From the NCBI RefSeq assembly GCF_024139115.2, contig NC_085140.1, forward strand, positions 105,598,988 to 105,662,987: a DNA stretch of 64,000 bases. The letters are read 5' to 3'. Position 1 is the stretch's first letter. Each line of letters starts with the position of its first letter. Of the stretch, positions 1 to 64,000 are shown one piece after another. A model generated the notes under the pieces. The model saw only the letters and a list, made by a program, of their open reading frames with translations. It ran no database searches and was not told the DNA's origin. This DNA comes from Armigeres subalbatus (lineage: Eukaryota; Arthropoda; Insecta; Diptera; Culicidae). The translations under genes were made by a program, and so were the position numbers.

Positions 1-358
1 GGAATACAGGGATATACGGAAGAAAGCATCCACTTCAAATCAGCCTGGAAGGAAGAAGAACAAAGCACCGCCGCCACCAGCCATCAATGTGCAAAACTAC
101 CCCGCTCTTCGAGGCAACGTCAGAGACGCTGAACCACCAGTTTCGCCGAATTGGGTGAAGTTAAGAACCGCCTCTCGATCACGGCACGCCCAAACGGAAC
201 CGGTACAGTTGGACGAAGGTAACATTGAGGATCTACTGCCCGATAAATACAGTGTGGAAAAGCTAATAGAAATTTTCGATGAGATGGTCAACGCACTTCA
301 AAAATGTCAAAACAGACAAGAGCAGATCCGTACCCTGGATCGTTTTATCATCAGTTAA
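1..358 (+). pseudogene. C-terminal part of ORF1 (gag-like) of a Jockey-type LINE
   Basis: An open frame enters from the window edge and stops at 356-358. It carries a proline-rich stretch, the motif NYPALRGN and a C-terminal helix around DKYSVEKLIEIFDEMVNALQ, as in the end of Jockey-clade ORF1 nucleic-acid-binding proteins. The zinc knuckles would lie upstream, outside the window. The ORF2 endonuclease remnant follows directly, which is the normal order. The whole element is dead, because ORF2 is deleted and frameshifted. The clade assignment rests on pattern recognition only. Confidence 0.7.
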
Positions 359-1440
359 ACCCATCAAAATTCTACTATGGAATGCCCGCTCTCTGGTAGG
401 CAAACGCTAATCGAGTTTCTCAACTCAAACGACATTGACGTGGCCGCAAAAACAGAAACGCACCTCAAACCAAACGTAAACTATGGACTTCCCGATCACA
501 TCGTCATTCGTCTGAATCGGATATCTGGTCGCAAGGGTGGTGGCGTTGCCATTGCCGTTTGATAACGTCTGGCATGACGGGCTTGTCTATAAGCTTTATC
601 GCTACAATCTTCCAACACTGCCGTAATCTGAAAAAGTGACGTAATAGCCATTTTCCAAAAATGGTGTTAACGAGTAGTACTCATCGAACTCTTTAACAGA
701 AAAATGAAAAACATGCATGTTGTAGAATGGCGCATACGTCACTTTTTCAGATTACGGCAGAACATACCTGGTGAAAACTCTCCAAAGGGTTCACCTGAAT
801 GGAGTTTCGTCTGATCGTTTAGATATTTCCGCCGGAATCCCCCTGGGTAGTATTCTGGCGCCGGTGCTATACAATATATACACCTCCGACGTTCCACAGC
901 TCCCAGAGGACGGCAATCTTGATGAAAGGTAGACAAACACGGCGCACCACTCGTAAGTGACAATCGTTCCTGAACATCTTCACCACCTGGCTTGAGACAT
1001 GGCAGATTAAAGTCAATAATGCCAAAACGTCATATTTTTTTCGCACAAAAACTCGACGCGATTAGGCAATGGGATTGAGTGATCCAATGAAATTACGTAT
1101 CTGGGCATGCTGGTATACAAGAAGTTTTTGTTTAGGGCACATGTAGAAAATACTAAATCAAGGTATTCTCTTCTGATCAAAGTTCTGTATCCATTGATAA
1201 ACCGCAAATCTAGACTTTCCAGAAAAAAAAACAAAAATGCGATCTATAAAAGTGTAACTATTCCGGTACTCAGGTATGCAGCCCCAGTATGGCAAATATG
1301 TGCGAAAACTCATAAGAAGAAACTTCAGTTCAGGTAATCCAAAATAAAATCCTAAAAATGATCCTAAACCTCTCTTGGCACACAAGCACGGCAGAAGCTC
1401 ATAGGTTAGGCGAGTTTGAACTACTCAGAAGACGCACCTG
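359..1440 (+). pseudogene. Decayed Jockey-type LINE ORF2 (endonuclease and reverse transcriptase remnants)
   Basis: The start of an apurinic-type endonuclease is readable at 365-560 (about one frameshift in; motifs NDIDVAAKTETHL and SGRKGGGVAIAV). Near 562 the sequence jumps directly into the reverse transcriptase, so roughly 1 kb is missing. RT motifs are then readable across frames: HDGLVYKLYRYNLP before the MITE, AGIPLGSILAPVLYNIYTSD at about 835-890, RYLGMLVYKK at about 1095, and VLRYAAPVWQICAKTHKKKL at about 1267. The YADD segment is destroyed near 905-960. Many stops and frameshifts make this a fossil. The 3' end is uncertain, since 1441-1620 is not recognisable. Confidence 0.75.
618..760. 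mobile_element. 143-bp MITE with 26-bp perfect terminal inverted repeats
   Basis: The ends are perfect inverted repeats (618-643 and 735-760) that begin CTGCCGTAATCTGAAAAAG. The 4-bp AACA occurs at 614-617 and again at 761-764. Removing the MITE and one AACA restores the Jockey RT frame through a Leu-Pro-Thr-Tyr-Leu segment. The superfamily is not assigned. A related single end lies at 45085-45110. Confidence 0.85.
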
Positions 1441-1748
1441 ATTGCACCGTTCTGGCGTATGCTACCTCCGCTCCTATCCGGAAAGTCACAAAGGTTGGAA
1501 CAAGTTACCTAAAATTGTTTTTGAGATTGAGTTGTTGTGACGCAAATCCCAGACACGTGAGAAACTGGATACAAATGGCAAAGGCCGAACATATGTTGCG
1601 GTTCAGAGGATCGTATGACTAGTAAAACTAAAGAATCTGGTATCCTTCTGCATCATTTATTGTAATTGCGTCATTTGTAAAATCTTCTCTAGTCTAGCCT
1701 AGTTGTTTATTACAAATATGGACAATTACAATTACATCATTTTAAGCT
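1441..1748. other. Gap between the LINE remnant and the stop codon of gene B
   Basis: This holds the presumed 3' UTR of gene B (minus strand) and unrecognised sequence that may be the degraded 3' part of the LINE. A short frame at 1416-1622 has no recognisable similarity. Confidence 0.4.
1706..1711 (-). promoter_or_regulatory. Probable polyadenylation signal AATAAA of gene B
   Basis: TTTATT on the plus strand reads AATAAA on the minus strand, about 40 bp after the stop codon at 1749-1751. Position and orientation fit a short 3' UTR. Confidence 0.5.
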
Positions 1749-3586
1749 CTATTGTGTCTTCCTTTTGTCAGCTTGGGTAACGAGCTTACCCCTTAAAAAT
1801 GCAACTAAAGGCTGCTCTATGAATAAAAATATAAGGAAAGCAAGTGCAAACGACACCACCGTCGTAATGCCGAAACGCACTATGTTCGTGACGTAGTCTA
1901 CGGTTCCGTTCGGATCGTCTCGGCAGTACAGCACCTTGATGACACTGTAGTGAACGATGAAGACTATGTAGCACAGCTTCCCCAGATAGCTGAACACCGG
2001 TTTGTTGAAAAGCGAGCGGATACTACCCGCGGGACGAGCGATTCCCTCAACGAAACATACGGAGACGAACAGCGGAATGTAGATTCGAGTGATTGCGTTC
2101 ATCAGAGCCGTCCAAATGGACGAACGGTCATACGGTGCGTTGTATACTACGAAGGATGTTGCTATAACAGCTACCACCAGGCTCGACGATAGGAATCGAA
2201 TGATTTTGTATAACTGAAATTGGGTGCGATAAAATTATTCCCTTGATCTATTGATATGCGGATTTTGAAGAAGAGATGCATACCGTAGTGTCACGAAGAT
2301 CAGGGCCACCATTGCTGATGGTAACGTACATATGTCCAGCTGTAATTCCACAGAGGTATGACCAAATGTTCGTGTATCCTGGTATGTAGAGCACAAGCAT
2401 CCATCGGAACAACGGAATTCCGTAAAGCATGTCTCTGTAGAAAAGGAATACACAAATTAGGTTAATTGTTGTCCTCTAACGGAACTGAAAAATGACTTAC
2501 CCAAGTCCTAGCCGAAATATCGGATCCAAAGCATACGCGTGAGAAATGAAAACTAGGATTGAAACAGCTGACAAGCTAACGATGGCCACCATCTTCGGGA
2601 AAGCATCTGGGAACCGCCACATTAGCGTTAAAAATCCAAGAGCAGCCACAAACACCTGCATGTCAGCACCCAAGTACCATGTGTGAATCATGCAGAAACT
2701 ATCTCGGATCGGAAAATTGTTGGTAAATATCAAATTAGTCCACCAAAACTCCCGACATGGCTGACTGTGCATTTTCAGGGTATGATAGGCCATTGGACCG
2801 TTATTCATGGTTCCGTACAGCGAAGCAGTGAACAGCATCCATAGTACGTACGTCGGCATCAACCGAATCAATCGTTTCAGCAATTTGTTTCGCAGAAATG
2901 ACCATCTGAAGGATTCTTCTTTGCCCGCTTCCGGAAGGAAATAGACCGCCACCAGCAGACCGCTTATGGTGAGGAAGATCTGGACGTAAGTTGGCGACAT
3001 GATGTTTATGAACTTTCCAAATAACGATATCTCGAGGAGCTTCTCCGGATTGGAAGTCGGCAGCATGATCACTTCATACCAGGTGTGCATGAATACGATG
3101 ATAAGACAGACCACAACTCGGACACCCTCGATGTACCGGAAGTCCTGATAGGTCTTAGTGGTCGGGATGTCCAGGAAGGTGCGCCAAGATCGTTGTATGG
3201 CGAACGCTTCAACCAGTCCCGGCTCTGAAATAGAGATGCAGATTGAAATTTGTTCTCAATATTGTAGGAATATGGGATGGGGATCTTTACCGGTAGAATT
3301 GAGAGATTCAGCTGTTCTGTTCGTGAGGGTTGCATACCCTGTCAGAACGATTGAGGTAATACAAATACCTAGAAAGAGCATTGCTACCCAATCTGAAATG
3401 ATAAAAAAGAGTGTAACTGATTGACCATGGTTGTATCGATGTCGATATCTTACCACTGGTTTGTTCTTCATTCGATTCACAATACTGCACTTCAATGGTT
3501 CCAGTTTTGTTGAAATGGTATTGCAGCCGGTTGATAAGACAGGCTTTGGTGAGGTTTCCATACCGATGTTTCAAATCTCCTTGATT
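1749..3586 (-). CDS. Gene B, exons 3-7: end of the NRF domain and the acyltransferase-3 domain
   Basis: Exon 3 (3454-3586) carries the last two NRF cysteines (KACLIN and VQYCESNE). Exon 4 (3291-3392) holds the first membrane helix (WVAMLFLGICITSIVL). Exon 5 (2501-3224) carries the core motifs: RYIEGVRVVVCLIIVFMHTW with the family's conserved His at about residue 236, FLTISGLLVAVYF, RLIRLMPTYVLWMLF, the WWTNLIFTNNF signature and HTWYLGADMQVF at about 370. Exons 6 and 7 add the remaining helices, ending in a Lys/Arg-rich cytosolic tail. Junction codons are intact: exon 3/4 G|AT gives Asp, exon 4/5 G|AG gives Glu, exon 5/6 GG|A gives Gly. Donors are GTAAG, GTAAA, GTAAGT and GTATGC. About ten helices are expected for the family. 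Confidence 0.9.
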
Positions 3587-6500
3587 CTATGAAAGAAAAA
3601 GATTTTGAATAATGATTAAAGTGGGATTAAAAAACGATTGATAGTAAAGTAGTTCGAGGATGATAAGAAAATTATTTTGAGTTTTTAGTGGAACGCCTTT
3701 ACTTGTCATAAGACGTGTTTGTACAATTCCATTTAATTCCACCACTTGATTGTACCTTTGACAGAAACGTATTTCGATCTCAACAGTAAGGCCGTCTTTA
3801 GTCGAGCCAATTACGAGACACTGAAGACGGTCTTACTATTGAGGTCGAAATACGTATCTGTCAAATGTACAATCAAGTGGAGGATTTGAATGGAATGGTA
3901 AAAACTCATCTTATGACAAGGTGAGTTCGACGATATTCTCATACTTCTTCTTCTATACTGCCTAATGGCATATCTGCCCCATATGAATAGGAAACCCAGT
4001 AAAAATGTGACAAATATGCGATTACATGCAGTGTAAATACCAGTAACTGTTCTGCATTTCCTGCGAATAATTGTTTCGAATTCCCAAATTCTTCTAAGTA
4101 CCACCAGAAAGTATGATGAATTGTTAAAGGATATTTTAAATTTTCACCAAATTATTTCTCTGAATTTTCGTGAGAAATTCTTCCTTATTTCTTTCTGCAT
4201 TTCTACGAAAAATTCTACGTTTCCGTGGAAAATTCTACAGAATTCAAGTGAAAAATTCTTCTGGAATTTTAAGAGTGCGCATTTGCTCGTGTTTTCATTC
4301 GAAATAATTTGTTCTAATAATTATAAATCTCTTTCAGGATTCCTATAATGAATTCGATAGATGAAGTTGAAATCCATCATGAAAAAAGGAACCCTAGTGC
4401 TACCCTAGTGTTTGATGAACAAAATTCACGACTTAGGCATTAATTAATAGTGTGACCACGGACTCCATATTGTTGACTGAAGTGAAGAGTTCATCAGATG
4501 ATGAGCAGAGCTTGAGAGGGAGAAAAAATTAATGAACAAGGGGAACGAGGGATTGAGTGAGTTGCTAAAAGGAGTACACGGACAGATAAATCAACCCAAA
4601 GTTTGAGTTTAATATACGCACTGATGAGAATAACGCACAAAAAATTTACCCAAATTTGGGTAGTTTTCCCTTTCTTTCCCATGATTGCTATCAAAACTAG
4701 AGCAAGATGCAAACACCTCACCGAGGTTGCTCAGCCCAATAACCCAAATTTGAGTAAATTCAATATTCTCTATTTTGGGTTGATCAAGGTCCGCTTTGGA
4801 TAAATTAAACTCAGCTTTGGGTAAATTGTTTACATGGGGTTAAAGGCAAACTACCTAGTGCCAGAAAAGTCATTTTACTCAAATTTGGGTTATTGTCCCA
4901 AACTACGGTTTTGAGTGCAAACAACCCACTTTTGGGTAGTTTTGGTTTTCAGTGTAGTTAATCAATTAGTGACGAAGTAAGCGTGGGAAGCCGTGAGCGA
5001 CTGATTGGGTGAGTGAGCAAATGAATAAGAGTTTTGATGTTCTCCGTGGTGAAAACTTTCTCCAACGAAATCATTTTGTTTACACTGTTATGCATCTTTT
5101 ACGCGAATTTTCATATAAGTTTTCCTAGTGCGATTTTTGCCTTTTTTTTAAATATCGAAAACCCCATCAAAACCATGAAAAATCGTTTTTCGAGTTTTCG
5201 CGGTTTTTGGAATTCATGTGGTTTTGATTTACATGGAACGTATCTCTCGTGTAAAACCTACTTCAGTGAACTTTTTTATTCAGTTAAATAATTTTAAGCT
5301 TAATGTCTCAGCACTTTGAGTTTTCATCTTATTATTTTATATTCTTATTTGGAGTCATTCACAAATCACAACCTTCCTAGACGCCCTTCAGCATCTTTTC
5401 AAATAATAACAGAAAAACTTGTATTGTTTAGGATTTATAAAATTAATTTAAAATTAAAGTTGTGAATAATCGACAGTCACAGATACATCCCTTCCAGTCG
5501 TTATAAATTATGAGTCGTTTTACCCCATTCTCCCCAAGCATAATATGGCTGATTAAAATCTCGTAAATATGATTTTGTTTACTAATTTTATTTGTTGATT
5601 ATATATTACATGCATTCATCTCTTAGAGTTAGACTGTTCCGTGTTCTCTTAACACTGTCATCCTTATTTGTTATTGTTGTATCCGCATTAGCGGAATTTC
5701 ACTTTAGAAAGTAAATGTAGCTATACTGTGAACTCATGAATACCTATATTATAATTCATTCCGATCCGAAGTTCCAATACGGATGTATGTGTGCTTGGTG
5801 ATCTCTATAAATGAAGAAATATACGTTGATAGCTCACTCGATTTCAGACAGAGCTCAGAAACAGTTGTGTGTTATCTTATAACTACACAGAAATAAATCA
5901 TGAAAAGTAAACAGCGCGTAAAACTTGAGATGCGGAAATTTACACTATTCTACTCGGAAATGGACCTCTTCCTAACAAGTTTGCTTACAACTTGCAAGCA
6001 ATATTGACGATTCACGTCAAATATTGTATACATTTAGGCTAAATCACGCGTGGAATTAAGCTAATAATGGTGTTCCATTTATGTGCATCATCTTTAGCGT
6101 AAATTTCAGTGGATTTTTTTATCTGTGTATCCTACAAGTATCACTACCTTATCAATCACGGTGAGGGTTTCTGATAAATTAGTGGACGGTATTAGGGTTG
6201 ATTCTTTGAACAAGAAAGTGGCGACGAGACAAATACGTTAATTATAGCGCGTGTTTTAGATACTTGGTTTTAGATTTAGACAAAGTGGTGATTAGCACTT
6301 GTGCAGATTTTGATGCAAGTTTCAACCGTTTTAACCGAAAAGCACAATACAGAATACAGTGTGGTAAAAGCCAGAAAAGTAGTTCGGCGAAATTATGATC
6401 AATAAAACGCGTGATTTTTAATCCCCCAAGGAGCCATATTAGGACGCCAAATTACTCTTTGTTGAGGTCGACAATAAATTATCAAGTGATCTACCGGTGA

Positions 6501-9500
6501 TGTATGAATAGTCTATTGTAATACGCCCAGTGGCTGAAGACATTTTTAATTGCTCCTTTATTGATTAAGTACACGTGATTCGCTAAATTAGCGTGATTCG
6601 CTAAAGATCAAGCGAAAATGTTTGATACATATAAAATGTTTTAGGTGTAATCTCCACAACCAGGACCCAGCATCGACACAAATTTGAATGAGCTAATGAA
6701 CCGAATGACGACCAACGATCTAGGAAGCGACGATGAAGACGACAACAACGAGTCAGGTGAATTTTCGTGCATGTTAGTGACGTCAATAAACAGAATAAGT
6801 GAGTCATACTTGATTGGAATCTATGACAAAAGGTCGAAAGACAAAAGGTCGAAGGACAAAAGGTCGAATGGACAAAAGGTCTAAGGGACAAAAGGTCGAC
6901 GGGACAAAATGTCGAAAGGACAAAAGGTCGAAATTACAAAAATGGTTAAAATTGAAAAGCCATAGTATTGAGAACAATACAAATGAAAACTATGATGTAA
7001 GTACCGTCTTCTCGGGTGACACTTGGCCAAATAAGGGTCAGGTTGGCCCATGTTTTCGACAAATTCAGCTCAAGGAAAATGTAATATAAGATACCTTATT
7101 GAGCGATTCAGATAGCCGACCTACAGACTGTTCGTGAGAACGATGGCCCAATCTTGACTTAAACCCACAACCTCTAATTTCTACACAAAACTCTACCACC
7201 AATATGCAACATGCATAGGCACATTAATTCATTTATTTAGTTTACATCTAAACAGAAACCACTGAATTAACAATTTGGCGCCACAATACACGAGTTAATA
7301 ATTCGAGAACACTGAGTTCTTTTTAAAAAACTTAAACGTCTAACTATCTTCACTGTTCACAACCAACTGATTTATTATCATCAACTTAACTACATTACAT
7401 GTATGCTGAGTCTGCACTGCCTTGGTAGTTACAGGTTCGATGATCGTTCGCCTGGTTCTGCTGATGCGCCTCGATGTTGCCAACTCCAAAATGCTGACAC
7501 CGATGGGAACGTCGATTGAATTCCAAGTCCAGTCGGCAACGACGTTAGTTCACGGTTCGAGGCCGCATCTCTCCACCCTCGAATGCACCCCACGCTCGCC
7601 AAGTCGTTTTACACCTGGTCTGCCCACCTCGCTCGCTGTGCTCCACGCCGTCTCGTACCTGCCGGATGGGAAGCGAACACCATCTTTGCAGGGTAGTTGT
7701 CCGAAATTCTTGCAACATGCCCTGCCCATCGTACCCTTCCGACTTTAGCTGCCTTCTGGATACTGGGTTCGCCGTAGAGCTGGGCTAGCTCGTGGTTCAT
7801 TCTTCGCCGCCACACACCTAGAGATGTCGTAAAATCTCGATTAATCGATTGGTAACTAATCGATTACTCTCGATTATTGGCGATTATTGAATCGATTCAT
7901 CGTTGAGTATTGAATCGATTCATCGTTGAGTTCAAAATTAATCGATTATCACAACGATTAATCGATTAATCGAAGTAATCGATAATTTGCGACATCTCTA
8001 CACACACCGTCTTTTTATACACCGCCAAAGGTCCTATGCACCTATCTCTCGAATACTCCGAGTGCTTGCATATGCACTGGAACAGTAATGCAGGATCATT
8101 CATGCGTGTACCATGAGAGATATTTTTTCGGTAATGTTGTACAAAATACAACATCACGCATGTTTGAGTGTTAATTAAACTGATTCGTACGGTTAAATCA
8201 CCGAATAATGTGCATAATATAAACTGTTATGTACGGCTTAAGGCCAGTCTTTGTGTACATGCTTCAGTGTTTATTTCTTATTTAAAACCAACCCGATCAG
8301 GAATCTATAACAAAATTATAACTCAATTCTATCAATGGTTGTTATTTAAAACAACGTGTGCTATAATTAGATAATTCGATAAAAATGTGTCTTCGGCCAG
8401 TTTTATTTCATATCAAAATTATAACAACTTTAGTTATGTATGTTTACACAAAATAATTGCCTACATTTTTTGATATTGGAAAAAAAAGCGGAGGTAATCA
8501 CCTCCAGTATAACTTGAATCAATGTTCGATGACAAAGTTAATTGCCTACATTATGGATGGAAATGCGGCGTTGTAGCGTACCACATTTTTATACGTGATG
8601 TAGGCAATTACCATAAAAGTATATTTTCATATCAACGGAAAGTATATAATCATATCAACGGACCTCATTCCGTGCCGATAGTTCGAACGAGCCAGACGTG
8701 TGTGCTGTGTCTCATCGCGGATTGTGTTCGGTAGTGCGAGTCTATTGTGTGGTGCCTACCTACGGATCCAAGGCGATCGCTGTCGGCGAGTGAAGTAGCT
8801 GCTTCTGGCGACGCCAGTGAAGCAGGCTATTGTTACTGCTGCTACCTACAGCAGCAGGGGCAGATAAGTAGAAACGTTTTTATTGTTCTCCCATCTGCTT
8901 GATTCGGAGTGGGGCTGATAGAATAAATAAAATTAGTTTTTTTTTAAGTTTTTTTTCTGATTAGCTATTAGTCTTAAGTTAGTAGTAACATAAGCAAAAT
9001 CATCCTTCCACCTTGCGGGGTGAGAATGGAGACAGAGACTGTGGAAGGCAATGGGCCTCCAAAAGATGCAGGGCGCACACGATTGTACCATGCGGCTTCG
9101 CCTGGGCCTTGGGTTGTTTACTTTCGGCAGAAAGTGAAGAGCCTAGATTTTCTGGGCATAAAACGAGATTTGACGCGTCGTTTTACGAAGCTTGAATTCA
9201 GCCAAATCAACAGGAACAAACTACGCATCACCGCACCTACATACCAGGTGGCGAATGAAATTGCTGGCAACAGGGCGTACAATGTTGAATATTTAGTTTA
9301 TGTGCCCTCGCGGGAGGTCGAGATAGAAGGCGTAATCAACGCAGCGAGCTTGACTTGCAAGGATGTGCTTGCAGGGAAAGGTCGCCTAAAGAACGCCCTG
9401 CAATCTACCGTGGATATTCTGGACTGCAAGGAATTGCATTCAGCAGCCACGGTAGATGGCAAAAAAATTTATTCCAAGTCAGGCTCGCTTCGGGTGACAT

Positions 9501-12500
9501 TCGCCGGTTCGATGCTTCCAAAGTATGTCGATATAGAAAATATGTTGTTTCCGGTGCGTCTTTTTGTGCCAAGGGTATTTAATTGTACCAACTGCAAACA
9601 ACTTGGTCACACTGCCGAGTTTTGTGACAACAAACCACGTTGTGGCAAATGCTCAGAAAGACATCAGGAGGAGTTCTGCCAGCAACAAGCAACAAAATGT
9701 GCTTATTGCGGTTTGAACCCTCCCATGGTTTGCAAGAATGCCCGGTGTACAAAAGCGCACCCAAAAAGTGAAGCGCTCGTTGGTACAGCGCTCCAAGCAG
9801 TCGTATGCGGAAATGGTTAGGTCGCAAGACACATCCGCCTCAGCCACAGCATCGACTGCTATTTCAGCCACCGTTCGTGTAAGTGATTATTATGATTCCA
9901 TATCAATTGACGAATTGGACTCTGACGCAGCCGATATGGATGATTCTGCGGAGGTACACGTGCCCGAAAAGAGGAAGCAACCGTCTTCCCCGGGATCGCG
10001 CCGTAAGAGAACAAAAGTCATCCATAAAAGCTTGCCAAAATCAGAAGGTAATGGGGGTTTATTTAAAATCCCGAAGCAATCTGTCCCTACTGCTTCTTTT
10101 GATCCTAGTTGCAGTAAGACATTCCCGCCATTGCCTAAATCCGATGTTTCGAAGAAACATCCGGCTAGGAGAATCAACGAAAGAAAAAACAAATTCGCAC
10201 TTCTAGAAAAGTATTCCGTCCACGCGATCATTGATCTCCTTTAAGGACCTCGTGGATCGTTTTTTGACCTTGTTCAATATTCCGAATTCATTGAGGCCAA
10301 TCATTGACCTCTTTATTCCAACAGTTGAAAGTTATCTGAAGCAATTGACTGTTTCATGGCCCTTCTTGCAGAAATTGTATCTTTCGATGGATAATACGGC
10401 AAACACCGAAGATACAATCACTGTGCTGCAGTGGAACTGTCACAGTCTGAAAAATAAATTAGACGTGTTCAAGTTTTTGATTCGCAATTCCGATTGCGAT
10501 ATATTTACACTCTGTGAAACATGGCTTTCTTCTGAAGATGAAATCAACTTCCACGATTTTAATATTATTCGCCAAGATCGGGATGATCATTATGGTGGCG
10601 TTCTTTTGGGGATCAAAAATGCTACTCCTTCTACAGAATTCCCATTCCGACTGTTCCCGGCTTAGAAATCGTCGCATGCCAAGTAAATGTGAAGAATAAA
10701 GATCTTTGCATAGCTTCAGTGTACATTCCTCCAAATGCCTCTATTAATCGTCGACATTTTTGGAGCGCAGTCTCCCTCCTATCATCTCCAGTATTGATAT
10801 TGGGTGATATGAACGCACATGGTATTGGATGGGGCGAAACGTATGACGATTATAGAGCGCCTATTTTCTATGATTTGTGTGACGATTTCAATTTGAATAT
10901 TTTGAACACTGGTGAAGTAACTCGAATAGGACCAAATGGTCAACAAAGCCGTATTGATCTGTCTTTATGTTCAAATTCACTATCATTAGATTGCACGTGG
11001 AAGGTAATTCAAGATCCCCATGGTAGTGATCATATGCCGATAGTTACCACAATTAAAAGTAGCTATCAACAATCTGAGCCAGTTAATGTTCCTTTCGACC
11101 TCACGAAAACATTGACTGGCCAAAATTTGCATCGGCGGTAAAATTGGTATTGAATCAACTGATACTCTTCCACCGTTGGATGAATATCGATTCCTTACTG
11201 AGTTGATTAAAAAAAGCGCACTAGAAGCTCAGAACCGACGCGTTCCAAGTACACCTGTCATAAGACGACCAGCCACTCCTGGATGGGGTGATGAATGTAC
11301 TAAGTTGTATTCTGAGAAATCTGATGCCTTCAAGGCCTTCCGTAAACACGGAAGGTCCGAGCTTTTTGAAGAGTATTTGAGGCTCGAAAGAAAACTCAAA
11401 AATCTTCTCAAGGCAAAAAAACGTAGCTACTGGCGACGTTTTGTCGAGGGACTATCACGAGAATCCTCAATGACAACACTTTGGAAAACGGCCCGCAACA
11501 TGCGAAACCGCATTTCCACCAACGAGAGTGAAGAATACTCCAATCGATGGATATTCAACTTCGCAAAAATGGTCTGTCCAGATTCCGTACCAGCAGAACC
11601 GCTATTTCGAGAATCAGTCACTGATCCCGGTTCTTTGGGTGGACCATTCTCAATGCTGGAACTTTCTATGTCTCTTCTTTCATCGAATAACTCTGCTCCG
11701 GGATGCGATAACATCAAATTCAATCTTCTTAAAAACCTCCCAGATATCGCAAAAAGACGATTACTTGACCTGTACAACTGTTTCATGGAGTACAACATTG
11801 TGCCACCTGAATGGCGACAGGTTAAAGTAATAGCTATTCAAAAGCCTGGGAAACCAGCGTCTAATCACAATTCATACCGACCGATTGCCATGCTATCATG
11901 CATGAGAAAATTATTGGAGAAAATGATCCTTTCAAGAGTCGACCATTGGGTCGAAGAAAATGCATTGCTTTCAAATACTCAATTTGGATTTAGGAAAGGA
12001 AAGGAACAAACGATTGTCTAGCGTTGCTTTCTTCAGATATACAACTGGCCTTTGCGCACAAGGAGCAATTGGCTTCAGTATTCTTGGACATTAAGGGCGC
12101 TTTTGATTCAGTTTCCATAGAAGTACTGTCAGGCAATCTGCACAGTAGTGGATTACCCGTTATTTTGAATAATTTCTTGTACAATTTGTTGTCAGAAAAA
12201 CAAATGAACTTCACACTCGGCACTCTGACAACTTCCAGAAATAGCTACATGGGCCTTCCCCAAGGTTCGTGTTTAAGTCCCTTGCTTTATAATTTCTATG
12301 TTAAAGATATTGACAATTGTTTGGAAGGACAATGCACGCTCAGACAACTTGCAGATGATGCCGTGGTCTCTCTAAGAGGTCCATGTGCAGCTGTCTTGCA
12401 AGGACCATTGCAAAGTACCCTAGATAATCTGACTGTTTGGGCCAGACATTTAGGGATCGAGTTTCACCGCAAAAAACTCAGTTGGTTGTGTTTACTAAGA

Positions 12501-15500
12501 AGCGGTATCCTGCTCAACTAAAACTAAAGCTGTTGAATGATGACATCAACCAATCTTTATCTTCTAAATACCTTGGGGTCGTGTTTGATTCCAAATGTAC
12601 CTGGAAACTCCACATTGAGTATTTGATACAAAAATGCCGGAAAAGGATCCATTTTCTACGTTCTATCTCCGGAACATGGTGGGGTGCTCACCCGGAAGAC
12701 CTCATCAAACTCTATAGAACGACTATTCTCTCCGTTTTAGAGTATGGCTCCTTCTGCTTCCTCTCAGCAGCTGATTGCCACCTGATCAAATTGGAACGAA
12801 TTCAGTATCGTTGTTTGCGTATTGCCCTTGGCTGCATGCATTCAACGCATAACATGAGCCTGGAGGTGCTTGCTGGAGTCACTCCTTTAAAAGCACCGTT
12901 ACTGGGAGCTCTCACTTAGAATACTCATCAAATGTGGAACAAGTAACACACTTGTTCTAGATAACTTCGATAATATGCTTGAACTAACTTGTCGTTCAAG
13001 ATTCCTTAGAGTCTATCTCAACTACATTTCTTCAGATCTTTGTCTTCCGTGTTATAATCCACCTCGAGTTCACTTCACCAACGACAGTTCCTCAATTGAA
13101 TACGATCTGTCCATGAAATACGCTATTCAAGGAATACCAGATCATCTTCGACAAATATCTATTCCCTCACTTTTTTCTGAAAAATATGAACATGTCAATT
13201 GCAACAACAGATATTTCACTGATGGTTCTCGCATCAACGGATCCACTGGCTTCGGTGTTTTCAATGTAACTTCAACCACCTTCCAAAAACTTCAGGAACC
13301 GTGTTCGGTTTATGTTGCTGAGCTGGCAGCAATTAACTTCGCTTTGGGGATAATTTCCAATCAGCCCGTAGACCATTATTTCATCTTCTCGGATAGTCTT
13401 AGTTCTATCGAGGCACTCCGGTCGATGAAACCTGTTAAGCACGCATCTTACTTTCTTTCAAACATAAGAGAGCAGATGCGTGTTTTGGTCGAAAGATCAT
13501 TCAAGATTACCTTTGTTTGGGTCCCATCTCACTGCTCAATCTACGGCAATGAGAAGGCAGACTCGCTGGCAAAGGTGGGCGCACAGGAAGGTGAGGTTTA
13601 TGATAGACAATTCTCGAGTAACGAGTTTTTCCCATTAGTCCGTCAGAGTACTCTTCAAAGTTGGCAAAGAAATTGGACACACAACGAACTTGGACGGTGG
13701 CTATTTTCCATAGTTCCAAAAGTTTCTGGGCGAGCGTGGTTCAGAGGTGAGGACTTAAGTCGAGGCTTCATTCGCGTGATGTCGAGACTTATGTCTAATC
13801 ACTATTCACTAAACGCACATCTGTACAGAATAAACCTTGTCGATAGCAACTTATGTAGGTGCGGAGCCGGTTATGATGACATCGATCACGTAGTTTGGTC
13901 CTGCTCGGAAAATGACGCCTCCAGAGAGCAATTATTGGATACCCTTGTGGCCCGAGGTAAACAACCCTTCAGGGAAGTTCGAGGTGTTTTGGGAGATCGT
14001 GATGTTGTCTATATGCAGGCCATTTATAGTTTTCTTTGTGCTTCTGACATCAAAACTTAATATTTTGTTTTTTTCTTCTTTCTTCAAAGTTTTTTTGTTT
14101 AGTCTCTGCCTTTTTGTTCCGTAGAGCTCCATAGCTCTTGCCATCCGGAAGATGCTCCCAGTCGAACCATTCCTCGAGCATGACGACACGCCACATCGTC
14201 ACTGACGCCAAATGCCCGGATGAGAAGCTGACATTTCCTTATCCCAAATCCTAAGCCCCGTCCATCCTTAAACATTGTAAACTAACCTCGAGTCACCACG
14301 AGTACGCTGGCTCCTTCCCCTCTCTGATTAACTGTATAATAAAATGATATTGATTGTATATATCACAAAGAACCATGGCTCCGTAAAGTGTTATACACGC
14401 CTGAGCCTACCAAATAAACGAACTTGGAAAAAAAAATCAACGGACCAGCCAATTTTATAACACATTTTGTTACATTATTTTTCTGAAATAAATAACTTCC
14501 CTTGTTATAATTTTGTTATGCATTCTTGATCGGGAATAACAACGTCACGTTGAATTAAAACCAATAACATCCCCATCTAATACATGATGATAAGTGGAAA
14601 ATGATACACATTATACATTATACACATTTATACAAGAGACAATCTTCTGATTCTCCATGATCGTCATCGGAATGTAATGTATAGGAATGTATAGGAAGTC
14701 GCGTTGGCGAAATAATTAATTATACGACACTGAATCAAAGATACCAAAACCAACATATTTCACTCAAACATGCACTCGAAGCGACACGTGTTACAAGAGC
14801 ACGATCTAACAAGTATTAATTTTTCAGTTCTCGTCCCGAGAACTAATCAAAATCATACAATGCTCACCCTGGCTACTGAATATTCACTGTGAATTGGCTA
14901 AAGAACTGCCCATGAAATAAAGAAGGAGAAATCTCTGGGAAATGTAATAAGCTAAATTTTTTTCAGAAACATGTTTTTAAACTTGTCGTATATTTAGTAT
15001 TTTTCATGTACACAGAATTATAGATTTTTAAATTTTGCCCATTCGACTTTTTGTCCCTTCGACCTTTTGTCCCGTCGACGTTTTGTCCCCTCAACCTTTT
15101 GTCCCTTCGACCTTTTGTCCCATCGACCTTTTGTCCCATCGACATTTTGTCTCTTCGACCTTTTGTCCGTTGACCTTTTGTCCTTCGACCTTTTGTCTTT
15201 CGACATTCTGTCCCAAAGCCCTTGATTGATTTAGCCATTGAAAGGCATTTAGTTACAATGGAAGTAGATTGTGGGTCTGCAGTATTGGTAATAAATAAAG
15301 AACAGTATTTGAATCAGTTTGTTATCAATTAATTGTAGTACATGGTGCTAAACTGAAAATCGAGGGTGAAGTTTTAGTAAGTGCTAATTACCAAGGAAGG
15401 GAAGCTAACCTCAAGCTATTAGTATTGCGTTGCGACAACAATTTTATTCCTCTGGTGGCTTGGTCGCACTCGGATGGATTTTTTTCCCAACTTGGAGGAA

Positions 15501-18500
15501 ATATTTTTCAAAATTATCCATGATAAATAAAGTGACGGAGCATGATAATGCCAAACTAATTTGTGACATTAAGATATGGTAATGTTTTTAAAAAAGATTT
15601 TTCTTCACCCATTGCTAATAAGAAGAAAAAAAGAAAAGAAGAAAAAGTAAACTGGGAAAAATGTAAATTTTTTGTTGAAGAGTTAAATTTGTTGGGTCAT
15701 GTTATCGATGAAGGTGGTCTGAGGCTATGTTTAGGCAAAATTTAAACAATCCAAAATGGAAAAATACCAGAGAACGTTACAGAACTAAAATCTTTCTTAG
15801 GGTTGCACAATGGTCGGATTCGTCAAATTTCACGACATAAATCGATAACACGAAAACTATCAGTGCTCAGTTTTGACGTATTCAGATGAAATGATCTACA
15901 AGAAATGATATATTTTTGATGTTAGTTGCCATTAGGGTGGCCCTTTTGTATTTTTTTTTTTTAACTTTTTGAGTTAGGAGATCATATTATTCTACAAAGT
16001 TATAGAGAATTTAATTCTAAGCATTTTTGCTTAATAAACACTTTTTTTAATCTCATATAGGTAATGTTTTATGACAAAATTACTAAATTTAGATAGGGTG
16101 GCCCCGAAAAAAATAGTTTTTAGCTTCCACTTTCACCAATTCGGAATATTTTCAAAAACTGTCTAAGCATCACTTCACGGTCTTTGGAAAGGGCATCTTT
16201 TGGTTACATAAGATGGTTGATAGCTTCATTTTCAAGCATATTATAAGCGTTTTTTCATGAAAAAGTGATATTGAGCGGGCTTGGTAGTCATATGGCTACT
16301 GCTTCTGCCTCATACGCATTGTATTTTTCTCTATATTTCTCATGTTCTAGCAATTGCTAGAACTGGAAATGGACGTCCATGCCGTTTCCATTACTATTTC
16401 TATACCTTCAACTTGAGTATTCTAACAGTAATCTGCTAGAATTGGAAGTGAACTGAAAAGCTCGTTTCCTACATCCAATTATAAATTCCATCAGTTGCCT
16501 TCTCCTATCTATCACATTAGCAGCTCGTTAACCAAGACGGACCTCTGCCTCTCGAACCTAACCCAAAAATTCCAACAAATTCCGCATGAGCTCGTGGCAA
16601 GTGCAGAGGTATATTCGGCTTGCAGTGGGCGAGTGATTGCATCATCATTTCATCCTCCTTCTTCCCTACATTGACTTGCATTCTGACGTGGCAGGCGCCG
16701 GTATGACCTAACAAATGAGATCACCAGTACTTGTACATTGAAGATGTGTGCTAGTCCCAAGCAAACATCTGTTGGTTCCCTGTGCAACACAGCAAAAAAT
16801 AATTAAATTTAAACGACATGTAATGTGTCGCCAATCTATTTTTACATTGATTGGATTAGGTATTTTATTGAAATCTACATTTAAATCAATGCACATAATT
16901 AGAGCACGAATAAGCATTAGTTATTACATTAAATTTCACTCGAATTTCACCCAAAGTGCATGACACTTTCTTTGCTATAAAATTCAATACAAATGTATGT
17001 GGAAGTAAATTATTAAACCTGTGTTTTTCAATCGACGTGTAAAATTATAGCAACACAGTTTGAAAAAAGAAATATAAGAACAGCTGATATTGTCATAATG
17101 GAGTAGCAACTACGAGCAGTCAATCAAGCTCAAGCTCGAAAAAGTGATATTTTTCTGAGCATTCTACTGCAGCTAGTAGCAAATATTAGCAAAAATTTCA
17201 ATCGTATTCTGAAAGTATTCATTTAGGTCCATCGAATCCATGATATTTCATTTGTCCATCTTTGGCCACTTTTGTTTGATGATAATATTAGTTTTGTATG
17301 ATAAATAAGGAATTTCATGTAAACACACACGAATGTCACCTTCTGAAGTCTTTTGGAGCTTTTCAGAACGCGTGTTTTGCTATAAGAATATCATCTGTAC
17401 TTCTTCCATTGTTGAGTTATATTAATTTATTTGAAAAAACATGTTTTAGTAAAATTGGTAAAAATTGAGATAAAAAATAACATATCTCCAATTTTTTACA
17501 TAATAAGGAATATGAATTTCTCTTTTAAATGCCGTGCAAACATATTTTTTTGGTCTGCCCTAACCGGAGATATCAACTTATGAAAAAAATGTAATTTTGA
17601 CAGAAAAACAATTATAACTTTTGATCGGAAAAAGAAATTGAGCATATTTACCAATCACAAGTTGCATTTTTTTTTAGCTCTAAAAGTCACCTGAAGACGA
17701 TTCTTTCGAGAAATCTAAAACAAAATAAGTAGATCAAAAATACTGTTTTTTTTAGGTACACCCTAATCCAATTAAGTAAAATTGCTCTAAATCAGCCAAC
17801 TTAAGAGCTACAGAAAAAGTTTTTTTTAGCAAAATTGATTGGAATAAGCTACGCTAAAACTTTGTAGAATATAACATATAGGAATGGTGTACCAATTTTC
17901 ACCATACATAAGAACAACTATTTAAAAAAAATAAGTAAAAGGCATGTGAGTGGACTTTATATATCAAGTGAAAGGTTTTACTTGCTGCTCCTTAGAACAG
18001 CTGTGAAAACCACAATAAAATTTGTTATTATCCTCAAAATTGATTAATCCATAATAGGAACGCATGCACCAGTTGTGGCACTATTCTTAATTTTGGTTCC
18101 TTATTTGGCAAATCCCATTGTTTTCTTATGGGACTGGCCAAATTGGGACCACTAGTGCGACAACTGGTGCAAAGGACGTCAAAAATTAAGCAAAATCAAT
18201 TTTTACAATTATGCTTTGCTTGTTTTGGAGGAAATCAAAGGTGTTATCGTATCATATCAATATGCTTTATCCATATGAACTTGGTTTGCGGAGATTTGAT
18301 TGGCCATTTGGCACTAGTGCGACAACTGGTGCTATAGCCACAACTGGTACATCTAGCCTACCAGTATACATCTACATGTGAAAAAATAAAGAGTTGTCCA
18401 AATGAAGGTAAAAATAAGAAAACAGCACTAAATAAAAATATTTATCCCATTTGCAAACAATATACATTTGCTTTCATTTCAAAAAGAATTATTTAAGAAC

Positions 18501-20844
18501 AAACATACTTCTCTCTTTGAAACAAATTAATGTAAATCTCTTATAAAAACAACAAGAATATTTTTAATGATCAATCTTACATAAAAGCTTTGTTAAAACA
18601 GAGCTTATGAACTTGTCATAAGACGAGTTTGTACAATCCCATTGAATTCCACCACTTAATTGTATCTTGACAGATACGTATTTCGACCTCAACAGTAAGG
18701 CCGTCTTCAGTGTCTCGTACTTGACTCGACTTGTCGATATCTGTCGTATCTGTCAAGATACAATTAAGTGGTGGAATTCAATGGGATTGTACAAACTCGT
18801 CTTATGACAAGTGAAGACATTCCACTAAAAAGCTCAAAATAATTTTCTTAGCAGAGCTTATGAAGCTTTCGTTCAATCAACAATACTGGATTGTTGAAAT
18901 AATAATATTTCTTGTTACCGCCAAAACAATGTGAAATTCTTTTTAAATTCACATCAAATCTTATTGTTTTTACAATACTTTTTTCTGCGTGTACTGTGAG
19001 ATGACAAATAAAATAGCATCCCTTATATAATTCGGTATTAATAGTTTTCATTTTTATGATTTTATGGGAAAATATGATCTAATTTGTTGACCCTTTTCTC
19101 CACTTGATTGTTCCATTCCATAGAATTCATTTACATTCCGTGATAATTTATTTAACCCTTAAATGCGCAATGTTGTTTCAAAACAACAAACCGAAAATAC
19201 GTTTAATGTTAATGATTTCAATGGTTATTTACGTTAAAAATATTTTCAACAATTTCTAAAAAATCGCCTTGCACCTTTAAGGGTTAAATTATTTGCTTTC
19301 AATGGACGATAAAATATGAAATCGCAGAATATTTGAACGCTCAGTCAAAGTATTAATCCACAAATGAAAATAAAAACTGCATTGTATTCTATTCAGAGTT
19401 TGTCTGGATTTCATTATGTTTTGTTTTTAATATTTATTAATCAGATTAATTAACATAGAAATAATACTGAAAACAATGCAATGTATGAATAGTCCATAAA
19501 TTTCCCAGTACCAAGCCATAAGCTGCTCTATGTTTGTGAAATGAATGCAAGAATTGAAAATAAAATAATCCTCGATTCAATAAATCTTCCTAAATTCATC
19601 AGTCCTAGAATCGATTCACATTTCCAGTTTTCAAATATATAAAACAAAATCGATAATAGAGTCGCTTGTTTAGAAAACTACATACTGTATATGCACTGGG
19701 AATTGCTGTTACGAAGTGTAAGTTCAATAAAGCAAGTTTATCCGTTGATTCGTATAACAGTTGATTCGTATACCCAAGACATAAATTAATTTGATGCCAT
19801 TTTCTTTGGAAGCAGTTTTTTGTTGTTTTAATTGTTTTGTAATTGTAAGATTGAGGCTTTTATAGTTTCTTAAACAAATGATTGAATACCTTTTTGTCAT
19901 ACACGTACTTCAGCATTGTCTCTCTAGGAAAAATGGAGAAAATGGAGGCTACAGTGAACCATCAAATTTCATGTGCAATTGACACCTTAAGATGAGATAT
20001 TTGCAGTTGATTGTTATGAGCATCATATATATAATAGCCCTGTTTGTCTGTCCGGTGACTAGCCAACCAGACGCAGCACGCGGGGAAATTTTCACAAAAA
20101 ATAAAATAATCGACACTTTAATTCTTTTTTACTACCAGATGCAGAAAACAAAACCTGTGACAACCTTAGACAACCACACACAGCATTTGATGAAAAAAAT
20201 CACAGACAACAGACGTTGAAAATTTTGATTTTTTATAAATACTCTTAAAAATTGAAAAAAAAAACACTTGCCACGGGCGCTATTGCGTCCACAAATAAAC
20301 TAGTATGATTTATAATGCTTTTATGATAGCAGCTAAATTAATGGGTCAACCCGTTTGGCACCAAACATTCTATCATGTGTTGTATGCACAAAGGAGTTTG
20401 GTTTCTACACAAATCATACATAAAATATGTTCACTTACCGATTCATCAGTTTCATCGTGCCGATAATTAAGCTGTGCCCTCTCGCGTGGGGTCAGGGACA
20501 TCAGCTCATGTTTGCAATCCTGAACGCAAACGGACCAAGACAAAATGTTTGGATGGTTGTCGGGGCTAATCGCACTCGGGATCTGCCAATGGCGAAACAA
20601 AACAAAAGATTAGCAATTTCGACGGTACAACAAAGACCCATTGTCGGTCACGCACCGAGCAGTTTCCACCATCTTCCGAGTCAAGATGAATCTTCGTGAT
20701 GCAAAATGTTGCCTCCTGATTGTACTTTGCTTTGCATATCTCGTAGTTATCATATTTGTAAATTGGTGGATCGAACGTTTTCTCTGCTAGGGCAGCAACA
20801 CTTATTAGGAGTGCGAGTTTGGACACGAGAACTACACAATCCAT
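1749..20844 (-). CDS. Gene B: NRF-6-like membrane acyltransferase (acyltransferase-3 family), complete, seven coding exons
   Basis: Exons in coding order are 20656-20844, 20439-20582, 3454-3586, 3291-3392, 2501-3224, 2284-2434 and 1749-2213. They sum to 1908 nt (635 aa plus stop), all introns are GT-AG and all phases agree. Start is the ATG at 20844; a GTG codon in frame just before it was not used. Residues 1-20 look like a signal peptide. Residues about 30-155 form the NRF domain with six cysteines, and about 150-630 form a multipass acyltransferase-3 domain. Founding members (C. elegans NRF-6/NDG-4) act in drug and lipid transport across epithelia; the acyl substrate is unknown and enzymatic activity is inferred from family. 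The paralogue, gene A, lies upstream. Intron 2 is 16.9 kb and full of transposons. Confidence 0.88.
3587..3661. other. Start of the giant intron 2 of gene B (3587-20438)
   Basis: The acceptor for exon 3 is a minus-strand TTTCTTTCATAG at about 3587. The intron is made of the mobile elements and unrecognised DNA listed separately. Confidence 0.7.
3662..3923 (+). mobile_element. Foldback element family F, copy 1
   Basis: A long inverted repeat pairs about 3702-3795 (CTTGTCATAAGACG...AAGGCCGTCTT) with about 3826-3920. A one-sided extension, ATAAGAAAATTATTTTGAG, precedes the left arm. The flanks repeat AGTTCGA(G/C)GAT at 3651-3661 and 3924-3934, an 11-bp target duplication with one mismatch. The family has two more copies (18612-18851, 48861-49130) and a remnant near 52716. 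Confidence 0.8.
3935..4579. other. AT-rich intronic DNA without a recognised feature
   Basis: Variants of the word AAATTCT(A/T)C recur between about 4130 and 4270, suggesting a degenerate short repeat. Nothing coding is seen. Confidence 0.4.
4580..4957. mobile_element. MITE-like element rich in CCCAAATTTGGG words
   Basis: Both halves contain inverted words such as ACCCAAATTTGGGT and the internal TTAAAGGCAAACTAC, which recur in the element at 63139-63487. Ends are approximate (from ACACGGACAGAT to TTTTCAGTGTA), and no target duplication was identified. Confidence 0.5.
4958..5600. other. AT-rich intronic DNA, no gene seen
   Basis: Short open frames (for example 5034-5291) lack recognisable motifs. 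A segment near 5160-5290 resembles one near 31080-31200 in wording and may be a dispersed repeat. Confidence 0.35.
5630..6230 (+). mobile_element. Possible 5' LTR and primer-binding region of a Ty3/gypsy element
   Basis: The stretch has a promoter-like CTCTATAAATGAAG near 5803, then AGACAGAGCTCAGAAACAG, and ends near AAAGTGGCGACGAGAC at 6217, which resembles the primer-binding leader of many insect gypsy elements. Gypsy gag-pol pieces follow at 6660. No second LTR copy was found, so the boundaries are guesses. Confidence 0.35.
6231..6659. other. Leader-like region before the gypsy gag remnant
   Basis: No open frame of note. It probably belongs to the decayed gypsy element, with most of gag deleted. 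Confidence 0.3.
6660..6816 (+). pseudogene. Ty3/gypsy gag-pol remnant, left part (interrupted)
   Basis: An acidic frame with DLGSDDEDDNNESGEFSCML runs up to the 8-bp target duplication at 6809-6816. The same frame resumes at 15221 after the foldback element and leads into a retropepsin-like segment, so the two parts were one gene before the insertion. Confidence 0.65.
6826..6940 (+). repeat. Left terminal array of element G3 (about eight 14-15-bp units)
   Basis: The units read GACAAAAGGTCGAAA with small changes in the joint (AAA, AGG, TGG, AGGG, CGGG). The same array appears inverted at 15040-15213. Confidence 0.9.
6941..7364. other. Interior of element G3, left of the LINE fragment
   Basis: No gene is recognised. 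The sequence is AT-rich with scattered short frames. Confidence 0.4.
7365..8130 (-). pseudogene. 3' end of an RTE-like LINE (reverse transcriptase C-terminus)
   Basis: On the minus strand the frame WRRRMNHELAQLYGEPSIQK...GRVRWAGHVAR...PAGTRRRGAQRARWADQV is readable at 7815-7609. This is the typical C-terminal tail of ORF2 in this LINE group. Upstream residues (KHSEYSRDRCIG) are readable to about 8130. It is the same family as 52088-52535. The fragment is 5' truncated and interrupted by the 182-bp hAT MITE at 7819-8000. Confidence 0.75.
7819..8000. mobile_element. 182-bp hAT-type MITE filled with TTAATCGATTA words
   Basis: Terminal inverted repeats are TAGAGATGTCG and CGACATCTCTA. CACACACC flanks it on both sides (7811-7818 and 8001-8008), a perfect 8-bp duplication typical of hAT elements. 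The interior is made of palindromic (T)TAATCGATTA repeats. Confidence 0.88.
9020..10244 (+). pseudogene. ORF1 (gag-like, zinc-knuckle) of the I-clade LINE, one frameshift
   Basis: The start is at 9020 or the nearby ATG at 9026 (METETVEGN). Residues around 190-245 hold CCHC knuckles: CTNCKQLGHTAEFC, CGKCSERHQEEFC and CAYCGLNP...CKNARCTKAH. The protein coats the LINE RNA in related elements. The frame breaks near 9765 at an A5 run: frame one stops at 9820, while the sense continues in another frame (VKRSLVQRSKQSYAEMV) to 10244. The tail is Ser/Lys-rich and acidic (SIDELDSDAADMDD), with a basic KRKQPSSPGSRRKRTK patch. Confidence 0.85.
10390..14060 (+). pseudogene. ORF2 of the I-clade LINE: endonuclease, reverse transcriptase, RNase H; several frameshifts
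   Basis: Translation is readable in six pieces (10390-10665, 10689-11141, 11176-12021, 12024-12521, 12437-12919, 12975-14060). The endonuclease shows QWNCHSLKNKLD, CETWL, LGDMNAHGIGWG and GSDHMPI. The reverse transcriptase shows NSYRPIAMLS, FLDIKGAFDSV (catalytic Asp), GLPQGSCLSPLLYNFYV and QLADDAVV (catalytic Asp pair). RNase H shows TDGS, AELAAI, FSDSLSSIEAL and GNEKADSLAK, which supply the acidic residues. A Cys/His cluster (CRCGAGYDDIDHVVWSC) follows. At least five small indels inactivate it, though all active-site residues are still readable. Confidence 0.88.
15040..15213 (-). repeat. Right terminal array of element G3 (about 12 inverted units)
   Basis: Units read TTCGACCTTTTGTCCC on the plus strand, the reverse complement of the left array. 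The unit count is higher than on the left. Confidence 0.9.
15221..15825 (+). pseudogene. Ty3/gypsy pol remnant, right part: protease and end of reverse transcriptase
   Basis: After the 8-bp duplication the frame continues IERHLVTMEVDCGSAV, where DCGSA is the retropepsin active-site loop. It continues with NYQGREANLKLLVL and DNNFIPLVAW. A deletion then joins to KCKFFVEELNLLGHVIDEGG and PENVTELKSFLGL, the end of a gypsy reverse transcriptase and its connection region. Stops and frameshifts are present. RNase H and integrase are absent. Confidence 0.75.
15826..18598. other. AT-rich intronic DNA, 2.8 kb, probably old repeats
   Basis: The phrases GGGTGGCCC and TTCTACAAAGTT recur, which hints at an old non-autonomous element between about 15940 and 17930. 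At 18070-18350 the words ACTAGTGCGACAACTGGTGC occur twice. No gene or clear element ends were found. Confidence 0.35.
18612..18851 (-). mobile_element. Foldback element family F, copy 2 (opposite orientation)
   Basis: The two hairpin arms are 18612-18710 and about 18740-18812. The one-sided extension lies on the right (TGGAATGTCTTC and AAAATTATTTT when read reversed). CAGAGCTTATGAA is duplicated perfectly at 18599-18611 and 18852-18864 (13 bp). Confidence 0.88.
19156..19283. mobile_element. 128-bp piggyBac-type MITE
   Basis: The ends are CCCTTAAATGCGCAA and TTGCACCTTTAAGGG, flanked by TTAA on both sides (19152-19155, 19284-19287). CCC ends with a TTAA target are typical of piggyBac. Confidence 0.8.
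19288..20438. other. Proximal part of intron 2 of gene B
   Basis: AT-rich. No element was recognised. The donor for exon 2 is GTAAGT at 20438-20433 (minus). Confidence 0.4.
20439..20844 (-). CDS. Gene B, exons 1-2: signal peptide and first four NRF cysteines
   Basis: Exon 1 (20656-20844) encodes MDCVVLVSKLALLISVAALA, a signal peptide, then YEICKAKYNQEATFCITKIHL with two NRF cysteines. The donor is GTGCGT at 20655. Exon 2 (20439-20582) encodes WSVCVQDCKHEL with the next two cysteines and ends with a GTAAGT donor. The 73-bp intron between them is phase 0 and contains an in-frame readthrough that could be mistaken for coding. Spacing and wording match exons 1-2 of gene A, which supports the model. 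Confidence 0.85.
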
Positions 20845-21165
20845 CACGACAACTTAGCACGTGACAACGACACAACTTGAGCACATGAACTGTTTCTGTA
20901 TTCTAAATCTGCTACCGTATACTGTTAATTGCCGAACGTAACGCAACCCGCCTCCAAATCATCGAACCCGAATTGTCGAATTGGATCTATTGTGAACGTT
21001 TTAACTCTTATACTTACGATACACATACAAAGTTAGAATAAAAATCTAGTACTACTTTTCATTCATTCCAGGTCAATTTAAAGAGAAATTCATCTCGTTA
21101 TGATAATTAATTTAAAGCAACGTTATTATGGGATTTTGATTATGTTTGCAAGCAATTTAGATTGG
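20845..21165. promoter_or_regulatory. Upstream region of gene B (presumed promoter), between start codon and satellite
   Basis: Only about 320 bp separate the start codon from the repeat array. No confident TATA box or initiator was found. The inference rests on position. Confidence 0.3.
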
Positions 21166-24100
21166 ATCCAATTTGAATTGAATAAAGATTAGACTCGAAT
21201 TGTATATTGATTAGATATGGAACGGAATTTGGATTTGAATTGGATTTGAAGTGAATTTGAATTGAGTTTGGATTGGATTTGAATTGAGTTTGAATTAGAT
21301 TTGGATTGGATTTGGATTTGATTTGGATTGGATTTGGATTAGATTTGGATTTGAATTGGATTTTGATTGGATTTGGATTGTATTTGGATTGGATTTGGAT
21401 TGGTTTGGTTTGGATTGGATTTGAATTGGATTTGGATTGGATTTGCATTGGATTTGGATTGGATTGATTTGGTTTGAATTGGTTAGATTTGGTTTGAATT
21501 GGTTTTGATTGGTTTTGATTGGATTTGGATTGGTTTGGATTGGTTTGGATTGGTTTGGATTGGTTTGGATTGGTTTGGATTGGTTGGATTGGTTTGGATT
21601 GGTTTGGATTGGTTTGGATTGGTTGGATTGGTTGGTTTGGTTGGATTGGTTGGTTTGGTTTGGTTTGGTTTGGATTGGTTTGGTTGGTTTGGATTGGTTT
21701 GGATTGGTTTGGATTGGTTTGCGTTGGTTTGTATTGGATTTGGATTAGATTTGGTTTGATTGGTTTGATTGGATTGGTTGGATTGGTTTGGATTGGTTTG
21801 GATTGGTTTGGATTGGTTTGGATTGGTTGGATTGGTTTGGTTGGTTTGGTTGGTTTGGATTGGTTTGGATTGGTTTGGTTGGTTTGGATTGGTTTGGATT
21901 GGTTTGGATTGGTTTGGTTTGGATTGGTTTGGTTGGTTTGGTTGGTTTGGATTGGTTTGGATTGGTTTGGATTGGTTTGGTTTGAATTGGTTTTGATTGG
22001 TTTGGATTGTGTTTGGATTGTGTTTGGATTGGTTTGGTTTGGATTGGTTTGGTTGGTTTGGATTGGTTTGGATTGGTTTGGATTGGTTTGGATTGGTTTG
22101 GATTGGTTTGGATTGGTTTGGTTTGGTTTGGTTTGGATTGGTTTGGATTGGTTTGGATTGGTTGGATTGGTTTGGATTGGTTTGGATTGGTTTGGATTGG
22201 TTTGCGTTGGTTTGGATTGGTTTGGATTAGATTTGGTTTGGTTGGTTTGATTGGTTTGGATTGGTTTGGATTGGTTTGGATTGGTTTGGATTGGTTTGGA
22301 TTGGTTTGGATTGGTTTGGTTGGTTTGAATTGGTTTGGTTGGTTTGGTTGGTTTGGATTGGTTTGGTTGGTTTGGATTGGTTTGGATTGGATTGGTTTGG
22401 ATTGGAATTGGATTGGTTTGGATTGGTTTGGTTGGTTTGGATTGGTTTGGATTGGTTTGGATTGGTTTGGATTGGTTTGGATTGGTTTGGTTGGTTTGGA
22501 TTGGTTTGGATTGGTTTGGTTTGGATTGGTTTGGTTGGTTTGGATTGGTTTGGTTTGGATTGGTTTGGTTTGGATTGGATATGGATTGGTTTGGTTGGTT
22601 TGGATTGGTTTGGATTGGTTTGGATTGGTTTGGATTGGTTTGTGTTGGTTTGGTTGGTTTGGATTGGTTTGGATTGGTTTGGATTGGTTTGGTTGGTTTG
22701 GATTGGTTTGGATTGGTTTGGATTGGTTTGGATTGGTTTGGATTGGTTTGGATTGGTTGGATTGGTTTGGATTGGTTTGGATTGGTTTGGATTGGTTTGG
22801 ATTGGTTTGGATTGGTTTGGATTGGTTTGGATTGGTTTGGATTGGTTTGGATTGGTTTAGATTGGTTTGGTTTGATTTGGATTGTTTGGTTTGGATTTGA
22901 ATTGGTTTGGATTGGTTTGGTTGGTTTGGATTGTGTTTGGATTGGTTTGGATTAAATTTGGATTGGTTTGTGTTTGATTTGGTTTGATTGGTTTGGATTG
23001 GTTTGGATTGGTTTGGATTGGTTTGGTTTGGATTGGTTTGGTTGGTTTGGATTGGTTTGGATTGGTTTGATTGGTTTGGATTGGATTAGGATTGGTTTGG
23101 ATTGGTTTGGATTGGTTTGGATTGGTTTGGATTGGTTTGGATTGGTTTGGTTGGTTTGGATTGCGTTTGGATTGGTTTGGTTTGGATTGGTTCAGTTGGT
23201 TTTAATTGGTTTGGTTTTAATTGGTTTGGATTGGTTTGGATTGGGTTGGATTGGGTTGGATTGGTTTGGATTGGTTTGGATTGGTTTGGATTGGTTTGGA
23301 TTGGTTTGGATTGGTTTGGATTGGTTTGGATTGGTTTGGTTGGTTTGGATTGGTTTGGATTGGTTTGGTTTGGATTGGTTTGGATTGGTTTGGATTGGTT
23401 TGGATTGGTTTGGATTGGATTGGATTGGTTTGGATTGGTTTGGATTGGTTTGGATTGGTTTGGATTGGTTTGGATTGGTTTGGATTGGTTTGGATTGGTT
23501 TGGATTGGTTTGGATTGGCTTTGGTTGGTTTGGATTGGTTTGGATTGGTTTGGATTGGTTTGGATTGGTTTGGATTGGTTTGGATTGGTTTGGATTGGTT
23601 TGGATTGGTTTGGATTGGTTTGGATTGGTTTGGTTGGTTTGGATTGGTTTGGATTGGTTTGGATTGGTTTGGATTGGTTTGGATTGGTTTGGATTGGTTT
23701 GGTTGGTTTGGATTGGTTTGGTTGGTTTGGATTGGTTTGGATTGGTTTGGATTGGTTTGGATTGGTTTGGATTGGTTTGGATTGGTTTGGATTGGTTTGG
23801 ATTGGTTTGGATTGGTTTGGATTGGTTTGGATAGGTTTGGGTTGGTTTGGATTGGTTTGGATTGGTTTGGATTGGTTTGGATTGGTTTGGATTGGTTTGG
23901 ATTAGTTTGGATTGGTTTGGATTGGTTTGGATTGGTTTGGATTGGTTTGGATTGGTTTGGATTGGTTTGGATTGGTTTGGATTGGTTTGGTTTGATTGGA
24001 TATGGATTGGATTTTGATTGAATTTGGATGGTATTTGGTTTGGATTGGATTTGGATTCGATTTGGATTGGATTGGATTTGGATTGGATTTGGAGTCCATT

Positions 24101-27100
24101 TGGATTGAATTGGAATTGGGTTAAATTTGGATTGGATTTGGATTGGATTTGGATTGGAGTTGGATTGAATTGGATTTGGATTGGATTGGATTTGGATTGA
24201 ATTTTGATAGGATTTGGATTCAATGTGGATTGGTTTTGGATTTGATGTGGATAAGATTTAGATTTGATGATTTTAATTGGATTTGGATTGAACTTGGATT
24301 GGATTTGGATTGGATTTGGTTTTGTATTGGATATGTATTGCATTTGGATTGGATTTGGATTGGATTTTGATTGGATCTGGATTGGACTTGGATTGGATTT
24401 GGTCTGGATTTGGATTGGATTTGGATTGGATTTGGTTTGGATTTGGTTTGGTTTGTGTTGGTTTGGATTGGTTTGGATTGGTTTGGATTGGTTTGGATTG
24501 GTTTGGTTTGATTTGGATTGGTTTGGATTGGTTTGGATTGGTTTGGATTGGTTTGGATTGGTTTGGATTGGTTTGGATTGGTTTGGATTGGTTTGGATTG
24601 GTTTAGTTGGTTTGGATTGGTTTGGATTGGTTTGGTTGGTTTGGATTGGTTTGGTTGGTTTGGATTGGTTTGGATTGGTTTGGATTGGTTTGGATTGGTT
24701 TGGATTGGTTTGGTTGGTTTGGATTGGTTTGGATTGGTTTAGAATGGTTTGGATTGGTTTAGATTGGTTTGGATTGGTTTGGTTTGGTTGGTTTGGATTG
24801 GTTTGGATTGGTTTGGATTGGTTTGGATTGGTTTGGATTGGTTTGGATTGGTTTGGATTGGTTGGATTGGTTTGGATTGGTTTGGTTGGGTTGGATGGGT
24901 TTGGATTGGTTTGAATTGGTTTGGATTAAATTTGGATTGGTTTGGTTTGGTTTGGTTTGGTTTGGATTGGTTTGGATTGGTTTGGATTGGTTTGGATTGG
25001 TTTGGGTTGGGTTTGGTTATTGTTTGGATTGGATTAGGATTGGTTTGGATTGAATTTGGATTGGTTTGGATTGGTTTGGTTTGATTTGGATTGGTTTGGA
25101 TTGGTTTGGTTGGTTTGGATTGGTTTGGATTGGTTGGATTGGTTTGGATTGGTTTGGATTGGTTTGGATTGGTTGGATTGGTTTGGATTGGTTTGGATTG
25201 GTTTGGATTGGTTTGGATTGGTTTGGATTGGTTTGGATTGGTTTGGATTGGTTTGGATTGGTTTGGATTGGTTTGGATTGGTTTGGATTGGACTTGGTTG
25301 GATTGGTTTGGATTGGATTGGTTTGGATTGGTTTGGATTGGTTTGGATTGGTTTGGATTGGTTTGGATTGGTTGGATTGGTTTGGATTGGTTTGGATTGG
25401 TTTGGTTGGTTTGGATTGGTTTGGATTGGTTTGGATTGGTTTGGATTGGTTTGGATTGGTTTGGTTGGTTTGGTTGGTTTGGATTGGATTTGGATTGGAT
25501 TAGGATTGGATTGGATTTGGAATGGATTTGGATTGGATTTGGATTGCATTTGGATTGGATTTGGATTTTGATTGGATATGGATTGGATTTTGATTGAATT
25601 TGGATTGTGTTTGGTTTGGATTGGATTTGGATTGGATTTGGAGTCCATTTGGATTGAATTGGAATTGGGTTAAATTTGGATTGGATTTGGATTGGATTTG
25701 GATTGGAGTTGGATTGAATTGGATTTGGATTGGATTTGGATTGAATTTCGATAGGATTAGGATTTGGATTCAATGTGGATTGGTTTTGGATTTGATGTGG
25801 ATAAGATTTAGATTTGATTGGATTTGGTTTCGATTTTAATTGGATTTTGATTGAACTTTTATTGAATTTGGATTTGTATTGGATTTGGATTGGATTTTGA
25901 TTGGATCTGGATTGGATTTGGATTGGATTTGGTCTGGATTTGGATTGGATTTGGTTTTGAATTGGATTTGGATTGCATTTGGATTGTATTTGTATTGGAT
26001 TTGTATTGGATTTGGATTGGATTTGGATTGGATTTGGATTTTGATAGGATTTGGATTGGATTTGGATTGGATTTGGATTGGATTTGGATTGGATTTGGAT
26101 TGGATTGGTTTGGATTGGTTTGGATTGGATTTGGATTGGTTTAGATTGGATTAGGATTGGATTGGATTGGTTTGATTGGATCTGGATTGGTTGGATTGGT
26201 TTGGTCTGGTTTGGTTTGGAATGGTTTGGATTGGTTGGATTGGTTTGGATTGGTTTGGATTGGTTTGGATTGGTTTGGATTGGTTTGGATTGGTTTGGAT
26301 TGCGTTTGGTTGTATTTGTGTTGGTTGTGTTGGTTTGTGTTGGTTTGGATTGGTTTGGTTTTTATAGGTTTGGATTGGTTTGGATTGGTTTGGATTGGTT
26401 TGGATTGGTTTGGATTAGATTTGGATTGGGTTTGGATTGGTTTGGATTGGTTTGGATTGGTTTGGATTGGTTTGGATTGGTTTGGATTGGTTTGGATTGG
26501 TTTGGATTGGTTTGGATTGGTTTGGATTGGTTTGGATTGGTTTGGATTGGTTTGGATTGGTTTGGATTGGTTTGGATTGGATTTGGATTGGATTTGGATT
26601 GGATTTGGATTGGATTTGGATTGGATTTGGATTGGATTTGGATTGGATTGGATATGGATTGTATTTGGTTTGGATTGGATTTGGATTCGATTTGGATTGG
26701 ATAGGATTTGGATTGGATTTGGAGTCGATTTGGATTGGATTGGATTTTGGTTGAATTTGGATTGGATTTGGATTGAATTGGATTTGGATTGGATTGGTTT
26801 AGGATTGAATTTCGATAGGATTTGGATTCAATGTGGATTGGTTTTGGATTTGATGTGGATAAGATTTAGATTTGATGATTTTAATTGGATTTGGATTGAA
26901 CTTGGGTTGTATATAGATTGGATTCGGATTGGACTTGGAATGGATTGAAATCGTATGTGAACTGGAACTGGTTTTGGATAGGATTTTGTTTGAATTGCAT
27001 TTCGATTGAATTATAATTTAATTTAGATCTGATTTGCACTACATTTGGATTTAATTTGAATTGAATTTGAGTTTAGTTTGGAATAGATTTGGATTGAATT

Positions 27101-27660
27101 TGGATTGGAATTGAATTAAATTTGGATGATTTTTTTATTGAATTTGAATTAGATTTAGATTAAATTTGAAATGTATTGGTTTTGGGTTGAACTTCTTTGA
27201 CCTTGGATTTTAATTTGGAAATATTTTTGAATCGATTTTGATTGAATTTTGATTTTATTTGTTTTATTATTTAGTTTTGGTTTCGGATTGTATTTTGATC
27301 GGAATGCATTTGAATCAAATTATGATAGGATTAGAATTCTATTTTTGTTTTATTTGAATTGGATTTGGGCTGTCTGTGGATTGGAGTGGATTCGAATTAA
27401 ATTTATATTGGATTTCGGTCTTATTCCGGTTGGATGTGGATTGCTTTGGATTGAATTTCTTTTTGATTTGGATTGGATATGGATTCGACATGGATTGGAT
27501 TTAATTTAATTTTGAATTGTATTCAGATTGGATTAGAATTGGATTGGATTTCGTTTTGAATTATGATTAAGTTTGGTCTGGATAGGATTAGGTTTATGGT
27601 TTTTATTTGATTTGGTTCGACATTATTTAGATTCAATTTGATTATCGCTGGATTTGTATT
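21166..27660 (+). repeat. 6.5-kb satellite-like array of TTTGGATTGG (10-mer) and TTTGGATTGGAT (12-mer) units
   Basis: The core at about 21510-23990 and several later stretches are nearly pure TTTGGATTGG with some deleted units. The edges (21166-21500, 23990-24450, 25500-26150, 26570-27660) are 12-mer variants that become more degenerate outwards. The plus strand is almost free of C. Open frames up to 383 codons run through it on both strands because three 10-mers make ten codons without stops; they are not genes. The array separates the two NRF-6-like genes. Confidence 0.97.
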
Positions 27661-27810
27661 GGTTTAGTATTTAGGCGTTAATTAACAATTTTTTTATATT
27701 TCCTATGAGCTGAAAGGAAAAAAAATTGGGATTTGATTTGTCATGCACACTCGATTAGAATGTTATAGATTGATAGAAGGCGTGATGCCTGAGTTTCAAT
27801 GAAACATATT
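27661..27810. other. Spacer between the satellite and gene A
   Basis: Unique-looking AT-rich DNA; it probably includes the end of the gene A transcript. Confidence 0.4.
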
Positions 27811-27816
27811 TTTATT
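27811..27816 (-). promoter_or_regulatory. Probable polyadenylation signal AATAAA of gene A
   Basis: TTTATT on the plus strand gives AATAAA on the minus strand, 55 bp after the stop codon at 27871-27873. Confidence 0.5.
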
Positions 27817-27870
27817 TACATGTTTGTTCCAGTTTCCAAAGTTAATTAACTAAGAACATTTACAATGTAT

Positions 27871-30045
27871 TTAATTCACTTTAACATCACCACTGTTGTT
27901 ACTCGCAATGTTTGTTGTGATAGACCCATTTTTTGTAGCATCTTCGGGACTTTGCTGATCGTTTGAACGTTCGTCACCTGAAAATGTGATCAGAAATTTA
28001 TTTAGTGTTCAATGACTGTTCTTAAACATAGTTCTAAATAAAGTACATACCCCTCATACCCCCGAAGATGAGTTTCTGAAGAGTGGAGAAAGGCAACTCT
28101 ATCAATAAGCATAACACTAAACCCATTAGATAGGAAAACACAACTGACGCAAATATCAGGAACACCTAAAATCCAAACAAAGCATTAGCTCATCAGACTG
28201 TTGGGGCATGTAGCCTAAAAACATCTCGCCGTACCGATCCGATATAATTGAAATGAATTGGAGTTCGTAGACTCAGCACATACAACCTCATCAAGAACAC
28301 GTGGCACAGATAGGCCGCATAGGTCAATCGTCCCAGTGGTTCGAAGATCCTGTGGTCGAAAATCCGCCGAAGGACTGGTGATATCGCAAATATTTGTCCG
28401 ATTATGAAGATGCTGATGTAGATACCCCAACTGTATTTGGCAATGGGATAGAATACTGCCATCCATAGAGATGGTTTTGCAAAATCGTACTCGTAGAAGA
28501 TGTAGTTGATGAGTAGAGTGCCGATCACTGCTGGTGGTACCAAGTACCAAAGGGTGCGAAACCATCCCTTTTGGGCAGGATCGGTATTGGATTTCCTTAG
28601 CTTGAGATAAATCATGCCAGCAATGATTCCGGCGAGGTAGTTTCCCAGATTCACATGCAAAGGGATGTACGCTCTCTGATAGAATTCGTCGAACCATAAG
28701 GTGAAACGTTGACCTCTGTTGAAAAGGAAAAGCGTGATACATGCTGGTTAGGAATTAATGGTAATACCGTACTGTAGCGTAACGAGGAATATCCCTTCAA
28801 GATTTTCTTGGTAGATAAAGTACGAAGGAACGAGAATTGAGGCGAACGCTGCCATCGCCAAAACGGTTCCTGAGTACCGTCGGAGTTTTATGATCACCAG
28901 CAATAGCAGACTTCCTAGAATGAAGAGCTGGAAGTCACAGCCCAGGTACCATGCTTGTTGAACACACTGGAATGAATTTTAATGTAAGAAGTCTCTAAAT
29001 AGTGTAAATGAATGCGAATCCTTACCGGTTGGTCTCCATGAAGATAATTATTCACGTATAGCAGATTGGTCCACCAATTTCGTCGACAGAAAGCGCGCTC
29101 GGATGCCGTCCCGACCTTCCACATAGGTCCGTCTTGTAGCTTGGAAAGCCATGTGGCTTGCAGTAAAATTACGAACGCATAGACCGGAGTTAGTCTAATG
29201 TAGCGATAGACAATGGCCTTCAGAAGGAATACTATCCCCGGCGATCGTGAGCGATCATCTGCATACTTGATCATTTGAATGGCCAGCAGGAATCCACTCA
29301 TGGCGAAAAAGGTTTGCACAACCTGGGGTCCACCGGTGAGAATCATCATAAACATTTGGTGGAATATCTGCAATCGTGTGCATCGTAAATTTAAAGTTAG
29401 GTTCAACAATTTTACATTTGGTAATCGCTCACCATTTCCATTCTAATGGTATTTTGTAAAGGTATGATACTATAGATCATTACGGCATGTCCGAGGATGA
29501 CCAAGGTCATGGTGAGAAAGCGAATTGCCTGGAAAAATCGCAAGTCTTTGTTCAAGACATCCTGAGAACGAGATGTCAGTCGATACCAGTTTCGGAGGAT
29601 TGAGAACGAAACAAAGAACAATTTTCCTGTTGATACAATAATTAAGTGGCCTGATTTTACAATCAATGCAGAATATTTACTTACTAGAACTGTCTGGTTG
29701 CTGTTTGTAATGTACCAAATCCTGTTTATAGTTGATTGTTTTGTCGTACCATGTGGAGAGAATCGTAAGAAGTATGAACCCCGATAATACAAGTACGAAT
29801 GATAAATCCAGAATGTCTGTCAAACACAAAAAAAAAGAGATTCAGAATTTTATATAAAATTTTATTAACTCGGTCAACTAACCAACATCAAAAGATTCAT
29901 CATTTCTGCTACAGACTTCTATTTCTGTGTAAGCCCTCAAGCGATACGTTTCGTTTAACTGGTAGTTGATACAAATGTCTAGCAATTCACCGTACCGTTC
30001 GCGATCTTTGTTTGAGTCCTGATATACGGATGGATCAAAGATGTA
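27871..30045 (-). CDS. Gene A, exons 3-10: end of the NRF domain and the acyltransferase-3 domain
   Basis: Exon 3 has LLDICINYQL and EIEVCSRNDE (last two NRF cysteines). Exon 4 has the first helix (FVLVLSGFILLTILSTW). Exon 5 has RFLTMTLVILGHAVMIYS, with the conserved His at about residue 279. Exon 6 has TFFAMSGFLLAIQ, YRYIRLTPVYAFVILLQ and RRNWWTNLLYVNNYL. Exon 7 has AWYLGCDFQLFILGSLLLLV at about 416-435. Exon 8 has LWFDEFYQRAYIPLHVNLGNY, LVPPAVIGTLLINYIF and PLGRLTYAAYLCHVFLMRL. Exon 9 has ASVVFSYLMGLVLCLLIELPF. Exon 10 is a hydrophilic Ser/Asn-rich tail ending DVKVN. Small introns are 56 to about 130 bp, except 186-bp intron 5. Confidence 0.9.
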
Positions 30046-33000
30046 CTGAAATGAAGATGAAAAATTAATTATATAGAAGTAGCTTTTTATTGAAAAAATG
30101 TTTTATTGGTCGGGGTTCTGCTAAATTACACAAAGCGCCAATCAGAAAAAAAATCTCATTCAGCGCCCAAGTTTTCATGCAGCAGATCGTATCGGACATC
30201 CCTCATCCCCATAACCGAAAATATCCAACAACAAATGTACTCGTGAATGGTAAGAAATTGAATTTCGTTTTGCTTTTGCGAACAAAGTAAGGTAGAATAC
30301 AGCATTGGCAGGGTGCGACGGTTTTTGGCACCCTTAACAATATTTGCGTTTTACCAGCAAACATACATCATCTATAAACATAATTGAGATCCAATAACAA
30401 AATTTAAATTCTAGGCTTCCATTTGAATTAGTTGTTTGTGTAAATGTAGACATATTTGAGGAATTATTAACCGAAACAAATGCGCACCTGCAAAATCCAT
30501 GCCATTATTGCATTGCTAAAGAGAACAGCGCACGAATAGCAAACTTTTACAGTACACGGGAACAAATGCATGCCCGTAATCATGAAAATCATGAAGTGAC
30601 AAGTTCATGAAATCATGATATAGAATTCATGATTCCAGGAATATTATTCATGGTACTGTGCAATCCCCATCAGCCGACAAAATGCATAACCGGTTATACT
30701 TCTAATCTAACACTCCGTTCCCAAGAAGCAAGAACGGCTGAGAAGTAGCACACCAAATTCTCACTCAGCGGATTCGAGTTCAAGCCCTGTGTTGAACTCT
30801 TTTTTTCTTATCTTAACAACCAAATCGTAACACATTGGATGCGTTACGCGAAAATAAATCATAAAATAACATGAAAACACGATGGATTCACGAAATCATG
30901 AATCGTTTTCTCATTTCGGGGAATGGATTTCTACGCATGTTAACTCTTCCTAACTCGATGTTTTCCCTTACTCGGTGAAATTCAAAGTCCCTTGGATCTA
31001 GCATACTGCGTTACCTCCGTAAGCCGATATGGCCCTTTACACGGCCGTGTAAAAAAAAATCCCATACAAAATTTTTGGAAAGTTGCTCCATTTTGCTTGA
31101 TTCGTCGAGAAATCATAAAACTTTTTTTACGCGGATTTCAAATTTTGAACTGAAAACTTTTATTACACAGAACGCATCCCCCATGTAAAAAAAGAATCGG
31201 GTGTACTATGTAGAATAATTAGCGATTTGTTTTTTCAAAACTTCTAGAAATAAAACCAACATTTAAATACATAATTAGAATCGCTTTATTTCTAACTATT
31301 AAACCCTTATGAACTCAAGCAAATGTGAGGAATTTATAGATTCTAGAAATTATTTTTGCAATTTCCGATCATAGTACCTGGTTTACAGTTCGTCTTTGAG
31401 TGATAAAACGGCCTACTTTTCCATACCAACGAAATAGGTGCTTTAATGACCATTATGCAACTCAAATGAGTTGCATAAAATCCATTATAGCACTCATTTG
31501 GGTGCTATAATGAAAAACCAACATCAGAGCAGTAGTACATGACTTCTTCTTCTTCTTATTGGCATTACATCCCCACACTGGGACAGAGCCGCCTCGCAGC
31601 TTAATGTTCATTATGCACTTCCATAGTTATTAACGGGAGCGGGCCATTTGGCATAAAGTCATTTGGCATAACGCCATTTGGCATAAGGTCATTTGGCTTA
31701 AAGGCCATTTGGCATAACGGTCATTTGGCATAACGGACATTTGGCATAATTGTAACCAACGTCAAAAGTGAGGGTCTTTTGGCATAACGGACATTTGGTA
31801 TAACTTTTCTTTGCGTTCGCTAAATAGTGACTAAGTGATGCGGGAAACACCCCGGAATAGTAAATATAATATCCGTCGATAACAATATTAAAAAGACATT
31901 ATCCTCTCGTGGAAAGAATGCATTTGCAAAGCAATGCAAAAGTAGGCGCATGCCCGGATTAGAGCAGTGGTGGATGTAATCCACTCTTTAAAAGTAGGCG
32001 TGTGGCCGGATTATGGCAATGAAGGATGTGATCCCTTCTTTAAAAGTAGGTGCTTGCCCGGATTATGGCAATGAAAGATATGATCTCTTCTTTAAAAGTA
32101 TGCGCTTGCCCGGATTAAGATCATGGTGGATGCGATCCCTTCTTTAAAGGTAGGCGCTTGCATGGATTATGGTAATGGAGGATGTGATCCCTTCTTTAAA
32201 AATAGGCGCTTGTCCGGATTATTATAATGGTGGATGTGATTCCTTCTTTAAAGTAGGTTCTTGCCCGGATTATGGCAATGGAGGATATGATCTCTTCTTT
32301 AAAAGTAGGTGCTTGCCCGGATTAAGGTCATGGTGAATGCGATCCCTTCTTTAAAGGTAGGCCCTTGCATGGATTATGGCAATGGATAATGTGATCACTT
32401 CTTTAAAAGTAGACGCTTGTCCGGATTATTATAATGGTGGATGTGATTCCTTCTTTAAAGTAGGTGCTTGCCCGGATTATGGCAATGGAGGATATGATCT
32501 CTTCTTTAAAAGTAGGCGCTTGCCCGGATTAAGATCATGGTGGATGCGATCCCTTCTTTAAAGGTAGGCGCTAGCATGGATTATGGCAATGGATGATGTG
32601 ATCCCTTCTTTAAAAGTAGGCGCTTGTCCGGATTAGAGTAATGGTAGATGTGATTCCTTCTTTAAAAGAAGGCGCTTGCCCGGATTGAGACAATGGTGGA
32701 AGTGATCCCTTCTTTAAAAGTAGGCGCATGCCCGGATTAAGGCCATGGTGGATGCGATATCTTCTTTAAAAATAGGCGCTTGCACGGATTATGGCAATGG
32801 AGGATTTGATTTGTTTTTTAAAAGTAGGCGCTTGTCCGGATTGAAGCAATGGTGGATGTAATCCCTTCTTTAAAAGTAGGTGTGTAGCCTGAATTGTGGC
32901 AATGCAATGGTGGATGTGATCCCTTCTTTAAAAGTAGGCCCTGCCCGGATTATGGCAATGGTAGATGTGACTCCTTTTTTATAAGTAGGCGCTTGTCGGG

Positions 33001-36000
33001 AATAAATCAATGGTAGATGTGATCTCTTCCCCGAAAAGCACAATTCAAATTGATTTGGTTGCAATAACTCATATGTGACTTGATTGGTTTTAGTAACTCA
33101 TCTACGACAAGTGTGTTGCTTGAGTTTTTAAAATTAGGCACTTGCCCGGATTAAGGCTATGGTAGATTTGATCCGGTCTTAAGGCGCATGCCCGAATTGA
33201 AGCAATGGTGGATGTAATCCCTTCTTTAAAAGTAGGCATGTGGCCGGAATAAGTCAATGATGGATGTGATCCCTCTCTCGGAAATAATTCTTCCGTTTTG
33301 TTATTTTGTTCTTCCAGAAAATGTCTAACATCAGTTTAAATTTATCAGAAAACAGCCTCGACCTACTTTATCTACGCTAAACATTACATGAAATATCCCT
33401 TTCGCTTTCACAGTTCGAAATTATGCCAAATGTCTGTTATGCCAAATGACCTACTCTTTTCTTGCAGTTCAAAATTATGCCAAATGTCCGTTATGCCAAA
33501 TGAACATTATGCCAAATGGCCTTTATGCCAAATGACCTTATGCCAAATGGCGTTATGCCAAATGACCCAGACCCGTCATTAACTGCGAGGTTTCTAAAGC
33601 CAAGTTACCATTTGTGCATTCGTATATCATGAGGCTAACACGATGATACTTTTATGCCCAGGGAAGTTGAGACAATTTCCAATCCGAAAACTACCTAGAC
33701 CGGCACCGGGAATCGAACTCAGTCACCCTCAGTATGGTCTTGCTTTGTAGCCGCGCGTCTTACCGCACGGCTAAGAAGGTACATGACTACATTTTACTAA
33801 ATTAGCTTAGGTAAGTGTTCAAATAGTTCCAATAGCGTCGCGTAAATTAAATATAATAGTAATAAATTAAATAGTTTGAATTTTCCAAATTAAAGTTCAT
33901 CTATCGCTTCAAGGCTTGTTAAGCTATGCAAGGCAAGCCTCGTTGGATAAACGTACAACTCGTGCTGAAAAAATCATTTTTATGCAACTAGTTGTACAAA
34001 CAACTATTAATGTTTTGGTTCCAAACTCTGAGTCTAGTTTAATAATATATTTTCTCAGAAAATGGGAAACAAAGTAAAAAATAATGTTTATTAAAAATAT
34101 TCTTTTGGAAATTATTTTTGCGGACTATTTTAAAACATTTACATGTAATACGGCAAATTTTCCTAATTAATAACGGATACCAACACCATTGCTAAATGTG
34201 TATCATTTAATTGCCAATGCCTTCTGCGAATGAATGAAAATAATTATTTTTAATCAAATTTCTGCATTCAGTTGATCAGTATTGTAGTTGATTTTTTTTT
34301 TTGATAAGGATTCAGAACTGTTATGGTATAACCTTTTAATGTACTTGTCGTTTAGTACCAACCACAACTTAACATATGGTCAGTCATATGCCAATAACAC
34401 CAATAACTTTCCCTGGGCTATTTTTATTATTCTTCATCCCCAACCACTGCCCTCGCAGCGTCAGCCATCATCGGTGTCTAGCCGTGAGCTCCGAGCGATG
34501 GGCGATTGCATCGATCGTAACCGATACCACTGCATCCGACCATCATCATGCATAGAATGGCAAAAAAATGCGCCCTCTTCTTTCACGCACACTCGCAGAC
34601 CCACCGGGAGTTCTCCCACTGGCGACTGCATGCTGTGTAGGTAAAAAAAATGCGAGAAAAAATGCGCGAGCATAAAGCACGTCAGTACGCGCTGCTGTCA
34701 CAAACAGTAATGACTCGCACACGGAAGGCACAGCTTCTTTTATGCTCAAATAAAATCTTGCGGTGGATCCGGAGGCACGTGGCAGTGCATTCTGTTGTCC
34801 GTGTTAGGAATGCACGAGATTGATTATGAAATTTTTATTGGCCTTGACAAAAATTGAAATTTTCAATAGCTTATCGTTAGCAATCTTATGTTTCAATGAA
34901 GTTGGGAAATTGCTAGAGAGTGTCCGAGTAGATTGATGTATAAATCTTAGAAATCCTTCGAAAGGTAAAGGCGCTAGTAACGTTTGAAATCTTCCCTTTC
35001 AGCGTAACGCTCTCGATTTCCAAAAATCTAAATGACACCCAGTATAGTAAAGAAAGAAGTAAGTCCTACGTCAAAACTGTGAAGTAAGAAGTGAAAAGTG
35101 AAAAAGAGAAACGAAAAGTAAGAAGTAAAAGTAAGAAGTGAGAGGTGAGAAGTGATAAGTGAGAAATTTGAAGTGAAAAATGTGAAGTGGGAAATTCGAA
35201 GTGGAAAGTGTGAAGTGAGAAGTGAGAAATTCGAAATGAAAAATGTGAAGATAGAAGTGAGAAGTAAAAAGTGAGAGGTGAAAAGTAAAAAGTGAAAAGT
35301 AAATTATGAAAAGTGAGAAGAAGTAAGAAGTATGAAGTGGGAAGTAAGAATTGAGAAGTGAAAAGTGAGAGGTGAGAAATTAGAAGTGAAAAATTTAAGA
35401 AGTGAGAAGTAAGAAGCGAAAAGGTAAACGTGAAAAGTAAATAGTGAAAGGTAAGAAGGGAGAAATGCGAAGTGAGAAGTGAAAAGCGAGAAGTGAGGAG
35501 AGAAAAGTGTGAAGTGAATAATGAGAAGTGAGAAGTGAGAAGGGAGAAGTGCGAAGTGAACAGTGAGAAGAGTAAAGTAAGAATGAGAAGTAAAAAAAAT
35601 ATACCGTCTTCGACCAGAGTTCGTACAGACTGAACACTTAACACCTAGCATGAGACAACGGATAGCACATTTACAAACAAGGATGTTATCGATCATTTAG
35701 TAGTTTGTCAATAACTCATTCCAGAAGCGGAATTTCAAAATATGTTGTATGGTGAATTTCTAGTGTGAAGGTTTTTCTACAACTCTGCCAAATGGTTCGT
35801 TGTTTGAATTCACCAAGTAACGGGGTTATAGCTATAGTTTCAGACTAAAACTAAATGATATCAATATTCCAATCATTTAGTTTAAGTTACTGGAACTAGC
35901 GCTATAGCTCCATTGTTAGTTGAATTGTAACAACGAACCATTAGGCAGAGTTGTAGAAAAACCTTCGCACTAGAAGTTCACCATACTACACATTTTGAAA

Positions 36001-39000
36001 TTCCGCTTCTGGAATGAGTTATTAACAAACTACTAAATGATCGAACACAAATTACTAAATGACCATTTGTTTTGAGAACTGCAGCATATTGCATGGAGTA
36101 TGTATGCCAGATAAATGATTTATAAGCTGTAGACGCTGTAGATTTAGTCTATAGCGATATTGCTTAGTCGTCACTTCTAGAATGGATTCATAAAAACCCC
36201 GATAAATACAAAAACTTTCATGTTATTTATGATTTTTCATGTTTCCATTTTTTTCATGCTACCCAGTCCTTGAATTATAGGCAAACAGAATCCTTCTGTT
36301 TATCACCCAGACACATATCTACTCAATTCTGAAGTAGATCAGATGGCAAACTCGTCGGCCACCCGAAACCCCGTACGTCCTCCAAACACAGCAAGCGTTC
36401 AAATCCGGAAATTAATATAATTACCAAAAAGAATCAAATTTCCAATGGGAGGGAAAAGGAAAGAATGAATTAAAATGTAAATAAATATTTTTCGTTTCAT
36501 TTTTTTTGTTCCTTCTCCACTCGTCTAAAAATGTTGACATTTTTGCATAGGCAGGCGTGGAAAAATGGTAGGGGCATGCAGTACATCAGCCAAATAATTC
36601 GCCAAAAGCGGTTTTTGAGCAGCGTTAAAGCATAATTCAGGACTTACTAGCATTTTAACCAACTTTTTTATGCGACTATAAAACCGAACTAAAGCCGGTT
36701 TTAACGGCTAGGTGGTTACTTGGGCCCTCCTTAGCCGTGCGGTAAGACGCGCGGCTACAAAGCTGAGGGTGGGTGGGTTCGATTCCCGGTGCCGGTCTAA
36801 GAAATTTTCGGATTGGAATTGTCTCGACTTCCCTGGGCATAGAAGTATCATCGTGCTAGCCTCATCATGATATACGAATGCAAAAATGGTAACCTGGCTT
36901 AGAAACCTCGCAGTTAATAACTGAGGAAGTGCTTAATGAACACTAAGCTGTGAGGCGGCTCTGTCCCAGTGTGGGGATATAATGCCAATAAGAAGAAGAA
37001 GAAGGTTACTTGGATAGGGTACCTTCACAGCAGAGCATTAGTGATTAATCATAGATTTAATCATGATTAATGAATAATGGGTTATTTAATCATTATTCAT
37101 TAATCATAATCATACAAACAATACGATTTAATCATTAATCACTAATCGTTAATCATAGAATTTTACATTTAATCATTAATCACTGATCATATTCATAATT
37201 GTTTTAAGTTTATTCATTAATCATCAATTTTAATCATTACATACGTCGCTTTTATTCATTAATCTTTAATCATAATCATATAATTTTTATGCCAATTATA
37301 GCCCAATTTGCAAGAAAGGTTACTTGCTTTTTGATCACTATGCAAATCATTCAATTTGATTATTCATAATCATTAATCATTAATCATATCGATCGTTAAT
37401 CATTAATCATACACATATTGTGTCAACATTTAATCACGATCGAACACGAACATTTAATCGTTATTCATACTCCAAACGTTTTTTTCATTAATCATAATCG
37501 TTAATCATTGTCAAAAATTAATTTAATCGTTAATCACAATCATTATTCATTGTCAAAAACGAATAAATCATTATTCATAATCTTTAATCATAAAGTTGAA
37601 TGAAATTAATCATTCATTGGAAGCTTTATTCATTAACGCTCTGCTTCACAGTCTCCATGTTGATCGGTGTCAGGCCATTTGGCCGAATGCCGTTTGGCCG
37701 AACGCCATTTGGCCGAATGCCGTTTGGCCGAACGGGTCGTTTGGCCGAATGCCGTTTGGCCGAATAGTTAAACAAATTTGACCTCAGATTACAAGTAGTG
37801 AATAGTCAGTAATAAGAATTGAGTAATGAGAAGTAGGAAGTGAGAAGTAAAAAAAAAGGAAAGAGAAATGTGAACTGAGAATAGAGAACTTCTTCCTTCT
37901 TCCTTTTTCCTTCTTCCTTCTTTCTTCTTCCATCTTCCTGGTTCCTTCCTCCTTCTATCTTCTTCATTCTTCCTTCCATCTTCTTTCTTGTTCCTTCTTC
38001 CTTCTTCCTTATTGCTTCATCCTTCTTCCTTCTTGCTTCTGCCTTCATCTTTCTTTCTTCCTTCTTCTTCTTCCTTCCTACCACTTCTTTATTCTTTCTT
38101 CCTTCTTTCTTCTTCCTTCTTCCTTTCTACCTCTTCTTACTTCCTTCTACCTTCTTCCTTCTTCCTTCCTTCTTCCTCTTCCTTCTCCCTTCTCCTTTCT
38201 TCCTTCTTTCTTTTTCTTCCTTCTTCCTTCTTCCTTCTTCCTCTTCCTTCTTTCTCCTCTCTTCTCCCTTCTTCCTTCTTCCTTCTTTCCTTTTCTTCAT
38301 TCTTCCTTCTTCTTTCTTCCTTCTTTCTACTTCCTTTTTCCTTCTTCCTTCCTCTTTCTTCCTTCCTCCTTCTACCTTCTTATTTTTTCCATCTTCCTTT
38401 TTCCTTCCTCCTTCTTCTTTCTTTCTTTCTACCTCTCCCTTCTTCTTTCTTCCTTCTTTCTTCTTCCTTTCGCATTCCTCTTTTTTCCTTCTTTCTTTTT
38501 TCTTCTTCCTTCTTCCTTATTCCTCTTCCTTCTTCCTTCTTTCTTCTTCCTTCCGCCTTCTCATTTTTTCCTTCTTCATTCGTTCTTGTTCCTTCTTCCT
38601 TCTTCCTATCTCCTTCTTCCTTCCTCCTTCTTCCATCTTTCTTATTCCTTCTTCCTGCTTCCTTCTTTCTCCTTCCTTCTTCTTTCTTCCTTCTTCCTTC
38701 TTCCTTCTTCTTTTTTCCTTCTTCCTTTTTTCTTCTTCCTTCTTCTTTCTATCTGTCTACCTCTTCCTTCTTTTATCAGTTTTTCGCATTCTTTTTATAT
38801 CCTACTTTCTTTTTTCTTCTTCCTTCTTCCTTTTCCTTCTTCCTTTTTTTCTTCTTCCTTCCGCCTTTTTATTTTTTCCTTCTTCCTTCTTCCATCTTCC
38901 TCCATTCTTATTCTTTCTTCCTTCTTCCTTCTTCCTTCTTCCTTCTTCCTTCTTCCTTCTTCCTTCTTCCTTCTACCTTCTTCCTTCACACACTTATTAA

Positions 39001-41416
39001 GAAAACGTATTTCAACTATTCGACCAAACGGCATTCGGCCAAATGGCGTTCGGCCAAATGACCCTTTCGGCCAAATGGCATTCGGCCAAACGACATTCGG
39101 CCAAATGACCCTAAACCTGTTGATCTGAGGTGTGAAAAGTGAGTTGAAGCTCGCCTACGTCTATGAGGGCGGACACAGTATCAAATTAAATACAATATGG
39201 CTAATCTGAGGCGTTCATAGCAGATTGAGCACTCGTCTGAAGGAACGGGGGTGGTCTCAGCATATTATTCGCTTCTTTTCTATTGTTCTCTTCAAGGGAA
39301 ATAACTAGAACAGTATTTTTGTGAAAATGTAGTATCTTGAAAAGCTTGTTAGTCATCGACTAACTACGACCCCCCACTACTACAGGACTGCTCGGGAAAC
39401 GACCATCAGTGGCTAAACCATATTTCTAGAGGAAAGGCTCCAAAACGCCTCCCCCCAGGTAAATCGCCTTTTGGGTATTCCCTCATATTTACCGTATTTG
39501 GCATGGACGTAATAAAATTACGACCAAAAATTATGTAGGTGTGTGCTTTTTTTTTTTTTTTTTTTTACAAGGGAGAATGCATTTACACACTAACCCAGTA
39601 CACGTGCATTGAAGTTGCCAAACTACCACACGGAAGTGTACTGGAGTGTCGGACTCGACCATACCGGTAATACCGACTAAACTCCCTTGGGCTCCACCAT
39701 CGTTTCCCCCAGGAACTACCTCGCAGTACTACTTCTGGGGGGACGGCAGTACTAAGCGTACTCGCTCATTATCGCTCACACAGGCACTCGTCCCACGCGA
39801 GACTGACTTGGGTGCTCGCACACCATTCACTCCATTTGAGTCTTACTTGGATGCTCTTCCGGGCGCTCCGCTGCCATGCCTCGAGGTGTCAATAGCGGTA
39901 ACTGCCTGTGCCCACAGTTATTACGCTACGACACTTATGACACAGCATGTGCAGATCAATCACACCACTGCCGAAGCAGACCACTCGCTTCCCTGCCGAA
40001 GCAGGGACACTCCCCATGCACCACATGTGCACAACTGTAAGTGTGTGGGTACAACCCACTGCTACCCTGCCGCCGAAGCAGCTTCTCCAAAGACCATTCG
40101 CTCCATGTGACCCTTATTCGGGTGCTCACTGTAACACTCCACTGCCATGCCTCGAGGTGTCGATAGCGGTATGTAGGGACGAATCAACGATACTACGCTA
40201 CGACACTCCTACCTCAGCATGTGCAGTCCATACTCAGACTTCTGCTGCGCTTCGAGGTGACAATAGCGGCGGCGACACGCTATGACACTCCTGCCTCAGC
40301 ACAACCAGATCACTCACTCCCTGCCGAAGCAGCTCACGCGCTACCCTACCGAAGTAGGTACACTCCACAACTCACTCTAACACTCCACTGCCATGCCTCG
40401 AGGTGTCGAGAAGGTACCTCGACTCCTACCTCAGCATGTGCAGTCCATACTCAGACTTCTGCTGCGCTTCGAGGTGTCGATAGCGGTAACTGCCTGGGCC
40501 TACAGATATTACGCTACGACACTCCTGCCTCAGCACGAGCAGATCAATCACACCACTGCCGAAGCAGACCACACGCTACCCTGCCGAAGCAGGGACACTC
40601 CCCATGCACCACATGTGCACAACTGTATGTGTGTGGGTACAACCCACTGCTACCCTGCCGCCGAAGCAGCTTCTCCAAAGACCATTCGCTCCATGTGACC
40701 CTTATTCGGGTGCTCACTGTAACACTCCACTGCCATGCCTCGAGGTGTCGATAGCGGTATGTAGGGACGAATCAACGATACTACGCTACGACACTCCTAC
40801 CTCAGCATGTGCAGTCCATACTCAGACTTCTGCTGCGCTTCGAGGTGACAATAGCGGCGGCGACACGCTATGACACTCCTGCCTCAGCACAACCAGATCA
40901 CTCACTCCCTGCCGAAGCAGCTCACGCGCTACCCTACCGAAGTAGGTACACTCCACAACTCACTCTAACACTCCACTGCCATGCCTCGAGGTGTCGATAG
41001 CGGTATGTAGGGACCAATCAACGATACTACGCTACGACACTCTTACCTTAGCATGTGCAGTCCATACTCAGACTTCTGCTGCGCTTCGAGGTGACAATAG
41101 CGGCGGCGACACGCTATGACACTCCTGCCTCAGCACAACCAGATCACTCACTCCCTGCCGAAGCAGCTCACGCACTACCCTACCGAAGTAGGGACACTCC
41201 ACATGCCAATTGGCACTCCTGGGCTTGTGCTTTGAAGCGGCACACAGTCGCTTTGATAGAGTCCGCTTACGGGCACTTGTGTTTTTGGGAGGGATTTTAG
41301 CAGAGCCCACTGCTAAATCCCACCACGCCCTAGGCAGTTCTCCCTGACTCGCAGACAGCTGGGGAGGGGTCGTCAAGCCCTTGGACATCATGCTGTCCCT
41401 GCTGTCCCTGCTGCCC

Positions 41417-41481
<65 letters not shown>

Positions 41482-44400
41482 ACAAACTAACCCCACTATC
41501 TGGCGGTGATGTTATGGAGGAAAGCTGTCTGTTAAAACAGTCAGATTTAATCCGGGAGTTAGAAAGTGTTAACTCTACTGCAGCTCCAGTGACCCATTTC
41601 AGAGTGCCTGGTATTTCATGTCCACTCCGAGGTCACTATCACTAACAGTAAGCCCCGCCTGATTATGCTACCGTTTATCAAATGGATAAAGGTATCATAA
41701 TCAAACTTCCGAATGCAAAATATATATAATATAATTTGAATCCAGCGCGCATTTAGTTGAATTCATTATACACATATTTTTTAATAGATATGCAACGTAT
41801 TTACGCTTCCTGGATTTAAAATGTATATCAATGATATTCATCATGGATATATATCTTTGATCCTAACGCGTATTTAGTAAAATCAGTTTCATATAATATT
41901 ATTATGGAACGGACTCACCAGATCCGCAGCTTGAAGGATTGGCCATTCCAGTAATTCCATCGTATATAAGGGCTCCAACCTCTTACAAATCCAACAGAAT
42001 GCAGTGCACGTACACGTGTTTTACTGTTGATACCGCTGCAATTCTATAGAATTCATCCTAGACATTTTTGAAATCCTACGAGTCTTCATTCTATTCTGAA
42101 CTGTAACTTTCCCGAAAATCTTGTCACATTTAGATTACGAATAGATCTTTTAAATTAGCATTCTCTTAACAGAACTTCAAACAGGCCTCAATAAAGGACA
42201 CAATTCTTCATTTTCAAATTATACACCTAACTGAAAACCGACACAATACAGTAAATTGGAAGAAAATTCACATGATACCCATGCTTCATTCTTCGGCAAC
42301 TTTTAACATAATCACTCGCGGAAATTACTTAAACTACAATTATGACTTTTCTGACTGTGGCAGCCAAAATCTTGAAAACGGACGGGTAATAACACTAAAA
42401 TTTGAGCAGCAAAAATTGTTAACGTCATGTATGCACGACATACTACGATCCTTTTCTCTTATGACCGTCTTATCACGGTGCTCCTGAAAAAATCAAATTG
42501 AACTATCTAGGGTTGCAATTTATGTAAAATTACTCCATAGTAGACATATGCATAAATCCCAAAATGTTTATGTTTCTAAGTTAATCTCTTGCTAGCCGGC
42601 TGTCGAAATAGTATGTACTTATATCTATTGTATTTTCTGTTTGTTCTTAAGATGTGCATGAAATTACCAAGATTCCTTGTCCATAATTTTCTGATCAGTA
42701 ATCAAAACCATCCGGGTCATCACACACGTGAATAATATTACTATCGAAACGAAGAAGGTAGAATGAAAAAAAAATCAAATTACTATCAAGCAGCTGACGT
42801 ATTTTTCGCGATTTTCGCTTATGCTACGTGTTTTAGATTAGAAATTTAGCTAAATTATATGTCAGGAATACGTCGCAAGAGACTTACGATTGTGAGGTTT
42901 TATTTTATTGAATAAAATCTACCGAATCTACCAGAATACTACTAAATACAAATTAATTGTGAGAACCCTGAATATGCAACAAAACACACCAAATATCGAA
43001 CATCTTCACCTTCTCCCCATAGCATTCATTGACCATTCATACATGGATTTACTAGAATATGGAAAAATACTCCCTTTTGTATTCCACGATATGAAATTTC
43101 ACTATTGTTAGCTTCTATTGCACTACTTGTCACTAAAACATGAATGTATTTAAAATCAAATCGAATGTCCTATTAACAAGGCACCAGCCGAAACTATGAA
43201 AAACCGCCAATTGTCCCCGAACTGAGAAAAAAAAAAAAAAAACCTACGACAAAAAATTATGTAGGTTAGGCAAAAAAGTGTCAAAATAAAAGATAGGAAT
43301 GTTGGAAAAACCGAAATTTTCCACATTTTGATGAAACATCTAACATTTTGGCGAGGCAAAATGCCCTAGGGGACTAACCCATAATGTACCACGCGTCTCC
43401 ACGCACTGCCCATACCAGAATGCTGATTCGCCGACGCGTGGTGCGTTGTTCTCAAAGAGCTGCCAGCTGGAAGGCGTTTTGCCTCATGAGTTTTCCGGCA
43501 ACGAAATATCACCACATTTTTGAAATGTGAATATTATCTATATGATTGAGATTTGCTACAATTTTTAAATGGCATCAGCTAGCTATATTGTTGAACTGTT
43601 GTATGAGGTAAAATACCCATCAAAAACGTAAGAGCTAAGACATTAAAGCAGTCTTTGCTTAGCTTGGGCATATTCTTCCTCCTTCCCCTACATGTTGTAA
43701 TGAAAAGGGAAATTCGCTTCCTCTACGACATCTCACGACGTTTAAGCGGGGGGAAGATGAATGCATCAATGCCTGTGAAAGACGCGAATGGTCAGTTATT
43801 AACCGACCCAAGCATGATCTGCCTAGGATCTGACGCATAGCATGCGCCAATACCGAAGCTTCATCTCTTCTGGAGATTCAAACAGCCACCCAAAGTATGG
43901 AATCGAACACAGCTCCAGGGGTCGATCGCATATCAGCCGCGATGCTCAAAGCTGACCCCATGACATCCGCTCAACTTCGTTTATTTCGTAATATCTGGGA
44001 CACCGCAACTTTTCCGGTCGACTCTTGCAAGGTATCCTAGTGAAAGTGTCCAAAAAGGGTAACCTGGCTGTATGCGATAACTGGCGAGGCATAATATTGC
44101 TGTGTACCGTTCTCAAAGTTCCTAGCTGAAAAATAATCCTATAATAGCGTTTGTACCGGATGTCAGATAGCTCCAGTTCTGGTTCCTGAGATTACTCCTG
44201 GATTTATATGATAAACTGAGCTATCTACAAATCTATGTTTGATAACATTATAAGAGAACAACATGTACTACCGCATTCTGAAAAATAAAAAACCCAGAAT
44301 AATCCACCTAGCGGTGATGGCGCCTTTCTCGCGCAAAAAGGTAATAAATGTAGCCTTTACGTTTACACCTCGATGATGTACAAGAAAGGCAAAACAGTTA

Positions 44401-45718
44401 CACCGTCTAATGTTATGATAGAAAATTTACACTAGTAGACGACAGATGGCTCTGCCAAAAGTTTCTCGAATTTCCTATATTCGAATTTTGACTTTCGGAC
44501 AATTTCATAGTACTATGAAACTGAACGAAGAGCATACTTACGCCTAAATGCGTGCAACACGAGCATCTTTATAGTACGATGAAACTCTTAATGGGAGCAA
44601 GCCATGGATAAACTTTAAAAATATTCATAGATGCAAGGCATTTTTCATAACACATTATTGTTCTATGTGACTATGTCTCATCACTATTTTAATATTATCT
44701 ATTTTTTGCAATTTGCAATTATTATGAAATTCAATAGTGATCAACAGCGTTTTAGTCTCTGGCGGATGCAACTTGTTGCAAGAAAATCGGTTAAGAGTTT
44801 CTATGTGAAAATTTGGCTAATGTTTTTTATGGCATTTTGTGCACACACACACACATACGCACACACGGACAGACAGACATTTGTTCAGTTCATCGAGCTG
44901 AGTCGAATGGTATATAACACTATGGGTCTCCGGGACTTTTATCAAAAGTTCGAATTTGGAGTGAAATGATAGCCTTTCGGTACAACTTAGTTGTACGAGA
45001 AAGGCAAAAATACCGTATGCACCAAATTACAACACACATGTTTTCCATTTTTCTGTAAAGAGCTCGATGAGGAAATTAGCGTATACGTCTCTTTTTTAGA
45101 TTACGGCAGTATATTCGTATTTTAGGGTTACCATCGTAACGCAATATCCAGTTGCTACTTCAGCGTTGCTCTCAGAGTGTAAAAATGGTAACAAATAAAC
45201 AAAGAAACAACTATATATTTAAAGATCTAGGACGAAAGGCTCACCGGAAAGTCAATGGGAAATTTCTCCACCCGTAGTGCCTGTTGGGTTGCATTGGACA
45301 AACGCTTGACCAACCGCTTGCAGTTCTCCATACACACACCACGGTCCAACAAGGCATGATTGTAGTGCCTCTTCCAGTTTTTAGAAAAGCCCTGTCAAAG
45401 AAAAAATCACCCATTTCTCACTCACTGCCACTACTCGGTACCGATTAGAGTTAAGCAACCGACCTCAATCAACTGCCACAGTTCGGAACTGTTGTCCGGC
45501 CTTAGAACGACGCGTACCAAGCAGTACGCAGCAATTTGACCCGCCGGGGCCTCTTCCATGCATTGGTCATAGTCATCTGCTTCGGTTATCCGCGGCATGC
45601 GGTGGTACTGAGAGGCTGCGGGAGACACAAAAAAGTGGATGATAAAAAAATTAATAGTGATGTAGTTGGCACTTGAGATGACCATTAACGATGCCATATG
45701 AAACAGAGTTCCCTTCAT
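27871..45718 (-). CDS. Gene A: NRF-6-like membrane acyltransferase (acyltransferase-3 family), complete, ten coding exons
   Basis: Exons in coding order are 45464-45718, 45245-45391, 29883-30045, 29685-29816, 29433-29626, 29026-29367, 28768-28966, 28235-28713, 28060-28165 and 27871-27977. They sum to 2124 nt (707 aa plus stop), the usual length for the family, with GT-AG introns and consistent phases. An N-terminal hydrophobic segment leads to an NRF domain (about 45-188) with six cysteines, and a multipass acyltransferase-3 domain covers about 190-675. The likely role is membrane-bound acyl transfer or lipid and small-molecule handling in an epithelium, by analogy with NRF-6; substrate unknown. 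The exon 7/8 join can be drawn in two in-frame ways. Exon 1 may contain a micro-intron (see findings). Confidence 0.88.
30046..31534. other. Intron 2 of gene A, distal part (intron spans 30046-45244)
   Basis: Largely AT-rich. ATCATGA words recur at 30575-30660 and 30870-30905. At about 30720-30825, AACGGCTGAGAAGTAGC and GAGTTCAAGCCC followed by T7 resemble the A and B boxes of a tRNA-derived SINE, but this is weak. Confidence 0.35.
31635..33575. mobile_element. Foldback-type element G1, 1.9 kb, with inverted arrays of CATTTGGCATAACGG repeats
   Basis: The left array (about 31645-31805) and right array (about 33418-33567, reverse complement) use 15-16-bp units of the type GGTCATTTGGCATAAC. The target is a SINE: TTATTAAC at 31627-31634 and TCATTAAC at 33576-33583, an 8-bp duplication with one mismatch; intact SINE copies have TTATTAAC there. 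The leaders are GGGAGCGGGC and CGGGTCTGGGT, each followed by CATTTGG. Similarity of the two ends extends about 170 bp inwards. The core is a 52-bp minisatellite, with no coding capacity. Confidence 0.88.
31910..33270 (+). repeat. 52-bp minisatellite, about 24 units, core of element G1
   Basis: Units read TAAAAGTAGGCGCTTGCCCG then GATTATGGCAATGGTGGATG and TGATCCCTTCTT. TAAAAGTA starts at 31989, 32041 and 32093, giving a period of 52. Units diverge by point changes, and a non-repeat stretch lies at about 33010-33130. Since 52 is not a multiple of 3 no protein repeat results. Confidence 0.92.
33789..35050. other. Intron 2 of gene A, unrecognised DNA
   Basis: Mostly AT-rich. A distinctly GC-richer block at 34430-34800 (many CG dinucleotides, TTGCATCGATCGTAACCGAT) stands out and could be an old LTR or a regulatory island. 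No gene is seen. Confidence 0.35.
35080..35600 (+). repeat. Purine repeat block of GAAGTGA(GA)AGTGAAAA type
   Basis: Degenerate 7-mers AAGTGAG, AAGTGAA and AAGTAAG repeat for about 0.5 kb with almost no pyrimidine except T. A short piece of the same repeat lies at 37800-37860 inside element G2. Long reverse-strand frames (Leu/Ser/Phe/Thr) are artefacts. Confidence 0.9.
35690..36043. mobile_element. 354-bp inverted-repeat MITE
   Basis: Arms starting CGATCATTTAGTAGTTTG (35690) and ending in its reverse complement (36043) pair over most of the element with scattered mismatches, around a centre near 35865. No target duplication is clear. Confidence 0.8.
36044..36713. other. Unrecognised intronic DNA
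   Basis: No open frame or repeat of note. Confidence 0.4.
36724..37003 (+). mobile_element. tRNA-derived SINE (family S1), full-length copy
   Basis: It starts GCCCTCCTTAGCCGTGCGGT (box A region) and has GGTTCGATTCCCGGTGCCGG (box B). The body contains ACTTCCCTGGGCATAGAAGT and the end is (GAA)4. GGTTACTTGG is duplicated at 36714-36723 and 37004-37013. Box sequences indicate polymerase III transcription. Confidence 0.92.
37031..37643. mobile_element. 613-bp hAT-type MITE filled with ATTAATCAT words
   Basis: Ends are CAGAGCATTAGTGA and, reversed, CAGAGCGTTAATGA. CTTCACAG flanks it at 37023-37030 and 37644-37651, a perfect 8-bp duplication. The interior is a degenerate TTAATCATTAATCA repeat. The plan resembles the MITE at 7819-8000, but the end sequences differ. 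Confidence 0.85.
37666..39117. mobile_element. Foldback-type element G2, 1.45 kb, with inverted arrays of CATTTGGCCGAATGC repeats
   Basis: The left array (37676-37768) and right array (about 39020-39107, reverse complement) use units such as GCCATTTGGCCGAAT. TGTTGATC flanks both sides perfectly (37658-37665 and 39118-39125). The leaders are GGTGTCAGGC and GGTTTAGGGT, each followed by CATTTGG. GAATAGTT follows the array on both inner sides. The core is a pyrimidine repeat. Confidence 0.88.
37890..38990 (+). repeat. 1.1-kb polypyrimidine tract of CTTCCTTCTTCC repeats, core of element G2
   Basis: Nearly pure C/T on the plus strand with scattered A and rare G. A 357-codon frame rich in Phe, Leu and Ser runs through it and is an artefact of composition. 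Confidence 0.95.
39126..39546. other. Unrecognised intronic DNA
   Basis: No feature is recognised apart from scattered short frames. Confidence 0.4.
39547..39566 (-). other. T20 tract: probable poly(A) tail of a minus-strand retroposon
   Basis: Read on the minus strand, GCATTCTCCCTTGT is followed by A20. The retroposon body would extend to higher coordinates and may include the tandem repeat at 39878-41210. Its 5' end and family are unknown. Confidence 0.45.
39878..41210. repeat. 589-bp tandem repeat with nested 247-bp subunit, GC-rich
   Basis: CGATAGCGGTATGTAGGGAC starts near 40158, 40747 and 40994, giving steps of 589 and 247 bp. The block CATGTGCACAACTGTA lies near 40024 and 40613 (589 apart). 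Copies are almost identical, so the expansion looks recent. CTGCCATGCCTCGAGGTGTC marks each subunit. The block is much more GC-rich than its surroundings. Repeating open frames follow the period and show no known domain. Confidence 0.88.
41420..41476 (+). repeat. (GT)n microsatellite
   Basis: About 28 uninterrupted GT units, between CTGCCCCAAG and ATGTACAAACTAACCCC. Confidence 0.97.
41650..43640. other. AT-rich intronic DNA, 2 kb, no gene recognised
   Basis: A short frame at 42272-42487 has no recognisable motif. An A-rich tract at 43230-43245 and AAAAATTATGTAGGT (also at 39525) suggest small dispersed repeats. Confidence 0.35.
43690..44125 (+). pseudogene. LINE reverse-transcriptase fragment
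   Basis: Readable segments are FLYDISRRLSGGKMNASMPVKD, then TAPGVDRISAAMLKAD and VPKKGNLAVCDNWRGIILL, in more than one frame with stops. These are the region before and at RT motifs 1-2 of the LINE group also found at 47800-52535. Both ends are truncated. Confidence 0.7.
44283..45008. mobile_element. Element of the CCTTTCTCG...CGAGAAAGG family
   Basis: It starts AACCCAGAATAATCCACCTA followed by GCGCCTTTCTCGCG. It ends with a (CA)n stretch near 44840, TATAACACTATGGGTCTCCG near 44911, and TTGTACGAGAAAGGCAAAA. The same head and tail bound the big array at 57351-61725. GCCTTTCTCG and CGAGAAAGGC are inverted ends. Confidence 0.7.
45085..45110. repeat. Solitary end of the MITE family seen at 618-760
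   Basis: TTTTTTAGATTACGGCAG with an upstream TACGTC matches the right end of that MITE with few mismatches. No partner end was found nearby. Confidence 0.5.
45245..45718 (-). CDS. Gene A, exons 1-2: N-terminal segment and first four NRF cysteines
   Basis: Exon 1 (45464-45718) starts at ATG 45718 (MKGTLFHMASLMVISS). It runs through a hydrophobic stretch and YDQCMEEAPAGQIAAYCLVRV to a donor GTCGGT after WQLIE. Exon 2 (45245-45391) encodes NHALLDRGVCMENCKRLVKR and ends before GTGAGC. Just upstream of the ATG a minus-strand TTAATTTCAG (ending 45724) looks like a splice acceptor, so a 5' UTR intron is likely. The strong acceptor TCTCCCGCAG inside exon 1 is discussed under findings. Confidence 0.85.
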
Positions 45719-47002
45719 CCTAACTGAAATTAAGTTTCTTTTTCATTGGACGGATACGTTGCAACTATAAATCATCATAATTTGTTGTTGTTGAAATTCT
45801 ACATTTTCTACTTGACAATTGAAACGGTGCATATTCTATTTCTGCTTCAAAACATGTCCAGTTCATATTTAATTCTTAGGTTACAAATATTCTACTTCTA
45901 ATTCTATCTACTATATTAACCTTCGTGTACAAACAGATACGTATATGTATACGCATTTAGTTTCCAATTTCGGAAATTCTTCAGATTTTTGTTATCGACA
46001 CTTTAGGTTTTCAAGAAAGAAACGAAAAATCTGTTTATACAAAAAGTTCATATAGTGAAAGTACATAGAAGAAGAATGTTTGTAACTTTATAATGTTAAG
46101 GCATTCGAGAATAATTTGTTTCATATTTATCATTTCTAAATCACATTATCACTTATTATCATCATTATTATCATGTTTAAAATTAATTCATGCTATGTTT
46201 ATTTGTTGAAAGAACTAACAAAAACTTATCCATTTACAAAAAAAATAATCTGTATTTTGTTATTGCAGTATTTAGAAAGAAGTTACTATGTTACGTTTCC
46301 AAAAAAACATGGACTGAATAGGGTAAACAATTTAGGGATTCAAATGCAAGAGAATAATTGTTACTAATGTTACATAGCGAACGAACGATTGGTAAGTCTA
46401 GGTTGTTCCATGTGCTACAATACCCATTTATAGAAATTTGGATTTATTATGATGTCACGAAAGATATTCCACATTTAACTCACTCTCAATGAATTCTCCA
46501 TTTATTGTGATAGGTAAGATAGCAATCACGAAGGACATATAACAGAGCAGGGACATCCTTAATCACTCAATTGCATGCTGTTCTAGTCCACGCTGTACTA
46601 AGAACTAAAACAACGTTCCGCTGTAAGCCACAAAACCATACTGATCCATATGCGTTGGTTGCGAATGTAGATTCTTAATGTAGAACTATAAAACAACATC
46701 ATAATCTTAAGTATATACTTACATAAGAAAAAAGTATTACACATCATGCAAAAAAGTTTATGCTATCAGAGAGGCTGAGACATCAGACTATGGTAAGTAG
46801 TGCTTCGTTTAATTCGCTGTAAAGTTCTAGAAAACGGAAAATAACATCTGGTCACTTTATCATAATTACTGTTCAAAACAACAGTCCTATATAAGATGAG
46901 TACCGCCATGTTTCACGTTTGACAGGTCAACTGCTCATTTGTATGAAACTGCCAGATGATTATGTTCCAATCCTGATACTTGACGGCACTGATATTATAG
47001 TC
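45719..47002. other. Upstream of gene A; AT-rich, no gene recognised
   Basis: Presumably this holds the 5' UTR intron and promoter of gene A. No TATA box was assigned. Short frames such as 46173-46367 lack recognisable motifs. Confidence 0.35.
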
Positions 47003-47025
47003 ACTGTATTCAAAACTAGTTTAGC

Positions 47026-47464
47026 ATTAGCATTGAGCAATTTGCACAAATTCGTAGGTGGTACAAGCCAAGACTATTGTATGAGAGTAGCATCACTTTC
47101 ATCCGTTACCACAGATAATGATTTGGGACTAACCACTATCTCTTTAATGGAAGCAATGCACTCTCCAATAGTCCAGATCGGTCCTGGCCACGTCCATGCC
47201 AATGCTGAGGAAGGGGAAGGATAGTTAGTTGGGCACCTACTTAAGAAAGATGCAGAGAAGTCTACGACCTCTTATAGATGACACGGGAGTTTATGGGATT
47301 GTGTGGAAGATTATAACACTTGGAATCGTTTTGGTAAAACGTGAAACGCAGAAAGAACTAAGATAAAAATAACAAAGTAGGAAAGGGACGGGCCTTGAAT
47401 TGAACCCACGACCTCCTGCATATAAGGCAGGAGCGATAGCCACTAGACCACCGAGATCGTCCTT
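47026..47464 (-). mobile_element. tRNA-derived SINE (family S2), 439 bp, full-length
   Basis: On the minus strand it begins AAGGACGATCTCGGTGGTCT and AGTGGCTA (box A), then GTCGTGGGTTCAATTCAAGG (box B), then a long unique body. A 23-bp direct repeat with one mismatch flanks it (47003-47025 and 47465-47487). Structure and length resemble the Aedes Feilai SINE, but the name is not verified. Confidence 0.82.
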
Positions 47465-47487
47465 ACTGTATTTAAAACTAGTTTAGC

Positions 47488-47799
47488 CGACAAAATTCAG
47501 GAGATCGTCCATGAATAACGTCAGTTAATGGAACTTTCCCCTTGATTCAAACGTTTCTCCCATTCATTGGAGCTGGAAATTGAAACCACGTAAGAAAAGT
47601 AAAACATTACTATTAGAAGAATTTGCATAAGTTACTGTCCTTTTATAGAAGTCTTTTTGAACCTAATTTTATTTCAAAATGATTTATCCGCTTTTGTAAA
47701 AAAAATCAATCCACGATTTGGCGAATCTTATAGCACTCCACGGCAAATGCTGGGTGAAGCGTACCATTGGTACTTCGCGTACCTGAAGAAATAAAATAT
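47488..47799. other. Unrecognised DNA before the LINE
   Basis: Nothing coding is seen. The LINE 5' end may begin slightly earlier than annotated. Confidence 0.35.
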
Positions 47800-48239
47800 A
47801 CTCCATCTCGTGGTCCTTAGCCTTTTACCCAGCAACTACTATCCCTACCTCCCCGTGGTGCTGGCCGGGATGCGAGCAACCTTAGGGAAGATCGGGTAAC
47901 CAACCCCGGTGGGAACTATGGTCGTATGCTGACAGGGAAGGGGGGTTTGCTCCTCTCCGGAGGTGCAAATCTTACTGAGCGTCTGTTCTCCATGTCAGGA
48001 TCGGCTCACAACAGCGACTGTTCCCCATGTTGGGGGCGGCTGATCATCGTCCGAGTGCCAGCGAGGGACTCTAAGTGAAAATGTGCACCATGGTCCACCG
48101 CGAATAAGGAGGAATGGTCCTCCGGAAATTTAGGAGGCTTGGTGTCAGGCCCTGCCAGCCAGCCTTTAAATAACATACGCAACGAACAATCAACAAGAGA
48201 GTACGGACCGGAACCATCGGCGAAGACCACTGCGACCAC

Positions 48240-48780
48240 TTTGAAACTCGGATCGTGGAACTGCAAATCTCTCAACTTCATTGGGAGCACACGCATACTC
48301 GTTTCGTGGATTCGGCATCGTAGCGCTGCAAGAGGTTTGTTGGAAGGGATCAATGGTGCGAACGTTTAGAGGTAATTATACCATCTACCAGAGCTGCGGC
48401 AACACACACGAGCTGGGAACAGCTTTCATAGTGATGGGCGATATGCAAAGGCGCGTGATCGGGTGGTGGCCGATCAATGAAAGAATGTGCAGGTTGAGGA
48501 TCAAGGGCCGGTTCTTCAACTTCAGCATAATCAACGTCCATAGCCCACACAGACAGATGCAGATAGAATCATAAATCGACCTCGTTCTGATTGATGGACG
48601 GCACTTCTCCGACATTATCGCCGTCAGGACATATCGTGGCGCTAACATCGACTCTGACCACTATCTGGTGATGGTTAAACTGCGCCCAAAACTATCCGTC
48701 ATCAACAATGTTTGGTACCGACGACCGCCGCGGTACGACCTAGAGCGACTAAAGCAACCTGATGAATCAACAACACTAAA
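48240..48780 (+). pseudogene. LINE endonuclease domain remnant
   Basis: Readable segments are LGSWNCKSLNF, GIVALQEVCWKGS, GTAFIVMGDMQRRVIGW, RLRIKGRFFNFSIINVHSPH, then VLIDGRHFSDIIAVRTYRGA and IDSDHYLVMVKL. The SDH triad motif of apurinic-type endonucleases is present. The middle of the domain is deleted between HSPH and IDGRHF, and frames change twice. Confidence 0.78.
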
Positions 48781-48860
48781 TTAGTAGGGCGTTCACCAAA
48801 CCAAATCGGGTTGTGAATTCACGATAAACAAGTAAACTTTATTTCCAACCATATGTTGAG

Positions 48861-49130
48861 ATAAGAAAATTATTTTGAGCTTTTTAGTGGAATGTCTTCA
48901 CTTGTCATAAGACGAGTTTATACAATCCCATTGAATTCCACCACTTAATTGTATCTCGACAGATACGTATTTCGACCTCAACAGTAAGGCCGTCTTCAGT
49001 GTCTTGTACGAGTCGAGTCAAGTACAAGACACTGAAGGCGGCCTTACTGTTGAGGTTGAAATACGTATCTGTCGAGATACAATTAAGTGGTGGAATTCAA
49101 TGGGATTGTATAAACTCGTCTTATGACAAG
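48861..49130 (+). mobile_element. Foldback element family F, copy 3
   Basis: It is complete: the one-sided extension ATAAGAAAATTATTTTGAGC, then a hairpin of two arms of about 110 bp (48901-49010, 49021-49130) ending CTTATGACAAG. CATATGTTGAG is duplicated perfectly at 48850-48860 and 49131-49141 (11 bp). Confidence 0.9.
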
Positions 49131-49339
49131 CATATGTTGAGGTTGATTAGCTCAAAATAATCAAAAAATAACAAAATAATAGTTGAAACATGTGTATTTA
49201 TGATAATTGAAATAGCCCTTAGCTAATGTTACGCGCGATTTTTTGGAATAAGAAGTCTCTTGCTCGATTGGAATGACACTGATAGTAAATTTGGAATTCC
49301 AATTGAAACATTTCCTGTCTTTGTTCATAGTGTCTTTAC

Positions 49340-50403
49340 GTCGGGTATGTGGGACGAAGTCTACGGAACGAATGGTTCGACGAAGAGGGCAGACAGATTC
49401 TGGAGGAGAAGGACGCAGCGCGGACGGTCGCGCTGCAGCAAGGTACCCGGCAGAACGTGGAACGTTATAGACGAAAGCGGAGACAGCAGACACGCCTTTT
49501 TCAGGAGAAGAAACGCCGCCTGGAAGAAGGAGATGGAACAGCTGATGCCAAGATGGGCCCGGAGAGGAGTGAAAGGAAGGGGTTATATGCCCCATCTACA
49601 ATGACGACAAGGCGACAAGCTGGAAAGTGAGAACTTTCGAGTGATCATCATCTTTAATACCGCCCAAAAAGTGATATACCAGATCATCTTCCGTCGTCTG
49701 TCACCATTAGTAAATGAGCTCGTGGGATGTTATCAAGCCGGCTTCGTTGACGGCCGCTCGACAACCTACCAGATTTTTACTGTACAGCAAATCCTTCAAA
49801 AATGCCGTGAATACCAGGTCCCAACGCACCATCTGTTCATTGATTTCAAGGCGGCATACGATAGTATAGACCGCGTAGAGCTATGGAAAATTATGGACGA
49901 GAACAGCTTCCCTGGGAAGCTTACCAGACTGATCAAAGCAACGGTGGATGGTGTGCAAAACTGTGTGAAGATTTCGGGCGAACACTCCAGTTCGTTCGAA
50001 TCGCGCCGGGGACTAAGACAAGGTGATGGGCTTTCGTGCCTGTTGTTCAACATTGCGCTAGAAGGTGTCATGCGGAGAGCCGGGTGTAACAGCCGGGGTA
50101 CGATTTTCAACAGATCCAGTCAATTTATTTGCTTCGCGGATGACATGGACATTGTCGGCTGAACATTTGCAAAGGTGGCAGAACTGTACACCCACCTGAA
50201 ACGTGAAGCAACAAAAGTTGGACTGGTGGTGAATGCATCGAAGACAAAGTACATGCTAGTTGGCGAAACCTAGCGCGACAGGGTCCGCCTGGGAAGCAAT
50301 GTTACGATAGGCGTGGATACCTTCGAGGTAGTCGAATAATTTGTCTACCTTGGATCCTTGCTAACGGCTGACAACAACGTTAGTCGTGAAAAACGAAGGC
50401 GCA
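49340..50403 (+). pseudogene. LINE linker and reverse-transcriptase core
   Basis: The linker has LEEKDAARTVALQQGTRQNV. The RT has GCYQAGFVDGRSTTYQIFTV, THHLFIDFKAAYDSIDRVEL (catalytic Asp), SRRGLRQGDGLSCLLFNIAL and ICFADDMDIVG (catalytic pair). A TGA follows at 50161, after which the sense continues (KVGLVVNASKTKYMLVGET, VYLGSLLTADNNVSRE) to an abrupt break at about 50403. The RT core itself is the best-preserved part. Confidence 0.82.
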
Positions 50404-52087
50404 TCATCTAGAACATTGAAACATTAAATGTAATTATTCTCATAATACACGGCAGACTGTGATGGGCTGGATACAAATCCCATGCGTATGACAAAAGAGC
50501 ATCAAGAACAGTTAAAATAGAGATAGTAGATAACACGAAAAGTGTCGTAGGCTTCGTGGTAGGCCGTGTACACGATAGCTTATGCAGCTATATGATACTC
50601 CATTTGGCGTAGGCTCACCAAGAGGAGGCAACTCATTATCTATCAAGTATCAAGCAAATAAATATGAAAAAAAAAACAATATACTCTTGAGGGTTACGAA
50701 AATACTCTAGGCTTCATTTGAAATTATTTCATAAAAAGTAAAATTTTGATATTAATTAAAATCCAATATGTGAATACAAGAAGCTAAAATGTCTGTACCT
50801 AAGGACATCTTTCGATAATTATTGGTATGTACCTAGGCGAAATAAATAAACAGAACATTTATGAATGTCTATCTGAGTGCATAGTGAGCTATGATTGCGA
50901 AGGTAAATCGTGTGAAGTGTTTGTACTTATTATTTGGTGAATCATGAATTATAGGCAACTCATTGAAGTATTTAGAGCTCACGAGGGACGTCAGGTAGAT
51001 CGCGTTGAAAAAGCTTTGGAATATATCTGCCAAAGCTTCGCTGTGGATAAACAAAAAAGAGTCAACTCCATACAAAATTGAAAAATCTGCATTTGAAATT
51101 TGAAAAAAAAATGGCAGGCCACATCCTGGTCCAAACCTTACTTTGACTCATAGAATGAGGAATGGCTTGACACAGAATTTGAATTAGAAGAATTTTATCA
51201 TGCTGAGCCTACAACAGAAGTGATACGAGTATGGTGAAAGTGATAGGCCATATTTTAAAAAACCGAGATCACGCTTCCAGAATGTACACTACTCTAAGTG
51301 ATTCTCATGGAATGATGTCCGATGCAGAAACTTGCTATGAACTCGTCGGATCCTTTGATAAGCTCCCTCAACTTAGGTAAGCGACTTCAAAATAAATCTA
51401 ATCTGGAATATCCAGAAGATGTTCAAAGTTTTTTAGTGACTGAAACTTCTTGCAATACAACAGATTCGAGTACAGAAAAATATACCATAGCAGATATTTT
51501 AATCGATCTTGAAGAAATAAATGATGATTTTGTTGAGGATGTTCATGTACATAATGAATAAATAAATGTTGTTGCAGTATACTTATATATCTTGAAGCTT
51601 TTATTGCATGGAGTTCGTTTAGCTTTAATAGAGTTTTATATTGTATTCCCTTTACTTGTTTTACGGGTTAAGAGCCTGAACCAATCTGAAAAATCCTACA
51701 AAGACAACCTGTTACGTATGTAGATGCAATGGCCTGTATTTGACGGAGTCCTTGTGCAACTTAGAACATCTGTACAACTCAATTCACATAAAAACAGTAT
51801 ACAATTTTCTAGTTTGAACTCTACAGGTCTGCGCTGGAATAAAATACACATCTATAGACTGCTGTGTACATGAGACATTCGTAGATAAAAGGGATATATT
51901 CCATAGCGATCAAAGGTCTGTATTCCAGGGAGTTTGGAGACCTTAGAAGTAATAACGACCTGCAAAACAAGTATTTCACATCTTTTAGACAATAATCTAC
52001 GATATAAGTGTGAAATATTGCAGAAATGAAATGAAAATATTTTCGGCCACCTACTTGTATGGAGCCGCCCCATAGTGCATCTGTGGA
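50404..52087. mobile_element. 1.7-kb insertion inside the LINE, unidentified
   Basis: The LINE reading stops at REKRRRII (50403) and resumes with RAYYGLQKKLRSKK at 52088, so the DNA between is foreign. It contains an acidic 79-codon frame at 51322-51561 (EDVQSFLVTE, DILIDLEEINDDFVEDVHVH) that I cannot identify, and no clear inverted ends. Confidence 0.55.
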
Positions 52088-52500
52088 AGTCGGGCCTACT
52101 ACGGGCTCCAGAAGAAACTGCGGTCGAAAAAGATTCGCCACCGCACCAAATGTGTCATGTACAAGACGCTTATAAGACCGGTTGTCCTCTACGGACATGA
52201 AACATGGACAATGCTCGAGGAGGACTTGCAGGCGGTGTGCAAGAAGACGGTGTGTGGCGGCGAAGAATGAACCATGAGCTCGCCCAACTCTACGGCTAAC
52301 CCAGTATCCAGAAGGTAGCTAAAGCCGGAAGGGTACGATGGGCAGGACATGTTGCAAGAATACAGCAACCCTGCATCCGGCAGGTACGAGACGGCGTGGA
52401 GCGCAGCGAGCGAGATGGGCAGACCAGGTGCAAAACGACTTGGCGACCGTGGGGCCTCGAACCGTGTATTGTGGCGTCAAATTGTTGATTCAGTGTTATC
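52088..52500 (+). pseudogene. C-terminal part of the LINE ORF2 after the insertion
   Basis: Readable segments are TKCVMYKTLIRPVVLYGHET, WRRRMNHELAQLYG, GRVRWAGHV and PAGTRRRGAQRARWADQVQN, with frameshifts. They match the minus-strand fragment at 7365-8130 closely. Confidence 0.8.
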
Positions 52501-52715
52501 TGTTTAGATGGAAATTAAATAAATGAAATGAATGCATTAGGAAAATTTTGATGTCCATCAAACTATTTGTTTTACGCGATGCAGAGAATACATTATTTGA
52601 AAACTTACTCAACCTACCAAGTTTTTTTGATAGAAGGGCTGTAGACCGTTAGTGTTATATACCAATAGATCTAACCATTATTTTTGATTTGGCGATTTGA
52701 AAACATGGAGATTCA

Positions 52716-52812
52716 AGTACGAGTCTCTGAAGGCGGCCTTAAAGTTGAGGTCGAATTACGTATCTGTTAAGATTACAAAGTGGTAACTAATACTAAACTT
52801 AACTTGTGACAG
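52716..52812. repeat. Remnant of foldback family F (one arm)
   Basis: GTCTCTGAAGGCGGCC, GTTGAGGTCGAATTACGTAT and ACTTGTGACAGG match the right arm of the F elements, with decay. Confidence 0.65.
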
Positions 52813-53635
52813 GCAGCAGATAACATGTTTGGACATCAGCTGCCATCGGTGTTGTAACGCAATTCAGCATATTAAACTAGAAATTGACTGGCACATTTTA
52901 AACTAATTTCCCCTACACGCACGTTGGAGAGCAATTGTGGGGTTTGCATTTTTCGAACTGGATGGAAGTGCACCAGAGCATTGAGTTTGGCCTAAAACTA
53001 AAGTCACGAGCTGAACTATAAGTACTAACTCTTGAATTCTCGTGGAAAAAGTGATTTTTTGAGCAAAACACAACTTTGTGGTACGAGACAGATAAAAACA
53101 ACACCCACGGGAAAGTTTCTTCCGATCCATCCCCGAATCACACTTTTCCCACAAATTCCTATGTAACAATTGAACATGCGCACTGTTGTACTACATACAC
53201 CAGTCCGTTAATGTGCTTAACACGAAAAAGGTTGAAATTGACATGATGTTTCTTGTGAAATAAGAAGGGAATTTGCTATTCTCACATGACATTTGATATA
53301 TCTTAATACACCTTATTGCTACTTCTCCAGTTAGCGTTGCGAGCAGAGGCATGGAATCGCCATTTCGGATGTCTGTGAATATTTTGGGTGGGAAAGATTC
53401 TCGATTCCATGGACATAGTGTATCCATTGTGCTTGCGTTGGTTATGCATAAAGAACTGTTTAAGTTAATGACTCGTTTTAATTTAAAAAATAGTATTTTT
53501 TCATGTAATAGTAATAGCATTTCATGTATTATTATTAATTAAATAGCGAAGCAGTTTATTTTATGTTTGTTTAACGTATCCTTTCATATTTAATCATTGC
53601 TTTCTCTACGATTTTTTGCTAAAAGTTTTTGAATT
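52813..53635. other. Unrecognised DNA
   Basis: Short frames on both strands (for example 53191-53520 minus) show no known motif. Confidence 0.35.
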
Positions 53636-53647
53636 AGATATGGTCGA

Positions 53648-53701
53648 CGCGAGACGAGCCAGCCTTGGGCTGAAAGTCTCGATAATAAAGACATAAAAAA
53701 A
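53648..53701 (+). mobile_element. 54-bp retroposed fragment with poly(A) and 12-bp target duplication
   Basis: The insert CGCGAGACGAGCCAGCCTTG then GGCTGAAAGTCTCGATAATA ends in AAAGACATAAAAAAA. AGATATGGTCGA flanks it perfectly (53636-53647, 53702-53713). The GAGAC...GTCTC and AGCC...GGCT pairs form a hairpin. It appears to be only the 3' end of a larger retroposon. Confidence 0.8.
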
Positions 53702-53713
53702 AGATATGGTCGA

Positions 53714-55246
53714 TCTTAAGTTTTCTAAGAAATTTTTGTACCTACATACATAAAATAAAATCAATAAATTCTTTCACTTTAATAATCTTTGTTTTCTTTT
53801 GTAGAAAAACGAACTACCGTGCAAAATCATATTTCAGACGCATTGATGGCTCGAAACGTTTATTTATTATTTAGGGAAGTTCTTGGACAGAAAAGGGACT
53901 ATTAAACTGAATTTCAAAAATAAGAATCATAACACTTCGGATTAAAATGTAATTTTAACCATTAGAACTTTCTAAAAATCCTTGAGCGATCGAAATATGA
54001 ATTTTCACTGCATATATTGCCAAAACACGTAATGAAAAGTTTTCATGTACATCATAGTATCAACAATAACAATCTTGGTTCAACTCACACTTTATGAATG
54101 TATCACCAGCTGCAATCCATTTCACTTGCATCACTCCAACCAGTAATATCCCCACAATTTGTAGGGACAAACTTGAACTCATTTCATTTCTCGCGCGAAA
54201 ACCGAACTCAAATATTCTCTAAACACTACGAGATCCCACAAGCAACTGTTGCAGGGAGCGATAGTTTTCCTCAGAATTAGAAGATGGAAATTCTTCCCGA
54301 TCATGCTTTTTACTGCTGACCCCCCCTCACGCCCTGCAACTTTTATCTCGTCATAGCATAAATTTTGCATGCGAACGCGGTGCGCTTTCGTCCCACTCTG
54401 ACGATGCTGAACGATAAAAAGGGTGAAATATTCCAAAAATCTCCCTCATTAATGGTTTGATATACAATTTCCTCAGAATTTTAATGTGAACAATAAAATG
54501 CATCATGCCGAATTTAAAACAAAACAAAGCCATTTTTCGAGTTTATTTTTTTATTTTTTATATGAGTGAAATAATGAAATTTATGTATTGAGTACGAATA
54601 CTTTTCATTGATTCATTATACAGACTTTCGGAAAACATGTTACATATTTAGTTTTATGTCCCCTTCACCATCTCACTGTGTTGAATTTCATATCATCTCG
54701 AAACAAAGAAATAAAGCACCAATTTCATCGATTTTTTCTGCTCACTCACGTGCTCACAAAAAAAAAATCAAACTCCTTTTCATCTCTTAGTTTATGATAG
54801 GATGAACATGGGAGCTATGAGATGAAGAACCGGAACGGGAACCCTATTTTTGATTGAATAAGCGTTCGATCAACTTCCAATGTTTGTTGGGAATAGCTAT
54901 GGTAAAAACAGGAACATGAACGTGTGGTGGAAATATTTATTAGAAAATATATCTCGCGCCTTTAGGTATACGATAGAAGAATAAGCGTTAGCGTTAGTCT
55001 TCAAGAAAACTTACACGCTAAACTACTAAAAACAGCGATGAATGCGTTATTTTTCTGTTAAGAATAATCTCATAAACAATAATCATCATAAAATTATAAT
55101 CTCAAAAATTGAGAAAAAAAATCATATATACCGTAATCCGGGGGAACATTAATTTTTATATTGTTTTGTAAATATTTCCTCCGTAAATGAAATCATGGTT
55201 TTTTTCATATGTTCAACACTACAAGTCCCGAGCCAAGAATAAAGAA
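53714..55246. other. AT-rich DNA without recognised features
   Basis: No gene or clear repeat was found. Confidence 0.35.
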
Positions 55247-55249
55247 TAA

Positions 55250-55430
55250 AGAAGCTCGGTGGTCTAGTGGCTACTGATTCTGCCTTTTAAGCAGGAGATC
55301 GTGGGTTCAAATCCAGGCTCATCCCTTTTCTACTTTGTATTTTTATCTGTGTTTCAAGGTCTACCAAAACGATTCCTACTCAGGGGTCTGTGAGGCGGCC
55401 ATGTTTCTGATGCCAGCATCAAAATTATCA
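55250..55430 (+). mobile_element. SINE family S2, truncated copy
   Basis: It starts GAAGCTCGGTGGTCTAGTGG (box A), has GATCGTGGGTTCAAATCCAG (box B) and CTACTTTGTATTTTTATCTG, and then loses similarity to the copy at 47026-47464. Confidence 0.75.
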
Positions 55431-55777
55431 ATCAATTTAATACGAAGGCTTAACCATAATTGTCGAAAACCAGCCGTTGAAAATATATTTTGAATATCAT
55501 GATATTTTGGCGAAATAGCGCTCGGTGTCGATTGAAAAATGAAAACTTTGTAAAAGCCTTAAAATTCTTGATGAAATACACCTTGCAGTTATATTTTGGC
55601 ACAAGTTCCCGAAAAATATTGAAAAATAATGAGGTCTATTTGGAAAAAAATCAAATCAGAAATGCTTTTTTTTATCTTTCGTTTATTTGATAGGCTCATT
55701 TGCCATTGGGCGTTACGGAGCCGAAACTTTTAATATTTTTTAACAATGGTTTTTACATTGGTAATATTACAGTTAGG
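55431..55777. other. Unrecognised AT-rich DNA between two SINEs
   Basis: One short frame (55490-55690) has no motif. Confidence 0.35.
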
Positions 55778-55778
55778 G

Positions 55779-55967
55779 GCCCTCCTTAGCCTATCGGTAA
55801 GATGCGCGGCTACAAAGCAAGACCATGCTAAGGGTGGCTGGGTTCGATTCTCGGTGCCGGTCTAGACAATTTTCGTATTGGAAATTGTCTCGACTTCCCT
55901 GGGCATAAAAGTATCATCGTATTAGCCTCATGATATACGAATGCAAAAATGGTAACTTGGCTTTAGG
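55779..55967 (+). mobile_element. SINE family S1, 3'-truncated copy
   Basis: It starts GGCCCTCCTTAGCCTATCGG, with GGTTCGATTCTCGGTGCCGG as box B, and ends abruptly after AAATGGTAACTTGGCTT where unrelated sequence begins. Confidence 0.85.
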
Positions 55968-56608
55968 GCCCTATCGCAGAGAGGTCAATTTGGGGTGCAA
56001 GCATCATCATTCCTGATACCAGCCGTGCAGAGGGAAGTAGGCGCGAAGTCGACCCTTCCCACCTTCCGAGGACATAAGGAGTGGTAAGGCCACCTGGAAA
56101 GCCGGCAAATGCTCTGGCACGATACCATGGTGTTCTTCTAAAAAAGCGAGTCACGATGTTCGATGTTGCAAGGACATGCAGCTAACCTCGAGAGTGCGTT
56201 GTGCACTGGCCCCCCTTTGAAGCATTATTTTCTGTTTGTGCCGAAGGGACGATGGGCTTGGCGGCAATGGAAACGGTTTAGCAGGTCGGGGATGTAGTCC
56301 TGCCTCCCTCGTTTGCTGTTGGAAGTGGTCCCAAACACCGCACTTCCTGGACAACCCAGGATGTCTATTGAGCAGATTCCCCCTCCATTGCTTAGAGACC
56401 CGCAAACAGTTGCTTTTATTCTCTCCACGTGTCTCTATATAATACCATCGTCTCTGGTATATTGTTGTTTGTTTCGGAACCTTCACGTTTCTCGTGTAAA
56501 AACAGCAGAGCTATCACTCAGAAATAAATTTATACTATATGTTTTAAAAGTCATTCTAAATGACTATTCACCTGGTTGACCCCAAACTCGTATTTCATCC
56601 AACTATAC
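55968..56608. other. GC-richer unidentified block, possibly a retroelement leader
   Basis: The composition differs from the flanks. Overlapping frames on both strands (56151-56486 minus, 56236-56442 plus) are mirror readings without known domains. The sharp junction with the SINE suggests a mobile segment. Confidence 0.35.
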
Positions 56609-56898
56609 TTCTTCTTCTTCTTATTGGCATTACATCCCACACTGGGACAGATTCGCCTCGCAGCTTAGTGTTCATTAAGCACTTCCACAGTTATTAACTG
56701 CGAGGTTTCTAAGCCAGGTTACCATTTTTGCATTCGTATATCATGAGGCTAATACGATGATACTTTTATGCCCAGGGAAGTCGAGACAATTTCCAATCCG
56801 AAAATTGCCTAGACCGGCACCGGGAATCGAACCCAGCCACCCTCAGCATGGTCTTGCTTTGTAGCCGCGCGTTTTACCACACGGCTAAGGAGGGCCCC
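56609..56898 (-). mobile_element. SINE family S1, full-length copy
   Basis: The (GAA)n tail is at 56609-56622 and the tRNA-like head at about 56805-56898 (GGTTCGATTCCCGG on the minus strand). The intact TTATTAACTGCGAGG near 56695 shows the unoccupied form of the site used by element G1. Confidence 0.9.
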
Positions 56899-57164
56899 AC
56901 GTACTATACTAGCATAGTATAACTTTAATAAAATCGTTCTATAGTATAAGTAAGGAATATAATTGGTTAGTTTACTTGGATTTGGTCATGGTTTCTAGGT
57001 TATGTTTGTTTGTTTTGATTTGGGTCACTTTTATAATAATTAAAACGAAAAGCAAAATAAAATGAAATAAATATTGCGCAGATTCCGCCTTATTAGACTC
57101 CTGCGCGAAAATTATTTGCGTGAATATTTTCCCCGTGTCAGACACACAAATGAATTAACACTAG

Positions 57165-57292
57165 TGCTGTCCAATGAGCAGCTCGAAGTAGCTCGAAGTT
57201 CTTCCCATCTCTCTCTTGCCCATTTGTTGACAAAAAAGAACGAGCAGGACGGGAACAACTTCGAGCTACTTCGAGCTGCTCATTGGACAGCA
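57165..57292. mobile_element. 128-bp MITE with arms of nearly 40 bp
   Basis: TGCTGTCCAATGAGCAGCTC at 57165 pairs with its reverse complement ending at 57292. The arms contain repeated CTCGAAGTAG words. The target duplication is not clear. Confidence 0.8.
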
Positions 57293-57350
57293 TTACTGTT
57301 TGCTGTTTATCCGAGTAAACAAAAACACGTGTGTCCGATGGATAACAACA

Positions 57351-59253
57351 ACAAAACCCAGATTAATCCACCTAGCGGTGATGGTGCCTTTCTCGTTCGT
57401 TCAAAAGGTTTGGAAAAATCCCAAATAACACCAATATGTGGATTGGTCTTATTTTTCATATTTGTTTATATGCATAAAAAAATTCTCGCCAAACGCAATT
57501 TGTTGCAAACAAATCGGATGAGCATAAGAGCAAAAAATGGCATTTTATTTAGTAGTTTTAAAATTAGTATTTTCGCCATAACTTTTGACCCAATTGTACG
57601 ATCCGGCCAAGTTTCTATAGGAAACAATGGGACAAGATTCTGCGTCGAATGCAATCTGTTGCGAGCGACCTGAGAAGCACACATATTGCACATCAATCAC
57701 AGTAACTTATATATGACCGGATTCAGTCACAATATGGTTACTGCAACCAAATTTGTTGAAATTGTGTTGCTTGGGGAATAGATGAAGTATAAGTGCTAAG
57801 AAAGTGAGCTAGACTTTTTTGAACTCTTTTTCACAATAAATAGTAATTTGACCATAACATCTAAGCCCATAGTCCGATCTGGCTAATTTTCAATAATAAA
57901 ATATGAGACATTCTGCGTCGAATGCAAATGCGAGCAAATCGGTTGAGGAAAAGTGCCTGAAAAATGAGTGACATTTTTTTAGCGATTTTTTCATAAAAAC
58001 CCAGATTAATCCACCTAGTGGTGATGGTGCCTTTCTCGTTCGTTCAAAAGGTTTGGAAAAATCTAAAATAACACCAATATTGGTCTTATTTTTCATATTT
58101 ATTTATATGCATAAAAAAAATCTCGCTAAACGCAATTTGTTGCAAACAAATCGGATGAGTAAAAGAGCAAAAAATGGAATTTTATTTTGTAGTTTTAAAA
58201 TTAGTATTTTCGCCATAACTTTTGACCCAATTGTACGATCCGGCCAAGTTTCTATAGGAAACAATGGAACAAGATTCTGCGTCGAATGCAATCTGTTGCG
58301 AGCGACCAGAGAAGCACATATTGCACATCAATCACAGTAACTTATATATGATCGGATTCAGTCACAATATGGTTACTGCAAACAGATTTGTTGACCTTGT
58401 GTTGCTTGGGTAATAGATGAAGTCAAAGTGCGAAAAAAGTGAGCTAGACATTTTGAACTCTTTTCACAATAAATAGTAATTTGACCATAACATCTAAGCC
58501 CATAGTCCGATCTGGCCAATTTTCAATAAGAAAATATGAGACATTCTGCGTCGAATGCAATTTAATGCGAGCAAATCGGTTGAGGAAAAGTGCCTGAAAA
58601 ATGAGTGAGTTTTTTTAGCGATTTTTCCATAAAAAATTGTATAATTTTTGATCCCATAGTCCGACATGGGACAGGATTCTGCGTCGAATGCAACTTGTTG
58701 TGAGCAAATCGGTTGAGGATAAGTGCCCGAAAAATTAGTGACATTTTTTACGCGATTTTTTCGTATGAATTCGTATTTTGGCCATAACTTTCGAGCCCAT
58801 AGTGCGATCTGGCCAATTTATAATAGGAAACAATGAGGCAGGATTTTGCGTCGTATGCAACTTGTTGCGAGGTTGAGGATAAGTGCCCGAAAAATGAGTC
58901 ACATTTTTTACGCGATTTTTTCGTATGAATTTGCATTTTGGCCATAACTTCCGATCCCATAGTCCGATCTGGCCAATTTCAAATAGGAAACAATAAGACA
59001 GGATTCTGCGTCGAATGCAACTTGTTGTGAGCAAATCGGTTGAGGATAAGTGCCCGAAAATTGAGTGACATTTTTTACGCGATTTTTTCGTATGAATTTG
59101 TATTTCGGCCATAACTCTCGATCCCATAGTCCGATCTAGCCAATTTCAAATAGGAAACAATGGGACAGGATTCTGCGTCGAATGCAACTTGTTGCGAGCA
59201 AATTGGTTGAGGATAAGTGCCCGAAAAATGAGTGACTTTTCTTGAGTAGTTTT

Positions 59254-59288
<35 letters not shown>

Positions 59289-60418
59289 TCACCTCAATTC
59301 GTCGAACTGAGTCTAATGGTATATAACACTATGGGTCTCCGGGCCTTCTATAAAAAGTTTGGTTTTGGAGCGAACATATAGCCTTTACCGTATACTTAGT
59401 ATACGAGAAAGGCAAAAAGGTAGTTTGGCCTTAACTTCCGATCCCATTGTCCGATCTGGCCAATTTCAAATAGGAATCAATGGGACAGGATTCTGCGTCG
59501 AATGCAATTCGTTGCGAGCAAATCGGTTGAGGATAAGTCCCTGAAAATGAGTGACATTTTTAAGCGATTTTACGTATAAATTTGTATTTTGGCCATAACT
59601 TCCGATCCCATAGTCCGACCTAGCCAATTTCCAATAGGAAACAATAAGAAAGGATTCTGCGTCGAATGCAACTTGTTGCAAGCAAATTGGTTGAAGATAA
59701 GTGCCTGAAAATGAGTGACATTTTTTACGCGATTTTTACGTATAAACTTGTATTTTGGCCATAGCTTCCGATCCCATAGTCCGATCTGGCCAATTTCAAA
59801 TAGGAAACAATGGGACAGGATTCTGCGTCGAATGCAACTTGTTGCGAGGAAATCGGTTGAAGATAAGTGCCCGAAAAATGAGTGACATTTTTACAAGATT
59901 TTTTCGTATGAATTTGTATTTTGGCCATAACTTTTGATCCCATAGTCCGATCTGGCCAATTTCAAATAGGAAACAATGGGACAGGATTCTGCGTCGAATG
60001 CAACTTGTTGCGAGGAAATCGGTTGAAGATAAGTGCCCGAAAAATGAGTGACATTTTTTACAAGATTTTTTCGTATGAATTTGTATTTTGGCCATAACTT
60101 TTGATCCCATAGTCCGATCTGGCCAATTTCAAATAGGAAACAATGGGACAGGATTCTGCGTCGAATGCAACTTGTTGCGAGGAAATCGATTGAAGATAAG
60201 TGCCCGAAAAATGAGTGACATTTTTTACAAGATTTTTTCGTATGAATTTGTATTTTGGCCATAACTTTCGATCCCATAGTCCGATCTGGCCAATTTCAAA
60301 TAGGAAACAATGGGACAGGATTTTGCGTCGAATGCAACCTGTTGCGAGCAAATCGGTTAAGGATAAGTGCCCGAAAAATGAGTGACATTTTTTGAGTAGT
60401 TTTGCGCACACACACACA

Positions 60419-60476
<58 letters not shown>

Positions 60477-61725
60477 TCACCTCAATTCGTCGAACTGAGT
60501 CGATTGGTATATAACACTATGGGTCTCCGGGCCTTCTATAAAAAGTTTGTTTTGGAGCGATCATATAGCCTTTACCGTATGCTTAGTATACGAGAAAGGC
60601 AAAATGGTATAATTTTCGATCCCATAGTCCGATATGGCCAATTTTCAATAGGAAACAACGGGACAGGATTCTACGTCGAATGCAACTTGTTGTGAACAAA
60701 TCTATTGAGGATAAGTGCCCGGAAAATGAGTGACATTTTTACGCGATTTTTTCGTATGAATTTGTATTTTAGCCATAACTTCTGATCCCATAGTTCGATC
60801 TGGCCAATTTCAAATAGGAAACAATGGGACAGGATTCTGCATCGAATGCAACTTGTTGCGAGCAAATCGGTTGAGGATAAGTGCCCGGAAAATGAGTGAC
60901 ATTTTTTACGCGATTTTTTCGTATGAATTTGTATTTTAGCCATAACTTCTGATCCCATAGTTCGACCTGGCCAATTTCAAATAGGAAACAATGGATTCTG
61001 CATCGAATGCAACTTGTTGCGAGCAAATCGGTTGAGGATAAGTTCCCGAAAAATGAGTGACATTTTTTACGCGATTTTTTCGTATGAATTTGTATTTTGG
61101 CCATAACTTCTGATCCCATAGTCCGATCTGACCAATTTCAAATAGAAAACAATGGGACATCGAATGAAACTTGTTGCGAGCAAATCGGTTGAGGATAAGT
61201 GCCCGAAAAATGAATGACGTTTTTTACGCGATTTTTTTGTATGAATTTGTATTTTGGCCATAACTTCTGATCCCATAGTCCGATCTGGCCAATTTCAAAT
61301 AGGAAACAATGGGACAGGATTCTGCGTCGAATGCAACTTGTCGTGAGCAAATCGGTTGAGGATAAGTGCCCGAAAAATGAGTGACATTTTATACGCAATT
61401 TTTTCGTATGAATTTGTATTTTGGCCATAACTTCTGATCCCATAGTCCGATCTGGCCAATTTCAAATAGGAAACAATGGGACAGGATTCTGCGTCGAATG
61501 CAACTTGTTGTGAGCAAATCGGTTGAGGATAAGTGCCCGAAAAATGAGTGACATTTTTTGAGTAGTTTTGCGCACACACACACACACACAGACATCACCT
61601 CGATTCGTCGAACTGAGTCGATTGGTATATAACACTATGGGTCTCCGGGCCTTCTATAAAAAGTTTGTTTTTGGAGCGATCATATAGCCTTTACCGTATA
61701 CTTAGTATACGAGAAAGGCAAAAAC
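57351..61725 (+). repeat. Tandem array of about 165-bp monomers with heads, (CA)n tracts and common tails
   Basis: Two heads (57351 and 57997, ACCCAGATTAATCCACCTAG) precede about 20 monomers. The monomer word GATTCTGCGTCGAATGCAA recurs at a median step of about 165 bp (for example 59821, 59986, 60149). Three tails end at about 59417, 60603 and 61725; each has (CA)n, TATAACACTATGGGTCTCCG and TATACGAGAAAGGCAAAA. The first about 640 bp is duplicated. Overlapping minus-strand frames (for example 60058-60480) reflect the period and carry no domain. A one-unit relative lies at 44283-45008. Confidence 0.9.
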
Positions 61726-62283
61726 AATTACAAATATAGCTTGAATGTATTGGTGTGTACGCTGAAAATTCAAAGGAAAACGAAGTTGCGCCAGAGTTTA
61801 AAAAATGATGCAACGGGCAATATATGTTTTATTTTTAATTTATGGGTAATTCGGCATTCCGTCATTTTTGTACTCATCACTGAGTGGCGATACCGGCGTT
61901 TCTATCTGTGTTGTTAAGCCTGCTACTCTATGTTCTGAGATTTTCACAATTTTCACCTTGAGCTCATGGAAGAATGGTAGTTGGAAATCGATAAAATGTA
62001 TGGGCAAATAAAGTATTTTGCAAATTTATGGAAAATTGTGGTGTTTTAGACGAAAGTAGTGAAAAGGAATGAAGTATGAGGTGAAAACATTATCTCCTTC
62101 CCTTAGTTTGCACTAATTAGTAGTCTCATAGTGATGAAATTTCGATTTTACTACCATTGAAAAAACGCCATCTCTTGCATTAATCGTTTTGACTGGTACC
62201 TTATTGTTTCCTTCCATATTGAGTTCGACGATCTGAGAAAAATAATGAAATCAATGTAAACGACCTCCAAAAAATGAAGCTTC
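61726..62283. other. Unrecognised AT-rich DNA
   Basis: No feature is recognised. Confidence 0.35.
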
Positions 62284-62286
62284 TTA

Positions 62287-62722
62287 GGCTGGTCCCAATG
62301 CTGAAGTTGCAGTTTCAGTTTGGTACTGCTTGATGTTATAAAATTTATAACTGTCAAAATAGAACTACAACTTGGTGCCCGCAACGCAGAGTTGTAAACG
62401 AAATGCAACTTGGTTTTATTTTTTCATAAAACAAAAATAAAACAAACTAACATTTTTCACGGTAGTTTTTACCTCGCATACGAACAACAATGAGTTTGTC
62501 CATCATCTCAAACAAACAAACACAATTAAATAAATTTGAAACTCAGTTTCATTCAAGTTTCAAATCAGGTTTTATTTGCAACAAACCAGTCGAGCAGTTG
62601 CAAATCAGTTTCAAAAAGTGCTCGAAAAATAAAACTGCAACTCTGCGTTGCGAACTGCTAGTTTCAGTTCTAGTTTGATTTCCAAACACGCCATACAAAA
62701 CCCAACAGCATTGCGACCGGCC
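62287..62722. mobile_element. 436-bp Harbinger-type MITE
   Basis: Ends are GGCTGGTCCCAATGCTG and CAGCATTGCGACCGGCC, flanked by TTA at 62284-62286 and 62723-62725. A 3-bp TTA target and GGC...GCC ends fit PIF/Harbinger. The inner words GTTGCAGTTTCAG and GCAACTCTGCGTTGCGAACT also form inverted pairs. Confidence 0.75.
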
Positions 62723-62803
62723 TTATACGACAATTGTTCCGTGTCAGCTGCTTCTCATGATTGAGCAATCTAAATGCTTCGGAACGTGACATTTGAGCAT
62801 GCC

Positions 62804-63104
62804 ATAGACCAATGCAAACTCTAACTTAACCTCACTTATTTTGACAGTTCACAGAGCTTGTTTACAAGGTGTTAGAAGAAAAATCGATGAAGGGAAAATT
62901 AAAATTAAAATTCATATTTTTAGCTTAAAATTGCTGTGATCCGAATATTTTAATGTTATTCTTTGCATTCAGCATGACAATCGCAAAGGACATCTACATG
63001 CGAATAAAATGACGAAACAATTTTATCGGAAGCTGCGCCGGAGGCTAAGTCCCGGAGAAAAAGCTCTGTGAACTGTCAACCTACGTCATCATGCACTGGT
63101 CTAT
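62804..63104. mobile_element. 301-bp inverted-repeat element
   Basis: The ends are ATAGACCAATGCA and TGCACTGGTCTAT, and internal TGACAGTTCACAGAGCTT pairs with AAGCTCTGTGAACTGTCA. The target duplication is not clear. Confidence 0.65.
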
Positions 63105-63138
63105 TGTGCGTGTCAACGGTGATACTAATTCATTCCGT

Positions 63139-63487
63139 ACACGGAAGAAAAAAAGTACCCAAAATTGAGTACTTTTAAACTTACTTTTGAGTTATTTTTT
63201 CTCTTCGCTTTCATCCACTCTTTCTTTTGTTGTCAAAAACAAAAGAGCCAAACAATCCAACGACGCCAGTTCAATACGGGAAGCCAATTTTGGGTTTTAT
63301 TACCTGAGGTCGAAATTGAGTGAATTAAACTTAAATTTGGGTCAATAAATTTTCCGTTGGGTACTTTTTTAACATGGGAGTAAAGGCAAACTACTTCGAC
63401 CCTACTTACTCAATTTTGGCTTCCCGTACGGATGTTCGAGGTTGGGTGAATTAAACTCACTATTGGGTAGTTTATTTCTTCCGTGTA
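63139..63487. mobile_element. 349-bp MITE with TACACGGAAGAAA ends
   Basis: TACACGGAAGAAA at the left pairs with TTTCTTCCGTGTA at the right. The inside has ACCCAAAATTGAGT words and TAAAGGCAAACTAC as in 4580-4957. Confidence 0.75.
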
Positions 63488-64000
63488 CATACATAGTAGA
63501 CCTCTTCATGTTTTCAAAAAGTATCAAAAACTTAACCGGTCAGCCCAGCATCACAATTCTTATGCTAAAATGAGTCTCCTGTCAAATTTTCAGCTAATAC
63601 GGATAAAATTCCGAGGTGGCTCAAGTCGATTTAGTGTTTGGGCTATTTTCAATTTTGGAAAAATCTAACAAGAGATATAAACGTCGAAAACTATCGCAAC
63701 AACCTCTATACGGAAGCTTTTGGTGTGCTCTACAAGTCTTGTGAACATTGCGATTCGTTCCGTTCACGTTTTGTCCATGTTAAAGTGATTTTCAAGCTTT
63801 TAAGTGCAAAATACTGTTTCCTCCAAAAGTCGTTGTTCTACAAAATTCTTGAGTTTATGATTCAGCACATTCAAAGTTAATTGCCTATATGCCGGGTATT
63901 AAGCCACCCGGTGTGGAAATTAATTACTATGTCTGAAACTTGATTATACATATGTACAACATGTAATAGATTTAGTTCGGAAAAGGTATTGGAAGGTAAC
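63488..64000. other. Right end of the window, no gene recognised
   Basis: Two short frames (63483-63668, 63638-63880) have no recognisable motif. Confidence 0.35.

Follow-up and report, generated by a model that had tools for sequence, protein, structure and literature searches.

Among foldback transposons, the sea-urchin TU elements carry 15-bp repeats and have 8-bp duplications. The elements analyzed here are of a kind that is already known, and the nearest described set is the group of MULE families Muta1–Muta14 of Aedes aegypti (Liu and Wessler 2017, PMC5225508). In the portion of that report available to us, Muta1 is termed a type 2 foldback element and has a 10-bp end motif and nine 12-bp repeats with 3–4-bp spacers, and its derivatives vary in their interiors. 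The Muta families have 8–9-bp duplications, and ten of twelve families with long TIRs have subterminal tandem repeats of 9–15 bp. In yeast the Muta1 transposase mobilizes derivatives that differ in their interiors, with 8/9-bp duplications. Tm1, a Mutator/Foldback family of root-knot nematodes, has mostly 9-bp duplications, a transposase with FLYWCH and MULE domains, and an end in which a 7-nt asymmetric motif and a 3-nt motif (10 nt together) precede a tandem array (PMC3169594). Rehavkus is a MULE-like element of Repbase with a minisatellite before its 3' TIR and a transposase said to contain a PHD finger (PMC6446971).

Three foldback elements in the window

Three elements, designated G1, G2 and G3, are found in the window, the stretch of 64,000 nucleotides of Armigeres subalbatus DNA analyzed here. 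They are real, complete, non-coding DNA transposons, and each is bounded by arrays of short direct repeats in opposite orientation, as is characteristic of the foldback class. The original prediction that they are mobile and of foldback type is borne out by their duplications and arrays and by an empty site for G1.

G1 (31635..33574; leaders GGGAGCGGGC and GGGTCTGGGT, core CATTTGGCATAA) sits inside a SINE. The left array (31645..31803, plus strand) contains nine cores, arranged as seven, a 26-nt gap and then two, and the right array (33421..33564, minus strand) contains eight, also with one 26-nt gap. A 52-bp minisatellite of about 21 copies occupies 31938..33029 (plus strand). The 9-bp target duplication reads GTTATTAAC at 31626..31634 and, with one mismatch, GTCATTAAC at 33575..33583. 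An uninterrupted copy of the host SINE within 36691..37020 (minus strand) provides a paralogous empty site, in which a single GTTATTAAC occurs where G1 would sit. The duplication was initially read as 8 bp and the right limit as 33575; the former is 9 bp, and the latter moves by one nucleotide.

The original 8-bp reading does hold for the other two elements. G2 (37666..39117; leaders GGTGTCAGGC and GGTTTAGGGT, core C(A/G)TTTGGCCGAA) contains a pyrimidine tract and is flanked by TGTTGATC at both 37658..37665 and 39118..39125, with six cores in the left array (37676..37764, plus strand) and six in the right (39019..39107, minus strand). G3 (6817..15220; leaders GAATCTATGA and GGCTTTGGGA, core CAAAAGGTCGAA) is flanked by CTTGATTG at 6809..6816 and 15221..15228. 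Its left array (6827..6932, plus strand) has seven cores, at element nucleotides 11, 26, 41, 57, 73, 89 and 105, and its right array (15026..15210, minus strand), scored from the right end, has 11–12. A non-LTR retrotransposon encoding RT and RNase H lies within G3 on the plus strand at 8665..14436, flanked by ATCAACGGACC repeats; these limits were set by eye and are approximate.

We fetched 40 G1-like places, including the G1 of the window, and both ends are present in 38. These 38 comprise 28 perfect 9-bp duplications, three of 9 bp with one mismatch, three perfect duplications of 8 bp, one of 8 bp with one mismatch, one of 7 bp, and two places with no clear duplication. Both ends together with a 9-bp duplication (perfect or with one mismatch) or a perfect 8-bp duplication are thus found in 34 of the 40, and an 8–9-bp duplication with at most one mismatch in 35. 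Clean 8-bp duplications flank three of six fetched relatives of G2; in the others the duplication has two mismatches (L080), none is clear (L081), or the right end was not recognized (L082). Simple tandem repeats are abundant in the window, as would be expected if the arrays were immobile satellites or had arisen by chance. However, the duplications in 34 of 40 G1-like places, the empty SINE site and the coding copies described below make that explanation scarcely conceivable.

A common end architecture

All six ends in the window begin with a 10-nt leader, and cores start at nucleotides 11, 26 and 41 of each; further inward the pitch is 15–17. The predicted scaffold common to three repeat dialects is therefore present. 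The arrays had been described as direct repeats of a 15–16-bp unit, inverted at the opposite end. The direct arrays and their inversion are as described, but the unit consists of a 12-bp core and a spacer of 3–5 nt. In the window, the two spacers nearest the terminus measure 3 nt in 12 of 12 cases, compared with 6 of 27 later spacers (two 26-nt gaps excluded, and the ends not independent). When ends are anchored at the terminus, G1 and G2 agree at 17/22 (shuffle P 1e-5), G2 and G3 at 14/22 (P 7e-4) and G1 and G3 at 12/22 (P 0.013); the lowest match between any window ends is 8/22. The strict motif GGNCAWWWGGYMKAA, which the three units had been said to fit, is too narrow, as further dialects of like design, with the cores CATTCGCCCGAA, CATTACCCCGAA, CATTTCGCGGTG, CATTTAGTCGAA and CGAAAGGC(A/T)GAA, fall outside it.

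Across dialects the second core starts at nucleotide 26 in 41 of 45 scored ends and the third at 41 in 37 of 43, where ends within one family are not independent. These counts combine three added ends with 42 that were scored using leaders chosen by eye, pitches of 15, 16 or 17 only and up to four mismatches; the right end of L053 was sought in this scoring and not found. The second core starts at 27 in the G2-like copy L075 and in two further ends, one of G2 type next to L066 and one of G1 type at the margin of L062. Among 75 ends of G1-like places, a core is found at 26 in all 75 and at 41 in 70, with the start at nucleotide 11 built into the search.

Our literature search found no earlier description of this ruler (a 10-nt leader and 12-bp cores at 11, 26 and 41 across dialects), and the available portion of PMC5225508 gives no cross-family spacing rule for the Muta families. 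The ruler appears to be a new regularity on a known kind of element. Searches with the unit sequences as literature strings gave no transposon title among the matches listed. Scans of viral contigs for the three arrays gave one, zero and zero matches, and the single match (L001) was rejected as an array, being a two-copy repeat in apparent coding sequence.

MULE transposase genes between matching ends

A profile search of the same genome with PF10551 (MULE) identified 108 places, all above the cut-off, and we read the flanks of the best 30. Arrays of this design adjoin 26 of those 30, in nine unit dialects, and no array was seen in the approximately 1.5 kb inspected on each side of L046, L047, L060 and L071. 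In 11 places (L054, L055, L056, L058, L059, L064, L072+L079, L073+L077, L074, L075 and L076) two such ends enclose the gene and are flanked by a duplication of 8 or 9 bp. At the scored ends of L049 and L063 there is no duplication. The original prediction had proposed a search for a long copy with a transposase between such arrays; such copies exist, and the enzyme class is MULE (PF10551).

The coding copies with G1- and G3-type ends share the left leader and the unit with their counterparts in the window. In the G1-type copy (L072+L079, 3479 bp) both leaders are identical to those of G1 and the TIR is 92% identical over 170 bp. Its duplication, CCATGGTC, is 8 bp, or 9 bp with a shift of one end base, and there is a stop within the MULE stretch. 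The G3-type copy (L073+L077, 3393 bp, duplication GTTGTACGC) has a left leader identical to that of G3 and an open MULE frame of 380 aa. A G1-like copy (L074, 3618 bp, duplication CTGGACGAA) has an open MULE frame of 433 aa, which is that of L042. The G2-like copy L075 (4342 bp, duplication GACTATGAT) has the leader GGTGTCAAGC, compared with GGTGTCAGGC in G2, and the core CATTAGGCCGAA; with 11/12 agreement in the core and 9/10 in the leader it is a close variant rather than a member of the same subfamily, and it has short arrays and a stop in frame.

A transposase gene therefore lies between the same ends for G1 and G3, and for G2 through this close relative only. The duplications (9 bp for G1, 8 bp for G2 and G3) are within the 8–11 bp of MULEs. 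MULE TIRs are typically longer than 100 bp, as are those of G1 and G3; that of G2 is borderline because it is about 99 bp when measured by cores. Duplications of 8 bp are also made by hAT elements. Galileo is a foldback-like element of the P superfamily with long, internally repetitive TIRs in the parts of its descriptions available (PMC3573991, PMC4168063). However, ends of these types enclose MULE genes, and G1 duplications are mainly 9 bp, leaving P-type or hAT foldback elements a very slim chance.

The interiors of the three elements had been considered unrelated, but two of them are matched in coding copies. The unit of the G1 minisatellite is approximately 80% identical to that of a 53-bp, 3.6-copy minisatellite in L072+L079, which is subterminal on the 5' side of the minus-strand gene, and L075, the coding relative of G2, also contains long purine tracts. 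This suggests that a seemingly unrelated minisatellite interior can arise from an element's own subterminal sequence.

An N-terminal FLYWCH finger joined to a MULE domain is the mark of Phantom-type MULEs, and six frames were scanned for accessory domains. FLYWCH scores above the cut-off in L070 and below it in L042, and was unseen in the other four (L049 and L056 to E 0.001 only), where the frames may lack a first exon. The best outside match of L042 shows MULE only, and the second best shows FLYWCH and MULE. No Pfam match to PHD occurs in these six frames, a set that excludes the G1-type coding frame.

Dialect and transposase lineage

On the transposase tree, 25 labelled loci with 10 dialect labels (L065 was left unlabelled) require nine label changes, the minimum possible, whereas 2000 shuffles gave a mean of 15.9 and a lowest value of 12. 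Each dialect thus surrounds its own MULE transposase lineage, as anticipated by the proposal that each lineage has a different unit. The same proposal held that one mobilizing enzyme reads the spaced scaffold, the leader plus CAWWWGG, and moves all three dialects. The terminus-anchored ends are indeed more alike than shuffles, with leader and core start in common, and nearly all units obey one ruler. However, dialect follows transposase lineage, and G1-ended and G3-ended coding copies exist separately; a single scaffold-reading enzyme is therefore unsupported, and we consider it very unlikely. Core distance and transposase distance are uncorrelated among nine representatives (Spearman 0.008, P 0.47), which rules out a graded recognition code.

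Proposed mechanism

G1, G2 and G3 are very probably non-coding members of three lineages of cut-and-paste MULE foldback transposons, presumably mobilized in trans by the transposases of those lineages. Every lineage pairs a MULE transposase of its own, which probably carries a FLYWCH finger at the N terminus, with a private 12-bp subterminal repeat. Transposase made from coding copies elsewhere in the genome would bind the cores through its zinc finger, pair both ends and cut at the leader tip. The element would then enter a target with an 8- or 9-bp stagger, whose repair would yield the duplication. The near-fixed distances of the first three cores from the cut (nucleotides 11, 26 and 41), together with the variable spacing and number of inner cores, suggest that the former serve as an end-proximal cleavage platform, while the latter may be an accessory binding array, lengthened and shortened by tandem-repeat turnover.

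We infer that the ruler is under selection. More specifically, a single length ruler (the cut, cores at +11, +26 and +41, and a pitch of about 1.5 helical turns) may be selected while the letters drift freely and each lineage amplifies its own private array, giving about ten matched pairs; we advance this tentatively, at somewhat less than even odds. Common descent from one ancestral end, without selective constraint, is also a reasonable possibility that falls a little short of an even chance. All of the elements are MULEs within one genome, the distances between cores do not follow those between enzymes, the second core starts at 27 in a few ends, and the TIRs of Muta3 and Muta11 are reported as 76% identical in the available text of PMC5225508. 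Against descent alone, leader and core letters have diverged (down to 8/22) while the first spacings mostly held, and the uniformity of the first two spacers is not shared by later ones, although the ends are not independent.

Foldback elements that were initially unplaced now have a named enzyme, and a resemblance between motifs becomes a testable rule in which spacing is fixed and letters are free. Matched transposase and array pairs within one genome would offer a way to ask how a DDE transposase measures its distance from the cut site and what drives foldback arrays apart in different lineages. If the proposal is correct, about ten natural pairs of transposase and binding site could act as mutually insulated mobilization systems.

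Comparison with known systems

Drosophila FB, Galileo and the sea-urchin TU elements resemble G1–G3 in having foldback arrays of short repeats, and the first two had been named as the nearest analogues. However, Galileo belongs to the P superfamily, and the gene between the ends described here is a MULE gene rather than a P-type transposase. The nearest described elements are instead the Aedes Muta1–14 set, as far as the available text describes it, and nematode Tm1. G1 and its coding relative resemble Rehavkus in having a minisatellite near one TIR, but we rejected membership, as the minisatellite of the coding relative lies 5' of the gene rather than before the 3' TIR. Tm1 shares with G1–G3 a 10-nt end stretch followed by an array and, with G1, a prevalence of 9-bp duplications; it differs in its host and in its unit, which is 13–15 bp, mostly 14, and of other sequence (PMC3169594). 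Compared by description only, and within the portion of PMC5225508 available, G1–G3 are like Muta1–14 in their 8–9-bp duplications, subterminal repeats and varied interiors. They differ from Muta1 itself, whose 10-bp end motif is an imperfect palindrome, in that leaders such as GGGTCTGGGT, GGTTTAGGGT and GGCTTTGGGA read directly as non-palindromic.

Structure of the element ends

Inverted arrays of short repeats terminate all three non-coding foldback-type elements of the window, G1 (31635-33574), G2 (37666-39117) and G3 (6817-15220). Counted from the element end, each of the six arrays consists of a 10-nt leader, in agreement with the original prediction of about 10 nt, followed by 12-bp cores (CATTTGGCATAA in G1, C(A/G)TTTGGCCGAA in G2 and CAAAAGGTCGAA in G3). 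Between neighbouring cores lie 3 to 5 nt, with one additional 26-nt gap per G1 array. The predicted 15-16-bp repeats are present, but the unit resolves into a 12-bp core plus a 3-5-nt spacer. The 8-bp target duplications proposed with them do not hold for G1, whose duplication is 9 bp, correcting the boundary by one base; G1 lies in a SINE, and an uninterrupted copy of this SINE 3 kb away carries the 9-mer once. A further inverted-repeat element is found at 55776-56898, with 188-nt arms (94% complementary) separated by 747 nt.

All six window ends begin their first three cores at nt 11, 26 and 41. Spacers in the first two positions of these ends are always 3 nt (12/12), compared with 6/27 at later positions. 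In a main scoring set of 42 ends, six of them from the window, 40 have the second core at 26 (the two that deviate belong to L075, a G2-like element of the same genome). A third core exists in 40 ends and lies at 41 in 37 of them (L073 and both L076 ends have it at 42). Nine of the ten unit sequences in this set keep the second core at 26. Three ends were added: L065 has its second and third cores at 26 and 42, whereas a G2-type end next to L066 and one of G1 type bordering L062 both have them at 27 and 43. The overall counts, 41/45 and 37/43, include non-independent ends from within families and were scored permitting pitches of 15, 16 or 17 only, with leaders selected by eye and their 10-nt length then verified by duplications where both ends were available. 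A spacing rule shared across families was not found in the portions available of PMC5225508, PMC3169594, PMC6446971 and PMC13359780, or in the titles and abstract openings listed by related literature searches.

Relatives in the genome

When the 1.336-Gb genome, in which the window occupies C2:105598988-105662987, was searched with G1, there were 4739 candidates, 40 of them scored. Forty G1-like places, including the G1 of the window, were fetched. Both ends are present at 38 of these, and the 38 are flanked by 9-bp duplications (28 perfect, three with one mismatch), 8-bp duplications (three perfect, one with one mismatch), a 7-bp duplication (one) or no clear duplication (two). Among 75 G1-type ends, picked by leader and a core at nt 11, the second core is at 26 in every case and the third at 41 in 70. 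The G2 search gave 2261 candidates; the 40 scored, among which is the window copy, match at 84-100%, and three of six that were fetched have clean 8-bp duplications.

Association with MULE transposases

The MULE domain PF10551 occurs at at least 108 places in the genome (150 of 167 candidates scored). We examined the best 30 of the 108, with longer stretches around several, and arrays sharing the G1-G3 design adjoin 26 of these. At 11 of the 30 a MULE gene is enclosed by two such ends and a duplication, which supplies the transposase-coding long copy anticipated between the arrays. Five are longer stretches: a G1-type element whose leaders are both those of G1 (L072+L079, 3479 bp, CCATGGTC), a G3-type element with the left leader and core of G3 (L073+L077, 3393 bp, GTTGTACGC), the G2-like L075 (4342 bp, GACTATGAT), the G1-like L074 (3618 bp, CTGGACGAA) and L076 (5699 bp, CTTGGAAAC/CTTGGAAGC, one mismatch). 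The others share the CATTCGCCCGAA unit, with perfect 9-bp duplications (L054, L055, L056, L058, L059) or an 8-bp one (L064). No duplication was found at the scored ends of L063 (CATTCGCCCGAA) or L049 (CATTACCCCGAA). L074 contains the open 433-aa frame of L042, a transposase whose nearest named protein is from Aedes aegypti (84% identity over 65% of the query).

An array near a MULE is by itself no proof of ownership, since arrays of a foreign unit adjoin two MULEs. A G2-type end (L066, about 997-1056) lies beside a MULE whose own ends carry CATTTCGCGGTG, and a G1-type array (L062, about 3-72) beside one whose ends are also of another kind; elements with differing units cluster or nest at these places. 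Same-unit nesting is seen in L048+L078, a MULE locus where an outer pair of G3-type arrays, for which no duplication could be identified, encloses a second G3-type element at 3160-5139 of the joined stretch that is flanked by GAATTACAT duplications.

In a FastTree phylogeny of the 30 MULE stretches, 25 loci were labelled with ten units, or nine when CGAAAGGCAGAA and CGAAAGGCTGAA count as one. Nine label changes are needed, the minimum possible, whereas 2000 shuffles averaged 15.9 and never fell below 12, a contrast inflated by copies from one family. L065, whose array was recognised after the labelling, agrees in leader and core with L042 and L043, its neighbours on the tree. A graded code, in which closer enzymes have closer cores, was rejected: core and enzyme distances are uncorrelated (Spearman 0.008, P 0.47, nine representatives). 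Because labels track the tree while distances do not correlate, each transposase lineage possesses its own unit without a graded code.

Element interiors and other features

The element interiors had been described as unrelated, which is not so for G1. Its coding relative (L072+L079) has, about 0.3 kb inside the right TIR, a minisatellite of 3.6 copies of a 53-bp unit. The 52-bp minisatellite of G1 is approximately 80% identical to it, and the simplest reading is that it arose by expansion of sequence already present in the element. Long purine tracts occur inside L075, the relative of G2, and G3 contains a nested non-LTR retrotransposon. The window has a purine (GAAGTGA) tract at 35081-35591 and a pyrimidine (CTTCTTC) tract at 37889-38987; similar tracts sit inside L075 and L076.

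Two further arrays are a 5.7-kb stretch of diverged TTGGA repeats (5-bp unit) at 21268-26947, with strong strand skew and open in several reading frames, and a tandem repeat of about 17.5 copies of a 167-bp unit at 58666-61559. An open frame at 2497-3255 (-) with an acyltransferase-3 domain (PF01757, E 4.3e-21) probably represents a host-gene exon.

Comparison with known elements

Fourteen MULE families with 8-9-bp duplications are described in Aedes aegypti, and 10 of the 12 with long TIRs have 9-15-bp subterminal repeats (PMC5225508). The 10 + 12 + 3-4 layout of Muta1, one of these families, resembles the 10-nt leader, 12-bp cores and 3-5-nt spacers found here, and its transposase mobilises derivatives with other interiors in yeast (PMC5225508). 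In arthropod MULEs, G/C is conserved in the first three TIR bases (PMC13359780). The MULE-like Rehavkus has a minisatellite before the 3' TIR (PMC6446971), whereas that of the G1-type coding element lies 5' of its gene. From these descriptions, the foldback MULE kind of G1-G3 is already known. Tm1, a Mutator/Foldback family of root-knot nematodes, has a 7 + 3-nt end, totalling 10 nt like the leaders here, and mostly 14-bp units that start CGATT or CGTTT, as do several of our cores (PMC3169594); by this likeness, the two possibly share the same ancient layout.
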